Under the pieces are notes generated by a model, which was given only the letters and a program-made list of their open reading frames with translations, was not told the DNA's origin and ran no database searches. From positions 1-48,910 of the forward strand of contig CAIRLC010000008.1 in the NCBI GenBank assembly GCA_903879335.1: a stretch of 48,910 nucleotides of DNA, in the 5' to 3' direction. This document shows, piece by piece, positions 1 to 48,910 of the stretch. The number at the start of each line of letters is the position of its first letter. Positions within the stretch are counted from its first letter, which is position 1. The translations under genes and the position numbers were made by a program. This DNA comes from an uncultured Pseudomonadota bacterium. Lineage in GTDB: Bacteria; Pseudomonadota; Gammaproteobacteria; Steroidobacterales; Steroidobacteraceae.

Positions 1-40
1 GCGATGGCGATGGCGATGGCGGCGCGTTAAAGCGCCGCCA
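1..40. repeat. Short GCGATG tandem repeat and 9-bp-stem inverted repeat at window edge
   Basis: The window opens with about three copies of the hexamer GCGATG. A perfect hairpin follows, with arms 17-25 (TGGCGGCGC) and 32-40. The plus strand reads an open frame from base 1 to TAA at 28-30, so this may be the last few codons of a plus-strand gene converging on the hydrolase gene. With only nine codons visible I do not call a CDS. The hairpin sits just past the hydrolase stop at 49 and could end transcription, but no T-run follows it. Confidence 0.4.
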
Positions 41-48
41 CTGCCGTC

Positions 49-852
49 TCAATGGCGCGCAAGCCAAGCGAACAGCGTGTCGCAGAAACGGATCTTCTGT
101 TCCTTACCGGCGACGACGTGGGCCACGTCCCACCAATACAGCCCCTCAGCACCCGGAATAGCTTTCTCAATGATCTCGGTCGTGCGCGGACTCGTCACCT
201 GATCCAGCGCGGCGTGAATGACGAGCGTCGGGCAACGCACGGTGGGGAGGCGATCAACCGCGTCATAGCTCACACACGCATCGATCAGACGCGAATGCGC
301 GGGATATCGACCGTTGAGTTCCTTCCAGCCACCCTCCGGGCCTAATAACTTATCGCGATGCGCGTTGTAGTACTCCGGCGTAAACGACAGCACACACACG
401 GCCAACTGGAACGCGAGGAAGCCGGCATCGCGGTGTATCCACCGAAACAGTTCCAGCTGATCGCGCAGGAAGTCATCCACCCGCGCCCAAGCGCCCATGT
501 TCAACATGCTGCGCGCCAGATCCGGGCGCTGCATCGCGATCTCCTGGCAGACGCACGCGCCGATGCCCACCAAACCCACGAGGTGAACGTTTTTCAGTCC
601 CAGGTGATCGAGGAGCGCAATCGCATCTCCCGCATGCAGTGCCATGGTGACCGGCACGGCAGGATCGTCGGTGGAATCGCCAATACCTCGGTAATCGAAG
701 ATGACGACTTGATAGCGATCGGTGAGACCGCGCGCCAGATTGCCAAGGCCGCCATGGCAGTAGGTGCCCCACCCGCCCATCGCGAGCACGGGATCGCCAG
801 TGCCATGCACCTCGTAATACATGTCGTGGCCGTTCAAGTGAACTAAGGGCAT
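49..852 (-). CDS. Alpha/beta-hydrolase fold protein lacking the nucleophile Ser
   Basis: This 267-residue protein has the alpha/beta-hydrolase layout: an oxyanion-loop GGWG near residue 26, the DYRGIGDS strand-loop near 53, an elbow region at 91-100, the acid D217 in the loop after VIHAALD, and a late His (H245 in DVAHV). The elbow that normally reads G-x-S-x-G reads G93-L-V95-G-I-G98, so Val stands where the nucleophilic Ser should be. Acid and His are retained. It may be a non-hydrolytic member (lyase, isomerase or binding protein) or use another residue, such as nearby C100 or C102. The ATG start has a GGGAG ribosome site about 9 nt upstream. It follows two CoA-transferases on the same strand and is probably the last gene of that operon. 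The family is certain; the function is not. Confidence 0.85.
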   Translation of the reverse strand: MPLVHLNGHDMYYEVHGTGDPVLAMGGWGTYCHGGLGNLARGLTDRYQVVIFDYRGIGDSTDDPAVPVTMALHAGDAIALLDHLGLKNVHLVGLVGIGACVCQEIAMQRPDLARSMLNMGAWARVDDFLRDQLELFRWIHRDAGFLAFQLAVCVLSFTPEYYNAHRDKLLGPEGGWKELNGRYPAHSRLIDACVSYDAVDRLPTVRCPTLVIHAALDQVTSPRTTEIIEKAIPGAEGLYWWDVAHVVAGKEQKIRFCDTLFAWLARH

Positions 853-872
853 GCGTCAATCTCCCAAGGAAA

Positions 873-2024
873 TCAGGTCGGTGCCAACGACGGCGCCGTC
901 GACCGTGAGTGAGTCAGTTCCTCGCGTATCGCTTCACCGTGCGCGCCGAGTGCTGGAACGATCAGGCGTGGTTGCGCGGGTTCGTCAGTGAACTTGATCG
1001 GAACACCCAGATGGCGATGACCGCGGTCATCGGTCAGGACCATCTCACGGGCCGCCACCTGCGGATCGTCCAACGCTTCGAGCAAGGTGTTCACCGGCGC
1101 GAAGGACACATCGCGACCTTGGAACCACGCCAACCACTCGGCGCGGGAGCGCGTGCGGAAGGTCTCCTGCAAAAACGCGATGACCGGCTGCTGATGCGGG
1201 CCCGGTCCCTGTTCGCATAGGCTGACAAGGTCCGCTCGCCCCAAGCCGCCGAGCAAGCGGCGCACGAATTTGATCTCCTGCGCGCCGAGCACCACGTGGC
1301 GATCATCCGCCGTCCGATAGATCTGATAGAAGGCCGATCCGCCCCATGTCCGCTCAGCCTTGGGCACCGGCGCTCGCTTCTCGACGAAGACCGGACCCAG
1401 CACATTGGGCAACCACGCCACCAGCGCGTCGTGCATGGCCAAGTCAATGCGATCCCCGCGACCGGTCGTGGTCCGGCGCAATAAGGCCATCAGGATGGCT
1501 GAGAGGCCCATCAGGCTTGCGGCCATATCGGCGGCCGGAATGCCCGGCATGGCCGGCTGATCATCCGTGCCGAGGTTCACGCTCACGACACCCGAGAGCG
1601 CCTCGATGGCCAGATCGTGGGCCGGCACATCGCGATAGGGTCCGTTCTGTCCGAACGCGGAAATCGAGCAGTAGACGATCCGCGGGTTGCGCGCCCGGAC
1701 AACGTCTGCACCGAACCCCAGCCGATCGGCCACACCCGGACGAAAGGACTCGACCAAGACGTCGGCCCAGTCGATCAAGTCCCAGAGCGTCTCCCGTCCC
1801 TCCTCGCTCTTAAGGTCCAGGCAGATACTGCGTTTGCCGCGGTTCGTATTGCGAAAGAAGACGGTCTCGCCGTCCTGCTGCAGTCCGATGTCGCGCCCCG
1901 GATCCCCCCCGCCGGGCGCCTCGACTTTAATCACGTCCGCGCCGTGATCGGCCATGGTCATGGTCAAGTGTGGACCGGGCAGAAACTGCGTGAGATCGAG
2001 TACGCGAATGCCGTCGAGTTTCAT
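873..2024 (-). CDS. Class III (CaiB/BaiF family) CoA-transferase
   Basis: This 383-residue protein begins with the family signature LDGIRVLDLTQFLPGP. It carries the conserved VIKVEAPGGGDPGR strand and the DVLVESFRPGVADRLGFG segment. The expected catalytic Asp lies in PAADMAASLMG, the residue that forms a mixed anhydride with the acyl group. The family moves CoA between carboxylic acids, often from succinyl-CoA. The gene is separated from the next upstream CoA-transferase by 9 bp and followed by the hydrolase after 20 bp. The adjacent paralogues may be two subunits of one enzyme, as in BbsEF or SmtAB. The substrate is not readable from sequence; the neighbouring hydratase and CitE-like lyase suggest a short dicarboxylate. 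Start ATG at 2024. Confidence 0.92.
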   Translation of the reverse strand: MKLDGIRVLDLTQFLPGPHLTMTMADHGADVIKVEAPGGGDPGRDIGLQQDGETVFFRNTNRGKRSICLDLKSEEGRETLWDLIDWADVLVESFRPGVADRLGFGADVVRARNPRIVYCSISAFGQNGPYRDVPAHDLAIEALSGVVSVNLGTDDQPAMPGIPAADMAASLMGLSAILMALLRRTTTGRGDRIDLAMHDALVAWLPNVLGPVFVEKRAPVPKAERTWGGSAFYQIYRTADDRHVVLGAQEIKFVRRLLGGLGRADLVSLCEQGPGPHQQPVIAFLQETFRTRSRAEWLAWFQGRDVSFAPVNTLLEALDDPQVAAREMVLTDDRGHRHLGVPIKFTDEPAQPRLIVPALGAHGEAIREELTHSRSTAPSLAPT

Positions 2025-2033
2025 GAGGAGCCC

Positions 2034-3236
2034 TCAGGTCGCTTGGGCTTGGATCAGCGCCGCTAAGTCCGCATCGCCATAGCCCACCTCGCGCAGCAGC
2101 GCTTCGGTGTCGGCACCCAAGGGCGAGCACACTTCGGCCTCTGGCCGACGGCCGTTAATCTTCACCGGGCTCGCCAGCGTGCGAAAATCCGGGCGCTCGG
2201 GATGGGGCGTGGCACGCGTCATCCCCGTGGTCGCGAGATAGGGATTATCAAGCGCTGCCGCCAGATCGCAGACCGGCGCGGCCGGCAAGCGCGACGAGAA
2301 CAACGCCATCCACTGCGCCGTCGTGCGCGCCATGAGCAAGCCATCCAAGCACTCGGTCAGCGCATCGCGATTCGCTTTACGGTCCTTCATGGTCGTGAAG
2401 CGTGCATCGGCCGCTAACGGCGCGTCTCCCAGAATTTCCACCAATTCACGCCAGAACTTTTCCGTCATGCACATCAGGAAAATCCACCCGTCGGCCGTGC
2501 GATACAACTGCACCGGCGTTGCGGTGGGGTGAGCGCTGCGCGGCTGACGCTCCGTGCTGACGCGTTCGTTGAGATACCAGATCCCGGGGTAGGACAGCTG
2601 ATGTAACGCCACATCAAAGAGACTCACATCGACATCACAGCCCACGCCGGTTTGTCGGGCCCGCATGACGGAGGCGACGAGCGCCAAGGCGCCGGTGATG
2701 CCGGTCATGAAGTCGATCATGGACAAACCGACGCGGGTCGGCGGCGTTCCCGGCTCGCCCGTGAGGTGTAAATACCCCGCTTCCGCCTGCATCAAATAGT
2801 CATACCCCGGCCAGTCATAGCGCTCGTTATCGCGACCGTACGCCGACAGATGCGCACAGACGATGCGCGGATTGATGGCGTTCAAGTCCTCGTGCCGTAG
2901 CCCGAGGAGCGCGGGCTGATCGCCGCGCAAGTTATTCATCACCGCATCGGCACTGGCCACCAAGCGATGAAAGGCCGCACGACCAAGGGGATTCTTGAGA
3001 TTGAGCGTCGCGCTTTTCTTGTTGAGATTGAAGGTCTGGAAGTACGGACGATCGTGCTCGCCGAGACAATACGGGCCCATGCCGCGACTGGCATCGCCGC
3101 CCGTGGCGCGGTTCTCGATCTTGATGACTTCAGCGCCCAAGTCGGCGAGGTACATCGATCCGAATGGCCCGGCACCGAAGTTCTCCAGCGTGAGCACGCG
3201 CACACCGGAGAGGGGTCCTGCGACCCGCCCGGTCAT
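2034..3236 (-). CDS. Class III (CaiB/BaiF family) CoA-transferase, second paralogue
   Basis: This 400-residue paralogue of the adjacent transferase opens with LSGVRVLTLENFGAGPFGSMYLADLGAE and has EVIKIENRATGGDASR. The catalytic Asp is expected in GLSMIDFMTGITG. A longer frame exists upstream, but the ATG at 3236 forms an ATGA overlap with the stop of the acyl-CoA dehydrogenase gene (TGA 3235-3233), which indicates translational coupling and sets the start. It very likely transfers CoA to a carboxylate that the neighbouring dehydrogenase and MaoC hydratase then process. It may pair with the downstream transferase as a hetero-oligomer. Confidence 0.92.
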   Translation of the reverse strand: MTGRVAGPLSGVRVLTLENFGAGPFGSMYLADLGAEVIKIENRATGGDASRGMGPYCLGEHDRPYFQTFNLNKKSATLNLKNPLGRAAFHRLVASADAVMNNLRGDQPALLGLRHEDLNAINPRIVCAHLSAYGRDNERYDWPGYDYLMQAEAGYLHLTGEPGTPPTRVGLSMIDFMTGITGALALVASVMRARQTGVGCDVDVSLFDVALHQLSYPGIWYLNERVSTERQPRSAHPTATPVQLYRTADGWIFLMCMTEKFWRELVEILGDAPLAADARFTTMKDRKANRDALTECLDGLLMARTTAQWMALFSSRLPAAPVCDLAAALDNPYLATTGMTRATPHPERPDFRTLASPVKINGRRPEAEVCSPLGADTEALLREVGYGDADLAALIQAQAT

Positions 3237-4402
3237 GAGGACGTCCGTTCGAGCAGTTGCCGGGCAATGATGATGCGCTGCATCTCGTTGGTGCCCTCGC
3301 CGATGCACATCAGCGGCGCATCGCGGTAATAACGTTCGACATCGTAGTCCACCGAATACCCGTAACCGCCAAAAATGCGCAAGGCCTCGAGACTGTTTTC
3401 AACGCCGGCCTCGGATGCGAAAAGCTTGGCCATGCCCGCTTCTAAGTCGCAGCGCTCGCCGGTGTCGTATTTCACGGCCGCCTGCTCGATCAAAAGCCGC
3501 GCCGCTTCCACACGGGTCGCCATGTCGGCCAACTTCAACTGGATCGCCTGATGCTGGCCGATCGGCTTGCCGAAGGTGTGCCGTTCGCGCGCATAGGCCA
3601 CCGCATCGCGCAACGCAGCCTCCGCAAGCCCCAAGCCCCGCGCGGCCACGTTGATGCGCCCCAACGCCAAGCCGCCCACGGCGTGATGAAAGCCATGCCC
3701 CGGCTCAACACCGATCAGGCGGTCCGCGCCGATCCGGAAGTTGTCGAACACGAGCTCCGCACTGTCGATCGACTTGTAGCCGAGCTTCTTCAGCTTCTTG
3801 CCGTGGCTGAAGCCATCGCCCTTCTCGCAGATGAACATGCTCATGCCGCGATGGCGCGGCTCAGCCTGTGGGTCGGTCTTCGCCAGCACGGCAAAACAGG
3901 TGCCGTGGATGCCATTCGTGATCCAGGTCTTGGACCCGTTCAACACATACCCGTCCTCAGTCGGACGGGCCACGAGCCGGATCGCCTGCAGATCCGTCCC
4001 GGCCGAGGGCTCAGTGAGCCCCAGCCCGCCGCGAATCTCGCCGGTGGCGAACCGCGGCAGGAAGCGCGCCTTCTGCTCGGGTGTGCCATGACGCTCCAGG
4101 CAGGCGGCCATGATGAGGTGCGAGTTGAAGATGCCGACCGGCGCCATCCACGCTCGTGCCACGGTGGTCACGATGCGGGCGTAGGTCGAGGCCGATAGAC
4201 CCAGACCGCCGTATTCGGGCGCGATGGTCAGACCAAACAGGCCGAGCTCTTTCATCTGCTCGACGAGTTCAAACGGATATTCATCCGCGTGATCGAAATG
4301 CTTGGCGACCGGCCGAACCTCTTTCTCGACCCAGCGTTCAATGGCCGACAGCATGTCCAGATCACCGCTATCCATGGAAACACCTTGGGTTGTGTGGGTC
4401 AT
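3233..4402 (-). CDS. Acyl-CoA dehydrogenase (short-chain type catalytic Glu)
   Basis: This 389-residue flavoprotein has an N-terminal helical domain, the middle-domain signature GGLGLTEPSAGTD (about 125-137), TWITNG, and a C-terminal domain ending in YRDAPLMCIGEGTNEMQRIII. E369 in GEGTNE is the catalytic base at the position used by short- and medium-chain dehydrogenases. It forms an alpha,beta double bond on an acyl-CoA and passes electrons to ETF. The gene sits between the MaoC hydratase (stop 4407, 4 bp upstream) and the coupled CoA-transferase. This places it in a pathway where a CoA-activated acid is desaturated and then hydrated. An alternative start is M10 at 4375. Confidence 0.93.
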   Translation of the reverse strand: MTHTTQGVSMDSGDLDMLSAIERWVEKEVRPVAKHFDHADEYPFELVEQMKELGLFGLTIAPEYGGLGLSASTYARIVTTVARAWMAPVGIFNSHLIMAACLERHGTPEQKARFLPRFATGEIRGGLGLTEPSAGTDLQAIRLVARPTEDGYVLNGSKTWITNGIHGTCFAVLAKTDPQAEPRHRGMSMFICEKGDGFSHGKKLKKLGYKSIDSAELVFDNFRIGADRLIGVEPGHGFHHAVGGLALGRINVAARGLGLAEAALRDAVAYARERHTFGKPIGQHQAIQLKLADMATRVEAARLLIEQAAVKYDTGERCDLEAGMAKLFASEAGVENSLEALRIFGGYGYSVDYDVERYYRDAPLMCIGEGTNEMQRIIIARQLLERTSS

Positions 4403-4406
4403 GATG

Positions 4407-4919
4407 TCAGCCCCCGGCCGCGTGGCGACACTTCACGAGCACGCTGCGCTCGAACGTGCAGACCACGACGCCCTTCTGATTGCGACCGGTGGTGCGCACC
4501 GTGACGATGCCCTCCGTGGGGCGCGATTGGCTGACGCGCTTGGCCAAGACTTCGGTGTCGGCATAGAGCGTATCGCCGGCAAATACCGGTGCGGTCATGC
4601 GGATGTCCTTCCAGCCCAAGTTGGCGATCGCACGGTAACTCACGTCGCGAACGCTCAAGCCCACCAGCACCGACACGGTGAGCGGACTGCAGACCAAGCA
4701 CTGACCAAACTCGGTGGTCTTTCCGTATTCGTCGTCACAGTGCACCGGGTGCTGATTCATCGTCAGCAACGAGAACCAAATGTTGTCTTGTTGCGTGATC
4801 GTGCGTCCGGGACTGTGCTCGTACACATCCCCGACCACAAAATCCTCGAAGTCACGACCCGGCTGATCGCGCAGCCGAACCGGTTCCGTACGCATCGTGT
4901 CTGTGGCGGCGGTGGTCAT
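4407..4919 (-). CDS. MaoC-like (R)-enoyl-CoA hydratase
   Basis: This 170-residue single hot-dog domain protein carries hydratase-2-type residues: an Asp in TITQQDNIWF and a His in NQHPVHCD, followed by FGQCLVCSPLT. The family adds water across a 2-enoyl-CoA. I start at the ATG at 4919; the longer frame to 5171 runs through the promoter and into the divergent regulator gene. The gene is first in the minus-strand operon MaoC, acyl-CoA dehydrogenase, CoA-transferase, CoA-transferase, hydrolase. It is divergent from gntR with twin operator-like sites between them. By analogy with mesaconyl-CoA or itaconyl-CoA hydratases that work with CitE-type lyases, it may hydrate a branched unsaturated dicarboxyl-CoA. 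That is inference. Confidence 0.9.
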   Translation of the reverse strand: MTTAATDTMRTEPVRLRDQPGRDFEDFVVGDVYEHSPGRTITQQDNIWFSLLTMNQHPVHCDDEYGKTTEFGQCLVCSPLTVSVLVGLSVRDVSYRAIANLGWKDIRMTAPVFAGDTLYADTEVLAKRVSQSRPTEGIVTVRTTGRNQKGVVVCTFERSVLVKCRHAAGG

Positions 4920-4925
4920 GCGAAT

Positions 4926-4965
4926 TTGTCCGTTCAATCTGGTGGAAGGCCTATTGTCCGTACAA
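4926..4965. promoter_or_regulatory. Twin GntR-type operator sites in the maoC/gntR divergent promoter
   Basis: Two near-identical 12-mers, TTGTCCGTTCAA (4926-4937) and TTGTCCGTACAA (4954-4965), start 28 bp apart. Each has the TTGT-N4-ACAA dyad typical of HutC/FadR-class GntR operators; the first copy has one mismatched arm base. They lie between the MaoC start (4919) and the gntR GTG start (5010), so both transcription units could be controlled by the GntR protein encoded alongside. Confidence 0.65.
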
Positions 4966-5009
4966 ATCCTATTTGGCAGACTACGGGCTGTCAACGCGAC
5001 GGAGCCGAC

Positions 5010-5792
5010 GTGCAAACGCGCAGCAACGAGGGATCCCGCGGTACGGGAAGTGCCCTGTACCAACAGGTGGTCGATCGGCTCCTGGCCGGCATCGAGTCGG
5101 GCGCCATTGCCGTGGGTGAGTCCTTGCCACCCGAGCCGCAGCTCGCGGCGCAGTACGCGGTCAGCCGCCACACCATGCGCGAGGCCTTAAGGATCCTGGG
5201 TGACTTGGGCGTCATCGAGCGGCGCCCAGGCGTCGGCACGACCGTACGCGCGGCCCGCCCTCGCCCGGCCTACCTGCAGGTCGTCCGTTCGGCGGATGAA
5301 CTCCTCCAGTATCCACCGAGCCGCCTGCGCGTCGAAGCGTCCGGATTCGTGCGCGCCGACGCCGCACGGGCCCGCCTGCTGCAGTGCAGACGCGGTGAGT
5401 CCTGGTTTCATGTCACCGCGGTGCGCCGGCTGCGCGGCACGCGCACACCGATCGGCTGGCTGGATCTGTATCTGCAACCTGAATTTGCCGGCGTCTTGCC
5501 CGACATCGGTCGGCGCGACGAGCCGGTGTACCAGATGCTGGAGCGGCAGTTCGGGCAGCAGACGGCCTCCGTCAGCATGGACTTAGGGGTGAGCCAACTG
5601 AGCACCGCGGCCGCTGCGGCCCTAGGGGCCGAGGTCGGCACGCCCTCCTTCCGCCTGGTGCGACGTTACGTCGGCTCGGATGATCAGGTCTTACAGATCT
5701 CCGTCACCGAACACTTACCGGACCAGTTCCAATATCGGCTGCAACTCCATCGCGGCCTCGACCCCCACCACCGCTGGGCGATGCAGCCATGA
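5010..5792 (+). CDS. GntR-family (HutC/UTRA subfamily) transcriptional regulator
   Basis: This 260-residue regulator has an N-terminal winged helix (about 15-80), with the typical ALYQQVVDRLLAGI and LPPEPQLAAQYAVSRHTMREAL segments, and a C-terminal UTRA ligand-binding domain (about 100-250). The frame stays open far upstream, but a GTG at 5010 has GGAG five bases ahead of it and begins just before the winged helix, so I choose it. The stop overlaps the ATG of the CitE-like lyase (ATGA at 5789), so the two are co-translated. It probably represses its own operon and the divergent MaoC operon through the twin TTGTCCGTNCAA sites. The effector is unknown but likely a pathway acid or CoA ester. Confidence 0.88.
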   Translation: MQTRSNEGSRGTGSALYQQVVDRLLAGIESGAIAVGESLPPEPQLAAQYAVSRHTMREALRILGDLGVIERRPGVGTTVRAARPRPAYLQVVRSADELLQYPPSRLRVEASGFVRADAARARLLQCRRGESWFHVTAVRRLRGTRTPIGWLDLYLQPEFAGVLPDIGRRDEPVYQMLERQFGQQTASVSMDLGVSQLSTAAAAALGAEVGTPSFRLVRRYVGSDDQVLQISVTEHLPDQFQYRLQLHRGLDPHHRWAMQP

Positions 5793-6688
5793 CCAACACC
5801 TTCACCCCACGCACCCCACAAGGCCCCGCCCGCAGTGTGCTCTTTGCACCCGCCCATCACGCCCGGCGCGTTGAACGCGCCCTGACGAGCGGCGCCGACA
5901 TCGTGGTGCTGGACCTTGAGGACGCCGTACCCGTTGCCGAAAAGGCGGCTGCGCGTGTGGCACTGCAGACGGTACTGGCGGCACCGACGCACCCGCGTCT
6001 CTATGTGCGCCTCAACGCCATCGACAGCGCCGAGTTCCCAGCGGATCTTGCGGCCGTGGTGGGCGGGCACTTGGAAGGCCTCGTGGTCCCCAAAGTCGAG
6101 TCAGTGGCCGCCCTCGCGGCGCTGGATGAAGCCCTGCAGGTTGCCGAACAGACACCGCGTCGGGCCACTCACGCCCTCGCCGTCATGCCGATCATCGAAA
6201 CGGCCGCTGGCGTCGTCCACTGCGAGGCGATTGCGAACGCCTCCACGCGTGTGACTCGATTGATCTTCGGTGCCGCCGATTACAGCCTCGATATGAACCT
6301 GAGTTTGGATTGGAGCGAGGACGAGCAGGAACTGCTCTACGCGCGCGCAAAGATTGCGCACGCGAGTCGTGCCGCTCGCCGCGAGGCGCCCATTGATACC
6401 GCCACCTTGCAGGTACGTGATCTGGAGCGGTTTCTGCGCTCGGCCCGCAACGGCGCGCGCCTCGGCTATCAGGGCAAACTCTGCCTGCATCCGGATCAGA
6501 TCGCGCCCTGCCATTCGGTGTTCACGCCGTCCGATGCCGACCTCCAACACGCAAGGCACGTACTGACCGCCTATGCGCAAGCGAAGGCCATCGGATCTGC
6601 CGCCATTGAGGTGGACGGACAGTTCGTCGATGAACCGGTGGCCGAGCGGGCACGGCGAGTGTTACAACGAGCAGGTCTGCAGGAGTAG
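5789..6688 (+). CDS. HpcH/HpaI/CitE-like CoA-ester lyase
   Basis: This 299-residue TIM-barrel protein has the CitE/malyl-CoA lyase hallmarks: RSVLFAPAHH near the N terminus, DLEDAVP (about 50), a substrate-binding Arg in LYVRLN, VVPKVES, the metal Glu in MPIIETAAG (about 133), the metal Asp in FGAADYSLDM, and CLHPDQI near the C terminus. The family cleaves beta-hydroxyacyl-CoA esters (malyl-, beta-methylmalyl- or citramalyl-CoA) with Mg2+. The length fits the stand-alone lyases of about 300 residues. It is coupled to gntR by a 4-base overlap and faces the CoA-transferase/MaoC operon, which fits a shared pathway ending in acetyl-CoA or propionyl-CoA plus a 2-oxoacid. Confidence 0.9.
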   Translation: MTNTFTPRTPQGPARSVLFAPAHHARRVERALTSGADIVVLDLEDAVPVAEKAAARVALQTVLAAPTHPRLYVRLNAIDSAEFPADLAAVVGGHLEGLVVPKVESVAALAALDEALQVAEQTPRRATHALAVMPIIETAAGVVHCEAIANASTRVTRLIFGAADYSLDMNLSLDWSEDEQELLYARAKIAHASRAARREAPIDTATLQVRDLERFLRSARNGARLGYQGKLCLHPDQIAPCHSVFTPSDADLQHARHVLTAYAQAKAIGSAAIEVDGQFVDEPVAERARRVLQRAGLQE

Positions 6689-6693
6689 TCCCC

Positions 6694-7317
6694 ATGTCGA
6701 GCGATCATTTCAATGAAGCCGGTTACGGTGGCCGCACGGTCGGCTTCGGTGCGCGCCCCGCGATCCTCATCGTCGACTTCCAGCTCGGCTTCACCCATCC
6801 GGACTATCCAGCCGGTCGCTCGCCGCACATCCACCGCGCTGTTGAGAACACACGGCGACTCTTGGAGGTTGCGCGTCCGCTCGGCGTGCCGGTCGCGACC
6901 TGTAACGTGGCGTGGAATGACGAGCGCGACATGGGCTGCTGGAAAGTCGACTCGCTCTATGACGGTAGTTTCTGGATAGGCCATCCGGCCACCCAACTCG
7001 ACCCGCGGATCTATGATCCCGAGTACGACTTCTTCTTCACGAAGGGCGCGCCGTCGATCTTCTTCGGCACCCCGCTCGTGACCTTCCTGACCCGCCAAAA
7101 CATCGACACCACCATCATTTGCGGTTGCACGACGAGCGGCTGTATCCGCGCCTCCGTGGTCGACAGCTTCTCGTACGGCTATCGCACGATCGTGGCGGAA
7201 GACTGCGTCGGCGATCAAGCCGAGGGCCCCCATCAGGACAACCTGCGGGATGTCGGCCGACGCTATGCGGATGTGATGTCGCTATCGGCGGTGATCGCGG
7301 CTCTACAGGGCGCCTAA
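6694..7317 (+). CDS. Isochorismatase-fold cysteine amidohydrolase (N-carbamoylsarcosine/maleamate amidase-like)
   Basis: This 207-residue protein has the family triad: D28 in LIVDFQLGF, K117 in FFTKGAPSIFFGT, and C150 in GCTTSGCIRAS. The TTSGCIRAS motif followed by SFSYGYRTIV is like N-carbamoylsarcosine amidases and maleamate amidohydrolases, which hydrolyse a C-N bond through the Cys. It starts 5 bp after the lyase stop and lies in the gntR-citE operon. A route that releases ammonia to give a dicarboxylic acid for the CoA-transferases would fit, but the substrate is inferred only. Its 3' end overlaps the relic of a convergent regulator gene by about 15 bp. Confidence 0.88.
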   Translation: MSSDHFNEAGYGGRTVGFGARPAILIVDFQLGFTHPDYPAGRSPHIHRAVENTRRLLEVARPLGVPVATCNVAWNDERDMGCWKVDSLYDGSFWIGHPATQLDPRIYDPEYDFFFTKGAPSIFFGTPLVTFLTRQNIDTTIICGCTTSGCIRASVVDSFSYGYRTIVAEDCVGDQAEGPHQDNLRDVGRRYADVMSLSAVIAALQGA

Positions 7318-7798
7318 GACCGCAGAGGCCACGTTGGCCGCCAAAATATGCGAGCGCATCACGGATGCTGCCCGATTAGGATCACGCGCCTCAAAAGCCT
7401 GCACTCATTTGAAGCGATGAGAGGCGCTTCGCTGTGCGAGCGCTGCGCTCTGAACGATCGACGCTGTAGCGCCTAAAGGTCGTCGTGATGAGCGGCGCCT
7501 CCAGTACGGCCCTCAGCGCTTGTTTAAGTCTAGGACGATTGGCTGCCAACAGTCACAGTCGATGGAACTGCGAATTGCGCACACAGGTACGCTCGCGCGA
7601 CCCGTCGGATCGCACGCAGACTTCCAACCGTTTCGCCTCAGCCGATAGCCGCATCTGATCAAGCGATTCTGCCGTGATCAGGCACGCCGCCCGCGTCCCG
7701 GCATACGACTCGAGCAATACACCCAGAGCAAAAATCTCATCGGTGTCCGCCTGCGTCCACTGCGCGATCACCGCCCGACGGCTTCGCGACCTTCGCAT
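7303..7798 (-). pseudogene. Decayed GntR/FCD-family transcriptional regulator
   Basis: On the minus strand an FCD ligand domain can be read through two lesions. From 7798 down to 7556 the frame gives WTQADTDEIFALGVLLESY, ITAESLDQMRLSAEA and NSQFHRL, then a TGA at 7555-7553. The same frame continues with LLAANRPRLKQALRAVLEAP and TTTFRRYSVDRSERSA. A one-base shift in a T-run near 7392-7397 restores FEARDPNRAASVMRSHIL and AANVASAVLGAL, ending at TAG 7305-7303. This matches the FCD helix order. The usual histidine-rich metal site (SAxHHxEI) has decayed to SARTAKRL. No intact winged helix is present; a weak remnant (AERLHGRVATG, REAVGR) lies about 7790-7900 in another frame. The 235 bp between the amidase gene and the first stop therefore hold gene debris. 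Confidence 0.75.
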
Positions 7799-7945
7799 CC
7801 TACGCTTATGGGTTGCGCAGCAGTGGCTTCAACTCCACCCGTAGCAACCCGACCGTGTAGCCGTTCTGCGGCGGCCTTTGCCTCGGCGCGTCGTACACGA
7901 CACCCATCCGTGACAACTCATCCCATCAGATTCGAAACCGGGAGT

Positions 7946-8380
7946 TTAGGTGACGACGGGATTGCGAGTTCGCAGGCGCGGGAAGTAACTAAAGTCTCGA
8001 TCTGCGCTCCAAAGCTCGGTAACGCCGTGACTTAAGCAAATGGCAGCAATACGCGCGTCATGAACCCGTGGCCCGACAAGGCCGGGAGCTCGCATGAGCG
8101 CTGCCAAAATCCCAAGGTGTTGGTTCGTTTCGCCAATGATTGTGCAGTTCGGCCGCTCGGCGAAATCATTGAGAAAAGCGATCGCTTCGTCAACGGCCGT
8201 CGGCGGGGAGAACACGCGGGAGTTGGACACCACACCGATGAACTCATGCAGACAAGGCCAAGGCAGCGCAAATCGAGCTCCGGATTGAACCAACTCTTCG
8301 ACCGCAGAGCGGCAACGCGCATGGGCATCGAAGTGCGGGCGGTGAGCGTAGACCAAAATATTCGTATCAATCGCGATCAT
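7946..8380 (-). CDS. vapC: VapC-like PIN-domain toxin ribonuclease
   Basis: This 144-residue PIN domain opens with MIAIDTNILVYAHR (D5). E46 lies in CLHEFIGV, D108 in VHDARIAAI and D127 in SADRDFSYF, giving the acidic Mg2+ site of VapC ribonucleases. The start overlaps the 3' end of the upstream antitoxin gene by 14 bp, the usual vapBC arrangement. Family members cut tRNA or other RNAs when the antitoxin is lost. No other mobile features are seen nearby, although the pair borders a pseudogene. Confidence 0.9.
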   Translation of the reverse strand: MIAIDTNILVYAHRPHFDAHARCRSAVEELVQSGARFALPWPCLHEFIGVVSNSRVFSPPTAVDEAIAFLNDFAERPNCTIIGETNQHLGILAALMRAPGLVGPRVHDARIAAICLSHGVTELWSADRDFSYFPRLRTRNPVVT

Positions 8381-8663
8381 GGACAGCTCTAACCGGATAC
8401 GTCTCTATGACCGTAGGTCGGATGGAATCCAGAATCGCTTGATTCAGGCCCAATCGGTCATAGGGCGCCACCAGTCCGGCGTCATCCGTAACACCACGAA
8501 ACACTCTAACCTTAAACGGCACGGCTGCCGGAGGCTGGTTTCCCCGCTCCAACACCATGCGTAAGCCCTCTTCGACCAGCGCTCGTAAGGTAGTTCCTTT
8601 GTCCGTCGCCAACTGCCTCGCACCGTGAAACAGCGCGTCATTGATGTCGATCGTTGTCTTCAT
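8367..8663 (-). CDS. vapB: VapB-like ribbon-helix-helix antitoxin
   Basis: This 98-residue protein begins with MKTTIDINDALFHGARQLA, a beta-strand/helix start typical of MetJ/Arc-type antitoxins. The segment TTLRALVEEGLRMVLE follows. The C-terminal half (PFKVRVFRGVTDDAGL) would wrap and inhibit VapC. Start ATG 8663-8661 lies inside a cluster of repeated ATATGGG motifs that probably form its own operator. The stop lies inside vapC, so the two are coupled. Confidence 0.85.
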   Translation of the reverse strand: MKTTIDINDALFHGARQLATDKGTTLRALVEEGLRMVLERGNQPPAAVPFKVRVFRGVTDDAGLVAPYDRLGLNQAILDSIRPTVIETYPVRAVHDRD

Positions 8664-8698
8664 ATGGGTAACAATATACCACGATATGGGTATATGGG
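8662..8698. promoter_or_regulatory. Iterated ATATGGG operator cluster over the vapB start
   Basis: ATATGGG occurs at 8662, 8684 and 8692, and the inverted pair ATATACC (8674-8680)/GGTATAT (8689-8695) lies between them. The cluster touches the vapB start codon and supplies AT-rich promoter-like sequence in a GC-rich region. It is the expected place for VapBC autorepression, since ribbon-helix-helix antitoxins bind short repeated half-sites. Confidence 0.55.
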
Positions 8699-8876
8699 CT
8701 TATCTCATAATTCAACCGACGCAGCGTCCGGGACGTGTGCCGCACCCCTCTTCGAGCCCCCTCGTTCCGCCGCATCTGGCTTCATTGCCAGCTTCAGATC
8801 GGTCGAGCGACCAGCAAGGAAAGCTCAGGCGGGCCGAAAGCACACTGGCCACGCCCGATCATCATCGCCGTGGAGG

Positions 8877-10070
8877 TTAAACCCGCTCGAAAATTGCAGC
8901 GATTCCTTGTCCGCCGCCGATGCACATCGTGACCAAGGCGTAACGCCCCTGGATGCGGTGGAGTTCAGCGATCGCCTTGATGGCGATGATCGCGCCCGTC
9001 GCGCCAACTGGATGTCCGAGTGAAATCCCAGACCCATTCGGATTTACTTTTGCCGGATCGAAACCAAGTTCTTGGGTCACGGCACAGGCCTGCGCCGCGA
9101 AGGCTTCGTTGGACTCGATGACATCGATATCGGCCACGGTCAGTCCCGTCCGCTCGAGCACTCGACGGGTCGCCGGGACAGGGCCAATGCCCATGTACAG
9201 CGGCTCGACGCCTGCGGTGGCATAACCCACCAGTCGTGCCAGGGGCTTCAAACCACGCGCCGACACGGCATCACCACTGGCCAAGACCAGTGCGGCCGCG
9301 CCGTCGTTGATCCCGGACGCATTGCCGGCGGTCACTGAGCCGTCTTTCTTAAAGGCAGGTTTCATCTTCGCCAGTTGCTCCGACGTGACCTCCGCGCGGA
9401 CATGCTCATCGGTATCAAATACCACGGTGCCTTTACGGGTTGCGATCTCTACCGGCACGATCTGTTCTTTGAACCGTCCTTCCGCAATGGCGTGTGCTGC
9501 GCGCTGCTGGCTCTGCAGCGCTACCGCATCCTGCTGCTCGCGGGTGATGCCGTAGCGAGACGCCACATTCTCTGCGGTAATCCCCATATGCACCTGTGCC
9601 CATGGGTCGTGCAGAATGCCGGTCATATAGTCGAGCATCGCGCTGTCCCCCATGCGCGCACCGAAGCGCGCGCTCGGAACGAGGTAGGGGCCACGACTCA
9701 TGACCTCTGAACCCGCCGCGATCGCGATCTGACAATCACCCAAAGCAATCGCTTGCGCGGCCGAAATAATGGCCTGGAGACCGGAACCGCACAGTCGGTT
9801 GACATTAAAGGCCGTCGTCTCTTTCGGACATCCCGCATCCATCGCAGCAATACGGCTGAGGTAGGCGTCCCGTGGCTCCGTTGGGATCACGTTACCCATC
9901 ACCAAGAGTTCAACGTCGTCCGCCGGTACGGCGCTGCGCGCCAAGGCGGCACGGACTACTGTGGTGGCCAAGGTGCTGTTCGCAACATCTTTAAGCGCAC
10001 CACCAAAGGTGCCAATGGCCGTACGTGCTGCGCCAACGACGAAAACATCGTTAGATGGGTTTGTGCTCAT
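8877..10070 (-). CDS. Thiolase (acetyl-CoA acetyltransferase type)
   Basis: This 397-residue protein is a complete thiolase: C94 in NRLCGSGLQA is the acyl-accepting Cys, GHPVGATGA carries the His, and MCIGGGQGIA carries the second Cys near the C terminus. It interconverts 3-oxoacyl-CoA plus CoA with acetyl-CoA and a shortened acyl-CoA. A GAGGATC ribosome site precedes the ATG at 10070. It lies 85 bp downstream of icmF on the same strand and may be co-transcribed. Biosynthetic and degradative types cannot be told apart by eye. Confidence 0.94.
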   Translation of the reverse strand: MSTNPSNDVFVVGAARTAIGTFGGALKDVANSTLATTVVRAALARSAVPADDVELLVMGNVIPTEPRDAYLSRIAAMDAGCPKETTAFNVNRLCGSGLQAIISAAQAIALGDCQIAIAAGSEVMSRGPYLVPSARFGARMGDSAMLDYMTGILHDPWAQVHMGITAENVASRYGITREQQDAVALQSQQRAAHAIAEGRFKEQIVPVEIATRKGTVVFDTDEHVRAEVTSEQLAKMKPAFKKDGSVTAGNASGINDGAAALVLASGDAVSARGLKPLARLVGYATAGVEPLYMGIGPVPATRRVLERTGLTVADIDVIESNEAFAAQACAVTQELGFDPAKVNPNGSGISLGHPVGATGAIIAIKAIAELHRIQGRYALVTMCIGGGQGIAAIFERV

Positions 10071-10155
10071 AACAGATCCTCAATAATTCGATAGCGACCG
10101 GCGCGTAAGCCGGCGATGTGGGGCGTCGCTGCTTGGCGGCTGACGCCCACTTCGG

Positions 10156-13100
10156 TTACATGTTACGACGATACTCGCCGCCGACAGCATACAGAGCATG
10201 TGAGATCTGCCCAAGTGAGCTGGTCTTCACCGCGTTGAGGAGGCTCTCGAACACGTTGCCACGGGCACGAGCCACCGCTTGCAATTGCGCGAGGGCGTCC
10301 GACCGGCGGGTGCTTCTGGCCGCCTGAAAGGCCTCGACATTCTGAATTTGCTGAGCCTTTTCTTCAGGCGTTGAGCGAATGAGTTCAATGGTTGTGGTGA
10401 TCTCGCCGCCGTGCTCCTTCGCGAGGAAAGTATTCACACCGACAATAGGCAGTGAACCATCAAATTTCTTGTGCTCGTAATACAGACTTTCGTCTTGAAT
10501 CTTGCCGCGCTGATACATCGTATCCATCGCACCCAGAACACCTCCCCGATCGGAGATGGCTTCAAATTCCTTGTACACGGCCTCCTCGACCAGATCCGTC
10601 ATCTGATCGATGAAGTGACTTCCCTGCAGTGGGTTCTCACAGAAGTTGATCCCCAACTCTCGATTGATGATCAGCTGGATCGCAACCGCACGACGCACCG
10701 ACTCTTCGGTCGGTGTCGTGATGGCCTCGTCATAGGCATTGGTATGCAATGAGTTACAGTTATCCAAGAGCGCATAGAGCGCCTGCAGCGTCGTGCGAAT
10801 GTCGTTGAATTGAATCTCCTGGGCGTGCAACGAACGACCAGAGGTCTGGATATGGTATTTCATCATCTGGCTGCGAGCATTCGCGCCATACCGCTCCTTC
10901 ATGGCCCGCGCCCAAATTCGACGAGCCACGCGACCGATTACCGTGTATTCGGGATCCATGCCGTTGGAGAAGAAGAACGACAGATTTGGCGCGAAGTCGT
11001 CAATTTTCATGCCACGCGCGAGGTAGTACTCGACAATCGTGAATCCGTTGGAGAGCGTGAATGCCAGCTGTGATATCGGGTTAGCGCCGGCTTCAGCGAT
11101 GTGATAACCGCTGATCGACACTGAATAGAAATTTCGAACGCCGCGATCGACAAAGGTTTGCTGCACGTCGCCCATCATGCGCAGCGCAAACTCGGTCGAA
11201 AAGATACAAGTATTTTGCGCCTGATCTTCCTTAAAGATATCCGCTTGCACGGTACCGCGTACGACCGCGATGGTCTCAGCGTGAATACGGGCGTAGGTCT
11301 CAGCATCGACCAGCTCATCACCCGTGACGCCAAGCAGCGCAAGCCCAAGGCCGTCATTACCGTCTGGCAAATCCCCGTGATACGCCGGTCGTTCCCGACC
11401 AGCATAGAGGTCATTGAGGCGCGCCTGCGCGGCTGCCCAGCGCGTCGGGTCGGCTCGCAGATATTTTTCGACCTGCTGATCGACCGCCGTGTTCATGAAC
11501 ATCGCCAAAATGATCGGCGCCGGACCGTTGATGGTCATTGAGACAGAGGTATTGGGATCACACAGATCAAAGCCCGAATAGAGCTTCTTCATGTCATCGA
11601 GGGTCGCGATACTGACACCCGAATTACCCACCTTGCCGTAAATGTCCGGCCGCAGCGCAGGATCCTCCCCATAGAGAGTCACTGAGTCGAACGCCGTCGA
11701 TAGGCGCGTGGCCTTCTGGCCACGACTGAGGTAGTGGAAGCGTCGATTCGTCCGCTCCGGGGTGCCTTCACCGGCGAACATGCGGATCGGGTCTTCGCCC
11801 GTGCGTCGGTAAGGGTAGATGCCGGCGGTGTAGGGATAGCTACCCGGCAGATTTTCTTTGGCCAAAAAGCGTAACCACTCACCCCAACGGTCCGAGTGCG
11901 GTGCCGCAACTTTTGGGATTCTCTGATGCGAGAGCGATTCGGTGTAATTTTCGCCGCTGACCGCTCGCCCCCGGACCTCGTAGGTGTATTGCGGGTCCGT
12001 CACTGCTTTTTGACGCGCAGGCCATGCGCGAAGTTGCGCAAGGGTATCGGCCGGTATGGCGGTCAATGCGTCGTTATAGCGCTGCCTCAGAGTACGGACC
12101 GCATTCTCGGCATTGTCCTGCAGACCGTCGATGGCATAAGCGACCAGTGGCGCCGGCAATAGTGGGTCATTGAGCTCCCGCAGAGCCTCCCAGACCGACT
12201 GAGCCCGTTGCAGCGTTTCTTGCTGGCGCTCGGTATGGCGATTGATTGAACGGCCAGCTTCGGCGATTTCAGCCAGGTAGCGGACGCGGGCGGCCGGCAA
12301 CAAGACGGTTTCGCGAGGCTCCCGAATGCTGGTGTCCAGATTCGGGGTCCATCGTTCTGGAGGGAGATTCAATTTCTCACGCATCAGACGGCATAACTGC
12401 GTGAACATCCAGGTGATGCCCGGATCATTGAATTGGCTGGCGATGGTCGGGTAAACCGGCACAGCCTCATCGGCCAGCATGAATTGCGTGCGGTTGCGGC
12501 GCCACTGCTTGCGCACATCGCGCAATGCATCCTGAGCGCCACGACGGTCATACTTATTCAGCACGATCAGTTCGGCGTAATCGATCATGTCGATCTTTTC
12601 CAGCTGGCTTGCCGCACCATAATCCGAGGTCATCACGTAGACCGGCAGATCGACGAGATCAACGATCTCGGAATCCGACTGACCGATGCCAGCGGTCTCG
12701 ACAATGACGAGGTCATACCCCTGCGCCTTCAGGCACAGCGTGCAATCCTGCAACACGACGCTCGTCGCCGCATTACGGCGCCGCGTGGCGAGGCTGCGCA
12801 TGTATAGGCGCGGAGAACGCAAGGAATTCATGCGGATTCGGTCGCCTAAGAGTGCGCCGCCGCTCCGACGGCGCGTTGGATCGACCGCTAGCACGGCGAT
12901 ACGCATCTCCGGAAAAGCCGTCAGGAAGCGCAACACGAGCTCATCCACCACCGAGGACTTGCCGGCACCACCCGTCCCGGTAATGCCGATCACCGGCGTC
13001 TGCCGACCCGCCAAGTCCCAGCGCTTGCGCAGGGTGGCCAGTTCAGCGGCTGGAATCGCATCACTTTCGATCGCAGTCAGCAGTTGCCCGATGGATAATT

Positions 13101-13617
13101 CATTATCGCGATCAACGTGCTGTGGCATGGCAGCGGGTCGGTGATGCGCACGGGCACGCTGCATCAGATCCTCAATCATGCCCACAAGCCCCAGGTGAGC
13201 GCCGTCGTTCGGATGATAGATCCGCTCAACGCCGTAGGCCGCCAACTCGCGAATCTCCTCCGGGGTAATGGTGCCGCCACCGCCACCAAAGACTCGAATA
13301 TGGCCGGCTCCGCGCTCGTTCAGCATGTCGACCATGTAACGGAAAAACTCAAGATGGCCGCCTTGGTAGGACGACACCGCAATCGCATCAACGTCTTCCT
13401 GCAAGGCGGCACGGACGATATCTTCGACCGATCGGTTGTGCCCCAGATGAATGACCTCGCCACCCTGCGCTTGGATCAAGCGCCGCATGACATTGATCGC
13501 GGCATCGTGGCCATCGAACAGCGAGGCCGCCGTAACAAAGCGCAAGGGTGTATCGTTAGCGTCTGTCGACACCGACACGGTAGAGGCTGAATGGACAGTC
13601 TGGTAGACGATCGTCAT
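10156..13617 (-). CDS. icmF: Fused isobutyryl-CoA mutase/GTPase chaperone IcmF
   Basis: This 1153-residue protein is a three-part fusion. An N-terminal B12-binding domain (about 25-160) carries D35-x-H37. A MeaB-like GTPase (about 205-450) has its P-loop at 214-221 (GTGGAGKS), ETAGIGQSD and NKYD. The C-terminal mutase barrel (about 560-1153) contains PYTAGIYPYRR, RMFAGEGTPERTN and SISGYHIAEAGA. This architecture defines IcmF, an AdoCbl enzyme that rearranges isobutyryl-CoA and n-butyryl-CoA, with reported isovaleryl/pivalyl-CoA activity. F627 (TNRRF) occupies the position of the substrate-selecting Tyr of methylmalonyl-CoA mutase, supporting a non-carboxylated branched substrate. It has an AAGGTG ribosome site. 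An inverted repeat GGAAC-AAAC-GTTCC lies 16 bp upstream. Confidence 0.95.
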   Translation of the reverse strand: MTIVYQTVHSASTVSVSTDANDTPLRFVTAASLFDGHDAAINVMRRLIQAQGGEVIHLGHNRSVEDIVRAALQEDVDAIAVSSYQGGHLEFFRYMVDMLNERGAGHIRVFGGGGGTITPEEIRELAAYGVERIYHPNDGAHLGLVGMIEDLMQRARAHHRPAAMPQHVDRDNELSIGQLLTAIESDAIPAAELATLRKRWDLAGRQTPVIGITGTGGAGKSSVVDELVLRFLTAFPEMRIAVLAVDPTRRRSGGALLGDRIRMNSLRSPRLYMRSLATRRRNAATSVVLQDCTLCLKAQGYDLVIVETAGIGQSDSEIVDLVDLPVYVMTSDYGAASQLEKIDMIDYAELIVLNKYDRRGAQDALRDVRKQWRRNRTQFMLADEAVPVYPTIASQFNDPGITWMFTQLCRLMREKLNLPPERWTPNLDTSIREPRETVLLPAARVRYLAEIAEAGRSINRHTERQQETLQRAQSVWEALRELNDPLLPAPLVAYAIDGLQDNAENAVRTLRQRYNDALTAIPADTLAQLRAWPARQKAVTDPQYTYEVRGRAVSGENYTESLSHQRIPKVAAPHSDRWGEWLRFLAKENLPGSYPYTAGIYPYRRTGEDPIRMFAGEGTPERTNRRFHYLSRGQKATRLSTAFDSVTLYGEDPALRPDIYGKVGNSGVSIATLDDMKKLYSGFDLCDPNTSVSMTINGPAPIILAMFMNTAVDQQVEKYLRADPTRWAAAQARLNDLYAGRERPAYHGDLPDGNDGLGLALLGVTGDELVDAETYARIHAETIAVVRGTVQADIFKEDQAQNTCIFSTEFALRMMGDVQQTFVDRGVRNFYSVSISGYHIAEAGANPISQLAFTLSNGFTIVEYYLARGMKIDDFAPNLSFFFSNGMDPEYTVIGRVARRIWARAMKERYGANARSQMMKYHIQTSGRSLHAQEIQFNDIRTTLQALYALLDNCNSLHTNAYDEAITTPTEESVRRAVAIQLIINRELGINFCENPLQGSHFIDQMTDLVEEAVYKEFEAISDRGGVLGAMDTMYQRGKIQDESLYYEHKKFDGSLPIVGVNTFLAKEHGGEITTTIELIRSTPEEKAQQIQNVEAFQAARSTRRSDALAQLQAVARARGNVFESLLNAVKTSSLGQISHALYAVGGEYRRNM

Positions 13618-13632
13618 GCGGGCACCTTGCTT

Positions 13633-13646
13633 GGAACAAACGTTCC
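13633..13646. promoter_or_regulatory. Inverted repeat GGAAC-N4-GTTCC ahead of icmF
   Basis: The perfect dyad GGAACAAACGTTCC lies 15 bp upstream of the icmF start, in the 145-bp gap shared with the divergent AraC-type gene. Its shape (5-bp arms, 4-bp spacer) is like operators of TetR-type fatty-acid regulators such as PsrA. No regulator can be assigned; the AraC protein next door would usually bind direct repeats instead. Confidence 0.35.
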
Positions 13647-13762
13647 CGGGACGAGATTTGGCGAGCCCGACCTAAAGACCGGCAAGAACCCGCCGACACA
13701 CCCCCGGATCGTCCGGAATATAGCGAAGGACTGTCGCTGCCCTACTGTCCTTGGCAATCAAA

Positions 13763-14839
13763 ATGCGTGATCAGAAACGCCACTTACCGGTCAACAACAC
13801 CTTATCGGCCCTCCAGCACCAGACCGCGGCGGAAAAGGGCACGATCTCGATCCACTTTGTGAGGCCAGTCGCCGCAGCGCTCGCCGCCCACGGCTTGAAC
13901 GCGCACAGCGTACTGAACTCCGCTGGCATACCGCCCGCACTACTCGACGTTGGTCTCTCCCGCGTCTCGGCGTCGCAGTATGCTGAACTGTGGCGTCGCA
14001 CCATCAGCGGCATGGACGACGAATTTTTCGGTCAGGACTCGCGGCGGATGAAGGAAGGCAGCTTTGCGCTTTTGGTGCGCGCAGTGGTGCATTGCCAGAC
14101 CTTGGCTGGGGCTTTAGACCGCGCTATTCGTTACTTCGGAATCTTCCTCGATGATGTCGCGCTGAAACTGACACGCGCGGGGCACTCAGCCCACCTCACC
14201 GTGAAACCCAAAAACGCGGCGCACGTCGTACCACGGTTTGCGCAGGAAACCCTGCTCGTCATGACCCATGGCCTCGCCTGCTGGCTGGTCGGTCGCCGAA
14301 TCCCGATCCAGACGGCCGCTTTCGCTTTTCCAATGCCTGATCATGCCGGCGAATATGCCGCCATATTCAGTCCGAATCTGCGCTTCGACGCGCCGCAGAC
14401 TGTCATCGAATTCCAGGCCGCGACGCTGGACTTGCCCGTCACGCAAAGCGAGCGCAGCGCCAAGGATTTTCTGCGCATGGCACCACAGAACATCCTGCTC
14501 AAATACAAAAGTCCGCAGAGCATGGCCACTCGCATCCGCCGACGCTTGCGGCAGACGCTCCCGCACGAGTTACCGGATCTAGACTCACTGGCTCGAGAAT
14601 TGGGTGCGGCTCCGGCAACGCTACGTCGTCGCCTGAAGGAAGAAGGCGAGTCTTATCAGACAATCAAGGATAATTTGCGGCGAGATCTGGCGATCGCCTA
14701 TCTCAGCTCAACGAGTTTAAGTGTACGAGACATTTCGCTCGCGCTTGGCTTTGACGAACCGAGTGCGTTTCACCGTGCTTTTCGCAAATGGGCCGATTTG
14801 TCGCCTGGCGCGTACCGACGCGCCAAGCAACCGGACTGA
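13763..14839 (+). CDS. AraC-family transcriptional regulator (OruR-like, with N-terminal ligand domain)
   Basis: This protein of about 358 residues has the N-terminal arabinose-binding-like domain typical of OruR/ArgR-type AraC regulators (FVRPVAAALAAHGLNAHSVLNSAGIP, then the WRRTISGMDDEFFG region). A C-terminal double helix-turn-helix covers about 260-355 (LARELGAAPATLRRRLKEEG, SVRDISLALGFDEPSAFHRAF). The frame extends four codons further to a TTG, but the ATG at 13763 is the better start. It is divergent from icmF and probably activates icmF and the thiolase in response to a pathway metabolite. Confidence 0.88.
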   Translation: MRDQKRHLPVNNTLSALQHQTAAEKGTISIHFVRPVAAALAAHGLNAHSVLNSAGIPPALLDVGLSRVSASQYAELWRRTISGMDDEFFGQDSRRMKEGSFALLVRAVVHCQTLAGALDRAIRYFGIFLDDVALKLTRAGHSAHLTVKPKNAAHVVPRFAQETLLVMTHGLACWLVGRRIPIQTAAFAFPMPDHAGEYAAIFSPNLRFDAPQTVIEFQAATLDLPVTQSERSAKDFLRMAPQNILLKYKSPQSMATRIRRRLRQTLPHELPDLDSLARELGAAPATLRRRLKEEGESYQTIKDNLRRDLAIAYLSSTSLSVRDISLALGFDEPSAFHRAFRKWADLSPGAYRRAKQPD

Positions 14840-14854
14840 AATTGTCGAAATAGC

Positions 14855-15628
14855 TTAAGCGAACTTCGGCGGGCGCTTCGCTAAAAACGCCGCGACACCT
14901 TCCTTGCAGTCCGCTGAATCAATGCATACGTTTTGCAGACGAGCCTCGGCCGCCTGCATAGAGACGAGCGTATGCTGCGGCGCTGAACGCAGCAGCTGTT
15001 TTGTGTACCCCATGGCCTGAAACGGTTTAGCGGCTAATTTATGCGCCCACTCCAAGGCAACAGCCACCGCGCTGCCCTTAGGGGCCAATCGATTGACGAG
15101 CCCCAATTCCTGACAGCGACTGGCCGCTAGCCGACTACCCTCCACCGCCATCTCGAAGGCCCGCTGGTATCCTAAGCGACGCTCGAGCAACCAGGTCAAA
15201 CCGCCATCCGGCACGAGCGCGATATTCATAAACGGCAGCATGAGAAACGCATCGTCAGCCATGACACATAAATCAGCAGCCAATACATGGGCGATGGCAA
15301 CGCCTGTGGCAAAACCCTCAAGGGCAACGATGACCGGCTTCGGCATTGAGGCTACGCACTCAACGGCAGGACCGTATTCTTCGATCAATTGACGCTCAAG
15401 TTCTGGCCCGTTGGGGAATCCTTCGCGAAGGTCAGCACCTGCGCCAAACGCACGTCCTTGTCCACTCAAAACAACCGCGCGGATGCTGTCGTCTGCGGCG
15501 ACGTCTCGCAAAGTCGCCAAAAGCGTCAGACGCAACTCGGTGTTGAACGAATTCAACGCATCGGGACGATTCATTTCCAACCAAGCAACGCTTCCTTGGC
15601 GTTCGATCCGCAGGCAGTCCTGGGTCAT
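14855..15628 (-). CDS. Enoyl-CoA hydratase/isomerase, PaaG-like (Asp-type)
   Basis: This 257-residue crotonase-fold protein has an oxyanion-hole motif AFGAGADLRE (about 60-69) and EGFATGVAIAHVLAADL. The first catalytic Glu of crotonase is missing (LPFMNIAL). D141 in VPDGGLTWLLERRLG is present, which is the pattern of PaaG and related isomerases that use a single Asp. It is therefore more likely a double-bond or epoxide isomerase than a hydratase. The ribosome site is AGGAG. It is the last gene of the minus-strand cluster and has its own 143-bp upstream gap with a palindrome at 15656. Confidence 0.9.
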   Translation of the reverse strand: MTQDCLRIERQGSVAWLEMNRPDALNSFNTELRLTLLATLRDVAADDSIRAVVLSGQGRAFGAGADLREGFPNGPELERQLIEEYGPAVECVASMPKPVIVALEGFATGVAIAHVLAADLCVMADDAFLMLPFMNIALVPDGGLTWLLERRLGYQRAFEMAVEGSRLAASRCQELGLVNRLAPKGSAVAVALEWAHKLAAKPFQAMGYTKQLLRSAPQHTLVSMQAAEARLQNVCIDSADCKEGVAAFLAKRPPKFA

Positions 15629-15655
15629 TGAAAATCACTCCTAATAATAAATAGA

Positions 15656-15669
15656 CAGTCATGCGACTG
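15656..15669. promoter_or_regulatory. Palindrome CAGTC-ATGC-GACTG, possible operator half-match
   Basis: The sequence ACAGTCATGCGACTG is a dyad with 5-bp arms about 30 bp upstream of the PaaG-like gene. Its left part, ACAGTCATGC, equals the left half and centre of the TetR-regulon palindrome, but the right arm differs in spacing. A near-identical copy (CAGTCACGCGACTG on the minus strand) lies at 44106-44119. Confidence 0.35.
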
Positions 15670-15771
15670 GCATCAACGATTCACGAGCTCACGAGTGATT
15701 CCACTCCATCGGACTCGCCGCTGCACGGGGACATGCTTCGACACGGCCCCGTGCGCTGACGCCAGGCTGAT

Positions 15772-16182
15772 TCAGTACGGCGCGTCCAGCTTGAGATCGC
15801 GATGCACTAAGCGCCAAGCACCTGCAATTTTCTCGAAGCGGTCCGTATAAAGCCCCGTCGAGGTCAACTTCATCGCGCCATTCTCATTCGCAAACAGCGT
15901 CAGGTACGAATTCGCGGTGACCGCAGAGTCAGTCTCATCGGTGAAGAAGAGATTGGTCACCACGTGACGTCGTTGTTGATGGCCCTGCGCTTCCTTGGCG
16001 CCACGATACAGGCCCATGATCGTCGCGAGACCGTTGAAGTCGCCGACTTGGCCTTGTCCCGCAATACTCATCGAGAAGCGACCATTCTCGGCAAACACTT
16101 CCTCGAAATAATTGAGGTGATTTTCATCGTAGGCCCAACCCATCTTGGCCACAATCTCCGCCACTGCTTGCTTGTCTGCCAT
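15772..16182 (-). CDS. SnoaL-like/NTF2-fold protein
   Basis: This 136-residue cone-fold protein (NTF2 superfamily) has the segment WAYDENHLNYFEEVFAENGRFSM, then HVVTNLFF, SYLTLFA, STGLYTDRFEK and AWRLVHRDLKLD. These are the strand pattern of SnoaL-like dehydratases, isomerases and ring-hydroxylating-dioxygenase-like beta folds. I start at ATG 16182, which has AGGA about 9 nt upstream; the frame stays open to 16254. In a cluster of Rieske oxygenases and SDRs it could be a dehydratase or isomerase, or an oxygenase beta-like partner. The role is unproven. Confidence 0.82.
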   Translation of the reverse strand: MADKQAVAEIVAKMGWAYDENHLNYFEEVFAENGRFSMSIAGQGQVGDFNGLATIMGLYRGAKEAQGHQQRRHVVTNLFFTDETDSAVTANSYLTLFANENGAMKLTSTGLYTDRFEKIAGAWRLVHRDLKLDAPY

Positions 16183-16301
16183 GTTCTGTTCCTCAGATTG
16201 CGTGACGTCCGCCACGCGTGTTGATCGATTACCCACGCGTGACGACCCCGTCACGCCCCCACTCGTCTAAAAGTCCACTGCGGAAAAACGCCGCAGTTCG
16301 T

Positions 16302-17099
16302 TCATATCGGTGAGCGTGCCGCGGTCATACTGGCATTGATTTCACGTGCTGAAGGATTACGACGCAAGGTCAGTCCGCCGTTGACTTGCAGCACTTCGCC
16401 CGTCACAAAGCACTCATCCGATGCCAACCACAAGGCTGCATCGGCAACGTCATCCACGGTACCGAGTCGGCCCATTGGGTATTCCTTCAGGAATGCCTCC
16501 GCAAGTCCAGGCATCTGCATCACGGCTTCAGTCATCGGTGACTCCGTAAAGCCCGCGGCGATGGCATTGACCCGCACCCCTTTAGCGCCAAACTCGTTGG
16601 CAAAACACCGCATCACCGCATCGGTGCCCGACTTTGTACCAATGTAGGCTGCGTGATGCCAGAGCACCGCCTTGGTCGAGGCCGAGGTCATGGTGATCAC
16701 CGAACCGCCACCCGATTTCGCCATACGAGCGACAAAAGCTTGGAAGAAGAAATACGGGCCCTTGAACTGCAGCGCCGTGATTTGATCTAGATCCTCCTCA
16801 GTCGTTTCTAGGAGCTTGGCGATCAGACCAGAACCGGTGCAATTGACGGCAATATCGATACGGCCGTAGGTGGTCTCGGCCAATGTGGCCAAGTCCTCAA
16901 CTTGATTTTTGTGCGTGATGTCGCATAGCGCAGCAGTGCCCTGAATCTCGGCGGCGAGCGCATCCAGAGCGACCTGATGACGTCCGGCGACCACCACACG
17001 AGCTCCTTCAGCGGCGAAGCGGCGCGCCATCGCTTGCCCCATGTTCCCGGGCGATGCAGCACCTAGGATCACCGCCACCTTACCGTCGAGTCTGCCCAT
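16302..17099 (-). CDS. Short-chain dehydrogenase/reductase
   Basis: This 265-residue classical SDR has a nucleotide-binding glycine motif GAASPGNMG (13-21), VNCTGSG at the NNAG position, a Ser/Thr-rich strand ITMTSAST, and Y152-x3-K156 in AYIGTKSG. The C-terminal part has MGRLGTVDDVADAALWLASDE and the VNGG motif. It oxidises or reduces an alcohol/ketone with NAD(P). It starts 11 bp after the VOC gene stop and has a GGAGA ribosome site. Confidence 0.92.
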   Translation of the reverse strand: MGRLDGKVAVILGAASPGNMGQAMARRFAAEGARVVVAGRHQVALDALAAEIQGTAALCDITHKNQVEDLATLAETTYGRIDIAVNCTGSGLIAKLLETTEEDLDQITALQFKGPYFFFQAFVARMAKSGGGSVITMTSASTKAVLWHHAAYIGTKSGTDAVMRCFANEFGAKGVRVNAIAAGFTESPMTEAVMQMPGLAEAFLKEYPMGRLGTVDDVADAALWLASDECFVTGEVLQVNGGLTLRRNPSAREINASMTAARSPI

Positions 17100-17110
17100 C
17101 GTGTTCTCCG

Positions 17111-17644
17111 TTACCTGAAACGCCGCAATGGCTCAGCGCCATCCCAGTCGATTGATTTTTTTTGGATGTACCCATAGAACCGTTTGAGATTCGGCGATGG
17201 CTCATACAGCTCGATGTAATGCCCCAATAGGGGCATTTGCACCATGGCGAAGCGCACGCCATCCGCAGTGGTCGCATCCATCACGACGGACCCGCCTTCG
17301 CTGATGACGTGCGTAAGCGCTGCCGATAGATCGGGTACGAAATGGGCCACGTGATGCAGGCCAGAGGCGTCACTGGCATAGGCCTCTCGGATCACCGATG
17401 GCGCATCATCGTGTTGCGTGATCAGCTCGACCATCAGATCACCGGCTTGACCGTAGGCTGAACTGTGATCAAACGGAGTCTCGCACCCACGATAAAGACA
17501 AGCGCTTAACGGCACATGCTCCAGCAAATAGAACGGGCCCCAACCATAGCGCCGCGCACACTCCGCCGCCGCATGCACGGGATCTGGCACGTGGTAGGCA
17601 ATCTGCACGGCTCGAAGCGGCAGGCTGAGGGCCGTGCGATCCAT
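17111..17644 (-). CDS. VOC-superfamily (glyoxalase/dioxygenase fold) protein
   Basis: This 177-residue protein has two beta-alpha-beta-beta-beta modules: the first holds IAYHVPDPVHAAAECARRYGWGPFYLLEH and a paired acidic strand LMVELITQHDD, the second HHVAHFVPDLSAALTHV and GHYIELYEP. His and Glu at module ends could bind metal. It is paralogous to the VOC protein at 29988. I start at ATG 17644, 4 bp after the PQQ dehydrogenase stop; a longer frame overlaps that gene. Such proteins may be epimerases, lyases or extradiol-type enzymes; lactoylglutathione lyase itself is unlikely. Confidence 0.85.
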   Translation of the reverse strand: MDRTALSLPLRAVQIAYHVPDPVHAAAECARRYGWGPFYLLEHVPLSACLYRGCETPFDHSSAYGQAGDLMVELITQHDDAPSVIREAYASDASGLHHVAHFVPDLSAALTHVISEGGSVVMDATTADGVRFAMVQMPLLGHYIELYEPSPNLKRFYGYIQKKSIDWDGAEPLRRFR

Positions 17645-17648
17645 GGTC

Positions 17649-19514
17649 TTACTTTCCGTCCACCGAGAATGCCAACAAGACATTCCCAGGCATGTGCGAA
17701 TACGCGCCGTAACCCGATACCGAATAAAGCCGGCCTTGGTAAATAACAGGCCCTGCCGCGCCGATGGATCCGCCATGGGCCACGAGTCCTGAATTCGTCG
17801 TCACCTCGGCGCGCGTGTCGTACTCCCACAACGTGGATCCGGTCTGTGCGGCATAAGCCCGCAGAGTGCCATCCATATGGCCGGCGAATACAGCGCCGGG
17901 CATTGCGGTCACCGCCGAAATGATGCCGGGGTCGCAGAACTTCGCGCCGTCGCAATGACCAGCGTCCGGACGGGACCAGACCAGCGAACCAGTCGAGGCG
18001 TCGACCGCGTAGAGACCCGGATGCGGATCGCCGGGGTAATTGGGATCGACCAGCGGACCGAGATCCGAGATCGGCGCGTAGATGTTCTGACCATCATGCG
18101 CCATACCGAACTGAATGCCGCCTTGGATGCTGCCGCGACCTACGCGTCGCCGCCACAAGACTCGATCATGGCGATCCGGATCAATCGCCAACACCTCGCC
18201 ACTTTTCAGACCTGCATAGAGCAATTCTTTGCCCGCGGCATTCCTGACCAGCATAGTTCCGGCGCCCACATCGAAGTCGGGTCCGGCATGTTCCGGGCAA
18301 TTGGCATTTTTAAACAAGCAGCCGACATTCCAGGCATCGTCTGCAAAGCCCTGTAAAGACCACCGCACTTTGCCGGTCGCCAAATCAAAGGCCACCACCG
18401 CATCCGACCGTTTATTGGGCTTGCCCTGATAGTTATCACCCGTACCCACGTACACGAGGCGTCTTTTTGCATCGATGGTGGGTGAGTTCCAGACCGCCGC
18501 TCCGGAGGGAGCGAAGATTGGAGTACCTACCGCCGTCTTGCCCACTTGGCGAGGAGTTTCTGCGATCGTATAGGTCTTCCAAATGACCCGGCCGCTCAGC
18601 GCATCAAGCGCAACGAGCGAGCCGCGGAACGTGCAGCAGGGGTACTTCGGATCAGCCATCGCCTCTTCCAGCGAGGACACGGGGAAGTAGACGCGTCCGT
18701 CGTAATAGGTCGGCGCACCGGTGCTGGTCGTGCTGGGATGATCCTCAAGCTTACGCGACCACAGCAGTTGGCCCGTCCGGGCATCCAATGCATAGCTGTG
18801 ACCGACCAAATCACCGAAGAACACCTGCGGTTTGGCCGTCGCGTCACCCGCCTTCCAGGTGCTAACGGCAATCGAGGTGCGCACTTCGGCACCCGCCTTA
18901 AAGGTCCAACGGACGCAGCCGGTCGCGGCATCGAGGGCATACACGGTACCGTTCTGACTGCCGACAAACAGGGCTCCCATCGCAAAAGACGGTTGGGAGC
19001 GTGCGCGCAATGCGCCCGGGAAGGCGAAGGCCCACTTCAACTTGAGTTTGGGGACATCGCTCGCAATTAAGCCCGCCGCCGCGGCCGGGACGAAGTGCGA
19101 ATTACCGAGGTCCGCGCCCCAATTCCGCAACTCCGGCGGTTGAGACAGATCAAAGTTAGCCGCCGCACCGGCACAGCGTGGCGCCTCCGGCGCCGGCCCC
19201 GAGGCGCTGAGATTAGCGGCCCCCAAATAATCGGCAACCGCATGTTTGTCTTGATCGGACAACGCGGCACCTTGGCCTTGCATGACGCCGCTCGTGAGCG
19301 CCGCATAAATCATGCTGGGCTCCATCATCTGCAAGAAGACTTGGGTCGGGGCCTTGGTAACCTGACCGAGATGACACTGGGCACACACCGTGCCAAAAAT
19401 AGCTTCGCCAGGACCTGGAGTCGCCGGCACGCGCGGATCTGCGGGCGCTGCGGCATGCCCTGTCGACACGCCCAGCGTCGACACAATCAAGAGCATTAAT
19501 AAAGTCGATTTCAT
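17649..19514 (-). CDS. Secreted cytochrome c/PQQ quinoprotein dehydrogenase (polyvinyl-alcohol-dehydrogenase-like)
   Basis: This 621-residue protein has a Sec signal peptide (about 1-23). A short cytochrome c domain carries C44-A-Q-C47-H48, and an eight-bladed PQQ propeller of PQQ-repeat type covers about 115-620. Propeller segments such as VYALDAATGCVRWTF, YVGTGDNYQGKPNKRSDAVV, NVGCLFKNANCPEHAGPDFDVG, GRGSIQGGIQFGMAHDG and GSLVWSRPDAG follow the order known from polyvinyl alcohol dehydrogenase (cytochrome), which also has its heme at the N terminus. It should oxidise an alcohol in the periplasm and pass electrons to cytochrome c. The ribosome site is GAGGGGG. It is co-linear with VOC, SDR and Rieske genes. 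Confidence 0.92.
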   Translation of the reverse strand: MKSTLLMLLIVSTLGVSTGHAAAPADPRVPATPGPGEAIFGTVCAQCHLGQVTKAPTQVFLQMMEPSMIYAALTSGVMQGQGAALSDQDKHAVADYLGAANLSASGPAPEAPRCAGAAANFDLSQPPELRNWGADLGNSHFVPAAAAGLIASDVPKLKLKWAFAFPGALRARSQPSFAMGALFVGSQNGTVYALDAATGCVRWTFKAGAEVRTSIAVSTWKAGDATAKPQVFFGDLVGHSYALDARTGQLLWSRKLEDHPSTTSTGAPTYYDGRVYFPVSSLEEAMADPKYPCCTFRGSLVALDALSGRVIWKTYTIAETPRQVGKTAVGTPIFAPSGAAVWNSPTIDAKRRLVYVGTGDNYQGKPNKRSDAVVAFDLATGKVRWSLQGFADDAWNVGCLFKNANCPEHAGPDFDVGAGTMLVRNAAGKELLYAGLKSGEVLAIDPDRHDRVLWRRRVGRGSIQGGIQFGMAHDGQNIYAPISDLGPLVDPNYPGDPHPGLYAVDASTGSLVWSRPDAGHCDGAKFCDPGIISAVTAMPGAVFAGHMDGTLRAYAAQTGSTLWEYDTRAEVTTNSGLVAHGGSIGAAGPVIYQGRLYSVSGYGAYSHMPGNVLLAFSVDGK

Positions 19515-19553
19515 GTTGCCCCCTCAAGCTCGTGCCGCCGGCACGACGTCCGT

Positions 19554-20912
19554 TTATTTTTTAATACCGAGCACACGATCCAGTTCACGGTGGAAGTGCC
19601 GTACACGCACCTCTTGCTCACCCCAGAGTGGACCCTTGAATCCGCTCGACTTGGATGCTCGCTGCACGGCCGAGACGAGCTCGACGTCCTGATTCAGGAC
19701 CGGCCCGAGATCCGCGCGTTGATTAATGTCGTAATTTTCTATGGCTGGGCGCGTAGCACCCGTGATGTCGGTGTCTTTCGGCAATCCCATCCAACCCGGC
19801 ACAAAATAGTCTTTGTCATCGACGTGGCGGAACATCGTGATGTTGTCGTAGTAAAAACGCTCGGGCTCCGTCGGGTGCGGCAGGAAGCGCATAATGAAAA
19901 CGCCCTCCGGATGCATACCGATCTGCACGTTTGGGAATAACCCCGTCGCCCAACTATCGGTCAACTGACCATCCTCAAATTTCTCATAATGCGTGAGCCC
20001 GAGCCGTTCAGCACGCGCACGCTTGGCCTGCTGCACGGCCGCGCGCACACCCCGCGCAGTACCCTGATAGGCTGAAGGATCCATGCCCGCCTCCTGCATC
20101 ATGTACATCAAGTCAGGAGACACGGTGTCTTGGTCCTCGATGCGATGTGACTTCGTGCAAATGGGCACGATCATGCGCGAGAACCCATTCGGGTAAAGGT
20201 CATACTGCGAGTAGTCCTCCATCACGCCCTGAGTTTGCGGGTGGATGTGTGGCAGGTGATAGGTTTCGTAGAAGGCATCCACGCCGACTTTCCAATTGCC
20301 GTGCCACTCCGTACGCACATGGCGTACAACGTTCATTTTGTCGACCTCATAGTTTTCGAGGTAACCCGCCGGTAAGCCGATCCACTCCTTCAGTGGCGGC
20401 GCCTTGCCATCTAAATTGACAAAGATCAGGCCGCCAATCGAATCGCAGCGCACTTCTGACAGCCCTGGACGATGAGCGATCACACTCGGATGAAAGCTCT
20501 CCTCGTCGGTGATGCACTCAAGCTTGCCATCCAAGCAGAACTGCCAGGCATGAAATGCACAGGTGAAGCGATCAACACTCCCCGAGTCGTTCAACGCGAT
20601 CTTATTGCCCCGATGCGGACAGACGTTGTGAAAGGCGCGGATATCACCCGCCTTCTGGCGCACGAGAACGATGGATTCATGGCCCACGTCAAATACCGTG
20701 TAGTCGCCTTCCTCCTTAATATCCGAGGTCACGCCAGCCAACAGCCACACGGTCGGCCACAGCTTGCGCCACTCGAGCTTCATGAACTCAGGCGAATAGT
20801 AGCGTTCAGGATGAGGGCTATCCAAACCGTTATCGAGCAGCGGGCGCTTCGCTTCCAGCGATTCGTGGCTGGCTTCTGGATTTACAACGTAGGGCTTATC
20901 GTAGGCGTACAT
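19554..20912 (-). CDS. Rieske non-heme iron oxygenase alpha subunit (A)
   Basis: This 452-residue protein has the Rieske centre C98-P-H100 ... C118-A-F-H121 and a mononuclear iron site in NWKVGVDAFYETYHLPHIH (E216, H219, H224). It belongs to the ring-hydroxylating oxygenase alpha family. I start at ATG 20912 with GAGGAAAC ahead; the longer frame runs into the CMD gene. It is paralogous to the 452-residue oxygenase at 36233 (shared FMxLEWxxxWxxVWLL and ESxxxVRQ segments). The cluster has no beta subunit or reductase, so partners must come from elsewhere. Confidence 0.93.
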   Translation of the reverse strand: MYAYDKPYVVNPEASHESLEAKRPLLDNGLDSPHPERYYSPEFMKLEWRKLWPTVWLLAGVTSDIKEEGDYTVFDVGHESIVLVRQKAGDIRAFHNVCPHRGNKIALNDSGSVDRFTCAFHAWQFCLDGKLECITDEESFHPSVIAHRPGLSEVRCDSIGGLIFVNLDGKAPPLKEWIGLPAGYLENYEVDKMNVVRHVRTEWHGNWKVGVDAFYETYHLPHIHPQTQGVMEDYSQYDLYPNGFSRMIVPICTKSHRIEDQDTVSPDLMYMMQEAGMDPSAYQGTARGVRAAVQQAKRARAERLGLTHYEKFEDGQLTDSWATGLFPNVQIGMHPEGVFIMRFLPHPTEPERFYYDNITMFRHVDDKDYFVPGWMGLPKDTDITGATRPAIENYDINQRADLGPVLNQDVELVSAVQRASKSSGFKGPLWGEQEVRVRHFHRELDRVLGIKK

Positions 20913-20943
20913 GAGCGTTTCCTCAGTGGAGTGCCGAGTGAGA

Positions 20944-21522
20944 TCAAGTTGCTGCAGCAGTCGCTGCGGGCGTGAACGGACAGTAGTCTTCACGTTCAAC
21001 CAGGTCGAGTACGAAAGAGAGTTTCGCCATCCCAGAAATGACGGCCATGACGGTGCCGAGTTCGCACAAGTCGGCGTCACTGAAATGTGCGCGCAGGCGA
21101 GCGTATAACTCTGGCGTCATACGTCCCTCAAGGTTAGTCAGTGCGACTTGATCGGCATAGGCCAGCACCGCCTTCTCCGCCGCCGTGAACGGACCGTCCT
21201 CGTAATGCATCAGCGCGGCCACCTGCGCTTCAGTGATGCCTGCCGCCAGTGCCCCAGGTACATTCTGCTTATTGCACGTCAGGCAACCATGACGGGTCGA
21301 CAGCCGCAAACGCACCAATTGTTTGTAGCGCTGATCCACGTTCCCGCCAAAAAAAATCGGCCCGTAGAACTTGGACATCACAAAATCGAGCATCTCAGGC
21401 GCTTGCGCGAAGACCTCAACGAAGGTCGCATCGCCAGTCAAAGACTGTAAGGTGTCCCAAGCCAGATGGAACGACTGAGGTAACTCACTACGAGGGATAC
21501 GGGTCAACAGAGTATCTGGCAT
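20944..21522 (-). CDS. Carboxymuconolactone decarboxylase/AhpD-like protein
   Basis: This 192-residue all-helical protein has the CMD core RLRLSTRHGCLTCNKQNVPGALAAGI. C80-L-T-C83 matches the AhpD redox pair, but the usual His four residues on is N87, so the proton relay for peroxidase activity is incomplete. The C-terminal half (YADQVALTNLEGRMTPELYARLRAHF) is typical of the family. It has a strong GGAGGAAC ribosome site. It lies between a Rieske oxygenase gene and an SDR gene; the job is unknown. Confidence 0.85.
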   Translation of the reverse strand: MPDTLLTRIPRSELPQSFHLAWDTLQSLTGDATFVEVFAQAPEMLDFVMSKFYGPIFFGGNVDQRYKQLVRLRLSTRHGCLTCNKQNVPGALAAGITEAQVAALMHYEDGPFTAAEKAVLAYADQVALTNLEGRMTPELYARLRAHFSDADLCELGTVMAVISGMAKLSFVLDLVEREDYCPFTPAATAAAT

Positions 21523-21569
21523 GGGTTCCTCCGATGGGCGAGCGAGTAGGACTGGTTTTTCTGGACTGT

Positions 21570-22460
21570 TTAGACGTCGAAGTAGTCGGGCTTACCGCCG
21601 GGCCACACGTCGCCCCATTGACTGTTGCCACCATCCACGACCAGGACTTCACCGGTGACAAATTTGCCGGACGGTGCGCCTAGGTAGGCTACGGCCTGAC
21701 CCACGTCATAGGCATCGCCCAAAGTCCGCATGGGGTTGGAATCAACAAAAGCCGCTGCCGCGGCCGGATCGTAAACATTGAGGCCTTCTGAGCGTATGGC
21801 GCCAGGCGACACGCAGTTGACCCGGATCTTCAGCGGCGCCCATTCGGTGGCCAGTGTCTTGGCGAGATAAATCACGCCGGCCCGGGCCGCACAGGTGTGA
21901 GCCACTTGTGGCATACCGCGCCAGACATTCGCCACGATATTCACAATGCTGCCGGGCTGTCCGGCATCACGCCACGCACGCGCCGCCGACTGCATCATGT
22001 AGAACGTTCCGGTCAGATTAGTCTCAATGACCGCATGCCAACCCTTCGGGGAGAAATCGATGGCCGCCTGCGGGTACTGCCCACCGGCATTGTTCACCAG
22101 CAAATCAAGCCCACCACGCTGCGCAAAGGTATCTGAGATGAGTGAATGACAGGCGTCGGGGTCGCGGATGGTCATCGCTCGTGTCGTCACTGCTGCGCGA
22201 CCCAGTAGGCGTTCGACGGCTTCGCGAGTCTCTTCGAGTTTCTCGGCTTTGCGGCCGGCAATCACGATGTGCGCACCCATGCGCGCGAACATAAAGGTCA
22301 TGGCGCGACCAAAGCCACTACCACCGCCAGTCACCAGCACGGTCTTACCAGCATACAAATCATCGCGGAAAACCATGGGCGCGGTAGCCAGTTCTTCGAG
22401 CGTATAGCCCCATGACTGTCTACCCGCTTCGTTCGCGACTTGAACTTCCTCAGCACTCAT
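21570..22460 (-). CDS. SDR-family enoyl-CoA reductase-like protein (PECR/DECR type)
   Basis: This 296-residue SDR has a 35-residue N-terminal extension, then VLVTGGGSGFGRAM (about 41-54) and LLVNNAGGQYPQA. Instead of the canonical Tyr-x3-Lys it has VAHTCAARAGVIYLAKTLATEW. That is the arrangement of peroxisomal trans-2-enoyl-CoA and 2,4-dienoyl-CoA reductases (HSxAARAGV). It is therefore more likely to reduce an enoyl-CoA double bond than a ketone. It lies between the thiolase and CMD genes. Confidence 0.88.
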   Translation of the reverse strand: MSAEEVQVANEAGRQSWGYTLEELATAPMVFRDDLYAGKTVLVTGGGSGFGRAMTFMFARMGAHIVIAGRKAEKLEETREAVERLLGRAAVTTRAMTIRDPDACHSLISDTFAQRGGLDLLVNNAGGQYPQAAIDFSPKGWHAVIETNLTGTFYMMQSAARAWRDAGQPGSIVNIVANVWRGMPQVAHTCAARAGVIYLAKTLATEWAPLKIRVNCVSPGAIRSEGLNVYDPAAAAAFVDSNPMRTLGDAYDVGQAVAYLGAPSGKFVTGEVLVVDGGNSQWGDVWPGGKPDYFDV

Positions 22461-22489
22461 TAGGCTTACTCAATATTCGAATTTAATTT

Positions 22490-23692
22490 TTAAAACTGAT
22501 TCAAGCCGAAAATGGCGACGCTGGCCACATTGCGGTTCGGGATGCCGCCCAGATTGTGACTCAAGCCCAAAGAAGGCGCACCGACCTGCCGCGCTCCGGC
22601 TCGACCCAGTAATTGGGTGTAGATCTCATACGCCATGCGTAGGCCCGATGCGCCCACCGGATGGCCGAAGCACTTGAGACCCCCATCGGTCTGACAGGGA
22701 ATCGCCCCGTCACGGTCGTAGCGGCCATTCAGGATGTCAGCCGGTGCTCGACCGGGGGCTGAGAGCCCAAGATCTTCCATGACCACGAGTTCGGTGACGG
22801 AGAAACAATCATGCACTTCAATCAGACCGAGTTGGCTGGCCGGATCCGTGAGCCCAGCTTCGCGATAGGCGCGACTCGCTGCGAGGCGGGTCGTCGGCGT
22901 GTAGCTGCCGTCCCAACTGGCATGGCCCATTTCAGCGCCGTTGGAGGGCGCCAATTGCAAGGCTTTCACGGAAACGTGATCGCGCTTGCCGAGTGAGGCC
23001 GCAATCTCGGGCGTCGTCACAATCGCGCAGGCCGCGCCATCGCTGACACCGCAACAGTCGTAAACACCCAGCGGAAAGGCCACCATCGGTGCGCCCAAGA
23101 CTTGTTCGCTCGTGATTGGAGTACGCAAATGGGCCTTCGGATTATCAAGCGCATTGGCGTGACTCTTTACCGACACATGAGCCATCGCCCGGCGCAACTC
23201 ATCGATCGAGAGGCCATGGCGCGCTGCATACGCCGCCCCCAGTTGCGCAAACGCACCCGGCGGCGTGAAGCCCGGCTGCCATTGATCCTCGAAGGTTCCC
23301 TTGGCTCGCTCCGGCAATCCGCCGAACCCCGTATCCTTAAGTTTTTCGACACCCATCGCTAAGGCGATATCCACCGCGCCGGAGGCGACGGCATATACGG
23401 CGCCGCGCAATGCTTCCGTACCCGTGGCGCACAAATTCTCGACGCGCGTGACGGGTACGTTCGGCAAGCGCAGGGCCATCGACAAGGGCAGGCCTGACTT
23501 CGAGGTGCTCTGTTCTTGATAAAAGACGCCAAGCCAAGCCGCCTCAATGCGATCACGCTCGACACCGGCATCCGCCATCGCTTCCGTGAAAGCCTCGACC
23601 ATCAAATCGTCGGCACCCATATTCCAGCGCTCGCCGAAGCGCGAACACCCCATACCGACGATTGCCACCTTGTCGCGGATCCCGCTGGCCAT
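22490..23692 (-). CDS. Thiolase-like enzyme (SCP-x/lipid-transfer type)
   Basis: This 400-residue thiolase-fold protein opens with VAIVGMGCSRFGERW, typical of SCP-x/Ltp thiolases. C88 in VENLCATGTEAL is the nucleophile, HDCFSVTE carries the next His, and CFGHPVGASGLRM the last catalytic His. In steroid and terpenoid pathways such thiolases cleave beta-oxo or beta-hydroxy acyl-CoA and need a DUF35 partner. The next gene upstream (2 bp away) encodes exactly a DUF35-containing protein. It has a GAGGAG ribosome site. Confidence 0.92.
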   Translation of the reverse strand: MASGIRDKVAIVGMGCSRFGERWNMGADDLMVEAFTEAMADAGVERDRIEAAWLGVFYQEQSTSKSGLPLSMALRLPNVPVTRVENLCATGTEALRGAVYAVASGAVDIALAMGVEKLKDTGFGGLPERAKGTFEDQWQPGFTPPGAFAQLGAAYAARHGLSIDELRRAMAHVSVKSHANALDNPKAHLRTPITSEQVLGAPMVAFPLGVYDCCGVSDGAACAIVTTPEIAASLGKRDHVSVKALQLAPSNGAEMGHASWDGSYTPTTRLAASRAYREAGLTDPASQLGLIEVHDCFSVTELVVMEDLGLSAPGRAPADILNGRYDRDGAIPCQTDGGLKCFGHPVGASGLRMAYEIYTQLLGRAGARQVGAPSLGLSHNLGGIPNRNVASVAIFGLNQF

Positions 23693-23694
23693 GA

Positions 23695-25122
23695 TCAGGA
23701 TCTCCTCAACGTCGCTTTCCAGAAGTAGCGGTGGAAGCCGCGGGCATGATCGATATCCTTGATCCGGAACACGAACATCACCGCAGCACCCACGCTGACC
23801 TCGCCCGGATCAACATCCGCGAATTCTATGAAGGCGTTACCGCCGCCCTCAAAGGCGACGTTGCCATAGACCAGTGGCGGCGACGGCGTAAACGCCAGCC
23901 AGTCTTCGGTGTAAGTTTTGACGGTCGCCGGCAGGTCCACGAGACGTATCGGTGTCTGTGGCGCAAAGGCACGGCATTCCGGGTTCACGCAAGCGGGTGC
24001 CGCAGGAAACTGCACCGTGTCGCAGGCCGTGCATCGGCCACCCACAAACCCGTTCAGGGCCGCACGTTTGCGGTAATGCACCGAATGCGCGGTGCGCATA
24101 TCCCGCTCGGCCCGCATGCCCCAATCCAACGCCAGCGCGCCGCCATGAGACAAAAAGCGAACATAGGCGTGGTCGGTGAGACCTCGTGCAAGCGCGCCGC
24201 TGAGAACCCGACCGGTACGCCGTTGCGGTGCGCTATCGCTGACGCGCAGCAAGAGCGCATCGATGCCCTGGCCAAAGCCGATCACGAGGATCACCTCACC
24301 CGGCATCGCCTCATCCAACGCACCCGCCAACATCAGCAGTGGGTGTGCCACGCCGGTATCGCCGACCCGGTCATGCAAACCATCCACGAGCGTGGCGTTC
24401 GTCAAGCCCAGCGTGCGTATCAAGGGCTCTGCGGTGGCCCGCGGTGCGGTGAGTACCACGCGCGTGATCGCTGGTGCCGCTACGGATGTCTTGGCCAGCA
24501 AGGCCGCTACCGCGCGCCGTACGAAGGGCCCCCACGCCTCGGTGCGAACCCAGCGGTCCTCCAGCGCATAGTCATGACGCTCGCCCGCTTGCCGGTAATG
24601 ATCGACGAAGTCGATGTTCTCGGAATAGCCGCCCAAATACTCGGCCAGTTCGGCCTGCCCGTCCACAACCACGGCTGCCGCGCCATCACCATAATTGAGT
24701 TCCTGCACACTGCCGGGTTGGGTTGCGCGTCGATCGGCCGCCACCAATAAGGTCGACGGTGCGGTTCCCTCGAGCAGCGCCATCAGCGCACTTGTGCCCG
24801 CTCGCTGCGAGCCGGCAGCATCCTGTGTCGTGACCTGCGCCGGTAAGGCAAGCGCTTCCGCCACTAAACCCGAGTTACTCCGATCAAGGAAGGGATGCGT
24901 CGTGGAGGCAAAAGTCACGCCGGCGACAGCCTCGCGTCCGCCCAAGGCAGCCCGCCCGGCCTCGACCGCCATTGTGAGGGCATCCTCATCCCAGTTGCCG
25001 TATGCACGTTCACCGCGGCCGCCCACGCTTTGCAAACGCCAGGCCAGCGCCTCGCTGATCGCGCGTCGAGACAATCGCCTCCGTGGCACATAGACAGCGA
25101 TCGATGAAATGCCACGCGTCAT
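23695..25122 (-). CDS. HMG-CoA-synthase-like protein fused to a DUF35 zinc/OB-fold domain
   Basis: This 475-residue protein has an N-terminal HMG-CoA synthase/KAS III-like thiolase fold (about 1-300: ISSIAVYVPRRRLSR, NWDEDALTMAVEAGRAAL, NYGDGAAAVVV, GDTGVAHPLLMLAGAL). A C-terminal rubredoxin-like zinc ribbon has C364-x2-C367 and C378-x4-C383, and an OB fold runs to the end. The nucleophile position, normally A-C-x-A/G-G-T, reads G-S-Q106-R-A-G-T, so the catalytic Cys is gone. I start at ATG 25122, 2 bp after the Rieske stop; the longer frame covers that gene. It probably pairs with the adjacent thiolase as its DUF35 partner. Confidence 0.88.
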   Translation of the reverse strand: MTRGISSIAVYVPRRRLSRRAISEALAWRLQSVGGRGERAYGNWDEDALTMAVEAGRAALGGREAVAGVTFASTTHPFLDRSNSGLVAEALALPAQVTTQDAAGSQRAGTSALMALLEGTAPSTLLVAADRRATQPGSVQELNYGDGAAAVVVDGQAELAEYLGGYSENIDFVDHYRQAGERHDYALEDRWVRTEAWGPFVRRAVAALLAKTSVAAPAITRVVLTAPRATAEPLIRTLGLTNATLVDGLHDRVGDTGVAHPLLMLAGALDEAMPGEVILVIGFGQGIDALLLRVSDSAPQRRTGRVLSGALARGLTDHAYVRFLSHGGALALDWGMRAERDMRTAHSVHYRKRAALNGFVGGRCTACDTVQFPAAPACVNPECRAFAPQTPIRLVDLPATVKTYTEDWLAFTPSPPLVYGNVAFEGGGNAFIEFADVDPGEVSVGAAVMFVFRIKDIDHARGFHRYFWKATLRRS

Positions 25123-25124
25123 GC

Positions 25125-26354
25125 TCAGACGCCGTGCTGTTTCACGAAGGGGCCCAGTACGGGGGTGACCCGCAATGCTTCCGGCACACGCTCCGGACCA
25201 ATGCGCCGGTCGAGCTCTTCGTGCCAGTGGTACAAGCGCCGCTCTTGGTAATTCAAGGTGATGCCGGCATAGGCCGGCGACTCGACCGACTCTTGGATGT
25301 GAACCGCGAATTGGGTGTCTTCGTACAAAATGCGCTCGAAGTTGGCGATGCGGGCGGGCCAGAGTGGGTGCAGTTCGCCGCCACCCCAATCCGGTGCGAA
25401 CCAAATCACCTCAATCTCCATCTCGCGCGGACCGAGCGGCCAGAACAAGAGGAACGGCAGACCACTGTCTGCGATGGGGGTGACCAGATTCGGCCAAATG
25501 TTGTAGGACGGGTTGTGCTTCGCGGTAATTTCCGAGGCCGTGGCCACCTTGCGCATCCCTTTGACGCCGGGGTCCTCCCAGTCAGGACGCCGGTTGGGTG
25601 TAACCATCAAGGAGTGGCCACGCGGCCATAAGGTGATGGTTGTGCCGCGGTAATCCAAGAAGCGGTCTACGGTGTTTTGGTGGATCGACTTTAAGTGGTA
25701 GACCTCAAGGAAGGCGTCGAGCAACACCTTCACATTGCACTGCACGCGATACGACTTCTTGTGGACGAAACGCAGCTCATCGAGTCCCACATCGGCCATG
25801 TGCGATGGAATCTCGCCGAGCGTCTCCGCGAACGGTTCTGCCTGGGCATCGCCGTTGACGAATATCCAGTTGCCATAGCGCTCGCAGGCAATCGCCTTGA
25901 GCGGATGGCAGGACATATCAAAGTCGCGAAAATCGCGCTTATCACGCAAATTGATTAAGCGGCCATCGAGCGCGTAGGTCCAGCCGTGATAGGGACAACT
26001 GAACCCGTCAACCTGACCGGCGACGTCCTTGACCAATGGCGCACCGCGGTGACTACAGGTGTTGTAGAACGCGCGAACCACACCATCCTTACCGTGCACA
26101 ATGATGACCGGCGCACCCAATCGCTTATAGAGCACGAAATGGCCGGGTTCAGGAATCTCGTCGATGTGGCAGCCGTACAGCCAGGAACGCTTCCAGACGT
26201 AGGCATCTTCTAAGGCCAGAAATGCGGGGTCCGTGTACCGGCCACCGGGAATCCTCGGTAGGGCAGGAAACCCTTCCGGTGGCGCGGTTCGCTCAAACTC
26301 GTACTGCATGCCCGCTTTAATCGGCGCAACGGCTGCTGGATTGACCACCTGCAT
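25125..26354 (-). CDS. Rieske non-heme iron oxygenase alpha subunit (B)
   Basis: This 409-residue protein has Rieske residues in NTCSHRGAPL and SCPYHGWTYALDG (C-x-H ... C-x2-H) and an iron site in NVKVLLDAFLEVYHLKSIH. It differs from the two 452-residue oxygenases and is closer to the widespread KshA/VanA-like or SRPBCC alpha subunits. It is the first gene of the long minus-strand cluster and is transcribed away from the GST-like gene. Its promoter (TATACT at 26413-26408) overlaps the shared TetR-type operator at 26434. The ATG at 26354 has an unusually close G-run; M16 at 26309 is an alternative start. Confidence 0.93.
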   Translation of the reverse strand: MQVVNPAAVAPIKAGMQYEFERTAPPEGFPALPRIPGGRYTDPAFLALEDAYVWKRSWLYGCHIDEIPEPGHFVLYKRLGAPVIIVHGKDGVVRAFYNTCSHRGAPLVKDVAGQVDGFSCPYHGWTYALDGRLINLRDKRDFRDFDMSCHPLKAIACERYGNWIFVNGDAQAEPFAETLGEIPSHMADVGLDELRFVHKKSYRVQCNVKVLLDAFLEVYHLKSIHQNTVDRFLDYRGTTITLWPRGHSLMVTPNRRPDWEDPGVKGMRKVATASEITAKHNPSYNIWPNLVTPIADSGLPFLLFWPLGPREMEIEVIWFAPDWGGGELHPLWPARIANFERILYEDTQFAVHIQESVESPAYAGITLNYQERRLYHWHEELDRRIGPERVPEALRVTPVLGPFVKQHGV

Positions 26355-26433
26355 TCCCCCCCGAGTACGCGCGTCGGCCCTCCGACGCTCACCCCGATGA
26401 TGAACCGAGTATAGGCTCGCCGAAATTCCAAAG

Positions 26434-26451
26434 AAACAAGCATGACTGTTT
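26434..26451. promoter_or_regulatory. TetR-regulon operator 1 in a divergent promoter
   Basis: AAACAAGCATGACTGTTT is the reverse complement of AAACAG-TCATGC-TTGTTT, one copy of the 18-bp recurring palindrome. Rightward, CTGTTT (26446-26451) is 17 bp from TATAGT (26469-26474), ahead of the GST-like gene. Leftward, TTTCTT (26436-26431) is 17 bp from TATACT (26413-26408), ahead of the Rieske cluster. One bound repressor would cover both -35 elements. Confidence 0.75.
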
Positions 26452-26509
26452 TTTTGAACCTCGGCCGCTATAGTGTGGCCATCGCCACCGGCTGACCGCA
26501 GGCTCCCGC

Positions 26510-27433
26510 ATGTCTGACCTCATTCTGCACCACTTTGACCTGTCACCGTTCGCCGAAAAAGTGCGGCTTATGCTTGGGTTAAAACAGTTGTCCTGGCGCT
26601 CGGTTGAGATTCCGATGGTGATGCCGAAGCCGGATCTCATCGCACTGACCGGCGGCTATCGGAAGACCCCAGTCCTGCAAATCGGCGCTGACGTGTACTG
26701 CGACACCCGCCGCATCGCCCGCGAACTGGAGCGCCGCTTCCCCTCCCCCAGTCTATTCCCGCAGGGCGGTGGGCCCTTGGTCGAGGCCTTATCCGCCTGG
26801 AGTGACCGCGTCTTCTTCGATCCGGGTGCTGGCCTTGCGATGGGCACCAATCAGGCGCTGATCCCGGCCCCCGTGCTGGAGGACCGCAAAGCTTTTTTCA
26901 ACTTCATGGACTTCGCGAATCTGGAGGCCGACCTGCCGCACCTTTACTCCCAGGTGGCGGTCAGCTTAGATCTCGTCGACCGGCAACTGGAGTCGGGGCG
27001 GGATTTCCTCAGCGGCGATGCCCCCGGCTTGATCGATATACAGGCCTATTTCCCCCTCTGGATGCTGCGTGGCAACGTGGCCCGCACGCCCGAATTGGTG
27101 GCTGGACGCGCACGTCTACTGGCTTGGGAACAACGGATGCAGCGAGTCGGGCATGGTGACCGTCGCCCATGCACGAGCGCGGAGGCCCTCGCCATCGCCC
27201 AGCAGGCGACCAGCACCAGTGAGAGCGCGGTTGATCCGAAGGACCCCTTAGGGCTCGCGGCAGAAGATCGGGTCACCGTCACGCCGGATGACTATGGCCG
27301 AGTGCCCGTGGATGGCGCGTTGGTCGGCTTAAGCACGCAGGACGTCTCCATCCGTCGCCACGACGACCGCGCCGGCACCGTGGTCGTGCATTTCCCCCGC
27401 GGCGGCTATCGTATCGACCGTGTCAACGGCTAG
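26510..27433 (+). CDS. Glutathione S-transferase family protein with C-terminal extension
   Basis: This 307-residue protein has a thioredoxin-like N-terminal GST domain (ILHHFDLSPFAEKVRLMLGLK, RKTPVLQIGADVYCDTRRIARELER) and a helical C-terminal domain to about residue 225. An extra segment of about 80 residues (about 228-307; GLAAEDRVTVTPDDYGRVPVDG, VVVHFPRGGYRIDR) looks like a small beta domain. The -SPFAEKVR- site has Ser where some classes have the catalytic residue. Its promoter overlaps the TetR-type operator at 26434. Roles in these settings include glutathione-dependent isomerisation, ether cleavage or detoxification; none is proven. Confidence 0.87.
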   Translation: MSDLILHHFDLSPFAEKVRLMLGLKQLSWRSVEIPMVMPKPDLIALTGGYRKTPVLQIGADVYCDTRRIARELERRFPSPSLFPQGGGPLVEALSAWSDRVFFDPGAGLAMGTNQALIPAPVLEDRKAFFNFMDFANLEADLPHLYSQVAVSLDLVDRQLESGRDFLSGDAPGLIDIQAYFPLWMLRGNVARTPELVAGRARLLAWEQRMQRVGHGDRRPCTSAEALAIAQQATSTSESAVDPKDPLGLAAEDRVTVTPDDYGRVPVDGALVGLSTQDVSIRRHDDRAGTVVVHFPRGGYRIDRVNG

Positions 27434-27452
27434 ACCCCGCGTGCCTGCCCAC

Positions 27453-28643
27453 TCAGACGATCGCTCGAGCCCGCAAATCAGCAATCGCGGCCTCGTCGTA
27501 GCCGAGTTCGCGCAAAATGTCCGCGGTGTGCTCACCGATGGTCGGCGGGCGCTGGCGGATTCCGCCCGGTGTGCGGGTCAAACGAATCGGCAAATCGACC
27601 ACCTGTGCCGGACGCGGCAGGCCGGGGTAATCCACGGCCGTAAAGAGACCGAGCGCCGCCGCCTGCGGATCATCCAAGGCTTCTTGGGGGCTCTGCACGG
27701 CGCCAGCGGCCAAGCCTGCAGACTCCAGCGCCGCGAGGGCGTCTGCCGTGGTGCGTTCACCGCACCATTCGCGCATCCGCGCCAAAATAGGTCCACTGTG
27801 GTCGGCCCGCGATTGATCCGTCTGATACAACGGATTCCCAGTCCAGCCCGCCTCATCTCCCATCAATTTCGCCCAACGCCGAAACAGACCATTACCGACG
27901 CAGTGCACGAGCACGTGACCGTCGCGCGTGGCAAACAAATCAGAAGGCGCCGAGGTCTGCACCTGATTGCCGGTGCCCTGCCGATTGATACCGGTGACGC
28001 TCTGCTCAATGAGGTGGGAGTTGAACACCGCGAGCGCCGAACCGAGCAAGGTCGCATCAACACGCTGACCCTGCCCAGAGCGATCTCGTTCCAACAGCGC
28101 GGCCAGTGCGCCGAACGCCGAGAGCACAGCCGTGGTGAAGTCCACGTAAGGAGCCGCGGCTTTGGCGGGATGCCCCGGTGTGCCGGTGATCACCATGGCA
28201 CCCGACAGCGCCTGACCGACCCCATCGAAACCGCCGCGGCGTGTATAAGGACCCACATCCCCGAACGCAGATTGAGTCACGAGAACGGCGCGCGGGTTCA
28301 ATGCCAGCACGCTCGCCTCATCGAGGCCCATGGCCGTCAACGCCAGCGGCGGCAAGTTCGCCACCACGACATCCGCGGTCTTGACCAATTCGGCGATGAT
28401 TTTGCGCCCCTCGGGTGTACCCGGATTGAGCGTCAGCGAGCGCTTGTTGCTGCCCGTTTGCAGAAATACGGCACCCTCGCCGCTCGGAGTGACCGGCGCA
28501 ATGAAGCGATCCTCGCCGCCTTCACGGCGCTCAATGCGGATGACATCCGCGCCCAAATATCCCAGCAGCGTCGCGCAGTAAGGCCCGGCCACATAGCGAC
28601 CAAAATCCAGCACTCGGATGCCCGACAACACGGCGTTCGTCAC
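27453..28643 (-). CDS. Class III (CaiB/BaiF family) CoA-transferase, third paralogue
   Basis: This 396-residue protein opens with LSGIRVLDFGRYVAGPYCATLLGYLGADVIRIE. It contains GQRVDATLLGSAL and the catalytic Asp expected in APYVDFTTAVLSAFG. It is a full-length family member, convergent with the GST-like gene (19 bp apart) and divergent from the acyl-CoA dehydrogenase at 28831. It likely activates a carboxylic acid in the same pathway as that dehydrogenase. No copy of the TetR palindrome is seen in the 187-bp gap to 28831. Confidence 0.92.
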   Translation of the reverse strand: MTNAVLSGIRVLDFGRYVAGPYCATLLGYLGADVIRIERREGGEDRFIAPVTPSGEGAVFLQTGSNKRSLTLNPGTPEGRKIIAELVKTADVVVANLPPLALTAMGLDEASVLALNPRAVLVTQSAFGDVGPYTRRGGFDGVGQALSGAMVITGTPGHPAKAAAPYVDFTTAVLSAFGALAALLERDRSGQGQRVDATLLGSALAVFNSHLIEQSVTGINRQGTGNQVQTSAPSDLFATRDGHVLVHCVGNGLFRRWAKLMGDEAGWTGNPLYQTDQSRADHSGPILARMREWCGERTTADALAALESAGLAAGAVQSPQEALDDPQAAALGLFTAVDYPGLPRPAQVVDLPIRLTRTPGGIRQRPPTIGEHTADILRELGYDEAAIADLRARAIV

Positions 28644-28830
28644 GTTATATTACTCCACGGTCTACGCTCACCCACTCAGCGAAGGATCATGTCACAAGCC
28701 CTCAATCAGGGCGAACCACTTCGCATTAGCGCGTGCTCTGTTCATCGGTTGAGACCGTGATGATGAGTGCGAATCGCAGCCGAACCGCACGATTACTTTA
28801 GTGTCCCGTTACGCCTAGGAAATACAGATC

Positions 28831-29991
28831 ATGGATTTTCAGCTCACCGAAGAACAAGCAGCACTGCAGCAAGCGGCACGACGCTACGCGCAAGAGCGGC
28901 TACCCAAGATCGCAGAAGAACTCGAAGCCTCGGGCGAACCACCGTCGCACGAACTGGTGCACGAATACGCGGAAATGGGGTTCTTAGGCATCAACATCCC
29001 GGAATCGCTGGGCGGCATGGGGCTTGGCAATCTTGAGGCCTTACTGGTCGTGGAAGAGTTCGCCAAGATCTCTTCGGCTGTCGCCTTCCCGGTCTTTGAA
29101 TCCTGTGTCGGGCCAGTCCGCGCCATCGAACGCTTTGGCAGCCGTACCTTGGCCGAACGCGTGGTGCCGGCCGTATGCCGCGGTGAAACCGTGGTTGCCG
29201 TCGCGATGAGCGAGCCGCAAGCGGGCTCTGCATTGACCGATCTGACCACGCGCGGCGTTGTAGATGAAACCGGCGTCACGCTGAACGGCACCAAACGTTG
29301 GTGTTCCGGCGGCGGCCACGCAAACGGTTACGTCGTCTACTGCCGTCTGTCTGAGGATGCCGGCGCGAAAGGCATCGGTGCGGTCTATGTCGAAACCGGG
29401 ACGCCGGGTCTGTCCTTCGGTACACCTGAGGCGCTGATGGGTTTCCGCGGTGTGCCGTCGGCGGATCTGTACTTCGACAACGTGCGCGTACCCCTCGACC
29501 ACATCGTCGTCCCCGCCGGCGGATTCAAGAAACTGATGGAAGCCTTCGATCTCGAACGCTGCGGCAATGCCACAATGTCGCTGGCACAAGCCGCCGGTTC
29601 GCTCGAGGACGTGTTGAGTTACGTCCAAGAGCGCCAACAGTTCGGCCGTCCACTGGTTGACTTTCAAGCCGTGCAGATCAAGTTAGCGGAAATGCAGATG
29701 CGCGTGGATGCTGCTCGACTGTTGATCCATCGAGCCGCCTGCAACGCCGAAAAAGGACTGCCGAGCATCATCGATTCGTCGATCGCCAAGTGTTTCGCCA
29801 ACGAAATGTCGCGTGAGGTCTGTGGCAACGCCATGCAACTCATGGGCGCCTATGGCTATTCGAAGGCGTACCCGATGGAGCGCCGACTGCGCGACTCCTG
29901 GGGTTGGGGTATCGCCGGTGGCGCCGTGGATATCCAAAAGATCAACATCACGGCGGCCTTGGTGGGGCGTCGCTTCGATCAACGCCGATGA
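28831..29991 (+). CDS. Acyl-CoA dehydrogenase with IVD/LCAD-type catalytic Glu position
   Basis: This 386-residue flavoprotein has AMSEPQAGSALTDL (middle-domain signature), the FGRPLVDFQAVQIKLAEMQ helix and QLMGAYGYSKAYPMERRLRD. The usual catalytic Glu site (EGT) reads A-G363-G-A, so it is lost. E242 in EAFDLERCGNA sits where isovaleryl-CoA and long-chain dehydrogenases carry their base. That suggests a branched or bulky acyl-CoA substrate. The AGGAAA ribosome site fixes the start. The stop overlaps the VOC gene start (ATGA), so they are translated together. Confidence 0.92.
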   Translation: MDFQLTEEQAALQQAARRYAQERLPKIAEELEASGEPPSHELVHEYAEMGFLGINIPESLGGMGLGNLEALLVVEEFAKISSAVAFPVFESCVGPVRAIERFGSRTLAERVVPAVCRGETVVAVAMSEPQAGSALTDLTTRGVVDETGVTLNGTKRWCSGGGHANGYVVYCRLSEDAGAKGIGAVYVETGTPGLSFGTPEALMGFRGVPSADLYFDNVRVPLDHIVVPAGGFKKLMEAFDLERCGNATMSLAQAAGSLEDVLSYVQERQQFGRPLVDFQAVQIKLAEMQMRVDAARLLIHRAACNAEKGLPSIIDSSIAKCFANEMSREVCGNAMQLMGAYGYSKAYPMERRLRDSWGWGIAGGAVDIQKINITAALVGRRFDQRR

Positions 29992-30515
29992 GTCGCTACG
30001 TCGGTCCGATACTGCAAAACGGTTACGTCGTGCGCGATTGGCGCGCGGCGGCGGAGCACTGGGTTGACGTCTATGGCGTTGGACCCTTCTTCGTCATGGA
30101 GCATATCGAATTCGCCACCTGCAACTACCGTGGCAGGCCTTCAAAGATCGACATGAGCGTGGCGATCGCGTACTCGGGTGATTTACAGATCGAACTGGTC
30201 CAGCAGCACAACGATAGCCCGTCGATCTACCTGGACCATCTGAGCCGTTATGGGGAAGGCCTGCAGCATGTGGGCGCACTCGTTGACGACCTGGATGCCG
30301 TCATCACGGCCCAGCACTGGCAGACACGCGTTGTTCAGGATGGCGCCACGACCGTCGGGCAGCGCTTTGCTTATCTCGATATCGGCACACATCCGGGCAG
30401 CATGCTCGAACTGATTGAAGCCACCCCGGCCGCGCGCTCAGCCTTCGACTACATGCGCAGTACCGCGCGCACCTGGACTGGCGATCGTCCGATCCGACTG
30501 CCGAAGCCGGCGTAA
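29988..30515 (+). CDS. VOC-superfamily protein, paralogue of the 17111 gene
   Basis: This 175-residue protein has two VOC modules: NGYVVRDWRAAAEHWVDVYGVGPFFVMEH with a strand LQIELVQQHND, then LQHVGALVDDLDAVITAQ and GSMLELIE. It shares the GxGPFxxxEH and xELxxQHxDxPS patterns with the VOC protein at 17111. The ATG lies inside the acyl-CoA dehydrogenase stop (ATGA), which shows coupling. The coupling to an acyl-CoA dehydrogenase suggests it acts on the same acyl-CoA series, perhaps as an epimerase-like or lyase-like enzyme. Not further assignable. Confidence 0.87.
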   Translation: MSRYVGPILQNGYVVRDWRAAAEHWVDVYGVGPFFVMEHIEFATCNYRGRPSKIDMSVAIAYSGDLQIELVQQHNDSPSIYLDHLSRYGEGLQHVGALVDDLDAVITAQHWQTRVVQDGATTVGQRFAYLDIGTHPGSMLELIEATPAARSAFDYMRSTARTWTGDRPIRLPKPA

Positions 30516-30539
30516 TTTTGTCGGCTCAGTGCTGAAGCC

Positions 30540-30854
30540 TTAGGAACCCAGCTCAACTTCGATCCAACCGTCCAAGATACGCGTTGGATACGCGCGCTGT
30601 GGGTCACGGGCCGGTAACGCCAAGACCGCACCGGAACGACAGTCGAACGACGCGCCGTGCAGTGGACAAATCACCCGCACGCCGCGCAAGCGGCCTTCGG
30701 ACAAGCGCGCCGCGCCATGGGTACATTGGTTGTCCATGGCGTACAGGCCATCCTTGGTCCGCACCAACACGAGGTCAAGCCCGTTCAGTACTAGACCACG
30801 CATCTGCCCTTCAGCCAGATCAGCCTCGGCCAAGGCGCGGTGAAATGTCGGCAT
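30540..30854 (-). CDS. Rieske [2Fe-2S] ferredoxin
   Basis: This 104-residue protein of ferredoxin size has C44-T-H46 and C63-P-L-H66 in NQCTHGAARL and VICPLHGASF, the classic Rieske ferredoxin spacing. It would carry electrons from a reductase to a Rieske oxygenase. It is the only small ferredoxin in the window against three oxygenase alpha genes, and no ferredoxin reductase is visible. It is divergent from the acyl-CoA synthetase gene; the shared gap holds the best copy of the TetR-type operator (30923-30940). Confidence 0.92.
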   Translation of the reverse strand: MPTFHRALAEADLAEGQMRGLVLNGLDLVLVRTKDGLYAMDNQCTHGAARLSEGRLRGVRVICPLHGASFDCRSGAVLALPARDPQRAYPTRILDGWIEVELGS

Positions 30855-30922
30855 CTGTTCCGTCTCCCGTCCAACGGGCGTTTTCGGCCCTTACCGACGC
30901 GCATGGTACGCGCGCAAATAAG

Positions 30923-30940
30923 AAACAGTCACGCCTGTTT
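30923..30940. promoter_or_regulatory. TetR-regulon operator 2 ahead of the acyl-CoA synthetase
   Basis: AAACAGTCACGCCTGTTT is the best copy of the palindrome; with one more base each side the arms are GAAACAG and CTGTTTC. A -35-like TTTCTT (30938-30943) overlaps its right arm and is 17 bp from TAGTAT (30961-30966), followed by the synthetase gene at 31020. The ferredoxin gene on the other strand could also be under this site. Confidence 0.78.
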
Positions 30941-31019
30941 CTTTTAATTCCGTCGGCCGATAGTATCCACGCTATCGCGTACGGCTACGTCGGCCGATCA
31001 GCGTTGAGGGGAATTTGGT

Positions 31020-32774
31020 ATGGCCGTCAAAAAATCCAAGACTGTAAAAAAATCCACCCAGAAGGGCGCGCGAGCCCCCGCCGGCGCATCGGCTAAAGCC
31101 CCACTCTGGCGCCCCGCGAAAGAGGACCTTGCTTCGATCCGTATTGCCGTCACCACCATCGGTGATTTGTTACTGACCGCCGCTGACCGCCACCCCGATG
31201 ACGATGCGATCGTCTTCCCTGATCAAAAAATCAGTTATGGCGAACTCGCGGCTCGTGCGATCGAACGTGCGCGCGGCTTGCAAGCGATCGGCGTCACGCC
31301 ACGCAGCCATGTGGGTCTATTACTGCCGACCTGCTTAGAATTTGTTGAATACTTCTTTGCGATCGCGCTGTGTGGTGCGGTTGCAGTCCCCATCAATGCC
31401 CGTTATCGCGCGCACGAACTTCGTTACGTGGTCGAGAACGGCGACCTCGTGACGGTGATCACCACGAGTGAAGTGCCTGAGCAGGTCAACTTCATCGAGC
31501 GTCTACTGACGGCGATGCCCTCCCTGGCGGGTCAGGAAGATCCACGCCAGTTACACCTGCCTGAGGCACCTAAGCTGCGCAATATCGTGGTCCTCGGCAA
31601 GCCAGGCCCAGCGGCGTTCCTCACGGCGAAGGCGTTTCTCAAACTCGCTAAGACCGTGAAAGCGGAAGCGGTACATCGCGCGCGCCTTGGAGTACGCGTG
31701 CGCGACGTCGGACTGATGCTCTATACCTCGGGGACCACCGCAAACCCCAAAGGGTGTTTGATCTCGCACGAAGCGATGGTTCGCAACTCGATCGCACTGG
31801 GTCGTCACCGTTATCAGCTGCGCTACGGCGACCGTTTCTGGTCGCCGCTGCCGCTATTCCATATCGCCGGCATCTTGCCGATGCTTGCGACCTTCGATGT
31901 TGGCGGTGCTTATCTCACGATGGCGTTCTTTGAAGCAGGCAAAGCGCTGCGCATGCTCGCCGAGGAACGCGTCAGCGCCACCTATCCCTGTTTTGTAACG
32001 ATCATGTCGGATCTCATCTATCACCCGGATTTTAAGAAGACCGATCTGTCACGGATCCGTCTCATGAACTCCAACTTCGCCGTGCAACCGGCGGGTATAC
32101 GCGATGCGATGCTCAAAGCGATGCCGAACGCCATTCAAGTGGGCACCTTTGGCATGACCGAAACCGCCGGCACCGTGACCACGAGCATGCTGACCGACCC
32201 GCTCGGCCAACGCACGGGCCGCCTCGGTAAGCCCCTGCCGGGCATCGAAGTGCGCATTATCGACCACGATACCGGCTTGAATGTCCCGCCGGGCGTGCGC
32301 GGCGAAGTGCTCGTCCGTGGCTACAGCACGCTCGAGGGCTATTACAAGGATGCCGAAAAGACCGCCGCCGCCATCGATGCAGACGGGTGGTATCACACTG
32401 GCGACGTGGGTTCGATCGACGCGGCCGGCACCATGATGTTTCATGGGCGCACGAAAGACATGCTGAAGGTCGGCGGTGAAAACGTCGCTGCAGCCGAAAT
32501 CGAGGCGAGCCTACAGCGCCATGAGGCCGTTAAGCTCGCGCAGGTTGTCGGCATCCCGGACGCCCGTTATGCCGAGGTTCCGGCTGCTTTTGTTGAATTA
32601 AAGCCGGGCGAAGTGGCGACACCGCAAGAATTGATCGCCTTCTGTAAAGCCGAGATCGCGGCCTTCAAAATTCCGCGACACATCCGCTTTGTGACCGAAT
32701 GGCCGATGTCGACCAGCAAGATCCAGAAGTTCCGGTTGCGGGATCAACTCCTGAAGGAACTTGATCTGGGCTAA
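31020..32774 (+). CDS. AMP-dependent acyl-CoA synthetase
   Basis: This 584-residue ANL-family ligase has the ATP/AMP motif LMLYTSGTTANPKG (about 240-253), GTFGMTETAG, YHTGDVGSIDAAG and GRTKDMLKVGGENV. The catalytic Lys lies in PMSTSKIQKFRLRD. The Lys- and Ala-rich first 30 residues (MAVKKSKTVKKS...) form a basic, probably disordered extension before the enzyme core. It activates a carboxylic acid to its CoA thioester with ATP, the likely entry step of the regulon's pathway. The ribosome site is GGGGAA. The promoter carries the best operator copy. Confidence 0.94.
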   Translation: MAVKKSKTVKKSTQKGARAPAGASAKAPLWRPAKEDLASIRIAVTTIGDLLLTAADRHPDDDAIVFPDQKISYGELAARAIERARGLQAIGVTPRSHVGLLLPTCLEFVEYFFAIALCGAVAVPINARYRAHELRYVVENGDLVTVITTSEVPEQVNFIERLLTAMPSLAGQEDPRQLHLPEAPKLRNIVVLGKPGPAAFLTAKAFLKLAKTVKAEAVHRARLGVRVRDVGLMLYTSGTTANPKGCLISHEAMVRNSIALGRHRYQLRYGDRFWSPLPLFHIAGILPMLATFDVGGAYLTMAFFEAGKALRMLAEERVSATYPCFVTIMSDLIYHPDFKKTDLSRIRLMNSNFAVQPAGIRDAMLKAMPNAIQVGTFGMTETAGTVTTSMLTDPLGQRTGRLGKPLPGIEVRIIDHDTGLNVPPGVRGEVLVRGYSTLEGYYKDAEKTAAAIDADGWYHTGDVGSIDAAGTMMFHGRTKDMLKVGGENVAAAEIEASLQRHEAVKLAQVVGIPDARYAEVPAAFVELKPGEVATPQELIAFCKAEIAAFKIPRHIRFVTEWPMSTSKIQKFRLRDQLLKELDLG

Positions 32775-32786
32775 ATCAGCCAATCA

Positions 32787-32816
32787 CCTGCGCGCGATGG
32801 ATCCATCGCGCGCAGG
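32787..32816. terminator. 30-bp perfect palindrome between convergent genes
   Basis: Bases 32787-32816 read the same on both strands (outer CCTGCGCGCG, centre TGGATCCA). The palindrome lies 12 bp after the synthetase stop and 26 bp before the E2 stop. It can form a very stable stem in either transcript and probably ends or protects both, but there is no T-run after it on either strand. Confidence 0.5.
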
Positions 32817-32842
32817 CTGCCCAGTGCCTTGGGGCGTAAAAC

Positions 32843-34066
32843 TCAGAGCGTCGCGGGCTGCGCCAGTCGTTGCGCCAGCGTCTCAAGGAATGCGGCACCC
32901 ACCGCACCATCGATCACGCGATGATCGGCCGAGAGTGTGAACGTGCACACCGTGCCGGCCGCGAGTACGCCCTCCTGAACCACTGCGGCCGCACGCACGG
33001 CGCCCACCGCGAGAATCGCGACCTGCGGCGGGTTGATGATGGCATCGAAGCGATCGAGCCCGTACATCCCTAAATTCGAGACCGTAAAGGTCGCGCCCTC
33101 AATTTCACTGCGCTGCAATTTGCCGGCGCGGGCCCGCTCCGCCAGGTCGCGTGAGGCGGCGCCGATCGCGGCCACGGATTGTGACTCCACCGCGCGCAAC
33201 ACAGGCGTCAGCAAGCCTGAAGGCGTGGCCACTGCGATGGCCACATCCGCTTCACCGTAGCGAATCACGTCATCACCCACCAGGTGAGCGTTCAATGCTG
33301 GGTGCGCGATGAGACTCAGTCCAACCGCTCGCACGATCAAGTCGTTGACCGAGACTTTCGCACCACCCGCTGCATTCAATGCCGCGCGATGCGCCAATAA
33401 CGATGAAACCTCCACCGTACGCTCGAGCCGGTAGTGTGGAAGGCTCTGCTTGGATTCCAGCAAGCGCCGCGCGATGGCTTGACGCATCGGCGTGAGGCGC
33501 TCGCGCGTGGCCGGGTTGACGTGCGCCGCTGTCGTGCCGGCAGCTGCGGCAGCAAAGGTCTCAACGTCCTCTTTGGAGATGCGTCCATTGGGGCCGGTGC
33601 CCGTGATGAGCGAAAGATCAATACCGAGCTTGAGCGCGAGTTTGCGTGCGATTGGGCTGACTCGGCCTTCAGTCTCGACACCCTCAGCTGGCGCAGACGA
33701 GACCGTCGGGGGCGGCTCAACCGGCGCTGCGGCAGGTACTTCGGTTACACCACCGGGCTCAAAACTGGTTTCGGCAGGCTTGAATGCCGCGATGAAGGCG
33801 TCAATCTCATCCTCGCTGACGGAGGCGTCAGCATAGACGGCGAGCAAGGCTCCGACCGCGTAGGACGAGCCGTCCTCTGCCAGAATACGCCGCAGCGTAC
33901 CGGCATACGGCGACTCGACGGCATTGACGATCTTGTCAGTCTCGACATCGAGCAGTGGATCACCCACGGCCAGGGTCTCCCCCACTCGCGCAGTCCAACC
34001 CGTGATCAAGCCTTCCTGCATCTCGATACCCCACTTGGGCATCGTGATCGCGCGCACGTTCGACAT
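32843..34066 (-). CDS. Dihydrolipoamide acyltransferase (E2) of a 2-oxoacid/acetoin dehydrogenase complex
   Basis: This 407-residue protein has one lipoyl domain (about 1-80, lipoyl Lys in VETDKIVNAVESPYAG), an Ala/Pro/Glu-rich linker and a peripheral subunit-binding domain (about 135-172: SPIARKLALKLGIDLSLI, GRISKEDVE). The C-terminal catalytic core holds DHRVIDGAVGAAFL (active His and Asp). It moves an acyl group from E1 to CoA. It is the third gene of the E1alpha-E1beta-E2 operon, 5 bp after E1beta. No E3 gene is present, so the complex probably borrows the cell's common E3. Confidence 0.94.
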   Translation of the reverse strand: MSNVRAITMPKWGIEMQEGLITGWTARVGETLAVGDPLLDVETDKIVNAVESPYAGTLRRILAEDGSSYAVGALLAVYADASVSEDEIDAFIAAFKPAETSFEPGGVTEVPAAAPVEPPPTVSSAPAEGVETEGRVSPIARKLALKLGIDLSLITGTGPNGRISKEDVETFAAAAAGTTAAHVNPATRERLTPMRQAIARRLLESKQSLPHYRLERTVEVSSLLAHRAALNAAGGAKVSVNDLIVRAVGLSLIAHPALNAHLVGDDVIRYGEADVAIAVATPSGLLTPVLRAVESQSVAAIGAASRDLAERARAGKLQRSEIEGATFTVSNLGMYGLDRFDAIINPPQVAILAVGAVRAAAVVQEGVLAAGTVCTFTLSADHRVIDGAVGAAFLETLAQRLAQPATL

Positions 34067-34071
34067 CGTCT

Positions 34072-35082
34072 TTACTCCTGCATGACTTTGCGGATCGCCG
34101 CTTCAATGCGCTGCGGACTTGGTACATAAGCACGCTCGAGCTCGCGTGCAAACGGCACCGGCGAATGCGGTGCGGTCACGATCCCAATCGGAGCCTTGAG
34201 GAATCTGAATCCCTGAGACGCCACCTGGGCGGCAATATCCGCCGCAACACTGCAGCGCGGTGGTGATTCGTCGACGATCACCAATCGTCCGGTGTTCTCA
34301 ACACTTTCCAGAATCGTATCCAGATCCAACGGCGACGTCGTTCGAGGATCAATTAGGTCGCAGGTGATGCCATCTTTTTCGACTGCATCAATGGCCTTCT
34401 CGGCGAACACGACCATGCGGGCGATCGCCACCACCGTGACGTGCTCACCTTCACGAACCAGTGCCGCTTCACCGAAAGGAATGGTGTAATCACCGTCCGG
34501 CACTTCACCCTTGCGGGGATACAGCGCCTTATGTTCGAAGAACATGACTGGATCATCACCGCGCAGTGCCGTCAGCATCAATCCTTTCGCATCGTAGGCG
34601 TTGGACGGAACGACAACCTTGAGGCCGGGGACCGAGGTCAACAGCGGATAGATCGTCTGCGAATGCTGCGCACCCATGTTCATGCCGGCGCCCATGGCCA
34701 ACCGCACCACGGCAGGACAGGTGGTGCGACCGCCGAACATGTAGCGGAACTTCGCCATCTGATTAAAGATTTGGTCGAGGCTCACGCCGACGAAGTCGGC
34801 GAACATCAATTCAGCCACCGGCCGCAACCCGGCCAACGCAGCGCCCGCGGCGGCGCCGATAATCGCGGACTCGGAGATCGGTGTATCAATCACCCGGTGA
34901 TCACCAAACTTCGGCAATAGCCCTTTGGTGATGCCGAAAATGCCGCCGGAGGCTTCGCGCTGGCCGGAGGTGCCGCCGGCACCGCCGGAGACGTCTTCGC
35001 CGAGCACAATGATGTTCGGATTACGGGCCATCTCCAGATGCAGCGCATCGTTAATGGCATCACGCATAGATTTCTGGGACAT
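34072..35082 (-). CDS. TPP-dependent dehydrogenase E1 beta subunit (AcoB/PdhB-like)
   Basis: This 336-residue protein has the transketolase-like layout of E1 beta: MRDAINDALHLEMARNPNIIVLGEDV, DTPISESAIIGAAAGAALAGLRPVAE, QIFNQMAKFRYMFGG and SVPGLKVVVPSNAYDAKGLM. It forms the alpha2beta2 E1 that decarboxylates a 2-oxoacid or cleaves acetoin with TPP. The insert GGAGGTSGQREASGG between the first strand and the GITKGL segment is typical of the acetoin-dehydrogenase-like branch. It lies 7 bp downstream of E1alpha. Confidence 0.93.
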   Translation of the reverse strand: MSQKSMRDAINDALHLEMARNPNIIVLGEDVSGGAGGTSGQREASGGIFGITKGLLPKFGDHRVIDTPISESAIIGAAAGAALAGLRPVAELMFADFVGVSLDQIFNQMAKFRYMFGGRTTCPAVVRLAMGAGMNMGAQHSQTIYPLLTSVPGLKVVVPSNAYDAKGLMLTALRGDDPVMFFEHKALYPRKGEVPDGDYTIPFGEAALVREGEHVTVVAIARMVVFAEKAIDAVEKDGITCDLIDPRTTSPLDLDTILESVENTGRLVIVDESPPRCSVAADIAAQVASQGFRFLKAPIGIVTAPHSPVPFARELERAYVPSPQRIEAAIRKVMQE

Positions 35083-35089
35083 AGCGGCC

Positions 35090-36076
35090 TCAGTACGCGA
35101 CGTAGACGTCGGTGGTCAATTCAGACTCTGCCGGCGGCGGCGCTTGGCGAGCTTCAGCGACCGACCGATCAATCAGGGCGAGTACATCCGCATCAATGGC
35201 ATCGAGATCATGCTCGCTCAGACCGCGCTGTGTCGCTGTCCGCCTAAAGATCGACAAGCAGTCCATGCTTTCGCGCTGACGCTTGACCTCATCCTTCGCA
35301 CGATAGAGCTGCGGGTCACCTTCGAAGTGACCATAAAAGCGGGTTGCAATCGCTTCGATCGCGAAGGGGCCGTGACCGCCTCGAGCGTGTGCCAAGGCCC
35401 GACCCATCGCCGCATAGACCGCATGAAAATCGGTTCCGTCAACCTTCTCGACCGGCATTCCGAAGGCCGCTGCGCGGCCCGCAATGTCTTTCGAGCCGAC
35501 GGCATAATCAACGCCCGTATGCTCGCTGTAGCCGTTATTTTCGTAGATGAAGATGGTGGGTACTTTGAGCACCACCGCAAGATTCATGGCCTCAAATACC
35601 GTCCCTTGATTGCAACTGCCGTCGCCTGCAAAGGCCACCGACACGGTGCCATCACCGCGATTGCGACAGGCTATTGCGGCGCCCACCGCGATGGGCGGAC
35701 CACCGCCGACGATCGCATTAGCGCCGAGCATTCCCTTGCTGAAGTCGGCAATGTGCATGGAGCCACCCTTGCCCTTGCAGAGGCCGGTCGCCCGACCGTA
35801 GATCTCATGCATCATTCCCGCGACATCGCAGCCCTTGGCGATGCAATGGCCATGACCCCGGTGCGTGCTGACAATGTAATCGTTGAGGCCCAAGTGCTCA
35901 CAGACGCCGACGGCGATCGCTTCCTGACCTGAGTACAGATGCGTGAAGCCCGGGATTTCGCCGGTCTGAATCTCGACGTGGAGGCGTTCTTCGAATTCGC
36001 GGATGGTTCGCATCTTGCGATACGCCTCGAGCAGGCGCTCGGAGGACGGCGGCGACTCGACGGTCTCAGTACTCAA
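35090..36076 (-). CDS. TPP-dependent dehydrogenase E1 alpha subunit (AcoA/PdhA-like)
   Basis: This 328-residue protein carries the TPP motif AFAGDGSCNQGTVFEAMNLA ... ENNGYSEHTG and the phosphorylation-loop-like RFYGHFEGDPQLYR. The frame begins at a TTG at 36076 with AGGGAG seven bases upstream, which I accept as the start; the next ATG is M22. The operon order E1alpha-E1beta-E2 without E3 resembles acetoin dehydrogenase and branched 2-oxoacid dehydrogenases. A degenerate copy of the TetR palindrome lies 105 bp upstream (36181-36198). Confidence 0.92.
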   Translation of the reverse strand: MSTETVESPPSSERLLEAYRKMRTIREFEERLHVEIQTGEIPGFTHLYSGQEAIAVGVCEHLGLNDYIVSTHRGHGHCIAKGCDVAGMMHEIYGRATGLCKGKGGSMHIADFSKGMLGANAIVGGGPPIAVGAAIACRNRGDGTVSVAFAGDGSCNQGTVFEAMNLAVVLKVPTIFIYENNGYSEHTGVDYAVGSKDIAGRAAAFGMPVEKVDGTDFHAVYAAMGRALAHARGGHGPFAIEAIATRFYGHFEGDPQLYRAKDEVKRQRESMDCLSIFRRTATQRGLSEHDLDAIDADVLALIDRSVAEARQAPPPAESELTTDVYVAY

Positions 36077-36180
36077 GGTGCGCTCCCTAGAGAGAAATTA
36101 ATGCACGCTCGCGAGGCGCAACGGCCAAGCGTAGCGGTACTCTAAGCGTGCACGGTAAAACATTCAATTCTGACGGTTAC

Positions 36181-36198
36181 CAACAGGCGTGATTTTTT
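36181..36198. promoter_or_regulatory. Degenerate TetR-regulon operator ahead of the E1/E2 operon
   Basis: CAACAG-GCGTGA-TTTTTT is the reverse orientation of the palindrome: the left arm matches five of six, the centre equals TCACGC on the other strand, and the right arm is a T-run instead of CTGTTT. It lies between the Rieske gene stop (36233) and the E1alpha start (36076). The promoter elements are poor, so function is uncertain. Confidence 0.45.
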
Positions 36199-36232
36199 TT
36201 CGGCACATGAAAGCTAGGACGAGCACGCCGCC

Positions 36233-37591
36233 TCAGGTCTGCGCGGTCGGCCCGCCGGCCAGATAGTCGTCTAAGACCTTGTGGAAGTGGCGGATCCGCA
36301 GTTCTTGCTGGCCCAGCCATAAGCCATCAAAGCCGGCCGAGTGCATACCGGCCTGTACACCTGGCAGATTGTGCGCATCTTGATCGAGCACCAGGCCGAT
36401 CGATTTATCACCGTGCTGCACGTGTTGGTGCCGCGGCCGATCCGGCCATGGCGCACCGTCGGCGATCAACTCGAAGGTCCAGATGTCGTAGTACATCCGG
36501 TTTGGATCCGTTTCATGCGGGCGCTGTCGGAACAGCATCAGGTCGTCCGCGTGGGTGTTCAGCGTGACGTTCGGGAAAATCAGATAGTGATAATCATCCG
36601 TCAGCTGATCGTCGTTCAGACCCGAGTAATCCTTACCCTGAGCCGCCCCGTGCTTGCGCTTCCATTTCTGCACGTCGCGACGGATGTTCTCGATCGGCTC
36701 ATCGTAATCAGCCGGGTCCATCCCCGCTGCCTTCATGATCACCTTGATCGGATCCGGGATCGTGTTCGGTTTGCGCACCCGCGGTGAAAGTGTGCCAAAG
36801 GGGATCAGATAACGATTGTGACGCTCATAGGTATCGATCTGCAGATCGAGGTCATGCAGGTACCACATCAATTGCGGGTGGATACCCTGCACGTGGTAGC
36901 TCTCGTTAAAGGCATCCACCGACGCCTTCCAGTTGCAGTCCCACTCAACCGTGATATCGCGCGTCATGGCCATTTTAGCGAAGTTATACGGCGCCAAATG
37001 CTTGTCGACGGGGTCCAGGTATTCACTCAGCGGGCCGGCCTCAGGATTGAGGCTGAACCAGACGAAGCCGCCCCAGGCCTCACAGGGTAGTGAGCGGATG
37101 CCCTTGCACGGCGGCGGGCCTTGCACAAAGGTATCCAAGTCAGGAATACGCAGGAATGAGCCGTCCAGGTCGTATTCCCAATGGTGGTACTGACACTTGA
37201 ACGAGTCGCCACTGCCGGTGCCTTCAGGGCGCAGGCGATTGCCTCGATGCAGGCAGACGTTATAGAACGCCTTCAAGGAGCCGTCGCGCTGGCGCACGAT
37301 CAACACGGACTCCTTACCCAAGTGCGTCGCCACGTAATCACCGGGCTCCGCGAGGTCACGCTCCCAGCCTCCCAGCAGCCAGACCTTGGTCCACATGCGC
37401 TCCCACTCAAGCTGCATAAACTGCGCCGAGGTATAGCGCTCTTTGGCGATTGGCGCGTGCCCGAGTTCTGGATCCGGCGTCTTATCGACCGGCGTGACCG
37501 GACTTTCGGCGGGCGTGACACGCCGCACCTTCTTGTACTTGGGGGTCGCAGACGCTGCGTACAGCGCTTCCTTTGATGAGTCGGTCGACAT
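36233..37591 (-). CDS. Rieske non-heme iron oxygenase alpha subunit (C)
   Basis: This 452-residue protein has the Rieske motif NVCLHRGNRL ... KCQYHHWEYDL and an iron site in NWKASVDAFNESYHVQGIH. It is paralogous to oxygenase A at 19554 (same length, shared FMQLEWERMWTKVWLLGG pattern). I start at the ATG at 37591; the frame extends further to a TTG inside the ThuA-like gene. It is the third gene of the operon SDR, ThuA-like, Rieske, whose promoter carries the operator at 39210. Confidence 0.92.
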   Translation of the reverse strand: MSTDSSKEALYAASATPKYKKVRRVTPAESPVTPVDKTPDPELGHAPIAKERYTSAQFMQLEWERMWTKVWLLGGWERDLAEPGDYVATHLGKESVLIVRQRDGSLKAFYNVCLHRGNRLRPEGTGSGDSFKCQYHHWEYDLDGSFLRIPDLDTFVQGPPPCKGIRSLPCEAWGGFVWFSLNPEAGPLSEYLDPVDKHLAPYNFAKMAMTRDITVEWDCNWKASVDAFNESYHVQGIHPQLMWYLHDLDLQIDTYERHNRYLIPFGTLSPRVRKPNTIPDPIKVIMKAAGMDPADYDEPIENIRRDVQKWKRKHGAAQGKDYSGLNDDQLTDDYHYLIFPNVTLNTHADDLMLFRQRPHETDPNRMYYDIWTFELIADGAPWPDRPRHQHVQHGDKSIGLVLDQDAHNLPGVQAGMHSAGFDGLWLGQQELRIRHFHKVLDDYLAGGPTAQT

Positions 37592-37610
37592 CACTCGTCT
37601 CCCTCGCCGT

Positions 37611-38357
37611 TCAGGCGCGCTCTGCCATCCACGCAAGACCCCGACGCAGCAGCGTCTGGAAGGCCGGTGTCGGCCAACTGCCCCGCTCCTCGTTCGGATA
37701 CTCCGCCATCAACGGCTGCATGTCATAGCGGCTGCGGGCGTGACCGAGCGTGAAGTACAACACGGACCCGGCTTCGATACGCTTTAGATACAGCACGGGA
37801 CGCAGGTCATCGCCCGACCAGTCCGCTTCCACAAAACCCGGCGTCATGCCGGTAAAGCGCGTATGCAGCAGCACTTCGAGGGGCGGATGCAACTCCGACA
37901 AATACAGTTCATCGTCAGCCGTGAACGGCTCGATACCCGCCACGAGCGGATGATCCCGCGCGGTGACCTCAACGGTGTACGGCGCAATGGGCGGATGCGC
38001 GATGAACTGGCTGCCCAGGGTCTGCATGTACAACGGCGCCGAACGCGGCGCATCCCAACCTTTGCCCTTCACATACTTGAGCACCGAGTTGGTTCCGTGC
38101 AAAGCAAACCAACGGCGCCCGCCCGCTACAAACTGGCGCAGACGCTCGGCGCCGACCTCGTCAGGTAACAGGTCCACCGTATAGGTCAGCAGGCAGTCCG
38201 CGGCAGTGATCTCGTCGATGGCGCTGTAGTCTGCATAGACCTTGGTCCGCAGATGCGGCGTCTCCAACAGCGCCTGCAGAATCTGCGCGCGCGCGTAGTC
38301 AATGTCGTGGTACTTGCCACCACAGACGAACGCGACATTGACACGCCCGTGAGCCAT
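37611..38357 (-). CDS. ThuA-like domain protein
   Basis: This 248-residue protein has the ThuA (class I amidotransferase-like) pattern: VNVAFVCGGKYHDIDYARAQIL, TYTVDLLPDE, GGRRWFALHGTNSVL, HPLVAGIEPFTADDELYLSE, VLYFTLGHARSRYD and a final TPAFQTLLRRGLAWMA. The family is linked to sugar utilisation and to some catabolic operons; its reaction is unknown. It starts 4 bp after the SDR stop and ends 19 bp before the Rieske start, so it is part of the same operon. Confidence 0.87.
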   Translation of the reverse strand: MAHGRVNVAFVCGGKYHDIDYARAQILQALLETPHLRTKVYADYSAIDEITAADCLLTYTVDLLPDEVGAERLRQFVAGGRRWFALHGTNSVLKYVKGKGWDAPRSAPLYMQTLGSQFIAHPPIAPYTVEVTARDHPLVAGIEPFTADDELYLSELHPPLEVLLHTRFTGMTPGFVEADWSGDDLRPVLYLKRIEAGSVLYFTLGHARSRYDMQPLMAEYPNEERGSWPTPAFQTLLRRGLAWMAERA

Positions 38358-38361
38358 GCGC

Positions 38362-39123
38362 TTAGTACCGCACGCCCTTGGTAAAGCCGTTATCGGCGAC
38401 GATATTCGCCCCGGTGATCAGGCTGGAGGCGGGACTGGCGAGGAAGGCCACCACACGCGCCACTTCGTCCGGAACGCCAAAGCGACCCGACGGAATCGCA
38501 CGCAAGGTGCTGTCATAAAACTTCTGATTGGTGCCCTTGATCATCTCCCAGGCGCCACCTTCGAAATAGATGGGGCCCGGTGAGACGGCATTGACGCGCA
38601 CGTTGTGCTTACCCACAAACTGCGACAACTGCTTGGCGTAGGTGATCAGCGATGCCTTCATGGCGTTGTAGGCCATTGGGGCTGCGAAGGTCTCGATGGC
38701 GTTGGTCGAGCTGATGATGACCACAGAGCCTTGACCGGAGGCCTTGAGCGCATCCATCAGGGTTTCGCAACCCCGCACGGTGTGCAGCACGTCAATCTCG
38801 AAGTTCTTCCACCAGTTCTTCTCAGAATCCATGCCGCCACCGGCACTGACGTTGGGGACGAACACATCGCAGCCACCCAGCGCCGCAGCAGTCTCCGTGA
38901 GCCACGCCTTGTAGGCGTCACCGTCGCGGACGTTGACCGCCCCGCCGACCACGTTGACGCCCTTCGCCTGCAGCGAGCGGGTTGTTTCTTCGACCTCGTC
39001 CTCGCTACGCGCGCAAAAGCCGATGTCCGCGCCTTCCGACGCCAGCAATTCCACGATCGCCCGACCAATGCCTTTGGTGGCGCCGGTCACAATGGCTTTC
39101 TTGCCTCTGAGCTGCAAATCCAT
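38362..39123 (-). CDS. Short-chain dehydrogenase/reductase
   Basis: This 253-residue SDR has AIVTGATKGIGRAI near the N terminus, SAGGG at the NNAG position, VVIISSTNAIE and Y-x3-K in MAYNAMKASL. It has GRFGVPDEVARVVAFLASP and a final DNGFTKG. I start at ATG 39123, the usual distance before the glycine motif; the longer frame covers the promoter. It is first in the SDR-ThuA-Rieske operon and has the palindrome at 39210 and TATACT (39188-39183) upstream. Confidence 0.92.
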   Translation of the reverse strand: MDLQLRGKKAIVTGATKGIGRAIVELLASEGADIGFCARSEDEVEETTRSLQAKGVNVVGGAVNVRDGDAYKAWLTETAAALGGCDVFVPNVSAGGGMDSEKNWWKNFEIDVLHTVRGCETLMDALKASGQGSVVIISSTNAIETFAAPMAYNAMKASLITYAKQLSQFVGKHNVRVNAVSPGPIYFEGGAWEMIKGTNQKFYDSTLRAIPSGRFGVPDEVARVVAFLASPASSLITGANIVADNGFTKGVRY

Positions 39124-39209
39124 GTCGAACTCCCGTACTGCTCGCTGACGCTGAGGGGGCTCTGTATACCCCGATAGCATCCAGTATAGGCGCCCCTAGG
39201 ACTTCATAT

Positions 39210-39227
39210 AAACAGTCAGGACTGATT
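39210..39227. promoter_or_regulatory. TetR-regulon operator 3 ahead of the SDR-ThuA-Rieske operon
   Basis: AAACAGTCAGGACTGATT matches the palindrome with changes in the centre (TCAGGA) and one arm base. On the minus strand it lies next to a TATACT -10 element (39188-39183), so it covers the -35 zone. The geometry is like that at 26434, 30923 and 41040. Confidence 0.68.
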
Positions 39228-39250
39228 TTTTTATAATTCGCTGGCCAGAC

Positions 39251-39283
39251 TGCAAGCCCCGACTGTCGCAGTCGGGGCTTGCA
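39251..39283. terminator. 15-bp perfect hairpin after SDR gene
   Basis: Arms TGCAAGCCCCGACTG (39251-39265) and its complement (39269-39283) surround a TCG loop. It begins 4 bp after the stop of the SDR at 39287 on the minus strand. No T-run follows directly, so it may be an RNA-protecting stem or a Rho-assisted terminator. Confidence 0.55.
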
Positions 39284-39286
39284 CCA

Positions 39287-40045
39287 TCACTGGATCGTCA
39301 GTGCGTTGTCGATCAATAGCTCGGTGCCGTTGATGAAGCGCGACTCTTCAGAGGCCAGGAAGAGCACGAGATTGGCAATATCCTCAGGCTTACCCAGCCC
39401 CTGCGGACTTTGGTGGTACATGTCCATCGTCATACCCAACTCATGCGTGGCATTGACGACCATGGCGGTCTCCATCGCGCCGGCATGGATCGAGTTGCAG
39501 CGAATATTGTACTTCTGCATCTGACACCACACGGCCACCGACTTCGTCATCGAACGAACCGCCCCTTTGGCCGCTCCATAGGCGTGGAACACCGGGTAGC
39601 CCAAATGGGAGGCCGTGGAAGACATATTGATGATCGAACCACCGCCGCTATCTTTCATCGGACCCAGAGCGTGTTTGCAGGCCAAAAACACGCTCTCGGA
39701 GAGGACGGCCTGGTGGCGCCTAAAGTCCTCCAGCGAGGCAGACTCCGGGGTGCCGATCTTCACCATGCCGGCATTGTTCACGAGGATATGCAGGCCGCCG
39801 AAGTGGGCTTTGACCGCCGCGAGCGTATCGATCCAAGCCTGCTCGTCGCACACGTCCTGTCGCAAGAACAGGACGGCGCCCGGATGTGTCGCATTGAGTT
39901 CAGCCGCGAGCGCTTCGCCCGCCGCCACGTTGATATCGGTAATGCATACCTTCGCGCCCTCGCGCACCAGCGCGATGGCGTCGGCCCGACCGAGCCCCGT
40001 CGCTCCGCCGGTAATGAGTGCTACTTTGCCGCTAACCCGACCCAT
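39287..40045 (-). CDS. Short-chain dehydrogenase/reductase
   Basis: This 252-residue classical SDR has VALITGGATGLGRADA (about 8-23), LVNNAGMVKIG, INMSSTASHLG and the Y-x3-K motif in HAYGAAKGAV. It has MYHQSPQGLGKPEDIANLVLFLASEE and a final LLIDNALTIQ. I start at ATG 40045, the normal distance before the glycine motif. It is divergent from the TetR gene; a half-site of the palindrome lies at 40120 between them. It probably catalyses an alcohol oxidation in the same pathway. Confidence 0.91.
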   Translation of the reverse strand: MGRVSGKVALITGGATGLGRADAIALVREGAKVCITDINVAAGEALAAELNATHPGAVLFLRQDVCDEQAWIDTLAAVKAHFGGLHILVNNAGMVKIGTPESASLEDFRRHQAVLSESVFLACKHALGPMKDSGGGSIINMSSTASHLGYPVFHAYGAAKGAVRSMTKSVAVWCQMQKYNIRCNSIHAGAMETAMVVNATHELGMTMDMYHQSPQGLGKPEDIANLVLFLASEESRFINGTELLIDNALTIQ

Positions 40046-40119
40046 AGTTGGTTCCCCTCGAGGCTGTGTTCTGTCTTGGTAAAAGGCCCCACGGCCGAGA
40101 CCGCAGTAGAGACGGACGC

Positions 40120-40177
40120 TAACAGTCACGTCGTACGGTTTCAATCACCGTTGACTTTTTCAGACAGGGCTTACATT
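40120..40177. promoter_or_regulatory. tetR/SDR divergent region with operator half-site
   Basis: TAACAGTCACGT (40120-40131) matches the left arm and centre of the palindrome but lacks the right arm. For tetR a -35-like TTGACT (40151-40156) and a -10-like CATTCT (40174-40179) are 17 bp apart. This is where autoregulation would act if the TetR protein owns the palindrome. Confidence 0.4.
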
Positions 40178-40229
40178 CTTTCGGGCCGCGCCGTGAGAGC
40201 GCTTGGCGATACCCTGCCCGAGGCAACCG

Positions 40230-40862
40230 ATGGTGAACGCAATGGACTCGGCCGCGGATCCGTCGGGGTGGCAAGCACAAAAAAGTGCGGCGACCCGCCG
40301 ACTGATACTCGACAGTGCCATCCGTCGTTTCGTTGAACTGGGCTATGCGCGCACAACCACCACCGCGATTGCCGAGGAAGCGGGTTTGTCGCGTGGCGCG
40401 ATGCTGCATCACTTCCCGTCAAAAATCGACGTGGTCAAGGGCGCCATCGAATATCTGCACAGCAAGCGCCTGAAGGCGTTTCGGCGGGCCATGAGTCGGC
40501 CCATCGATCCCACCGAGGATCGGATCATGCTGGCCGTGCGCGCCTTCTGGGAGCATGTTCAGCACCCCATGTTCGTGGCTTTTTTCGAATTATCGGTCGC
40601 TGCTCGCACCGACCCGGAATTGGCAGCGATCCTTCGCCCGTCGCAGGAGGCCTTCGAGCGGGAATGGTATGCGACAGCGCGGGACGTGTTTCCGGAATGG
40701 GAAAACGCCGGCCCACAGTTCGATCTTGCCCTTAATTTGTCGCGCTTTGTCTTAGAAGGCATGGCGGTCAGCTTTATGACTCAAGCCGACGCGGCACAGG
40801 GTGAACGCCTCTTGGTGTATTTGGCGGATAAGTTGCGGGAACTGCGCAGCAGCTCGCCATAA
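40230..40862 (+). CDS. TetR/AcrR-family transcriptional regulator
   Basis: This protein of about 210 residues has an N-terminal TetR helix-turn-helix (ATRRLILDSAIRRFVELGYARTTTTAIAEEAGLSRGAMLHHFPSK) and a helical ligand domain. The ATG at 40230 has GAGG seven bases upstream; the frame runs back to a TTG at 40203 and forward to M at 40242. It lies between the SDR at 39287 and the TonB receptor gene. It is the only TetR protein in the window and therefore the best candidate to bind the recurring 18-bp palindrome, releasing it on binding a pathway acyl-CoA or substrate. Confidence 0.9.
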   Translation: MVNAMDSAADPSGWQAQKSAATRRLILDSAIRRFVELGYARTTTTAIAEEAGLSRGAMLHHFPSKIDVVKGAIEYLHSKRLKAFRRAMSRPIDPTEDRIMLAVRAFWEHVQHPMFVAFFELSVAARTDPELAAILRPSQEAFEREWYATARDVFPEWENAGPQFDLALNLSRFVLEGMAVSFMTQADAAQGERLLVYLADKLRELRSSSP

Positions 40863-41039
40863 CCGCGGAACCACCGGATTGCTGCACTGCGCCACGAGCA
40901 TCGCAACATCGGCGCAATCGTTGTAATTTTGCAACATCATTCCGACCGATCCCCTGCAGCGGGCCCGGGCGGGCTGCCAAGACTGAGATCGGTGGGCCAA
41001 TGGCAAAATTCCCGCCACAAACGCTCTGATTCCAAAACG

Positions 41040-41057
41040 AAACAGTCACGCTTGTTT
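41040..41057. promoter_or_regulatory. TetR-regulon operator 4 ahead of the TonB receptor
   Basis: AAACAGTCACGCTTGTTT differs from the best copy at one arm base. TTGTTT (41052-41057) also works as a -35, 16 bp from TAGTAT (41074-41079). The TonB-dependent receptor gene starts at 41147, giving a leader of about 65 nt. Confidence 0.75.
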
Positions 41058-41146
41058 TTTTTCCGAGAGTGCATAGTATTGGTCCGCGTACAACAACACG
41101 GGGTTACCCGTGGGCGCGGCACGAATTTACTTTTTTGGGGGTTTGA

Positions 41147-43624
41147 ATGGATATTCTTCGCTTCAATTCGGTCTCGTTACGCGGCGCAGTCGCGCTTGCT
41201 CTCGCGGCCGCTGCTGCCACGGCCAGCGCCGAGAGCGCGCCGCCGGCTCCTGCTGCGGGCGCGCTCGAAGAGGTGACGGTCACCGCCACCCGGCGCGAAT
41301 CCAACCTGCAGTCGACACCGATCGCGATCAGCGCCATTGATTCGCGCCTGATCCAACAGGTCTCACCTGAGACGATCAGTGACCTCGCCGCCTACGTACC
41401 GAACTTCTCGGCGACCAAGGTGAACGGCTTCAACGCCGCCTCCTTCGCCATGCGCGGCGTCGGCCAAACGGACATCATCGTCTACAACGAGGCCCCAGTC
41501 GGCGTCATCGTGGATGACTTCGTCATGCCTAACGTGCAGACGCAAATCCTCGACGCCTTTGATGTGGACTCCATCGAAGTGCTGCGCGGCCCACAGGGCA
41601 CGCTGTTCGGCAAGAACACGACCGGCGGCGCCGTCGTCGTGCACACCAAGCAGGCCGTCCTGAACGAGTGGAGTGCAGAAGCGCGCATCGAAGCCGGCAC
41701 ACCTGGATTCCAGGTGCGCAATCTTCAGGGCGCGTTCAACATCCCGTTGATCAGCGACAAGCTGGCATTGCGCGTCGTTGCATCCCAAGAAACCGTCGAA
41801 GGCTGGATGCGCAACGGCGCCTCCTCCACCTTCGCCACGGGCTATGCACAGAATGGCGGCACGCTGGTGGCGCCTGGCGTCTATGTCGGCAGCTACAAGG
41901 GTGATGGCAACACGGTCGGCGGCACGGATGGCTTCTCCGGCCGCGCCAAACTGACGTGGCAGGTGACCGATGATCTCGTCGCACACCTCCAATATGAGCG
42001 CGTCAACGACCGTTCGCAGACACCGGCTGCCGTGAACACCTCGCCCGCGGGCAGCGTGTTCTCCCTGCTCGGCCTGCAGGCGAACTGCACCGGCGACGTG
42101 TACAACTGTGCCGGTATTGATCACCGTAACGGTTACCTGATCGACATGGACAAGGGCCATCGCGTCGACACCGATGGTATGTTCCTCAACGTCGACTGGA
42201 AGCTCGCGCCGGGCACCTTGACCCTCGTCGCCGGCTCGCGCTCACAAGATTCAAGCTTGCCGTCGGACTACACCGGCGTGGTGGGACCGGTCTCGGTCTT
42301 CGATGCCAATCGCTCCGACAAGCGTAAGACGAATCAGACCGAACTGCGTTTTGCCAGCAACGACAGCGGCCCCATCAACTACGTGGTCGGTGCGTTCTAC
42401 CAGCATGACGACACCAAGTTCTGCGTCGCCCAGGTTCTTGGCCTCTATGACCTGTTCTTCAACCAGTACACCAACATCCTTGGCCTCACCCCAGGTGGTT
42501 GGAATAACAACCCGCAGGTCATGTGCAACGCGCAGAAGGCAACGTCGCAGGCAGCCTACGGCGAGTTGAACTGGAAGGCCTCGGACAAGTGGACCGTCAC
42601 CCTCGGCGCCCGCTACACGCAGGACAAGAAAGAATTCGTCGCGCGTAAGCAGATGTTTGTTCAGCAGCTCAGCGCTGATGGCTCGATCGACCCAACGTTC
42701 ACCTGGGATAAATTGCCAGGCGGCCTGATGGGCGGAGCTGACTTCAACAAGTACTCGTATGGCGTGGTGCGTGACTCGCAAACCTGGTCCTCACCGACCT
42801 ACCGTGCGATGGCGTCGTACCAGATCAATCCGGAGACCTTCGCCTACGCCAGCTTCAGCCACGGCTACAAGGCCGGCGGTTACAACGACCAGATCGGCAC
42901 CAGCGGCAACTCGATCACGCCGGATGAACTCCGTCCGACCAACCCAGAAAAGGCGGACTCGATCGAACTTGGCATCAAGGCCGAGTTGATGGATCGCCGC
43001 ATCCGCGTGAACGAAGCCGTATTCCACGTCAAGTACAAGGACGCGATCCGTCAGGTCGTCGTACCGGTCACGAACTTGGCGGGCGATCCGGGCGAAGAGA
43101 CGCTGTTCCGTAACGCGGCCAGCATGAGCGTCTACGGTATCGAAAGCGAAGTCACGGCGAAGATCAGCGATCACCTGACACTGCGCGTACCGGCGAGCTA
43201 CCAGCACTGCAAGTACGACGAGTTCAAGAGCGACATCGCCGCTTTCGATCTGACCTCGATCCCAGTGTCGCGTTGCCCTGAGTACACCGCTACGGTGGCC
43301 TTGGCTTGGAGCCATTCGGCCGGTGATGGCAGCATCACGATCGAAGGTTCGACGAACTACCAGAGCCGCAACCTCGATACGTTCTCCATTGCCAATACGG
43401 CGCCATGGGCACAGACCTACATCGACTCGCGCACGCTCACCGATGCCTCGGTGACGTATCACAGCGAGGGTGATCGTTGGTTCGTGAAGGCGGTTGGCCG
43501 TAACTTGGCCGATAAGCGTTACGTGGCCTCTTCGCAGAACGTCGATCCGCTCTGGATCTGGACGCTCTACGGCGAACCTCGCTACGTGGGCGTACAGCTC
43601 GGCGCGAAGTTCGGCGGCAAGTAA
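41147..43624 (+). CDS. TonB-dependent outer-membrane receptor
   Basis: This 825-residue protein has a signal peptide (about 1-28, Ala-rich). A TonB-box-like segment EEVTVTATRRESNLQ follows, then a plug domain (about 55-170, with IEVLRGPQGTLFGKNTTGGAV) and a 22-strand-type barrel to the end. Barrel segments such as WTVTLGARYTQDKKEF, FAYASFSHGYKAGGYN and NPEKADSIELGIKAEL are typical of the receptor branch found in catabolic clusters for hydrophobic or plant-derived compounds. The protein ends KFGGK, without a terminal aromatic residue. The promoter carries operator 4, and a strong terminator follows. Confidence 0.94.
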   Translation: MDILRFNSVSLRGAVALALAAAAATASAESAPPAPAAGALEEVTVTATRRESNLQSTPIAISAIDSRLIQQVSPETISDLAAYVPNFSATKVNGFNAASFAMRGVGQTDIIVYNEAPVGVIVDDFVMPNVQTQILDAFDVDSIEVLRGPQGTLFGKNTTGGAVVVHTKQAVLNEWSAEARIEAGTPGFQVRNLQGAFNIPLISDKLALRVVASQETVEGWMRNGASSTFATGYAQNGGTLVAPGVYVGSYKGDGNTVGGTDGFSGRAKLTWQVTDDLVAHLQYERVNDRSQTPAAVNTSPAGSVFSLLGLQANCTGDVYNCAGIDHRNGYLIDMDKGHRVDTDGMFLNVDWKLAPGTLTLVAGSRSQDSSLPSDYTGVVGPVSVFDANRSDKRKTNQTELRFASNDSGPINYVVGAFYQHDDTKFCVAQVLGLYDLFFNQYTNILGLTPGGWNNNPQVMCNAQKATSQAAYGELNWKASDKWTVTLGARYTQDKKEFVARKQMFVQQLSADGSIDPTFTWDKLPGGLMGGADFNKYSYGVVRDSQTWSSPTYRAMASYQINPETFAYASFSHGYKAGGYNDQIGTSGNSITPDELRPTNPEKADSIELGIKAELMDRRIRVNEAVFHVKYKDAIRQVVVPVTNLAGDPGEETLFRNAASMSVYGIESEVTAKISDHLTLRVPASYQHCKYDEFKSDIAAFDLTSIPVSRCPEYTATVALAWSHSAGDGSITIEGSTNYQSRNLDTFSIANTAPWAQTYIDSRTLTDASVTYHSEGDRWFVKAVGRNLADKRYVASSQNVDPLWIWTLYGEPRYVGVQLGAKFGGK

Positions 43625-43650
43625 GCCTGAACGTCCTCGGGACGAGAAAA

Positions 43651-43677
43651 GGGCCGGCTTTGCCGGCCCTTTTTTTT
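43651..43677 (+). terminator. Rho-independent terminator after the TonB receptor gene
   Basis: Arms GGGCCGGC (43651-43658) and GCCGGCCC (43662-43669) enclose TTT and are followed by eight T (43670-43677). It begins 26 bp after the receptor stop. Confidence 0.92.
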
Positions 43678-44126
43678 GCTCATCGCACACACCGAGATTC
43701 TCGGACAATCCCTGTGCAATCCGCAGCAGCGCGGGTACTCACAGGACGACTTTAATCGAGCGTTTCTGACGGGTGTGCTCATCCTAGAGACGTTTTACCG
43801 TCTCAGAACAGTCTGGAATCTTCTGGATATCGTCAACTGCCAGACCGGGGGTCGGTCGACCCTCGGCCTCAATGCGCGCAGTCTCCCACTGTTCAGTGAT
43901 TCATGCGCTGTTGCGCGGCGTGGGTTCGTCGGCGCTCACCGGGCCAACGGGAATGCCTCGTCAATTCGCATGCTGCTGCGCGAGCAGCGACTTACCCAAT
44001 TGACTCGCACATGAAGCCTGTCGTGGCTTCAGTACCCAGCCGGACATAACCCCCCGGCCAAACCCAAGAAGGGCAATGATCGCGCTCGGTAACGCCGGCC
44101 CAGGACAGTCGCGTGACTGCCTGAAC
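43678..44126. other. Gene-free stretch between the receptor terminator and the ihfB terminator
   Basis: About 450 bp without a recognisable gene. A 112-codon plus-strand frame opens inside the preceding T-run and has no ribosome site or known domain. A minus-strand frame at 43961-44167 includes the terminator stem. A palindrome, CAGTC-GCGT-GACTG, lies at 44106-44119. I see no tRNA or small RNA gene that I can support. Confidence 0.5.
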
Positions 44127-44159
44127 AAAAAAAGGGCCTCAATAGGAGGCCCCTTTTTT
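44127..44159. terminator. Bidirectional terminator downstream of ihfB
   Basis: An A-run (44127-44133) precedes GGGCCTC (44134-44140), a loop of five, GAGGCCC (44146-44152) and a T-run (44154-44159). It works on both strands; on the minus strand it lies about 90 nt after the ihfB stop. Confidence 0.85.
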
Positions 44160-44249
44160 GGACTCACCCGTTTAATCCAGGTTCATCGGATTAAGCGAGC
44201 GGCTTGGCCCAGCTGGGGCCTTTAGCCTTGAATTCTGGTCCGACCGTGC

Positions 44250-44555
44250 TTATTCGCCGCGGATCGGCAGGTGCTGACCGTCATTGACCCGCTCGCGCAG
44301 ATCCTTGCCTGGCTTGAAGTGCGGGACATGCTTGCCCTGCAGCGAGACCGACTCGCCGGTCTTCGGATTACGACCCTGACGGGGTGGACGAAAATGCAGT
44401 GCGAAGCTACCGAAACCACGGATCTCGATCCGCTCGCCCGTGGCCAGCGCATCACTCATGATCTCAAGGATTTGCTTTACCGCGAGTTCCACGTCCTTCG
44501 CCGGCAAATGCTTTTGCTTGAAGGTGATGATCTCGATCAGCTCAGACTTCGTCAT
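44250..44555 (-). CDS. ihfB: Integration host factor subunit beta
   Basis: This 101-residue HU/IHF-family protein begins [30 protein letters not shown]. It has the conserved [31 protein letters not shown] with the DNA-intercalating Pro arm, and [15 protein letters not shown] near the end. It bends DNA as a heterodimer with IhfA. The position directly downstream of rpsA is the classical arrangement in gamma- and betaproteobacteria. Confidence 0.96.
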
Positions 44556-44596
44556 GCCGTCGCCCCGGGTTCTATTTTTTCAACATGTTACGACCA

Positions 44597-44624
44597 GACG
44601 GCGGGGGTTTCCACCCCCGCCGTC
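44597..44624. other. GC-rich hairpin between rpsA and ihfB
   Basis: A stem of 11-12 bp (GACGGCGGGGG and complement) with a four-base loop lies between the rpsA stop (44641) and the ihfB start (44555). There is no T-run, so it is more likely an attenuator or RNA-stability element that lets part of the rpsA transcript continue into ihfB. Confidence 0.5.
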
Positions 44625-44640
44625 GGTCTCACTCGACTGA

Positions 44641-46314
44641 TTAGTCGTTGCCGCCGCCGAACTGCTCCTTGAGCAGGTCGCCGAGGCTGGTGCCGGTCAT
44701 CGAATCGGTGCGGTAGGCCTGCATGGCTTCCTGCTCCTCATGGATGTCCTTCGCCTTGATCGACAGCGCGATCGCGCGCGACTTGCGGTCGACGCCCGTG
44801 AACTTCGCTTCGACCGTATCGCCTTCCTTCAACACGGTGCGCGCGTCTTCCACGCGGTCACGCGCCAATTCGGAAGCACGGAGGTAACCCTCGATGCCGC
44901 CTGGCAGGTCGATGATGGCGCCCTTGGCGTCGACTTCGCGGACGGTGCCGACCACGATGCTGCCCTTCGGGTGCTGCGCGATGAACGCCGAGAACGGGTC
45001 CTTCGCCATCTGCTTGATGCCGAGCGAAATACGCTCGCGCTCTGGGTCGATCGACAAGACCACGGCTTCGATCGTCTGACCCTTCTGGTAGCTGCGCACG
45101 GCTTCTTCGCCGGCGATGTCCCAGGAGATGTCCGACAAGTGCACGAGACCGTCGATACCGCCCGACAGGCCGATGAAGATACCGAAGTCGGTGATCGACT
45201 TGATCTGGCCCGAGACGCGATCGTCGCGGTTGAAGTTCTCCGAGAACTCCTTCCACGGATTCGGCTTGCACTGCTTCAAGCCGAGCGAGATGCGGCGACG
45301 CTCCTCGTCGATGTCGAGCACCATGACCTCGGTCTCCTGACCGACGTGCACGACCTTGGCTGGGTTGACGTTCTTGTTCGTCCAGTCCATTTCCGAGACG
45401 TGAACGAGGCCTTCGACGCCCTCTTCGATCTCAACGAAGCAGCCGTAGTCGGCGATGTTCGTGACCTTACCCCAGATGCGGGTATTGGCCGGGTAGCGAC
45501 GGGCGATGTTCTGCCAAGGATCTGCACCGAGCTGCTTGATGCCGAGGGAGACGCGCTGACGCTCGCGGTCGAACTTGAGGATGCGGACGTCGATTTCGTC
45601 ACCGACCTTGACGACTTCCGAGGGATGCTTGACGCGCTTCCAAGCCATGTCGGTGATGTGCAAGAGACCATCGATACCGCCGAGGTCGACGAACGCGCCG
45701 TAGTCGGTGAGGTTCTTGACGGTGCCCTTGACGACCGCGCCTTCCTGCAGGTTGTCGAGGAGCTGCGAGCGCTCGGCGCTGTATTCCTGCTCAACGACTG
45801 CACGACGCGAGACGACCACGTTGTTGCGCTTCTGGTCGAGCTTGATGACCTTGAACTCGAGGACCTTGCCTTCGAGGTAGGACGGATCGCGGACCGGACG
45901 GACGTCGACGAGCGAACCGGGAAGGAACGCGCGGACATTCTCGATCTCGACCGTGAAGCCACCCTTCACGCGGCCATTGATGATGCCGGTGATGATTTCC
46001 TGATCATTGAACGCCTGTTCGAGACGCGTCCAGGTGCGGGCACGCTTGGCCTTCTCGCGCGACAGACGGGTTTCACCCGAGCCGTCTTCCACAGAGTCCA
46101 GCGCCACTTCGACTTCGTCGCCGGCCTTGCACTCGATCTCGCCACGCTCATTCTTGAACTGGTCGATCGAGATGACGGCTTCCGACTTCAACCCGGCATT
46201 GACGATGACGTAGTCCTGGCCGACCTCGACGACGAGCGCCATGAGGATCTGGCCTGGACGAAACGCCTGGTTCGCCAAGCTCTCTTCGAACATTTGCGCA
46301 AAAGATTCAGTCAT
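44641..46314 (-). CDS. rpsA: 30S ribosomal protein S1
   Basis: This 557-residue protein has the same length as the E. coli protein. It has six S1 OB-fold repeats; the last four are clear ([83 protein letters not shown]). It starts [13 protein letters not shown] at ATG 46314; the longer frame is leader sequence. S1 brings mRNA to the 30S subunit and controls its own translation through its leader. No cmk gene lies upstream, which differs from the usual cmk-rpsA-ihfB order. Confidence 0.97.
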
Positions 46315-46643
46315 GTTTGATAAGTCTCTCGGGGTCACCCCAGCGGGGCACCCGTTTTCAGTAACCCCGGCCGGCACTTGGGCGCGTGCGCGGGGGTTGG
46401 GCCTAAACACGGAACGGACACGGGGCCCGTTCCACCTTGTGCCAGCCGCCAAATGCACCGGAGACAACGTGGCAATACACGTCAGTTTCAAGTGACTCTG
46501 GCGACCAGCGAAGTCGATTTTTCCGCGCGAGAAAGCCGGCAAAAGCGAGAGATGAAGGGCCGATCGGCCGACATGTACCCGGGATGCGCACTATCAGGAC
46601 AGGAAAGACTGTCGAGAATATCAGTCATTTCCTTGTCTCTCAA
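46315..46643 (-). promoter_or_regulatory. rpsA promoter and long 5' leader
   Basis: On the minus strand TTGAGA (46643-46638) and TATTCT (46620-46615) are 17 bp apart, a good sigma70 promoter. Transcription would start near 46608 and give a leader of about 295 nt before the rpsA ATG. The leader includes GC-rich inverted stretches near 46330-46370. Feedback control by S1 through this leader is known in E. coli and likely here. Confidence 0.55.
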
Positions 46644-46928
46644 GTGCTTATGGGGCTTGGTACGGGGCATGGGCTCCCGCCCGCCGGCATCGGACGGCGC
46701 ATCGGCTGATTGGCTCCCGCGCCGAGCGTCTCGATCAGGGCTGCGAGCCTCTGGGAGATGTAGCTCAGGCACGGCTTGCCGCGCGCCGCGTTGCCTAGAG
46801 TCGCCGACACGCCCGCGCTCTGCCGAGCCGCGGGCTTTCGGATCCTACCCATCGCAGCCGAGCACGTCGCCGCCTCGCGCCCATGGGACCGCCGGACATG
46901 AGCGACCATCAATGACCGTCAATGGCCG
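46644..46928. other. Gene-free stretch upstream of the rpsA promoter
   Basis: About 285 bp of GC-rich sequence between the rpsA promoter and the MFS transporter stop. A 90-codon minus-strand frame (46640-46912) shows no family I recognise. The sequence GACCGTCAATG/GGCCGTCAATG is tandemly repeated at about 46914-46933. No RNA gene is supported. Confidence 0.4.
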
Positions 46929-48596
46929 TCAATGAAACAGCACAATCGCTTTTTGTACCGTCACGCCCACGCCGTAGAGCAAGGGTAAGCCGACCGCCGT
47001 CCACGACAAGACCACGGCCCACACCGAGCCATGGTCGGCGTCCGCCGGGTGAGCCTGGGCATGCGCGATGTGATCCGCTTCCTGCGCCGCGGCTAACTCG
47101 GACTCGCTCATAAAGTGCTTCGTCGCCACCGGCCGTATCGCGAGTGCGGCGAGCAGCCCGCACGCCAGCAAGCCCGCCAGCACCGAAAAGATCGACCCGT
47201 AAATCATATCCGCAGCCACCGACCCCGACTCTGCGCGCACGTCGTGCAGATAATTGACGATCACCGGGCCCACCACACCGGCCGTAGACCAAGCCGTCAA
47301 CAGGCGACCGTGGATTGCACCGACGAAATGCGAGCCGAAGAGATCGGCCAAGAAAGCCGGAATCGTCGCAAAGCCGCCGCCGTACATCGAAGCGATCACG
47401 CAGAAGCAGCCGACAAATAAACTGAGCGACTTCGCTTCAGCCGCGTGCGCGGCGAGCAGATACATCGCGGCCCCTAAGGCAAAAAACACGAGGTAGGTTG
47501 GACGGCGCCCAAAATGATCGGACGCCGAGGCCCAGATGAAGCGACCCGCAATGTTGAACAACGACAGGAGGCCGACGAAGCCGGCGGCCACGGCCGCCGC
47601 GGCTTTCACGAAATCCGGGTGCTGCTTGAGTGCGCCAAAAGCGAGGTCTGGATGGCCGATGAGATGACCGGCAAAGGTCTCCTGCAGCATCGGCGAGGCC
47701 GCGCCAATGATGCCAATCCCGGCCGAGACGTTCAGACACAGCACGAGCCATAGCAGCCAAAATTGCGGCGTTTGATGCGCTTCACGGACGTGGACGTGTC
47801 GGTGCGCAACGCGGTCGCCCTCGTCCTCGGTCGGCACATACCCCGCGGGCTCCCAGTCCTTCGGCGGCAAACGGTAAGTGAGACTACCGCCCGTCATGAA
47901 AACCGCATAGATGAACGCCAGCGCGACGAAGGTCGCGGCCACGCCTGGATCACCTGGACTGGCGTAGTGACTCATCAGCAGGGTGGCCAGCGGCGAACCG
48001 ATCATCGCGCCACCACCGAAGCCCGCGATGGCAAGCCCCGCCGCCATACCGCGCCGGTCCGGGAACCATTTCATCAGGGTGGATACGGGTGAGATGTAAC
48101 CGAGCCCCAAACCCACGCCCCCGATCAAACCCGATCCCAGCCACATCAGCCACAAGGCGTGGGCATGGACGCCGGCGGCGCCGATCAATAATCCGCCGCA
48201 CCAGCAGATGGTCGCGGTCAGCCCGGCGACGCGCGGCCCGACGCGCTCGAGCCATGGACCGAACAAGGCCGCAGCAAGCCCCAACACCACGAAAAAGAGG
48301 GTGTACATCCAGCCGAGATCAAACTGCGTCCAGTTGCATTGCGTGGCCGTCAACGCCTGGACCGTGCCGCTCCACTTGTCCGCAAAGGTGACAGCGCCGG
48401 CCGCACAGGCCGCCAACGGTTGTCCATCAGCACCCACCAACGCCGCTTGCAAGGGCTTCCAGAACACCGAGAAACCGTAGGCCATACCGATACACAAATG
48501 CACGGCCAGCGCCGCGGGGGGCACCAACCAACGGTTAAAGGTCGGTCCGGCCACAATGCGGCGCTTGGATAGCCAGGACGGCTGTTCGGTCAACAT
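46929..48596 (-). CDS. MFS transporter, oxalate/formate antiporter (OFA) family
   Basis: This 555-residue membrane protein has about 12 transmembrane segments: LVPPAALAVHLCIGMAYGFSVF at the start, GLGLGYISPVSTLMKWFPDRRGMAAG (OFA signature), then a central hydrophilic loop with LPPKDWEPAGYVPTEDEGD and a second half with NIAGRFIWASASDHFGRRPTYLVFF. The C-terminal tail is His/Asp-rich, then a last helix. Family members exchange organic acids such as oxalate/formate or take up monocarboxylates. The ATG at 48596 precedes the first helix; the frame extends to 48671. It is not obviously part of the catabolic regulon. Confidence 0.9.
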   Translation of the reverse strand: MLTEQPSWLSKRRIVAGPTFNRWLVPPAALAVHLCIGMAYGFSVFWKPLQAALVGADGQPLAACAAGAVTFADKWSGTVQALTATQCNWTQFDLGWMYTLFFVVLGLAAALFGPWLERVGPRVAGLTATICWCGGLLIGAAGVHAHALWLMWLGSGLIGGVGLGLGYISPVSTLMKWFPDRRGMAAGLAIAGFGGGAMIGSPLATLLMSHYASPGDPGVAATFVALAFIYAVFMTGGSLTYRLPPKDWEPAGYVPTEDEGDRVAHRHVHVREAHQTPQFWLLWLVLCLNVSAGIGIIGAASPMLQETFAGHLIGHPDLAFGALKQHPDFVKAAAAVAAGFVGLLSLFNIAGRFIWASASDHFGRRPTYLVFFALGAAMYLLAAHAAEAKSLSLFVGCFCVIASMYGGGFATIPAFLADLFGSHFVGAIHGRLLTAWSTAGVVGPVIVNYLHDVRAESGSVAADMIYGSIFSVLAGLLACGLLAALAIRPVATKHFMSESELAAAQEADHIAHAQAHPADADHGSVWAVVLSWTAVGLPLLYGVGVTVQKAIVLFH

Positions 48597-48750
48597 GATC
48601 AAAACCCCCACATCGGATTGTCGAGCGCGGTCTGATGCCGCCTGCCGGAGTGTAGAGCCCAGCCCGCGCACTGTGGAATAGCGCGCGCTGAGCCCCTGCA
48701 GCGGTGCGCCGTCGGATCCGCGTCTGCCCGCCGGAGCTGCGGCCCAGGAC

Positions 48751-48910
48751 TCAATGCGGTGCGGCGGCGGCGATGCGTCGGATCAGCAGGCGCCAGTAGT
48801 CGAGGCCGGCATCGAAGGACACGAGCGGGATACGTTCATTCAGGCCGTGAGCGAACTGCTCGCTCTCCTTGATGAAGAGGCCGCCGACGCCGTAAGTCGG
48901 GATCCCGCCC
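48751..48910 (-). CDS. M20-family metallopeptidase, C-terminal fragment (cut by window edge)
   Basis: On the minus strand the last 53 codons read GGIPTYGVGGLFIKESEQ, FAHGLNERIPLVSFDAG and LDYWRLLIRRIA, ending at TGA 48753-48751. The GIPTYGVxGLF and AHGxNERI patterns are typical of the C terminus of M20 dipeptidases/carboxypeptidases, with the conserved His near the end. The rest lies beyond the window. Confidence 0.8.
   Translation of the reverse strand, partial: GGIPTYGVGGLFIKESEQFAHGLNERIPLVSFDAGLDYWRLLIRRIAAAAPH

Follow-up and report, generated by a model that had tools for sequence, protein, structure and literature searches.

A recurring 18-bp palindrome as the predicted operator of a TetR-family regulator in a Rieske oxygenase catabolic cluster of Steroidobacteraceae

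An 18-bp dyad recurs before genes for uptake, activation and oxygenation in a 48,910-nt contig from an uncultured Steroidobacteraceae bacterium (the whole stretch is referred to here as the window), raising the question of whether the copies are operators of a single regulon and, if so, which protein binds them. With up to three mismatches to the 18-bp dyad pattern, the window contains eight strand-matches at five places, versus a mean of 0.05 in 100 shuffles. These places are the four strong copies listed in an earlier note on this DNA (26434, 30923, 39210 and 41040) and its weaker copy at 36181, with no mismatches to the pattern of that note at 26434, 30923 and 41040 and three each at 39210 and 36181. 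A further weak copy that had been placed at 40120 did not hold: the position gave no match at up to three mismatches and is off register, and what is conserved there is a double operator of degenerate sequence (40124-40160). The genome-wide scan that the note had called for (3,138,180 bases, 46 contigs, up to three mismatches) revealed one more place outside the window, with three mismatches, and five matches for the reversed control. The 18-bp motif is nearly confined to the window within its own genome. When a looser palindromic pattern was scanned over the whole genome, the four strong sites alone had zero mismatches, four further places had one and 21 had two, among them 36181, giving 29 places in total (24 outside the window) versus six for the control. 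T runs often come after the dyad, and terminator-like matches were slightly above shuffles (16 versus 11.5).

The putative operators at 26434-26451, 30923-30940 and 41040-41057, each supported by motif search and conservation, stand at promoters of genes on both strands. The first is in the divergent promoter between the gene for the RieskeB oxygenase alpha subunit (25125-26354, minus strand), which opens a series of genes on that strand leading to HMGS-OB, thiolase and SDR2, and that for a glutathione S-transferase-like protein (GST; 26510-27433, plus strand). The second is in the divergent promoter between a Rieske-type ferredoxin (30540-30854, minus) and an AMP-binding acyl-CoA synthetase (31020-32774, plus), and the third, on the plus strand, precedes a TonB-dependent outer-membrane receptor (41147-43624, plus). 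The putative operator at 39210-39227 (minus) lies before a minus-strand operon of the SDR3 dehydrogenase (38362-39123, first gene, ATG at 39123), a ThuA-domain protein (37611-38357) and the RieskeC oxygenase alpha subunit (36233-37636, coordinates of the ORF rather than of a fixed start). A weak putative operator of 14.2 bits (36181-36198, minus) is found before E1-alpha of a 2-oxoacid dehydrogenase-type complex (35090-36076), E1-beta (34072-35082) and the E2 acyltransferase (32843-34066), all on the minus strand. The site in G106 that matches its position scores 23.1 bits, and the weak copy corresponds to stronger sites before E1-alpha in some relatives. A PDB search at E 1e-60 gave no match for E1-alpha, and the Rieske proteins have solved relatives that are remote and of diverse kinds. 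As to the substrate, a fused isobutyryl-CoA mutase (IcmF; 1662 bits versus a cut-off of 1500) hints at a compound with an isopropyl group.

The sites recur in other genomes. With a matrix built from the four window sites only, 39 of 40 genomes other than that of the window, picked by the RieskeB protein alone, showed a site of at least 18 bits in the roughly 400 bp preceding RieskeB (control, 0); second copies of RieskeB had an upstream site in 0/8 cases at 18 bits and 1/8 at 14 bits. A footprint by gene was obtained at 14 bits with the matrix from these four sites, using 29 contigs of other genomes chosen for their TetR gene and leaving out 14 contigs fetched for motif matches. Sites were detected before RieskeB (14/14), GST (10/10), the TonB receptor (18/19) and SDR3 (19/24), with none in the control, and in about half or fewer of the copies of the AMP ligase (9/17), ferredoxin (10/20) and E1-alpha (5/21). 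None of these rows is independent of the others, owing to kinship among the genomes and to the single site that serves both genes of a divergent pair. The E1-alpha count agrees with the listing of E1/E2 as a possible target in the earlier note. On the same 29 contigs, no site was found before the operon-interior genes RieskeC (0/22), ThuA (0/24), E1-beta (0/21), ACADb (0/18), CoATc (0/16), Glyox2 (0/16), Thio2 (0/13) and SDR1 (0/11), and E2, also operon-interior, had one in 1/20. Conservation before orthologous first genes, a check that the note had proposed, extends to relatives with rearranged loci. Many matches at random coding positions would have spoken against a regulon; none of the 78 distinct sites on the 29 contigs fell inside coding matches, which cover 60% there, and none of 95 sites did so in another count. 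ORFs take up 94% of the DNA and contain 48 of the 95 sites, a count of little weight because long ORFs are found nearly everywhere in G+C-rich DNA. The fetched TetR regions of G192, G194, G197 and G205 had no site of at least 13 bits; the RieskeB genes of these genomes do have one, and SDR3 directly follows SDR4 there. Motif matches in the large genomes G167, G170, G171 and G174 were discarded, the perfect palindrome being found at no place with up to three mismatches.

If the dyad were a chance or repeat feature or part of a terminator, with no regulator involved, the T runs and the small excess of terminator-like matches would be accounted for, but not its presence upstream of 39/40 RieskeB orthologues, its absence from most of their second copies, or the counts of zero among 95 sites in coding matches and in the complemented control. 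We give this explanation almost no weight, and the conservation across species excludes it in practice.

For an operator, the candidate binder is the TetR-family protein encoded at 40230-40862. Among 217 genomes, the motif was present in 43 of the 47 with a TetR orthologue and in 24 of the 170 without (p 1.7e-23; control p 0.41); the other four TetR genomes had no motif at up to two mismatches. A close TetR was also present in 40/41 genomes with RieskeB. The co-occurrence of motif and TetR is in part due to co-inheritance of the cluster, which by itself would yield some of it even if the operators were real and bound by another regulator, such as the AraC-like (13751) or GntR (4302) proteins, both encoded within the window, or a factor encoded elsewhere. 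Homologues of these AraC and GntR proteins, however, were absent from all 43 further loci that were fetched, whereas TetR was on 29 of them, and a compact perfect dyad is suited to a TetR dimer. In addition, among TetR relatives of less than 50% identity, 6/14 had a site in the 330 bp preceding tetR (control, 0), with no site upstream in the remaining 8/14, and in some distant lineages the site is at the TetR promoter while the fetched neighbourhood lacks the Rieske cluster. Binding by another regulator is therefore quite improbable in our estimate. The placement across species, the co-occurrence and the site at distant tetR promoters together make the TetR protein the likely binder, and from sequence comparison the pairing of motif and TetR across species is well supported. 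The dispersed TetR-type regulon proposed in the earlier note is supported by these same lines of evidence.

The tetR ORF is open from 40203 on the plus strand, with a likely ATG at 40230 or 40242. The protein has an N-terminal TetR_N helix-turn-helix (PF00440, E 7.3e-13, 48.5 bits versus a cut-off of 24) and, in an AlphaFold2 model (pLDDT 89.4), an all-helical TetR fold of nine helices, for which the Foldseek matches shown were, with few exceptions, annotated as TetR-type regulators (best E 2.7e-5, TM 0.58). The recognition-helix block AGLSRGAMLHHFPS is invariant across 28 TetRs, and a palindromic putative operator overlapping target promoters, as expected for the family, is seen by comparison across genomes. 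All 16 NCBIfam families of named TetR equivalogs listed at E 0.001 (AcrR, BetI, RutR, PsrA, CurR, FadR and others) scored below cut-off, the best being the ScbR family (51.8 bits versus 150). In the divergent promoter between tetR and the SDR4 dehydrogenase gene (39287-40045, minus; ATG at 40045 as read from the sequence) are two degenerate putative operators on the plus strand, O1 (40124-40141) and O2 (40143-40160), the latter beginning 19 bp after O1 and overlapping the TTGACT -35 of tetR. The element over this -35 is conserved in 52/82 upstream regions. The tetR promoter scores poorly with the matrix, with at least 14 bits in 4/29 copies, and 2/47 upstream regions of TetRs of at least 60% identity reach 18 bits. 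A 22-bp CymR-like spacing at this promoter was considered and rejected, since the tandem 18-mers of Woeseiaceae (L192, L193) have a 19-bp period for which the 18-bp register suffices.

How the protein might act can be judged from the promoters. In every strong copy, a -10-like hexamer (four or five of six letters) follows the right arm at 16-21 nt in at least one direction, for example TATACT 21 nt past the 39210 site and, for 26434, TATAGT 17 nt past on the plus strand and TATACT 20 nt past on the minus strand. The overlap of the strong sites with -35 regions described in the earlier note fits these distances, though the -35s are poor; in a consensus promoter scan two promoters touched a site, both at 39210, and the region total was three versus a shuffle mean of 4.4. 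For 106 site-direction pairs searched 8-33 nt past the site, 44 of the 45 hexamers with five or six TATAAT letters fell at 16-21 nt and, with ties handled without bias, 29/45 at 20-21 nt. This count favours one distance, which weakens a reading of the spacing as two modes. Operators over the -35 suggest repression. The weak -35 hexamers, the few consensus promoters and the favoured distance would also suit a TetR protein that binds these sites as an activator of promoters with poor -35 regions. Activators usually need a fixed distance to the promoter, but the spacing is still spread over 16-21 nt, the single palindrome at 26434 serves both directions at different distances, and O2 covers a near-consensus -35. 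We consider activation unlikely.

Comparison across genomes shows conservation of the operator, its placement at promoters and its linkage to the TetR lineage; binding by the protein, repression rather than activation, and an effector are what we infer. We thus consider it highly probable that the palindrome AAACAGTCATGACTGTTT, the consensus of the 18-bp sites, is the operator of the 40230-40862 protein, which likely represses about five promoter regions and also controls its own promoter. A TetR dimer on each operator, over the -35 region, would keep RNA polymerase off the promoters of RieskeB/GST, ferredoxin/acyl-CoA synthetase, E1-E2, SDR3-ThuA-RieskeC and the TonB receptor, and the weaker double operator would provide autocontrol of tetR. 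TetR would be freed from the DNA by an effector, for which the probable candidates are the substrate and an acid or CoA ester of the pathway, and the uptake, activation and oxygenation genes would then rise in concert.

This arrangement has parallels. KstR and KstR2 are TetR repressors of mycobacterial cholesterol catabolism, with one palindrome at many uptake, CoA-activation and oxygenation promoters, and the system predicted here would be alike in having a single TetR repressor and a palindrome repeated at many catabolic promoters. KstR2 structures are among the Foldseek matches of the 40230 protein, which at 20.9 bits is far below the KstR cut-off of 280 (NCBIfam NF033703); KstR also belongs to another phylum, controls another gene set and has a different operator. 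CymR of Pseudomonas putida F1 is likewise of the TetR family. This regulator (p-cumate) represses an aromatic pathway. Its operator CuO, AACAAACAGACAATCTGGTCTGTTTGTA (PMC12868391), has outer hexamers AAACAG...CTGTTT that are, compared by eye, the same as here but 10 bp apart rather than 6. PheR of Sphingobium sp. SHPJ-2 (PMC13273656) similarly represses a ring-oxygenation operon and also affects uptake functions, but is of the IclR family, with core motif GCAACG and phenanthrene as effector. No account of the present regulon or motif was found in one open-access library, in line with its description as apparently undescribed in the earlier note. The regulon is new, while the kind of system is already known.

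Relatives of the TetR at E 1e-3 were found in 332 stretches of one genome collection, of which the best 80 were viewed. The Rieske/E1-E2 cluster accompanies the TetR lineage in Steroidobacteraceae and Woeseiaceae, and also in Novosphingobium with weak sites; Novosphingobium sp. AAP83 (L204) has a similar cluster and two TetR genes. Other catabolic genes accompany the lineage in three same-genus genomes (G102, G105 and G107) and in Halieaceae. There is perhaps an even chance that one ancient TetR lineage has retained almost the same operator through an exchange of its target genes, making it a portable sensor-switch module; if so, the module could be used to look for a ligand class that its bearers have in common. 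Collectively, one TetR and a repeated 18-letter operator appear to switch a whole degradation pathway together in mostly uncultured environmental bacteria. A defined set of genes, with a candidate regulator and its operator, can thereby be assigned to an uncharacterised catabolic cluster, here mostly in metagenome-assembled genomes. The palindrome is of help in assigning scattered genes to the pathway, on other contigs as well, and may serve as the basis for a reporter to screen for the substrate of the cluster.

Searching the window for the 18-bp dyad with up to three mismatches returned eight strand-matches at five places (shuffle mean 0.05). Among the copies claimed in the earlier note, those at 26434, 30923, 39210, 41040 and 36181 were recovered in this search, while the one at 40120 was not. 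The predicted operators face the RieskeB oxygenase and GST-like genes (26434), the Rieske ferredoxin and acyl-CoA synthetase genes (30923), the E1-alpha/E1-beta/E2 set (36181), the SDR-ThuA-Rieske operon (39210) and the TonB receptor gene (41040). Across the whole genome (46 contigs), the same tolerance added one place outside the window, itself with three mismatches (reversed control, 5 matches), and at up to two mismatches only 26434, 30923 and 41040 were found. A looser palindromic pattern matched perfectly only at the four strong sites, with one mismatch at 4 places and with two at 21, including 36181; 24 of these 29 places lie outside the window (control, 6 places).

RieskeB orthologues picked by protein alone were found in 41 of the 217 family genomes; the stretch upstream of the best copy was taken in each of the 40 genomes other than the window's, and 8 second copies were treated likewise. 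A site of at least 18 bits preceded 39/40 best copies (G080 being the exception; control 0), 0/8 second copies at 18 bits and 1/8 at 14 bits. The second RieskeB-like copies (loci L282-L289; from G097 and from seven genomes for which two copies were listed) may be part of another pathway or another regulator's set.

Counting the genome of the window itself, close orthologues (E <=1e-70) of the TetR-family regulator encoded at 40230..40862 (+) are present in 47/217 family genomes; at E 1e-20 the number is 52. Regions fetched from 29 of the 46 other close-TetR genomes were merged with the window into 44 loci; 14 of the 43 other loci lack TetR and were picked for motif matches, so fractions across all 43 are biased upwards for some genes. 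The upstream footprint was taken on 29 TetR-bearing contigs, whose extents were also picked with motif places in view, using a matrix of the four window sites only, at least 14 bits, and a reach of 300 bp upstream, extended to 400 bp for TonB; the complemented control gave 0. In support of the earlier note, sites were conserved before orthologues in relatives, for RieskeB (14/14), GST (10/10), TonB (18/19) and SDR3 (19/24). Sites also preceded AMP ligase (9/17), ferredoxin (10/20), CMD (4/12), SDR2 (3/11), E1a (5/21), PQQ enzyme (3/15), SDR4 (4/28), TetR (4/29) and E2 (1/20), and on these contigs no upstream site was detected for RieskeC (0/22), ThuA (0/24), E1b (0/21), ACADb (0/18), CoATc (0/16), Glyox2 (0/16), Thio2 (0/13), SDR1 (0/11), HMGS-OB (0/4), Glyox1 (0/3) or RieskeA (0/2). 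In some relatives, operator-like copies stand in tandem at the E1-alpha promoter with ~19 bp between them, the second being recognized partly by eye (G103:C6, 60567 and 60586; G117:C1, 117056; G139:C32, 114390), and the window site at 36181 looks like a decayed form of this arrangement.

None of the 95 distinct sites of at least 18 bits in the 43 loci fell inside coding matches, which cover 55%, nor did any of the 78 on TetR contigs (60% covered). Mean information was 1.5-1.8 bits in the site versus 0.25-0.65 in the flanks (0.9-1.1 in four E1a cases), a contrast that is partly by construction because sites were chosen by score. At least one motif (<=2 mismatches) occurred in 43/47 close-TetR genomes versus 24/170 without close TetR (p 1.7e-23), and at least three strand-matches in 33/47 versus 4/170; for the reversed motif the counts were 6/47 and 15/170 (p 0.41). 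Close TetR is present in 40 of the 41 RieskeB-bearing genomes, and therefore the binder is not assignable by co-inheritance alone.

Three results point to TetR, a TetR-family protein with a confident, TetR-like structure model, as the dyad binder. The window's AraC-like (13751) or GntR (4302) regulator could be proposed instead, but homologues of these were found in 0/43 other loci. In three genomes of the same genus (G102, G105 and G107), TetR lies within a different gene cluster where variant sites are still present, and RieskeB was not found in these genomes at E 1e-130. Finally, a genome-collection scan gave 332 stretches encoding TetR relatives, and 45 loci (L162-L206) from the best 80 of these held 59 matches of at least 18 bits (control 0), using a matrix trained on family loci, with matches that may overlap and at least 7/45 loci being, judged by length, contigs already used. 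For TetRs below 50% identity, a site was present within 330 bp upstream of tetR in 6/14, with either matrix. Among the genes examined in Halieaceae loci L199 and L206 are those for a TonB receptor, for proteins of the OB-fold and SnoaL types, for acyl-CoA and aldehyde dehydrogenases, and for molybdopterin and luciferase-like enzymes, partly the same kinds as in the window; a Rieske cluster was not found in the fetched stretches. The named strain Novosphingobium sp. AAP83 (L204) has a similar cluster, which holds a pair of TetR genes (48% and 41% identity) and whose sites are all weak and diverged. This TetR is also encoded in public MAG records that bear the titles Klebsiella pneumoniae, Candidatus Planktophila, Janthinobacterium and Rhizobium (L137, L150, L152, L156 and L187). 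These titles look wrong; L137, L150, L152 and L156 have the lengths of contigs in family genomes.

At the tetR promoter, a TTGACTTT-type string was present in 52/82 distinct upstream regions; by eye, most of these 52 contain two degenerate 18-mers with a 19-bp period (approximately ARTCAGNNNTGNCGGTTT, C, AATCAYCTTTGACTTTTT; 40124-40141 and 40143-40160 in the window), the second covering the TTGACT -35 of tetR. The same arrangement recurs, with stronger tandem copies, in Woeseiaceae loci L192 and L193. Mild autoregulation by TetR would fit the combination of weak sites at the tetR promoter and strong ones at the targets. Between SDR3 and SDR4, a G+C-rich, terminator-like inverted repeat (~39260-39287) was not among the terminator scan's listed matches.

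Within 8-33 nt after the site, 106 site-direction pairs gave 45 hexamers with at least 5 letters matching TATAAT; all but one lie at 16-21 nt, 29 of them at 20-21 nt, so that the right arm of the site overlaps the -35 or borders on it. A repressor on the dyad would occlude this element. Since the distances are spread (16-21 nt) and a single palindrome serves both directions, such occlusion appears more likely than activation.

Regarding the pathway, a fused isobutyryl-CoA mutase, IcmF, is encoded at 10156-13617 (-), above the NCBIfam cut-off, and also close to TetR in several relatives. The pathway may release isobutyryl-CoA, and an isopropyl-bearing substrate is therefore possible. The HMGS-like/OB ORF (23695-25404, -), whose product resembles PhlA-type enzymes, overlaps RieskeB (25125-26354, -) by 280 bp; translation of the HMGS-like/OB ORF probably starts at a more internal position.

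The regulon proposed here would work in the manner of KstR-type catabolic regulons. The window TetR is not KstR (20.9 bits against the NCBIfam cut-off of 280), and for each of the 16 named TetR equivalogs listed its score stayed under the cut-off. The CymR operator (PMC12868391) has the outer hexamers in common with the present dyad but a different spacing. Neither the literal consensus string nor any description of the regulon was found in one open-access library of 5.39 million papers, in keeping with its having been called apparently undescribed. We judge the regulon to be new and of a kind already known; its main interest is a conserved operator whose target genes appear to have been exchanged.
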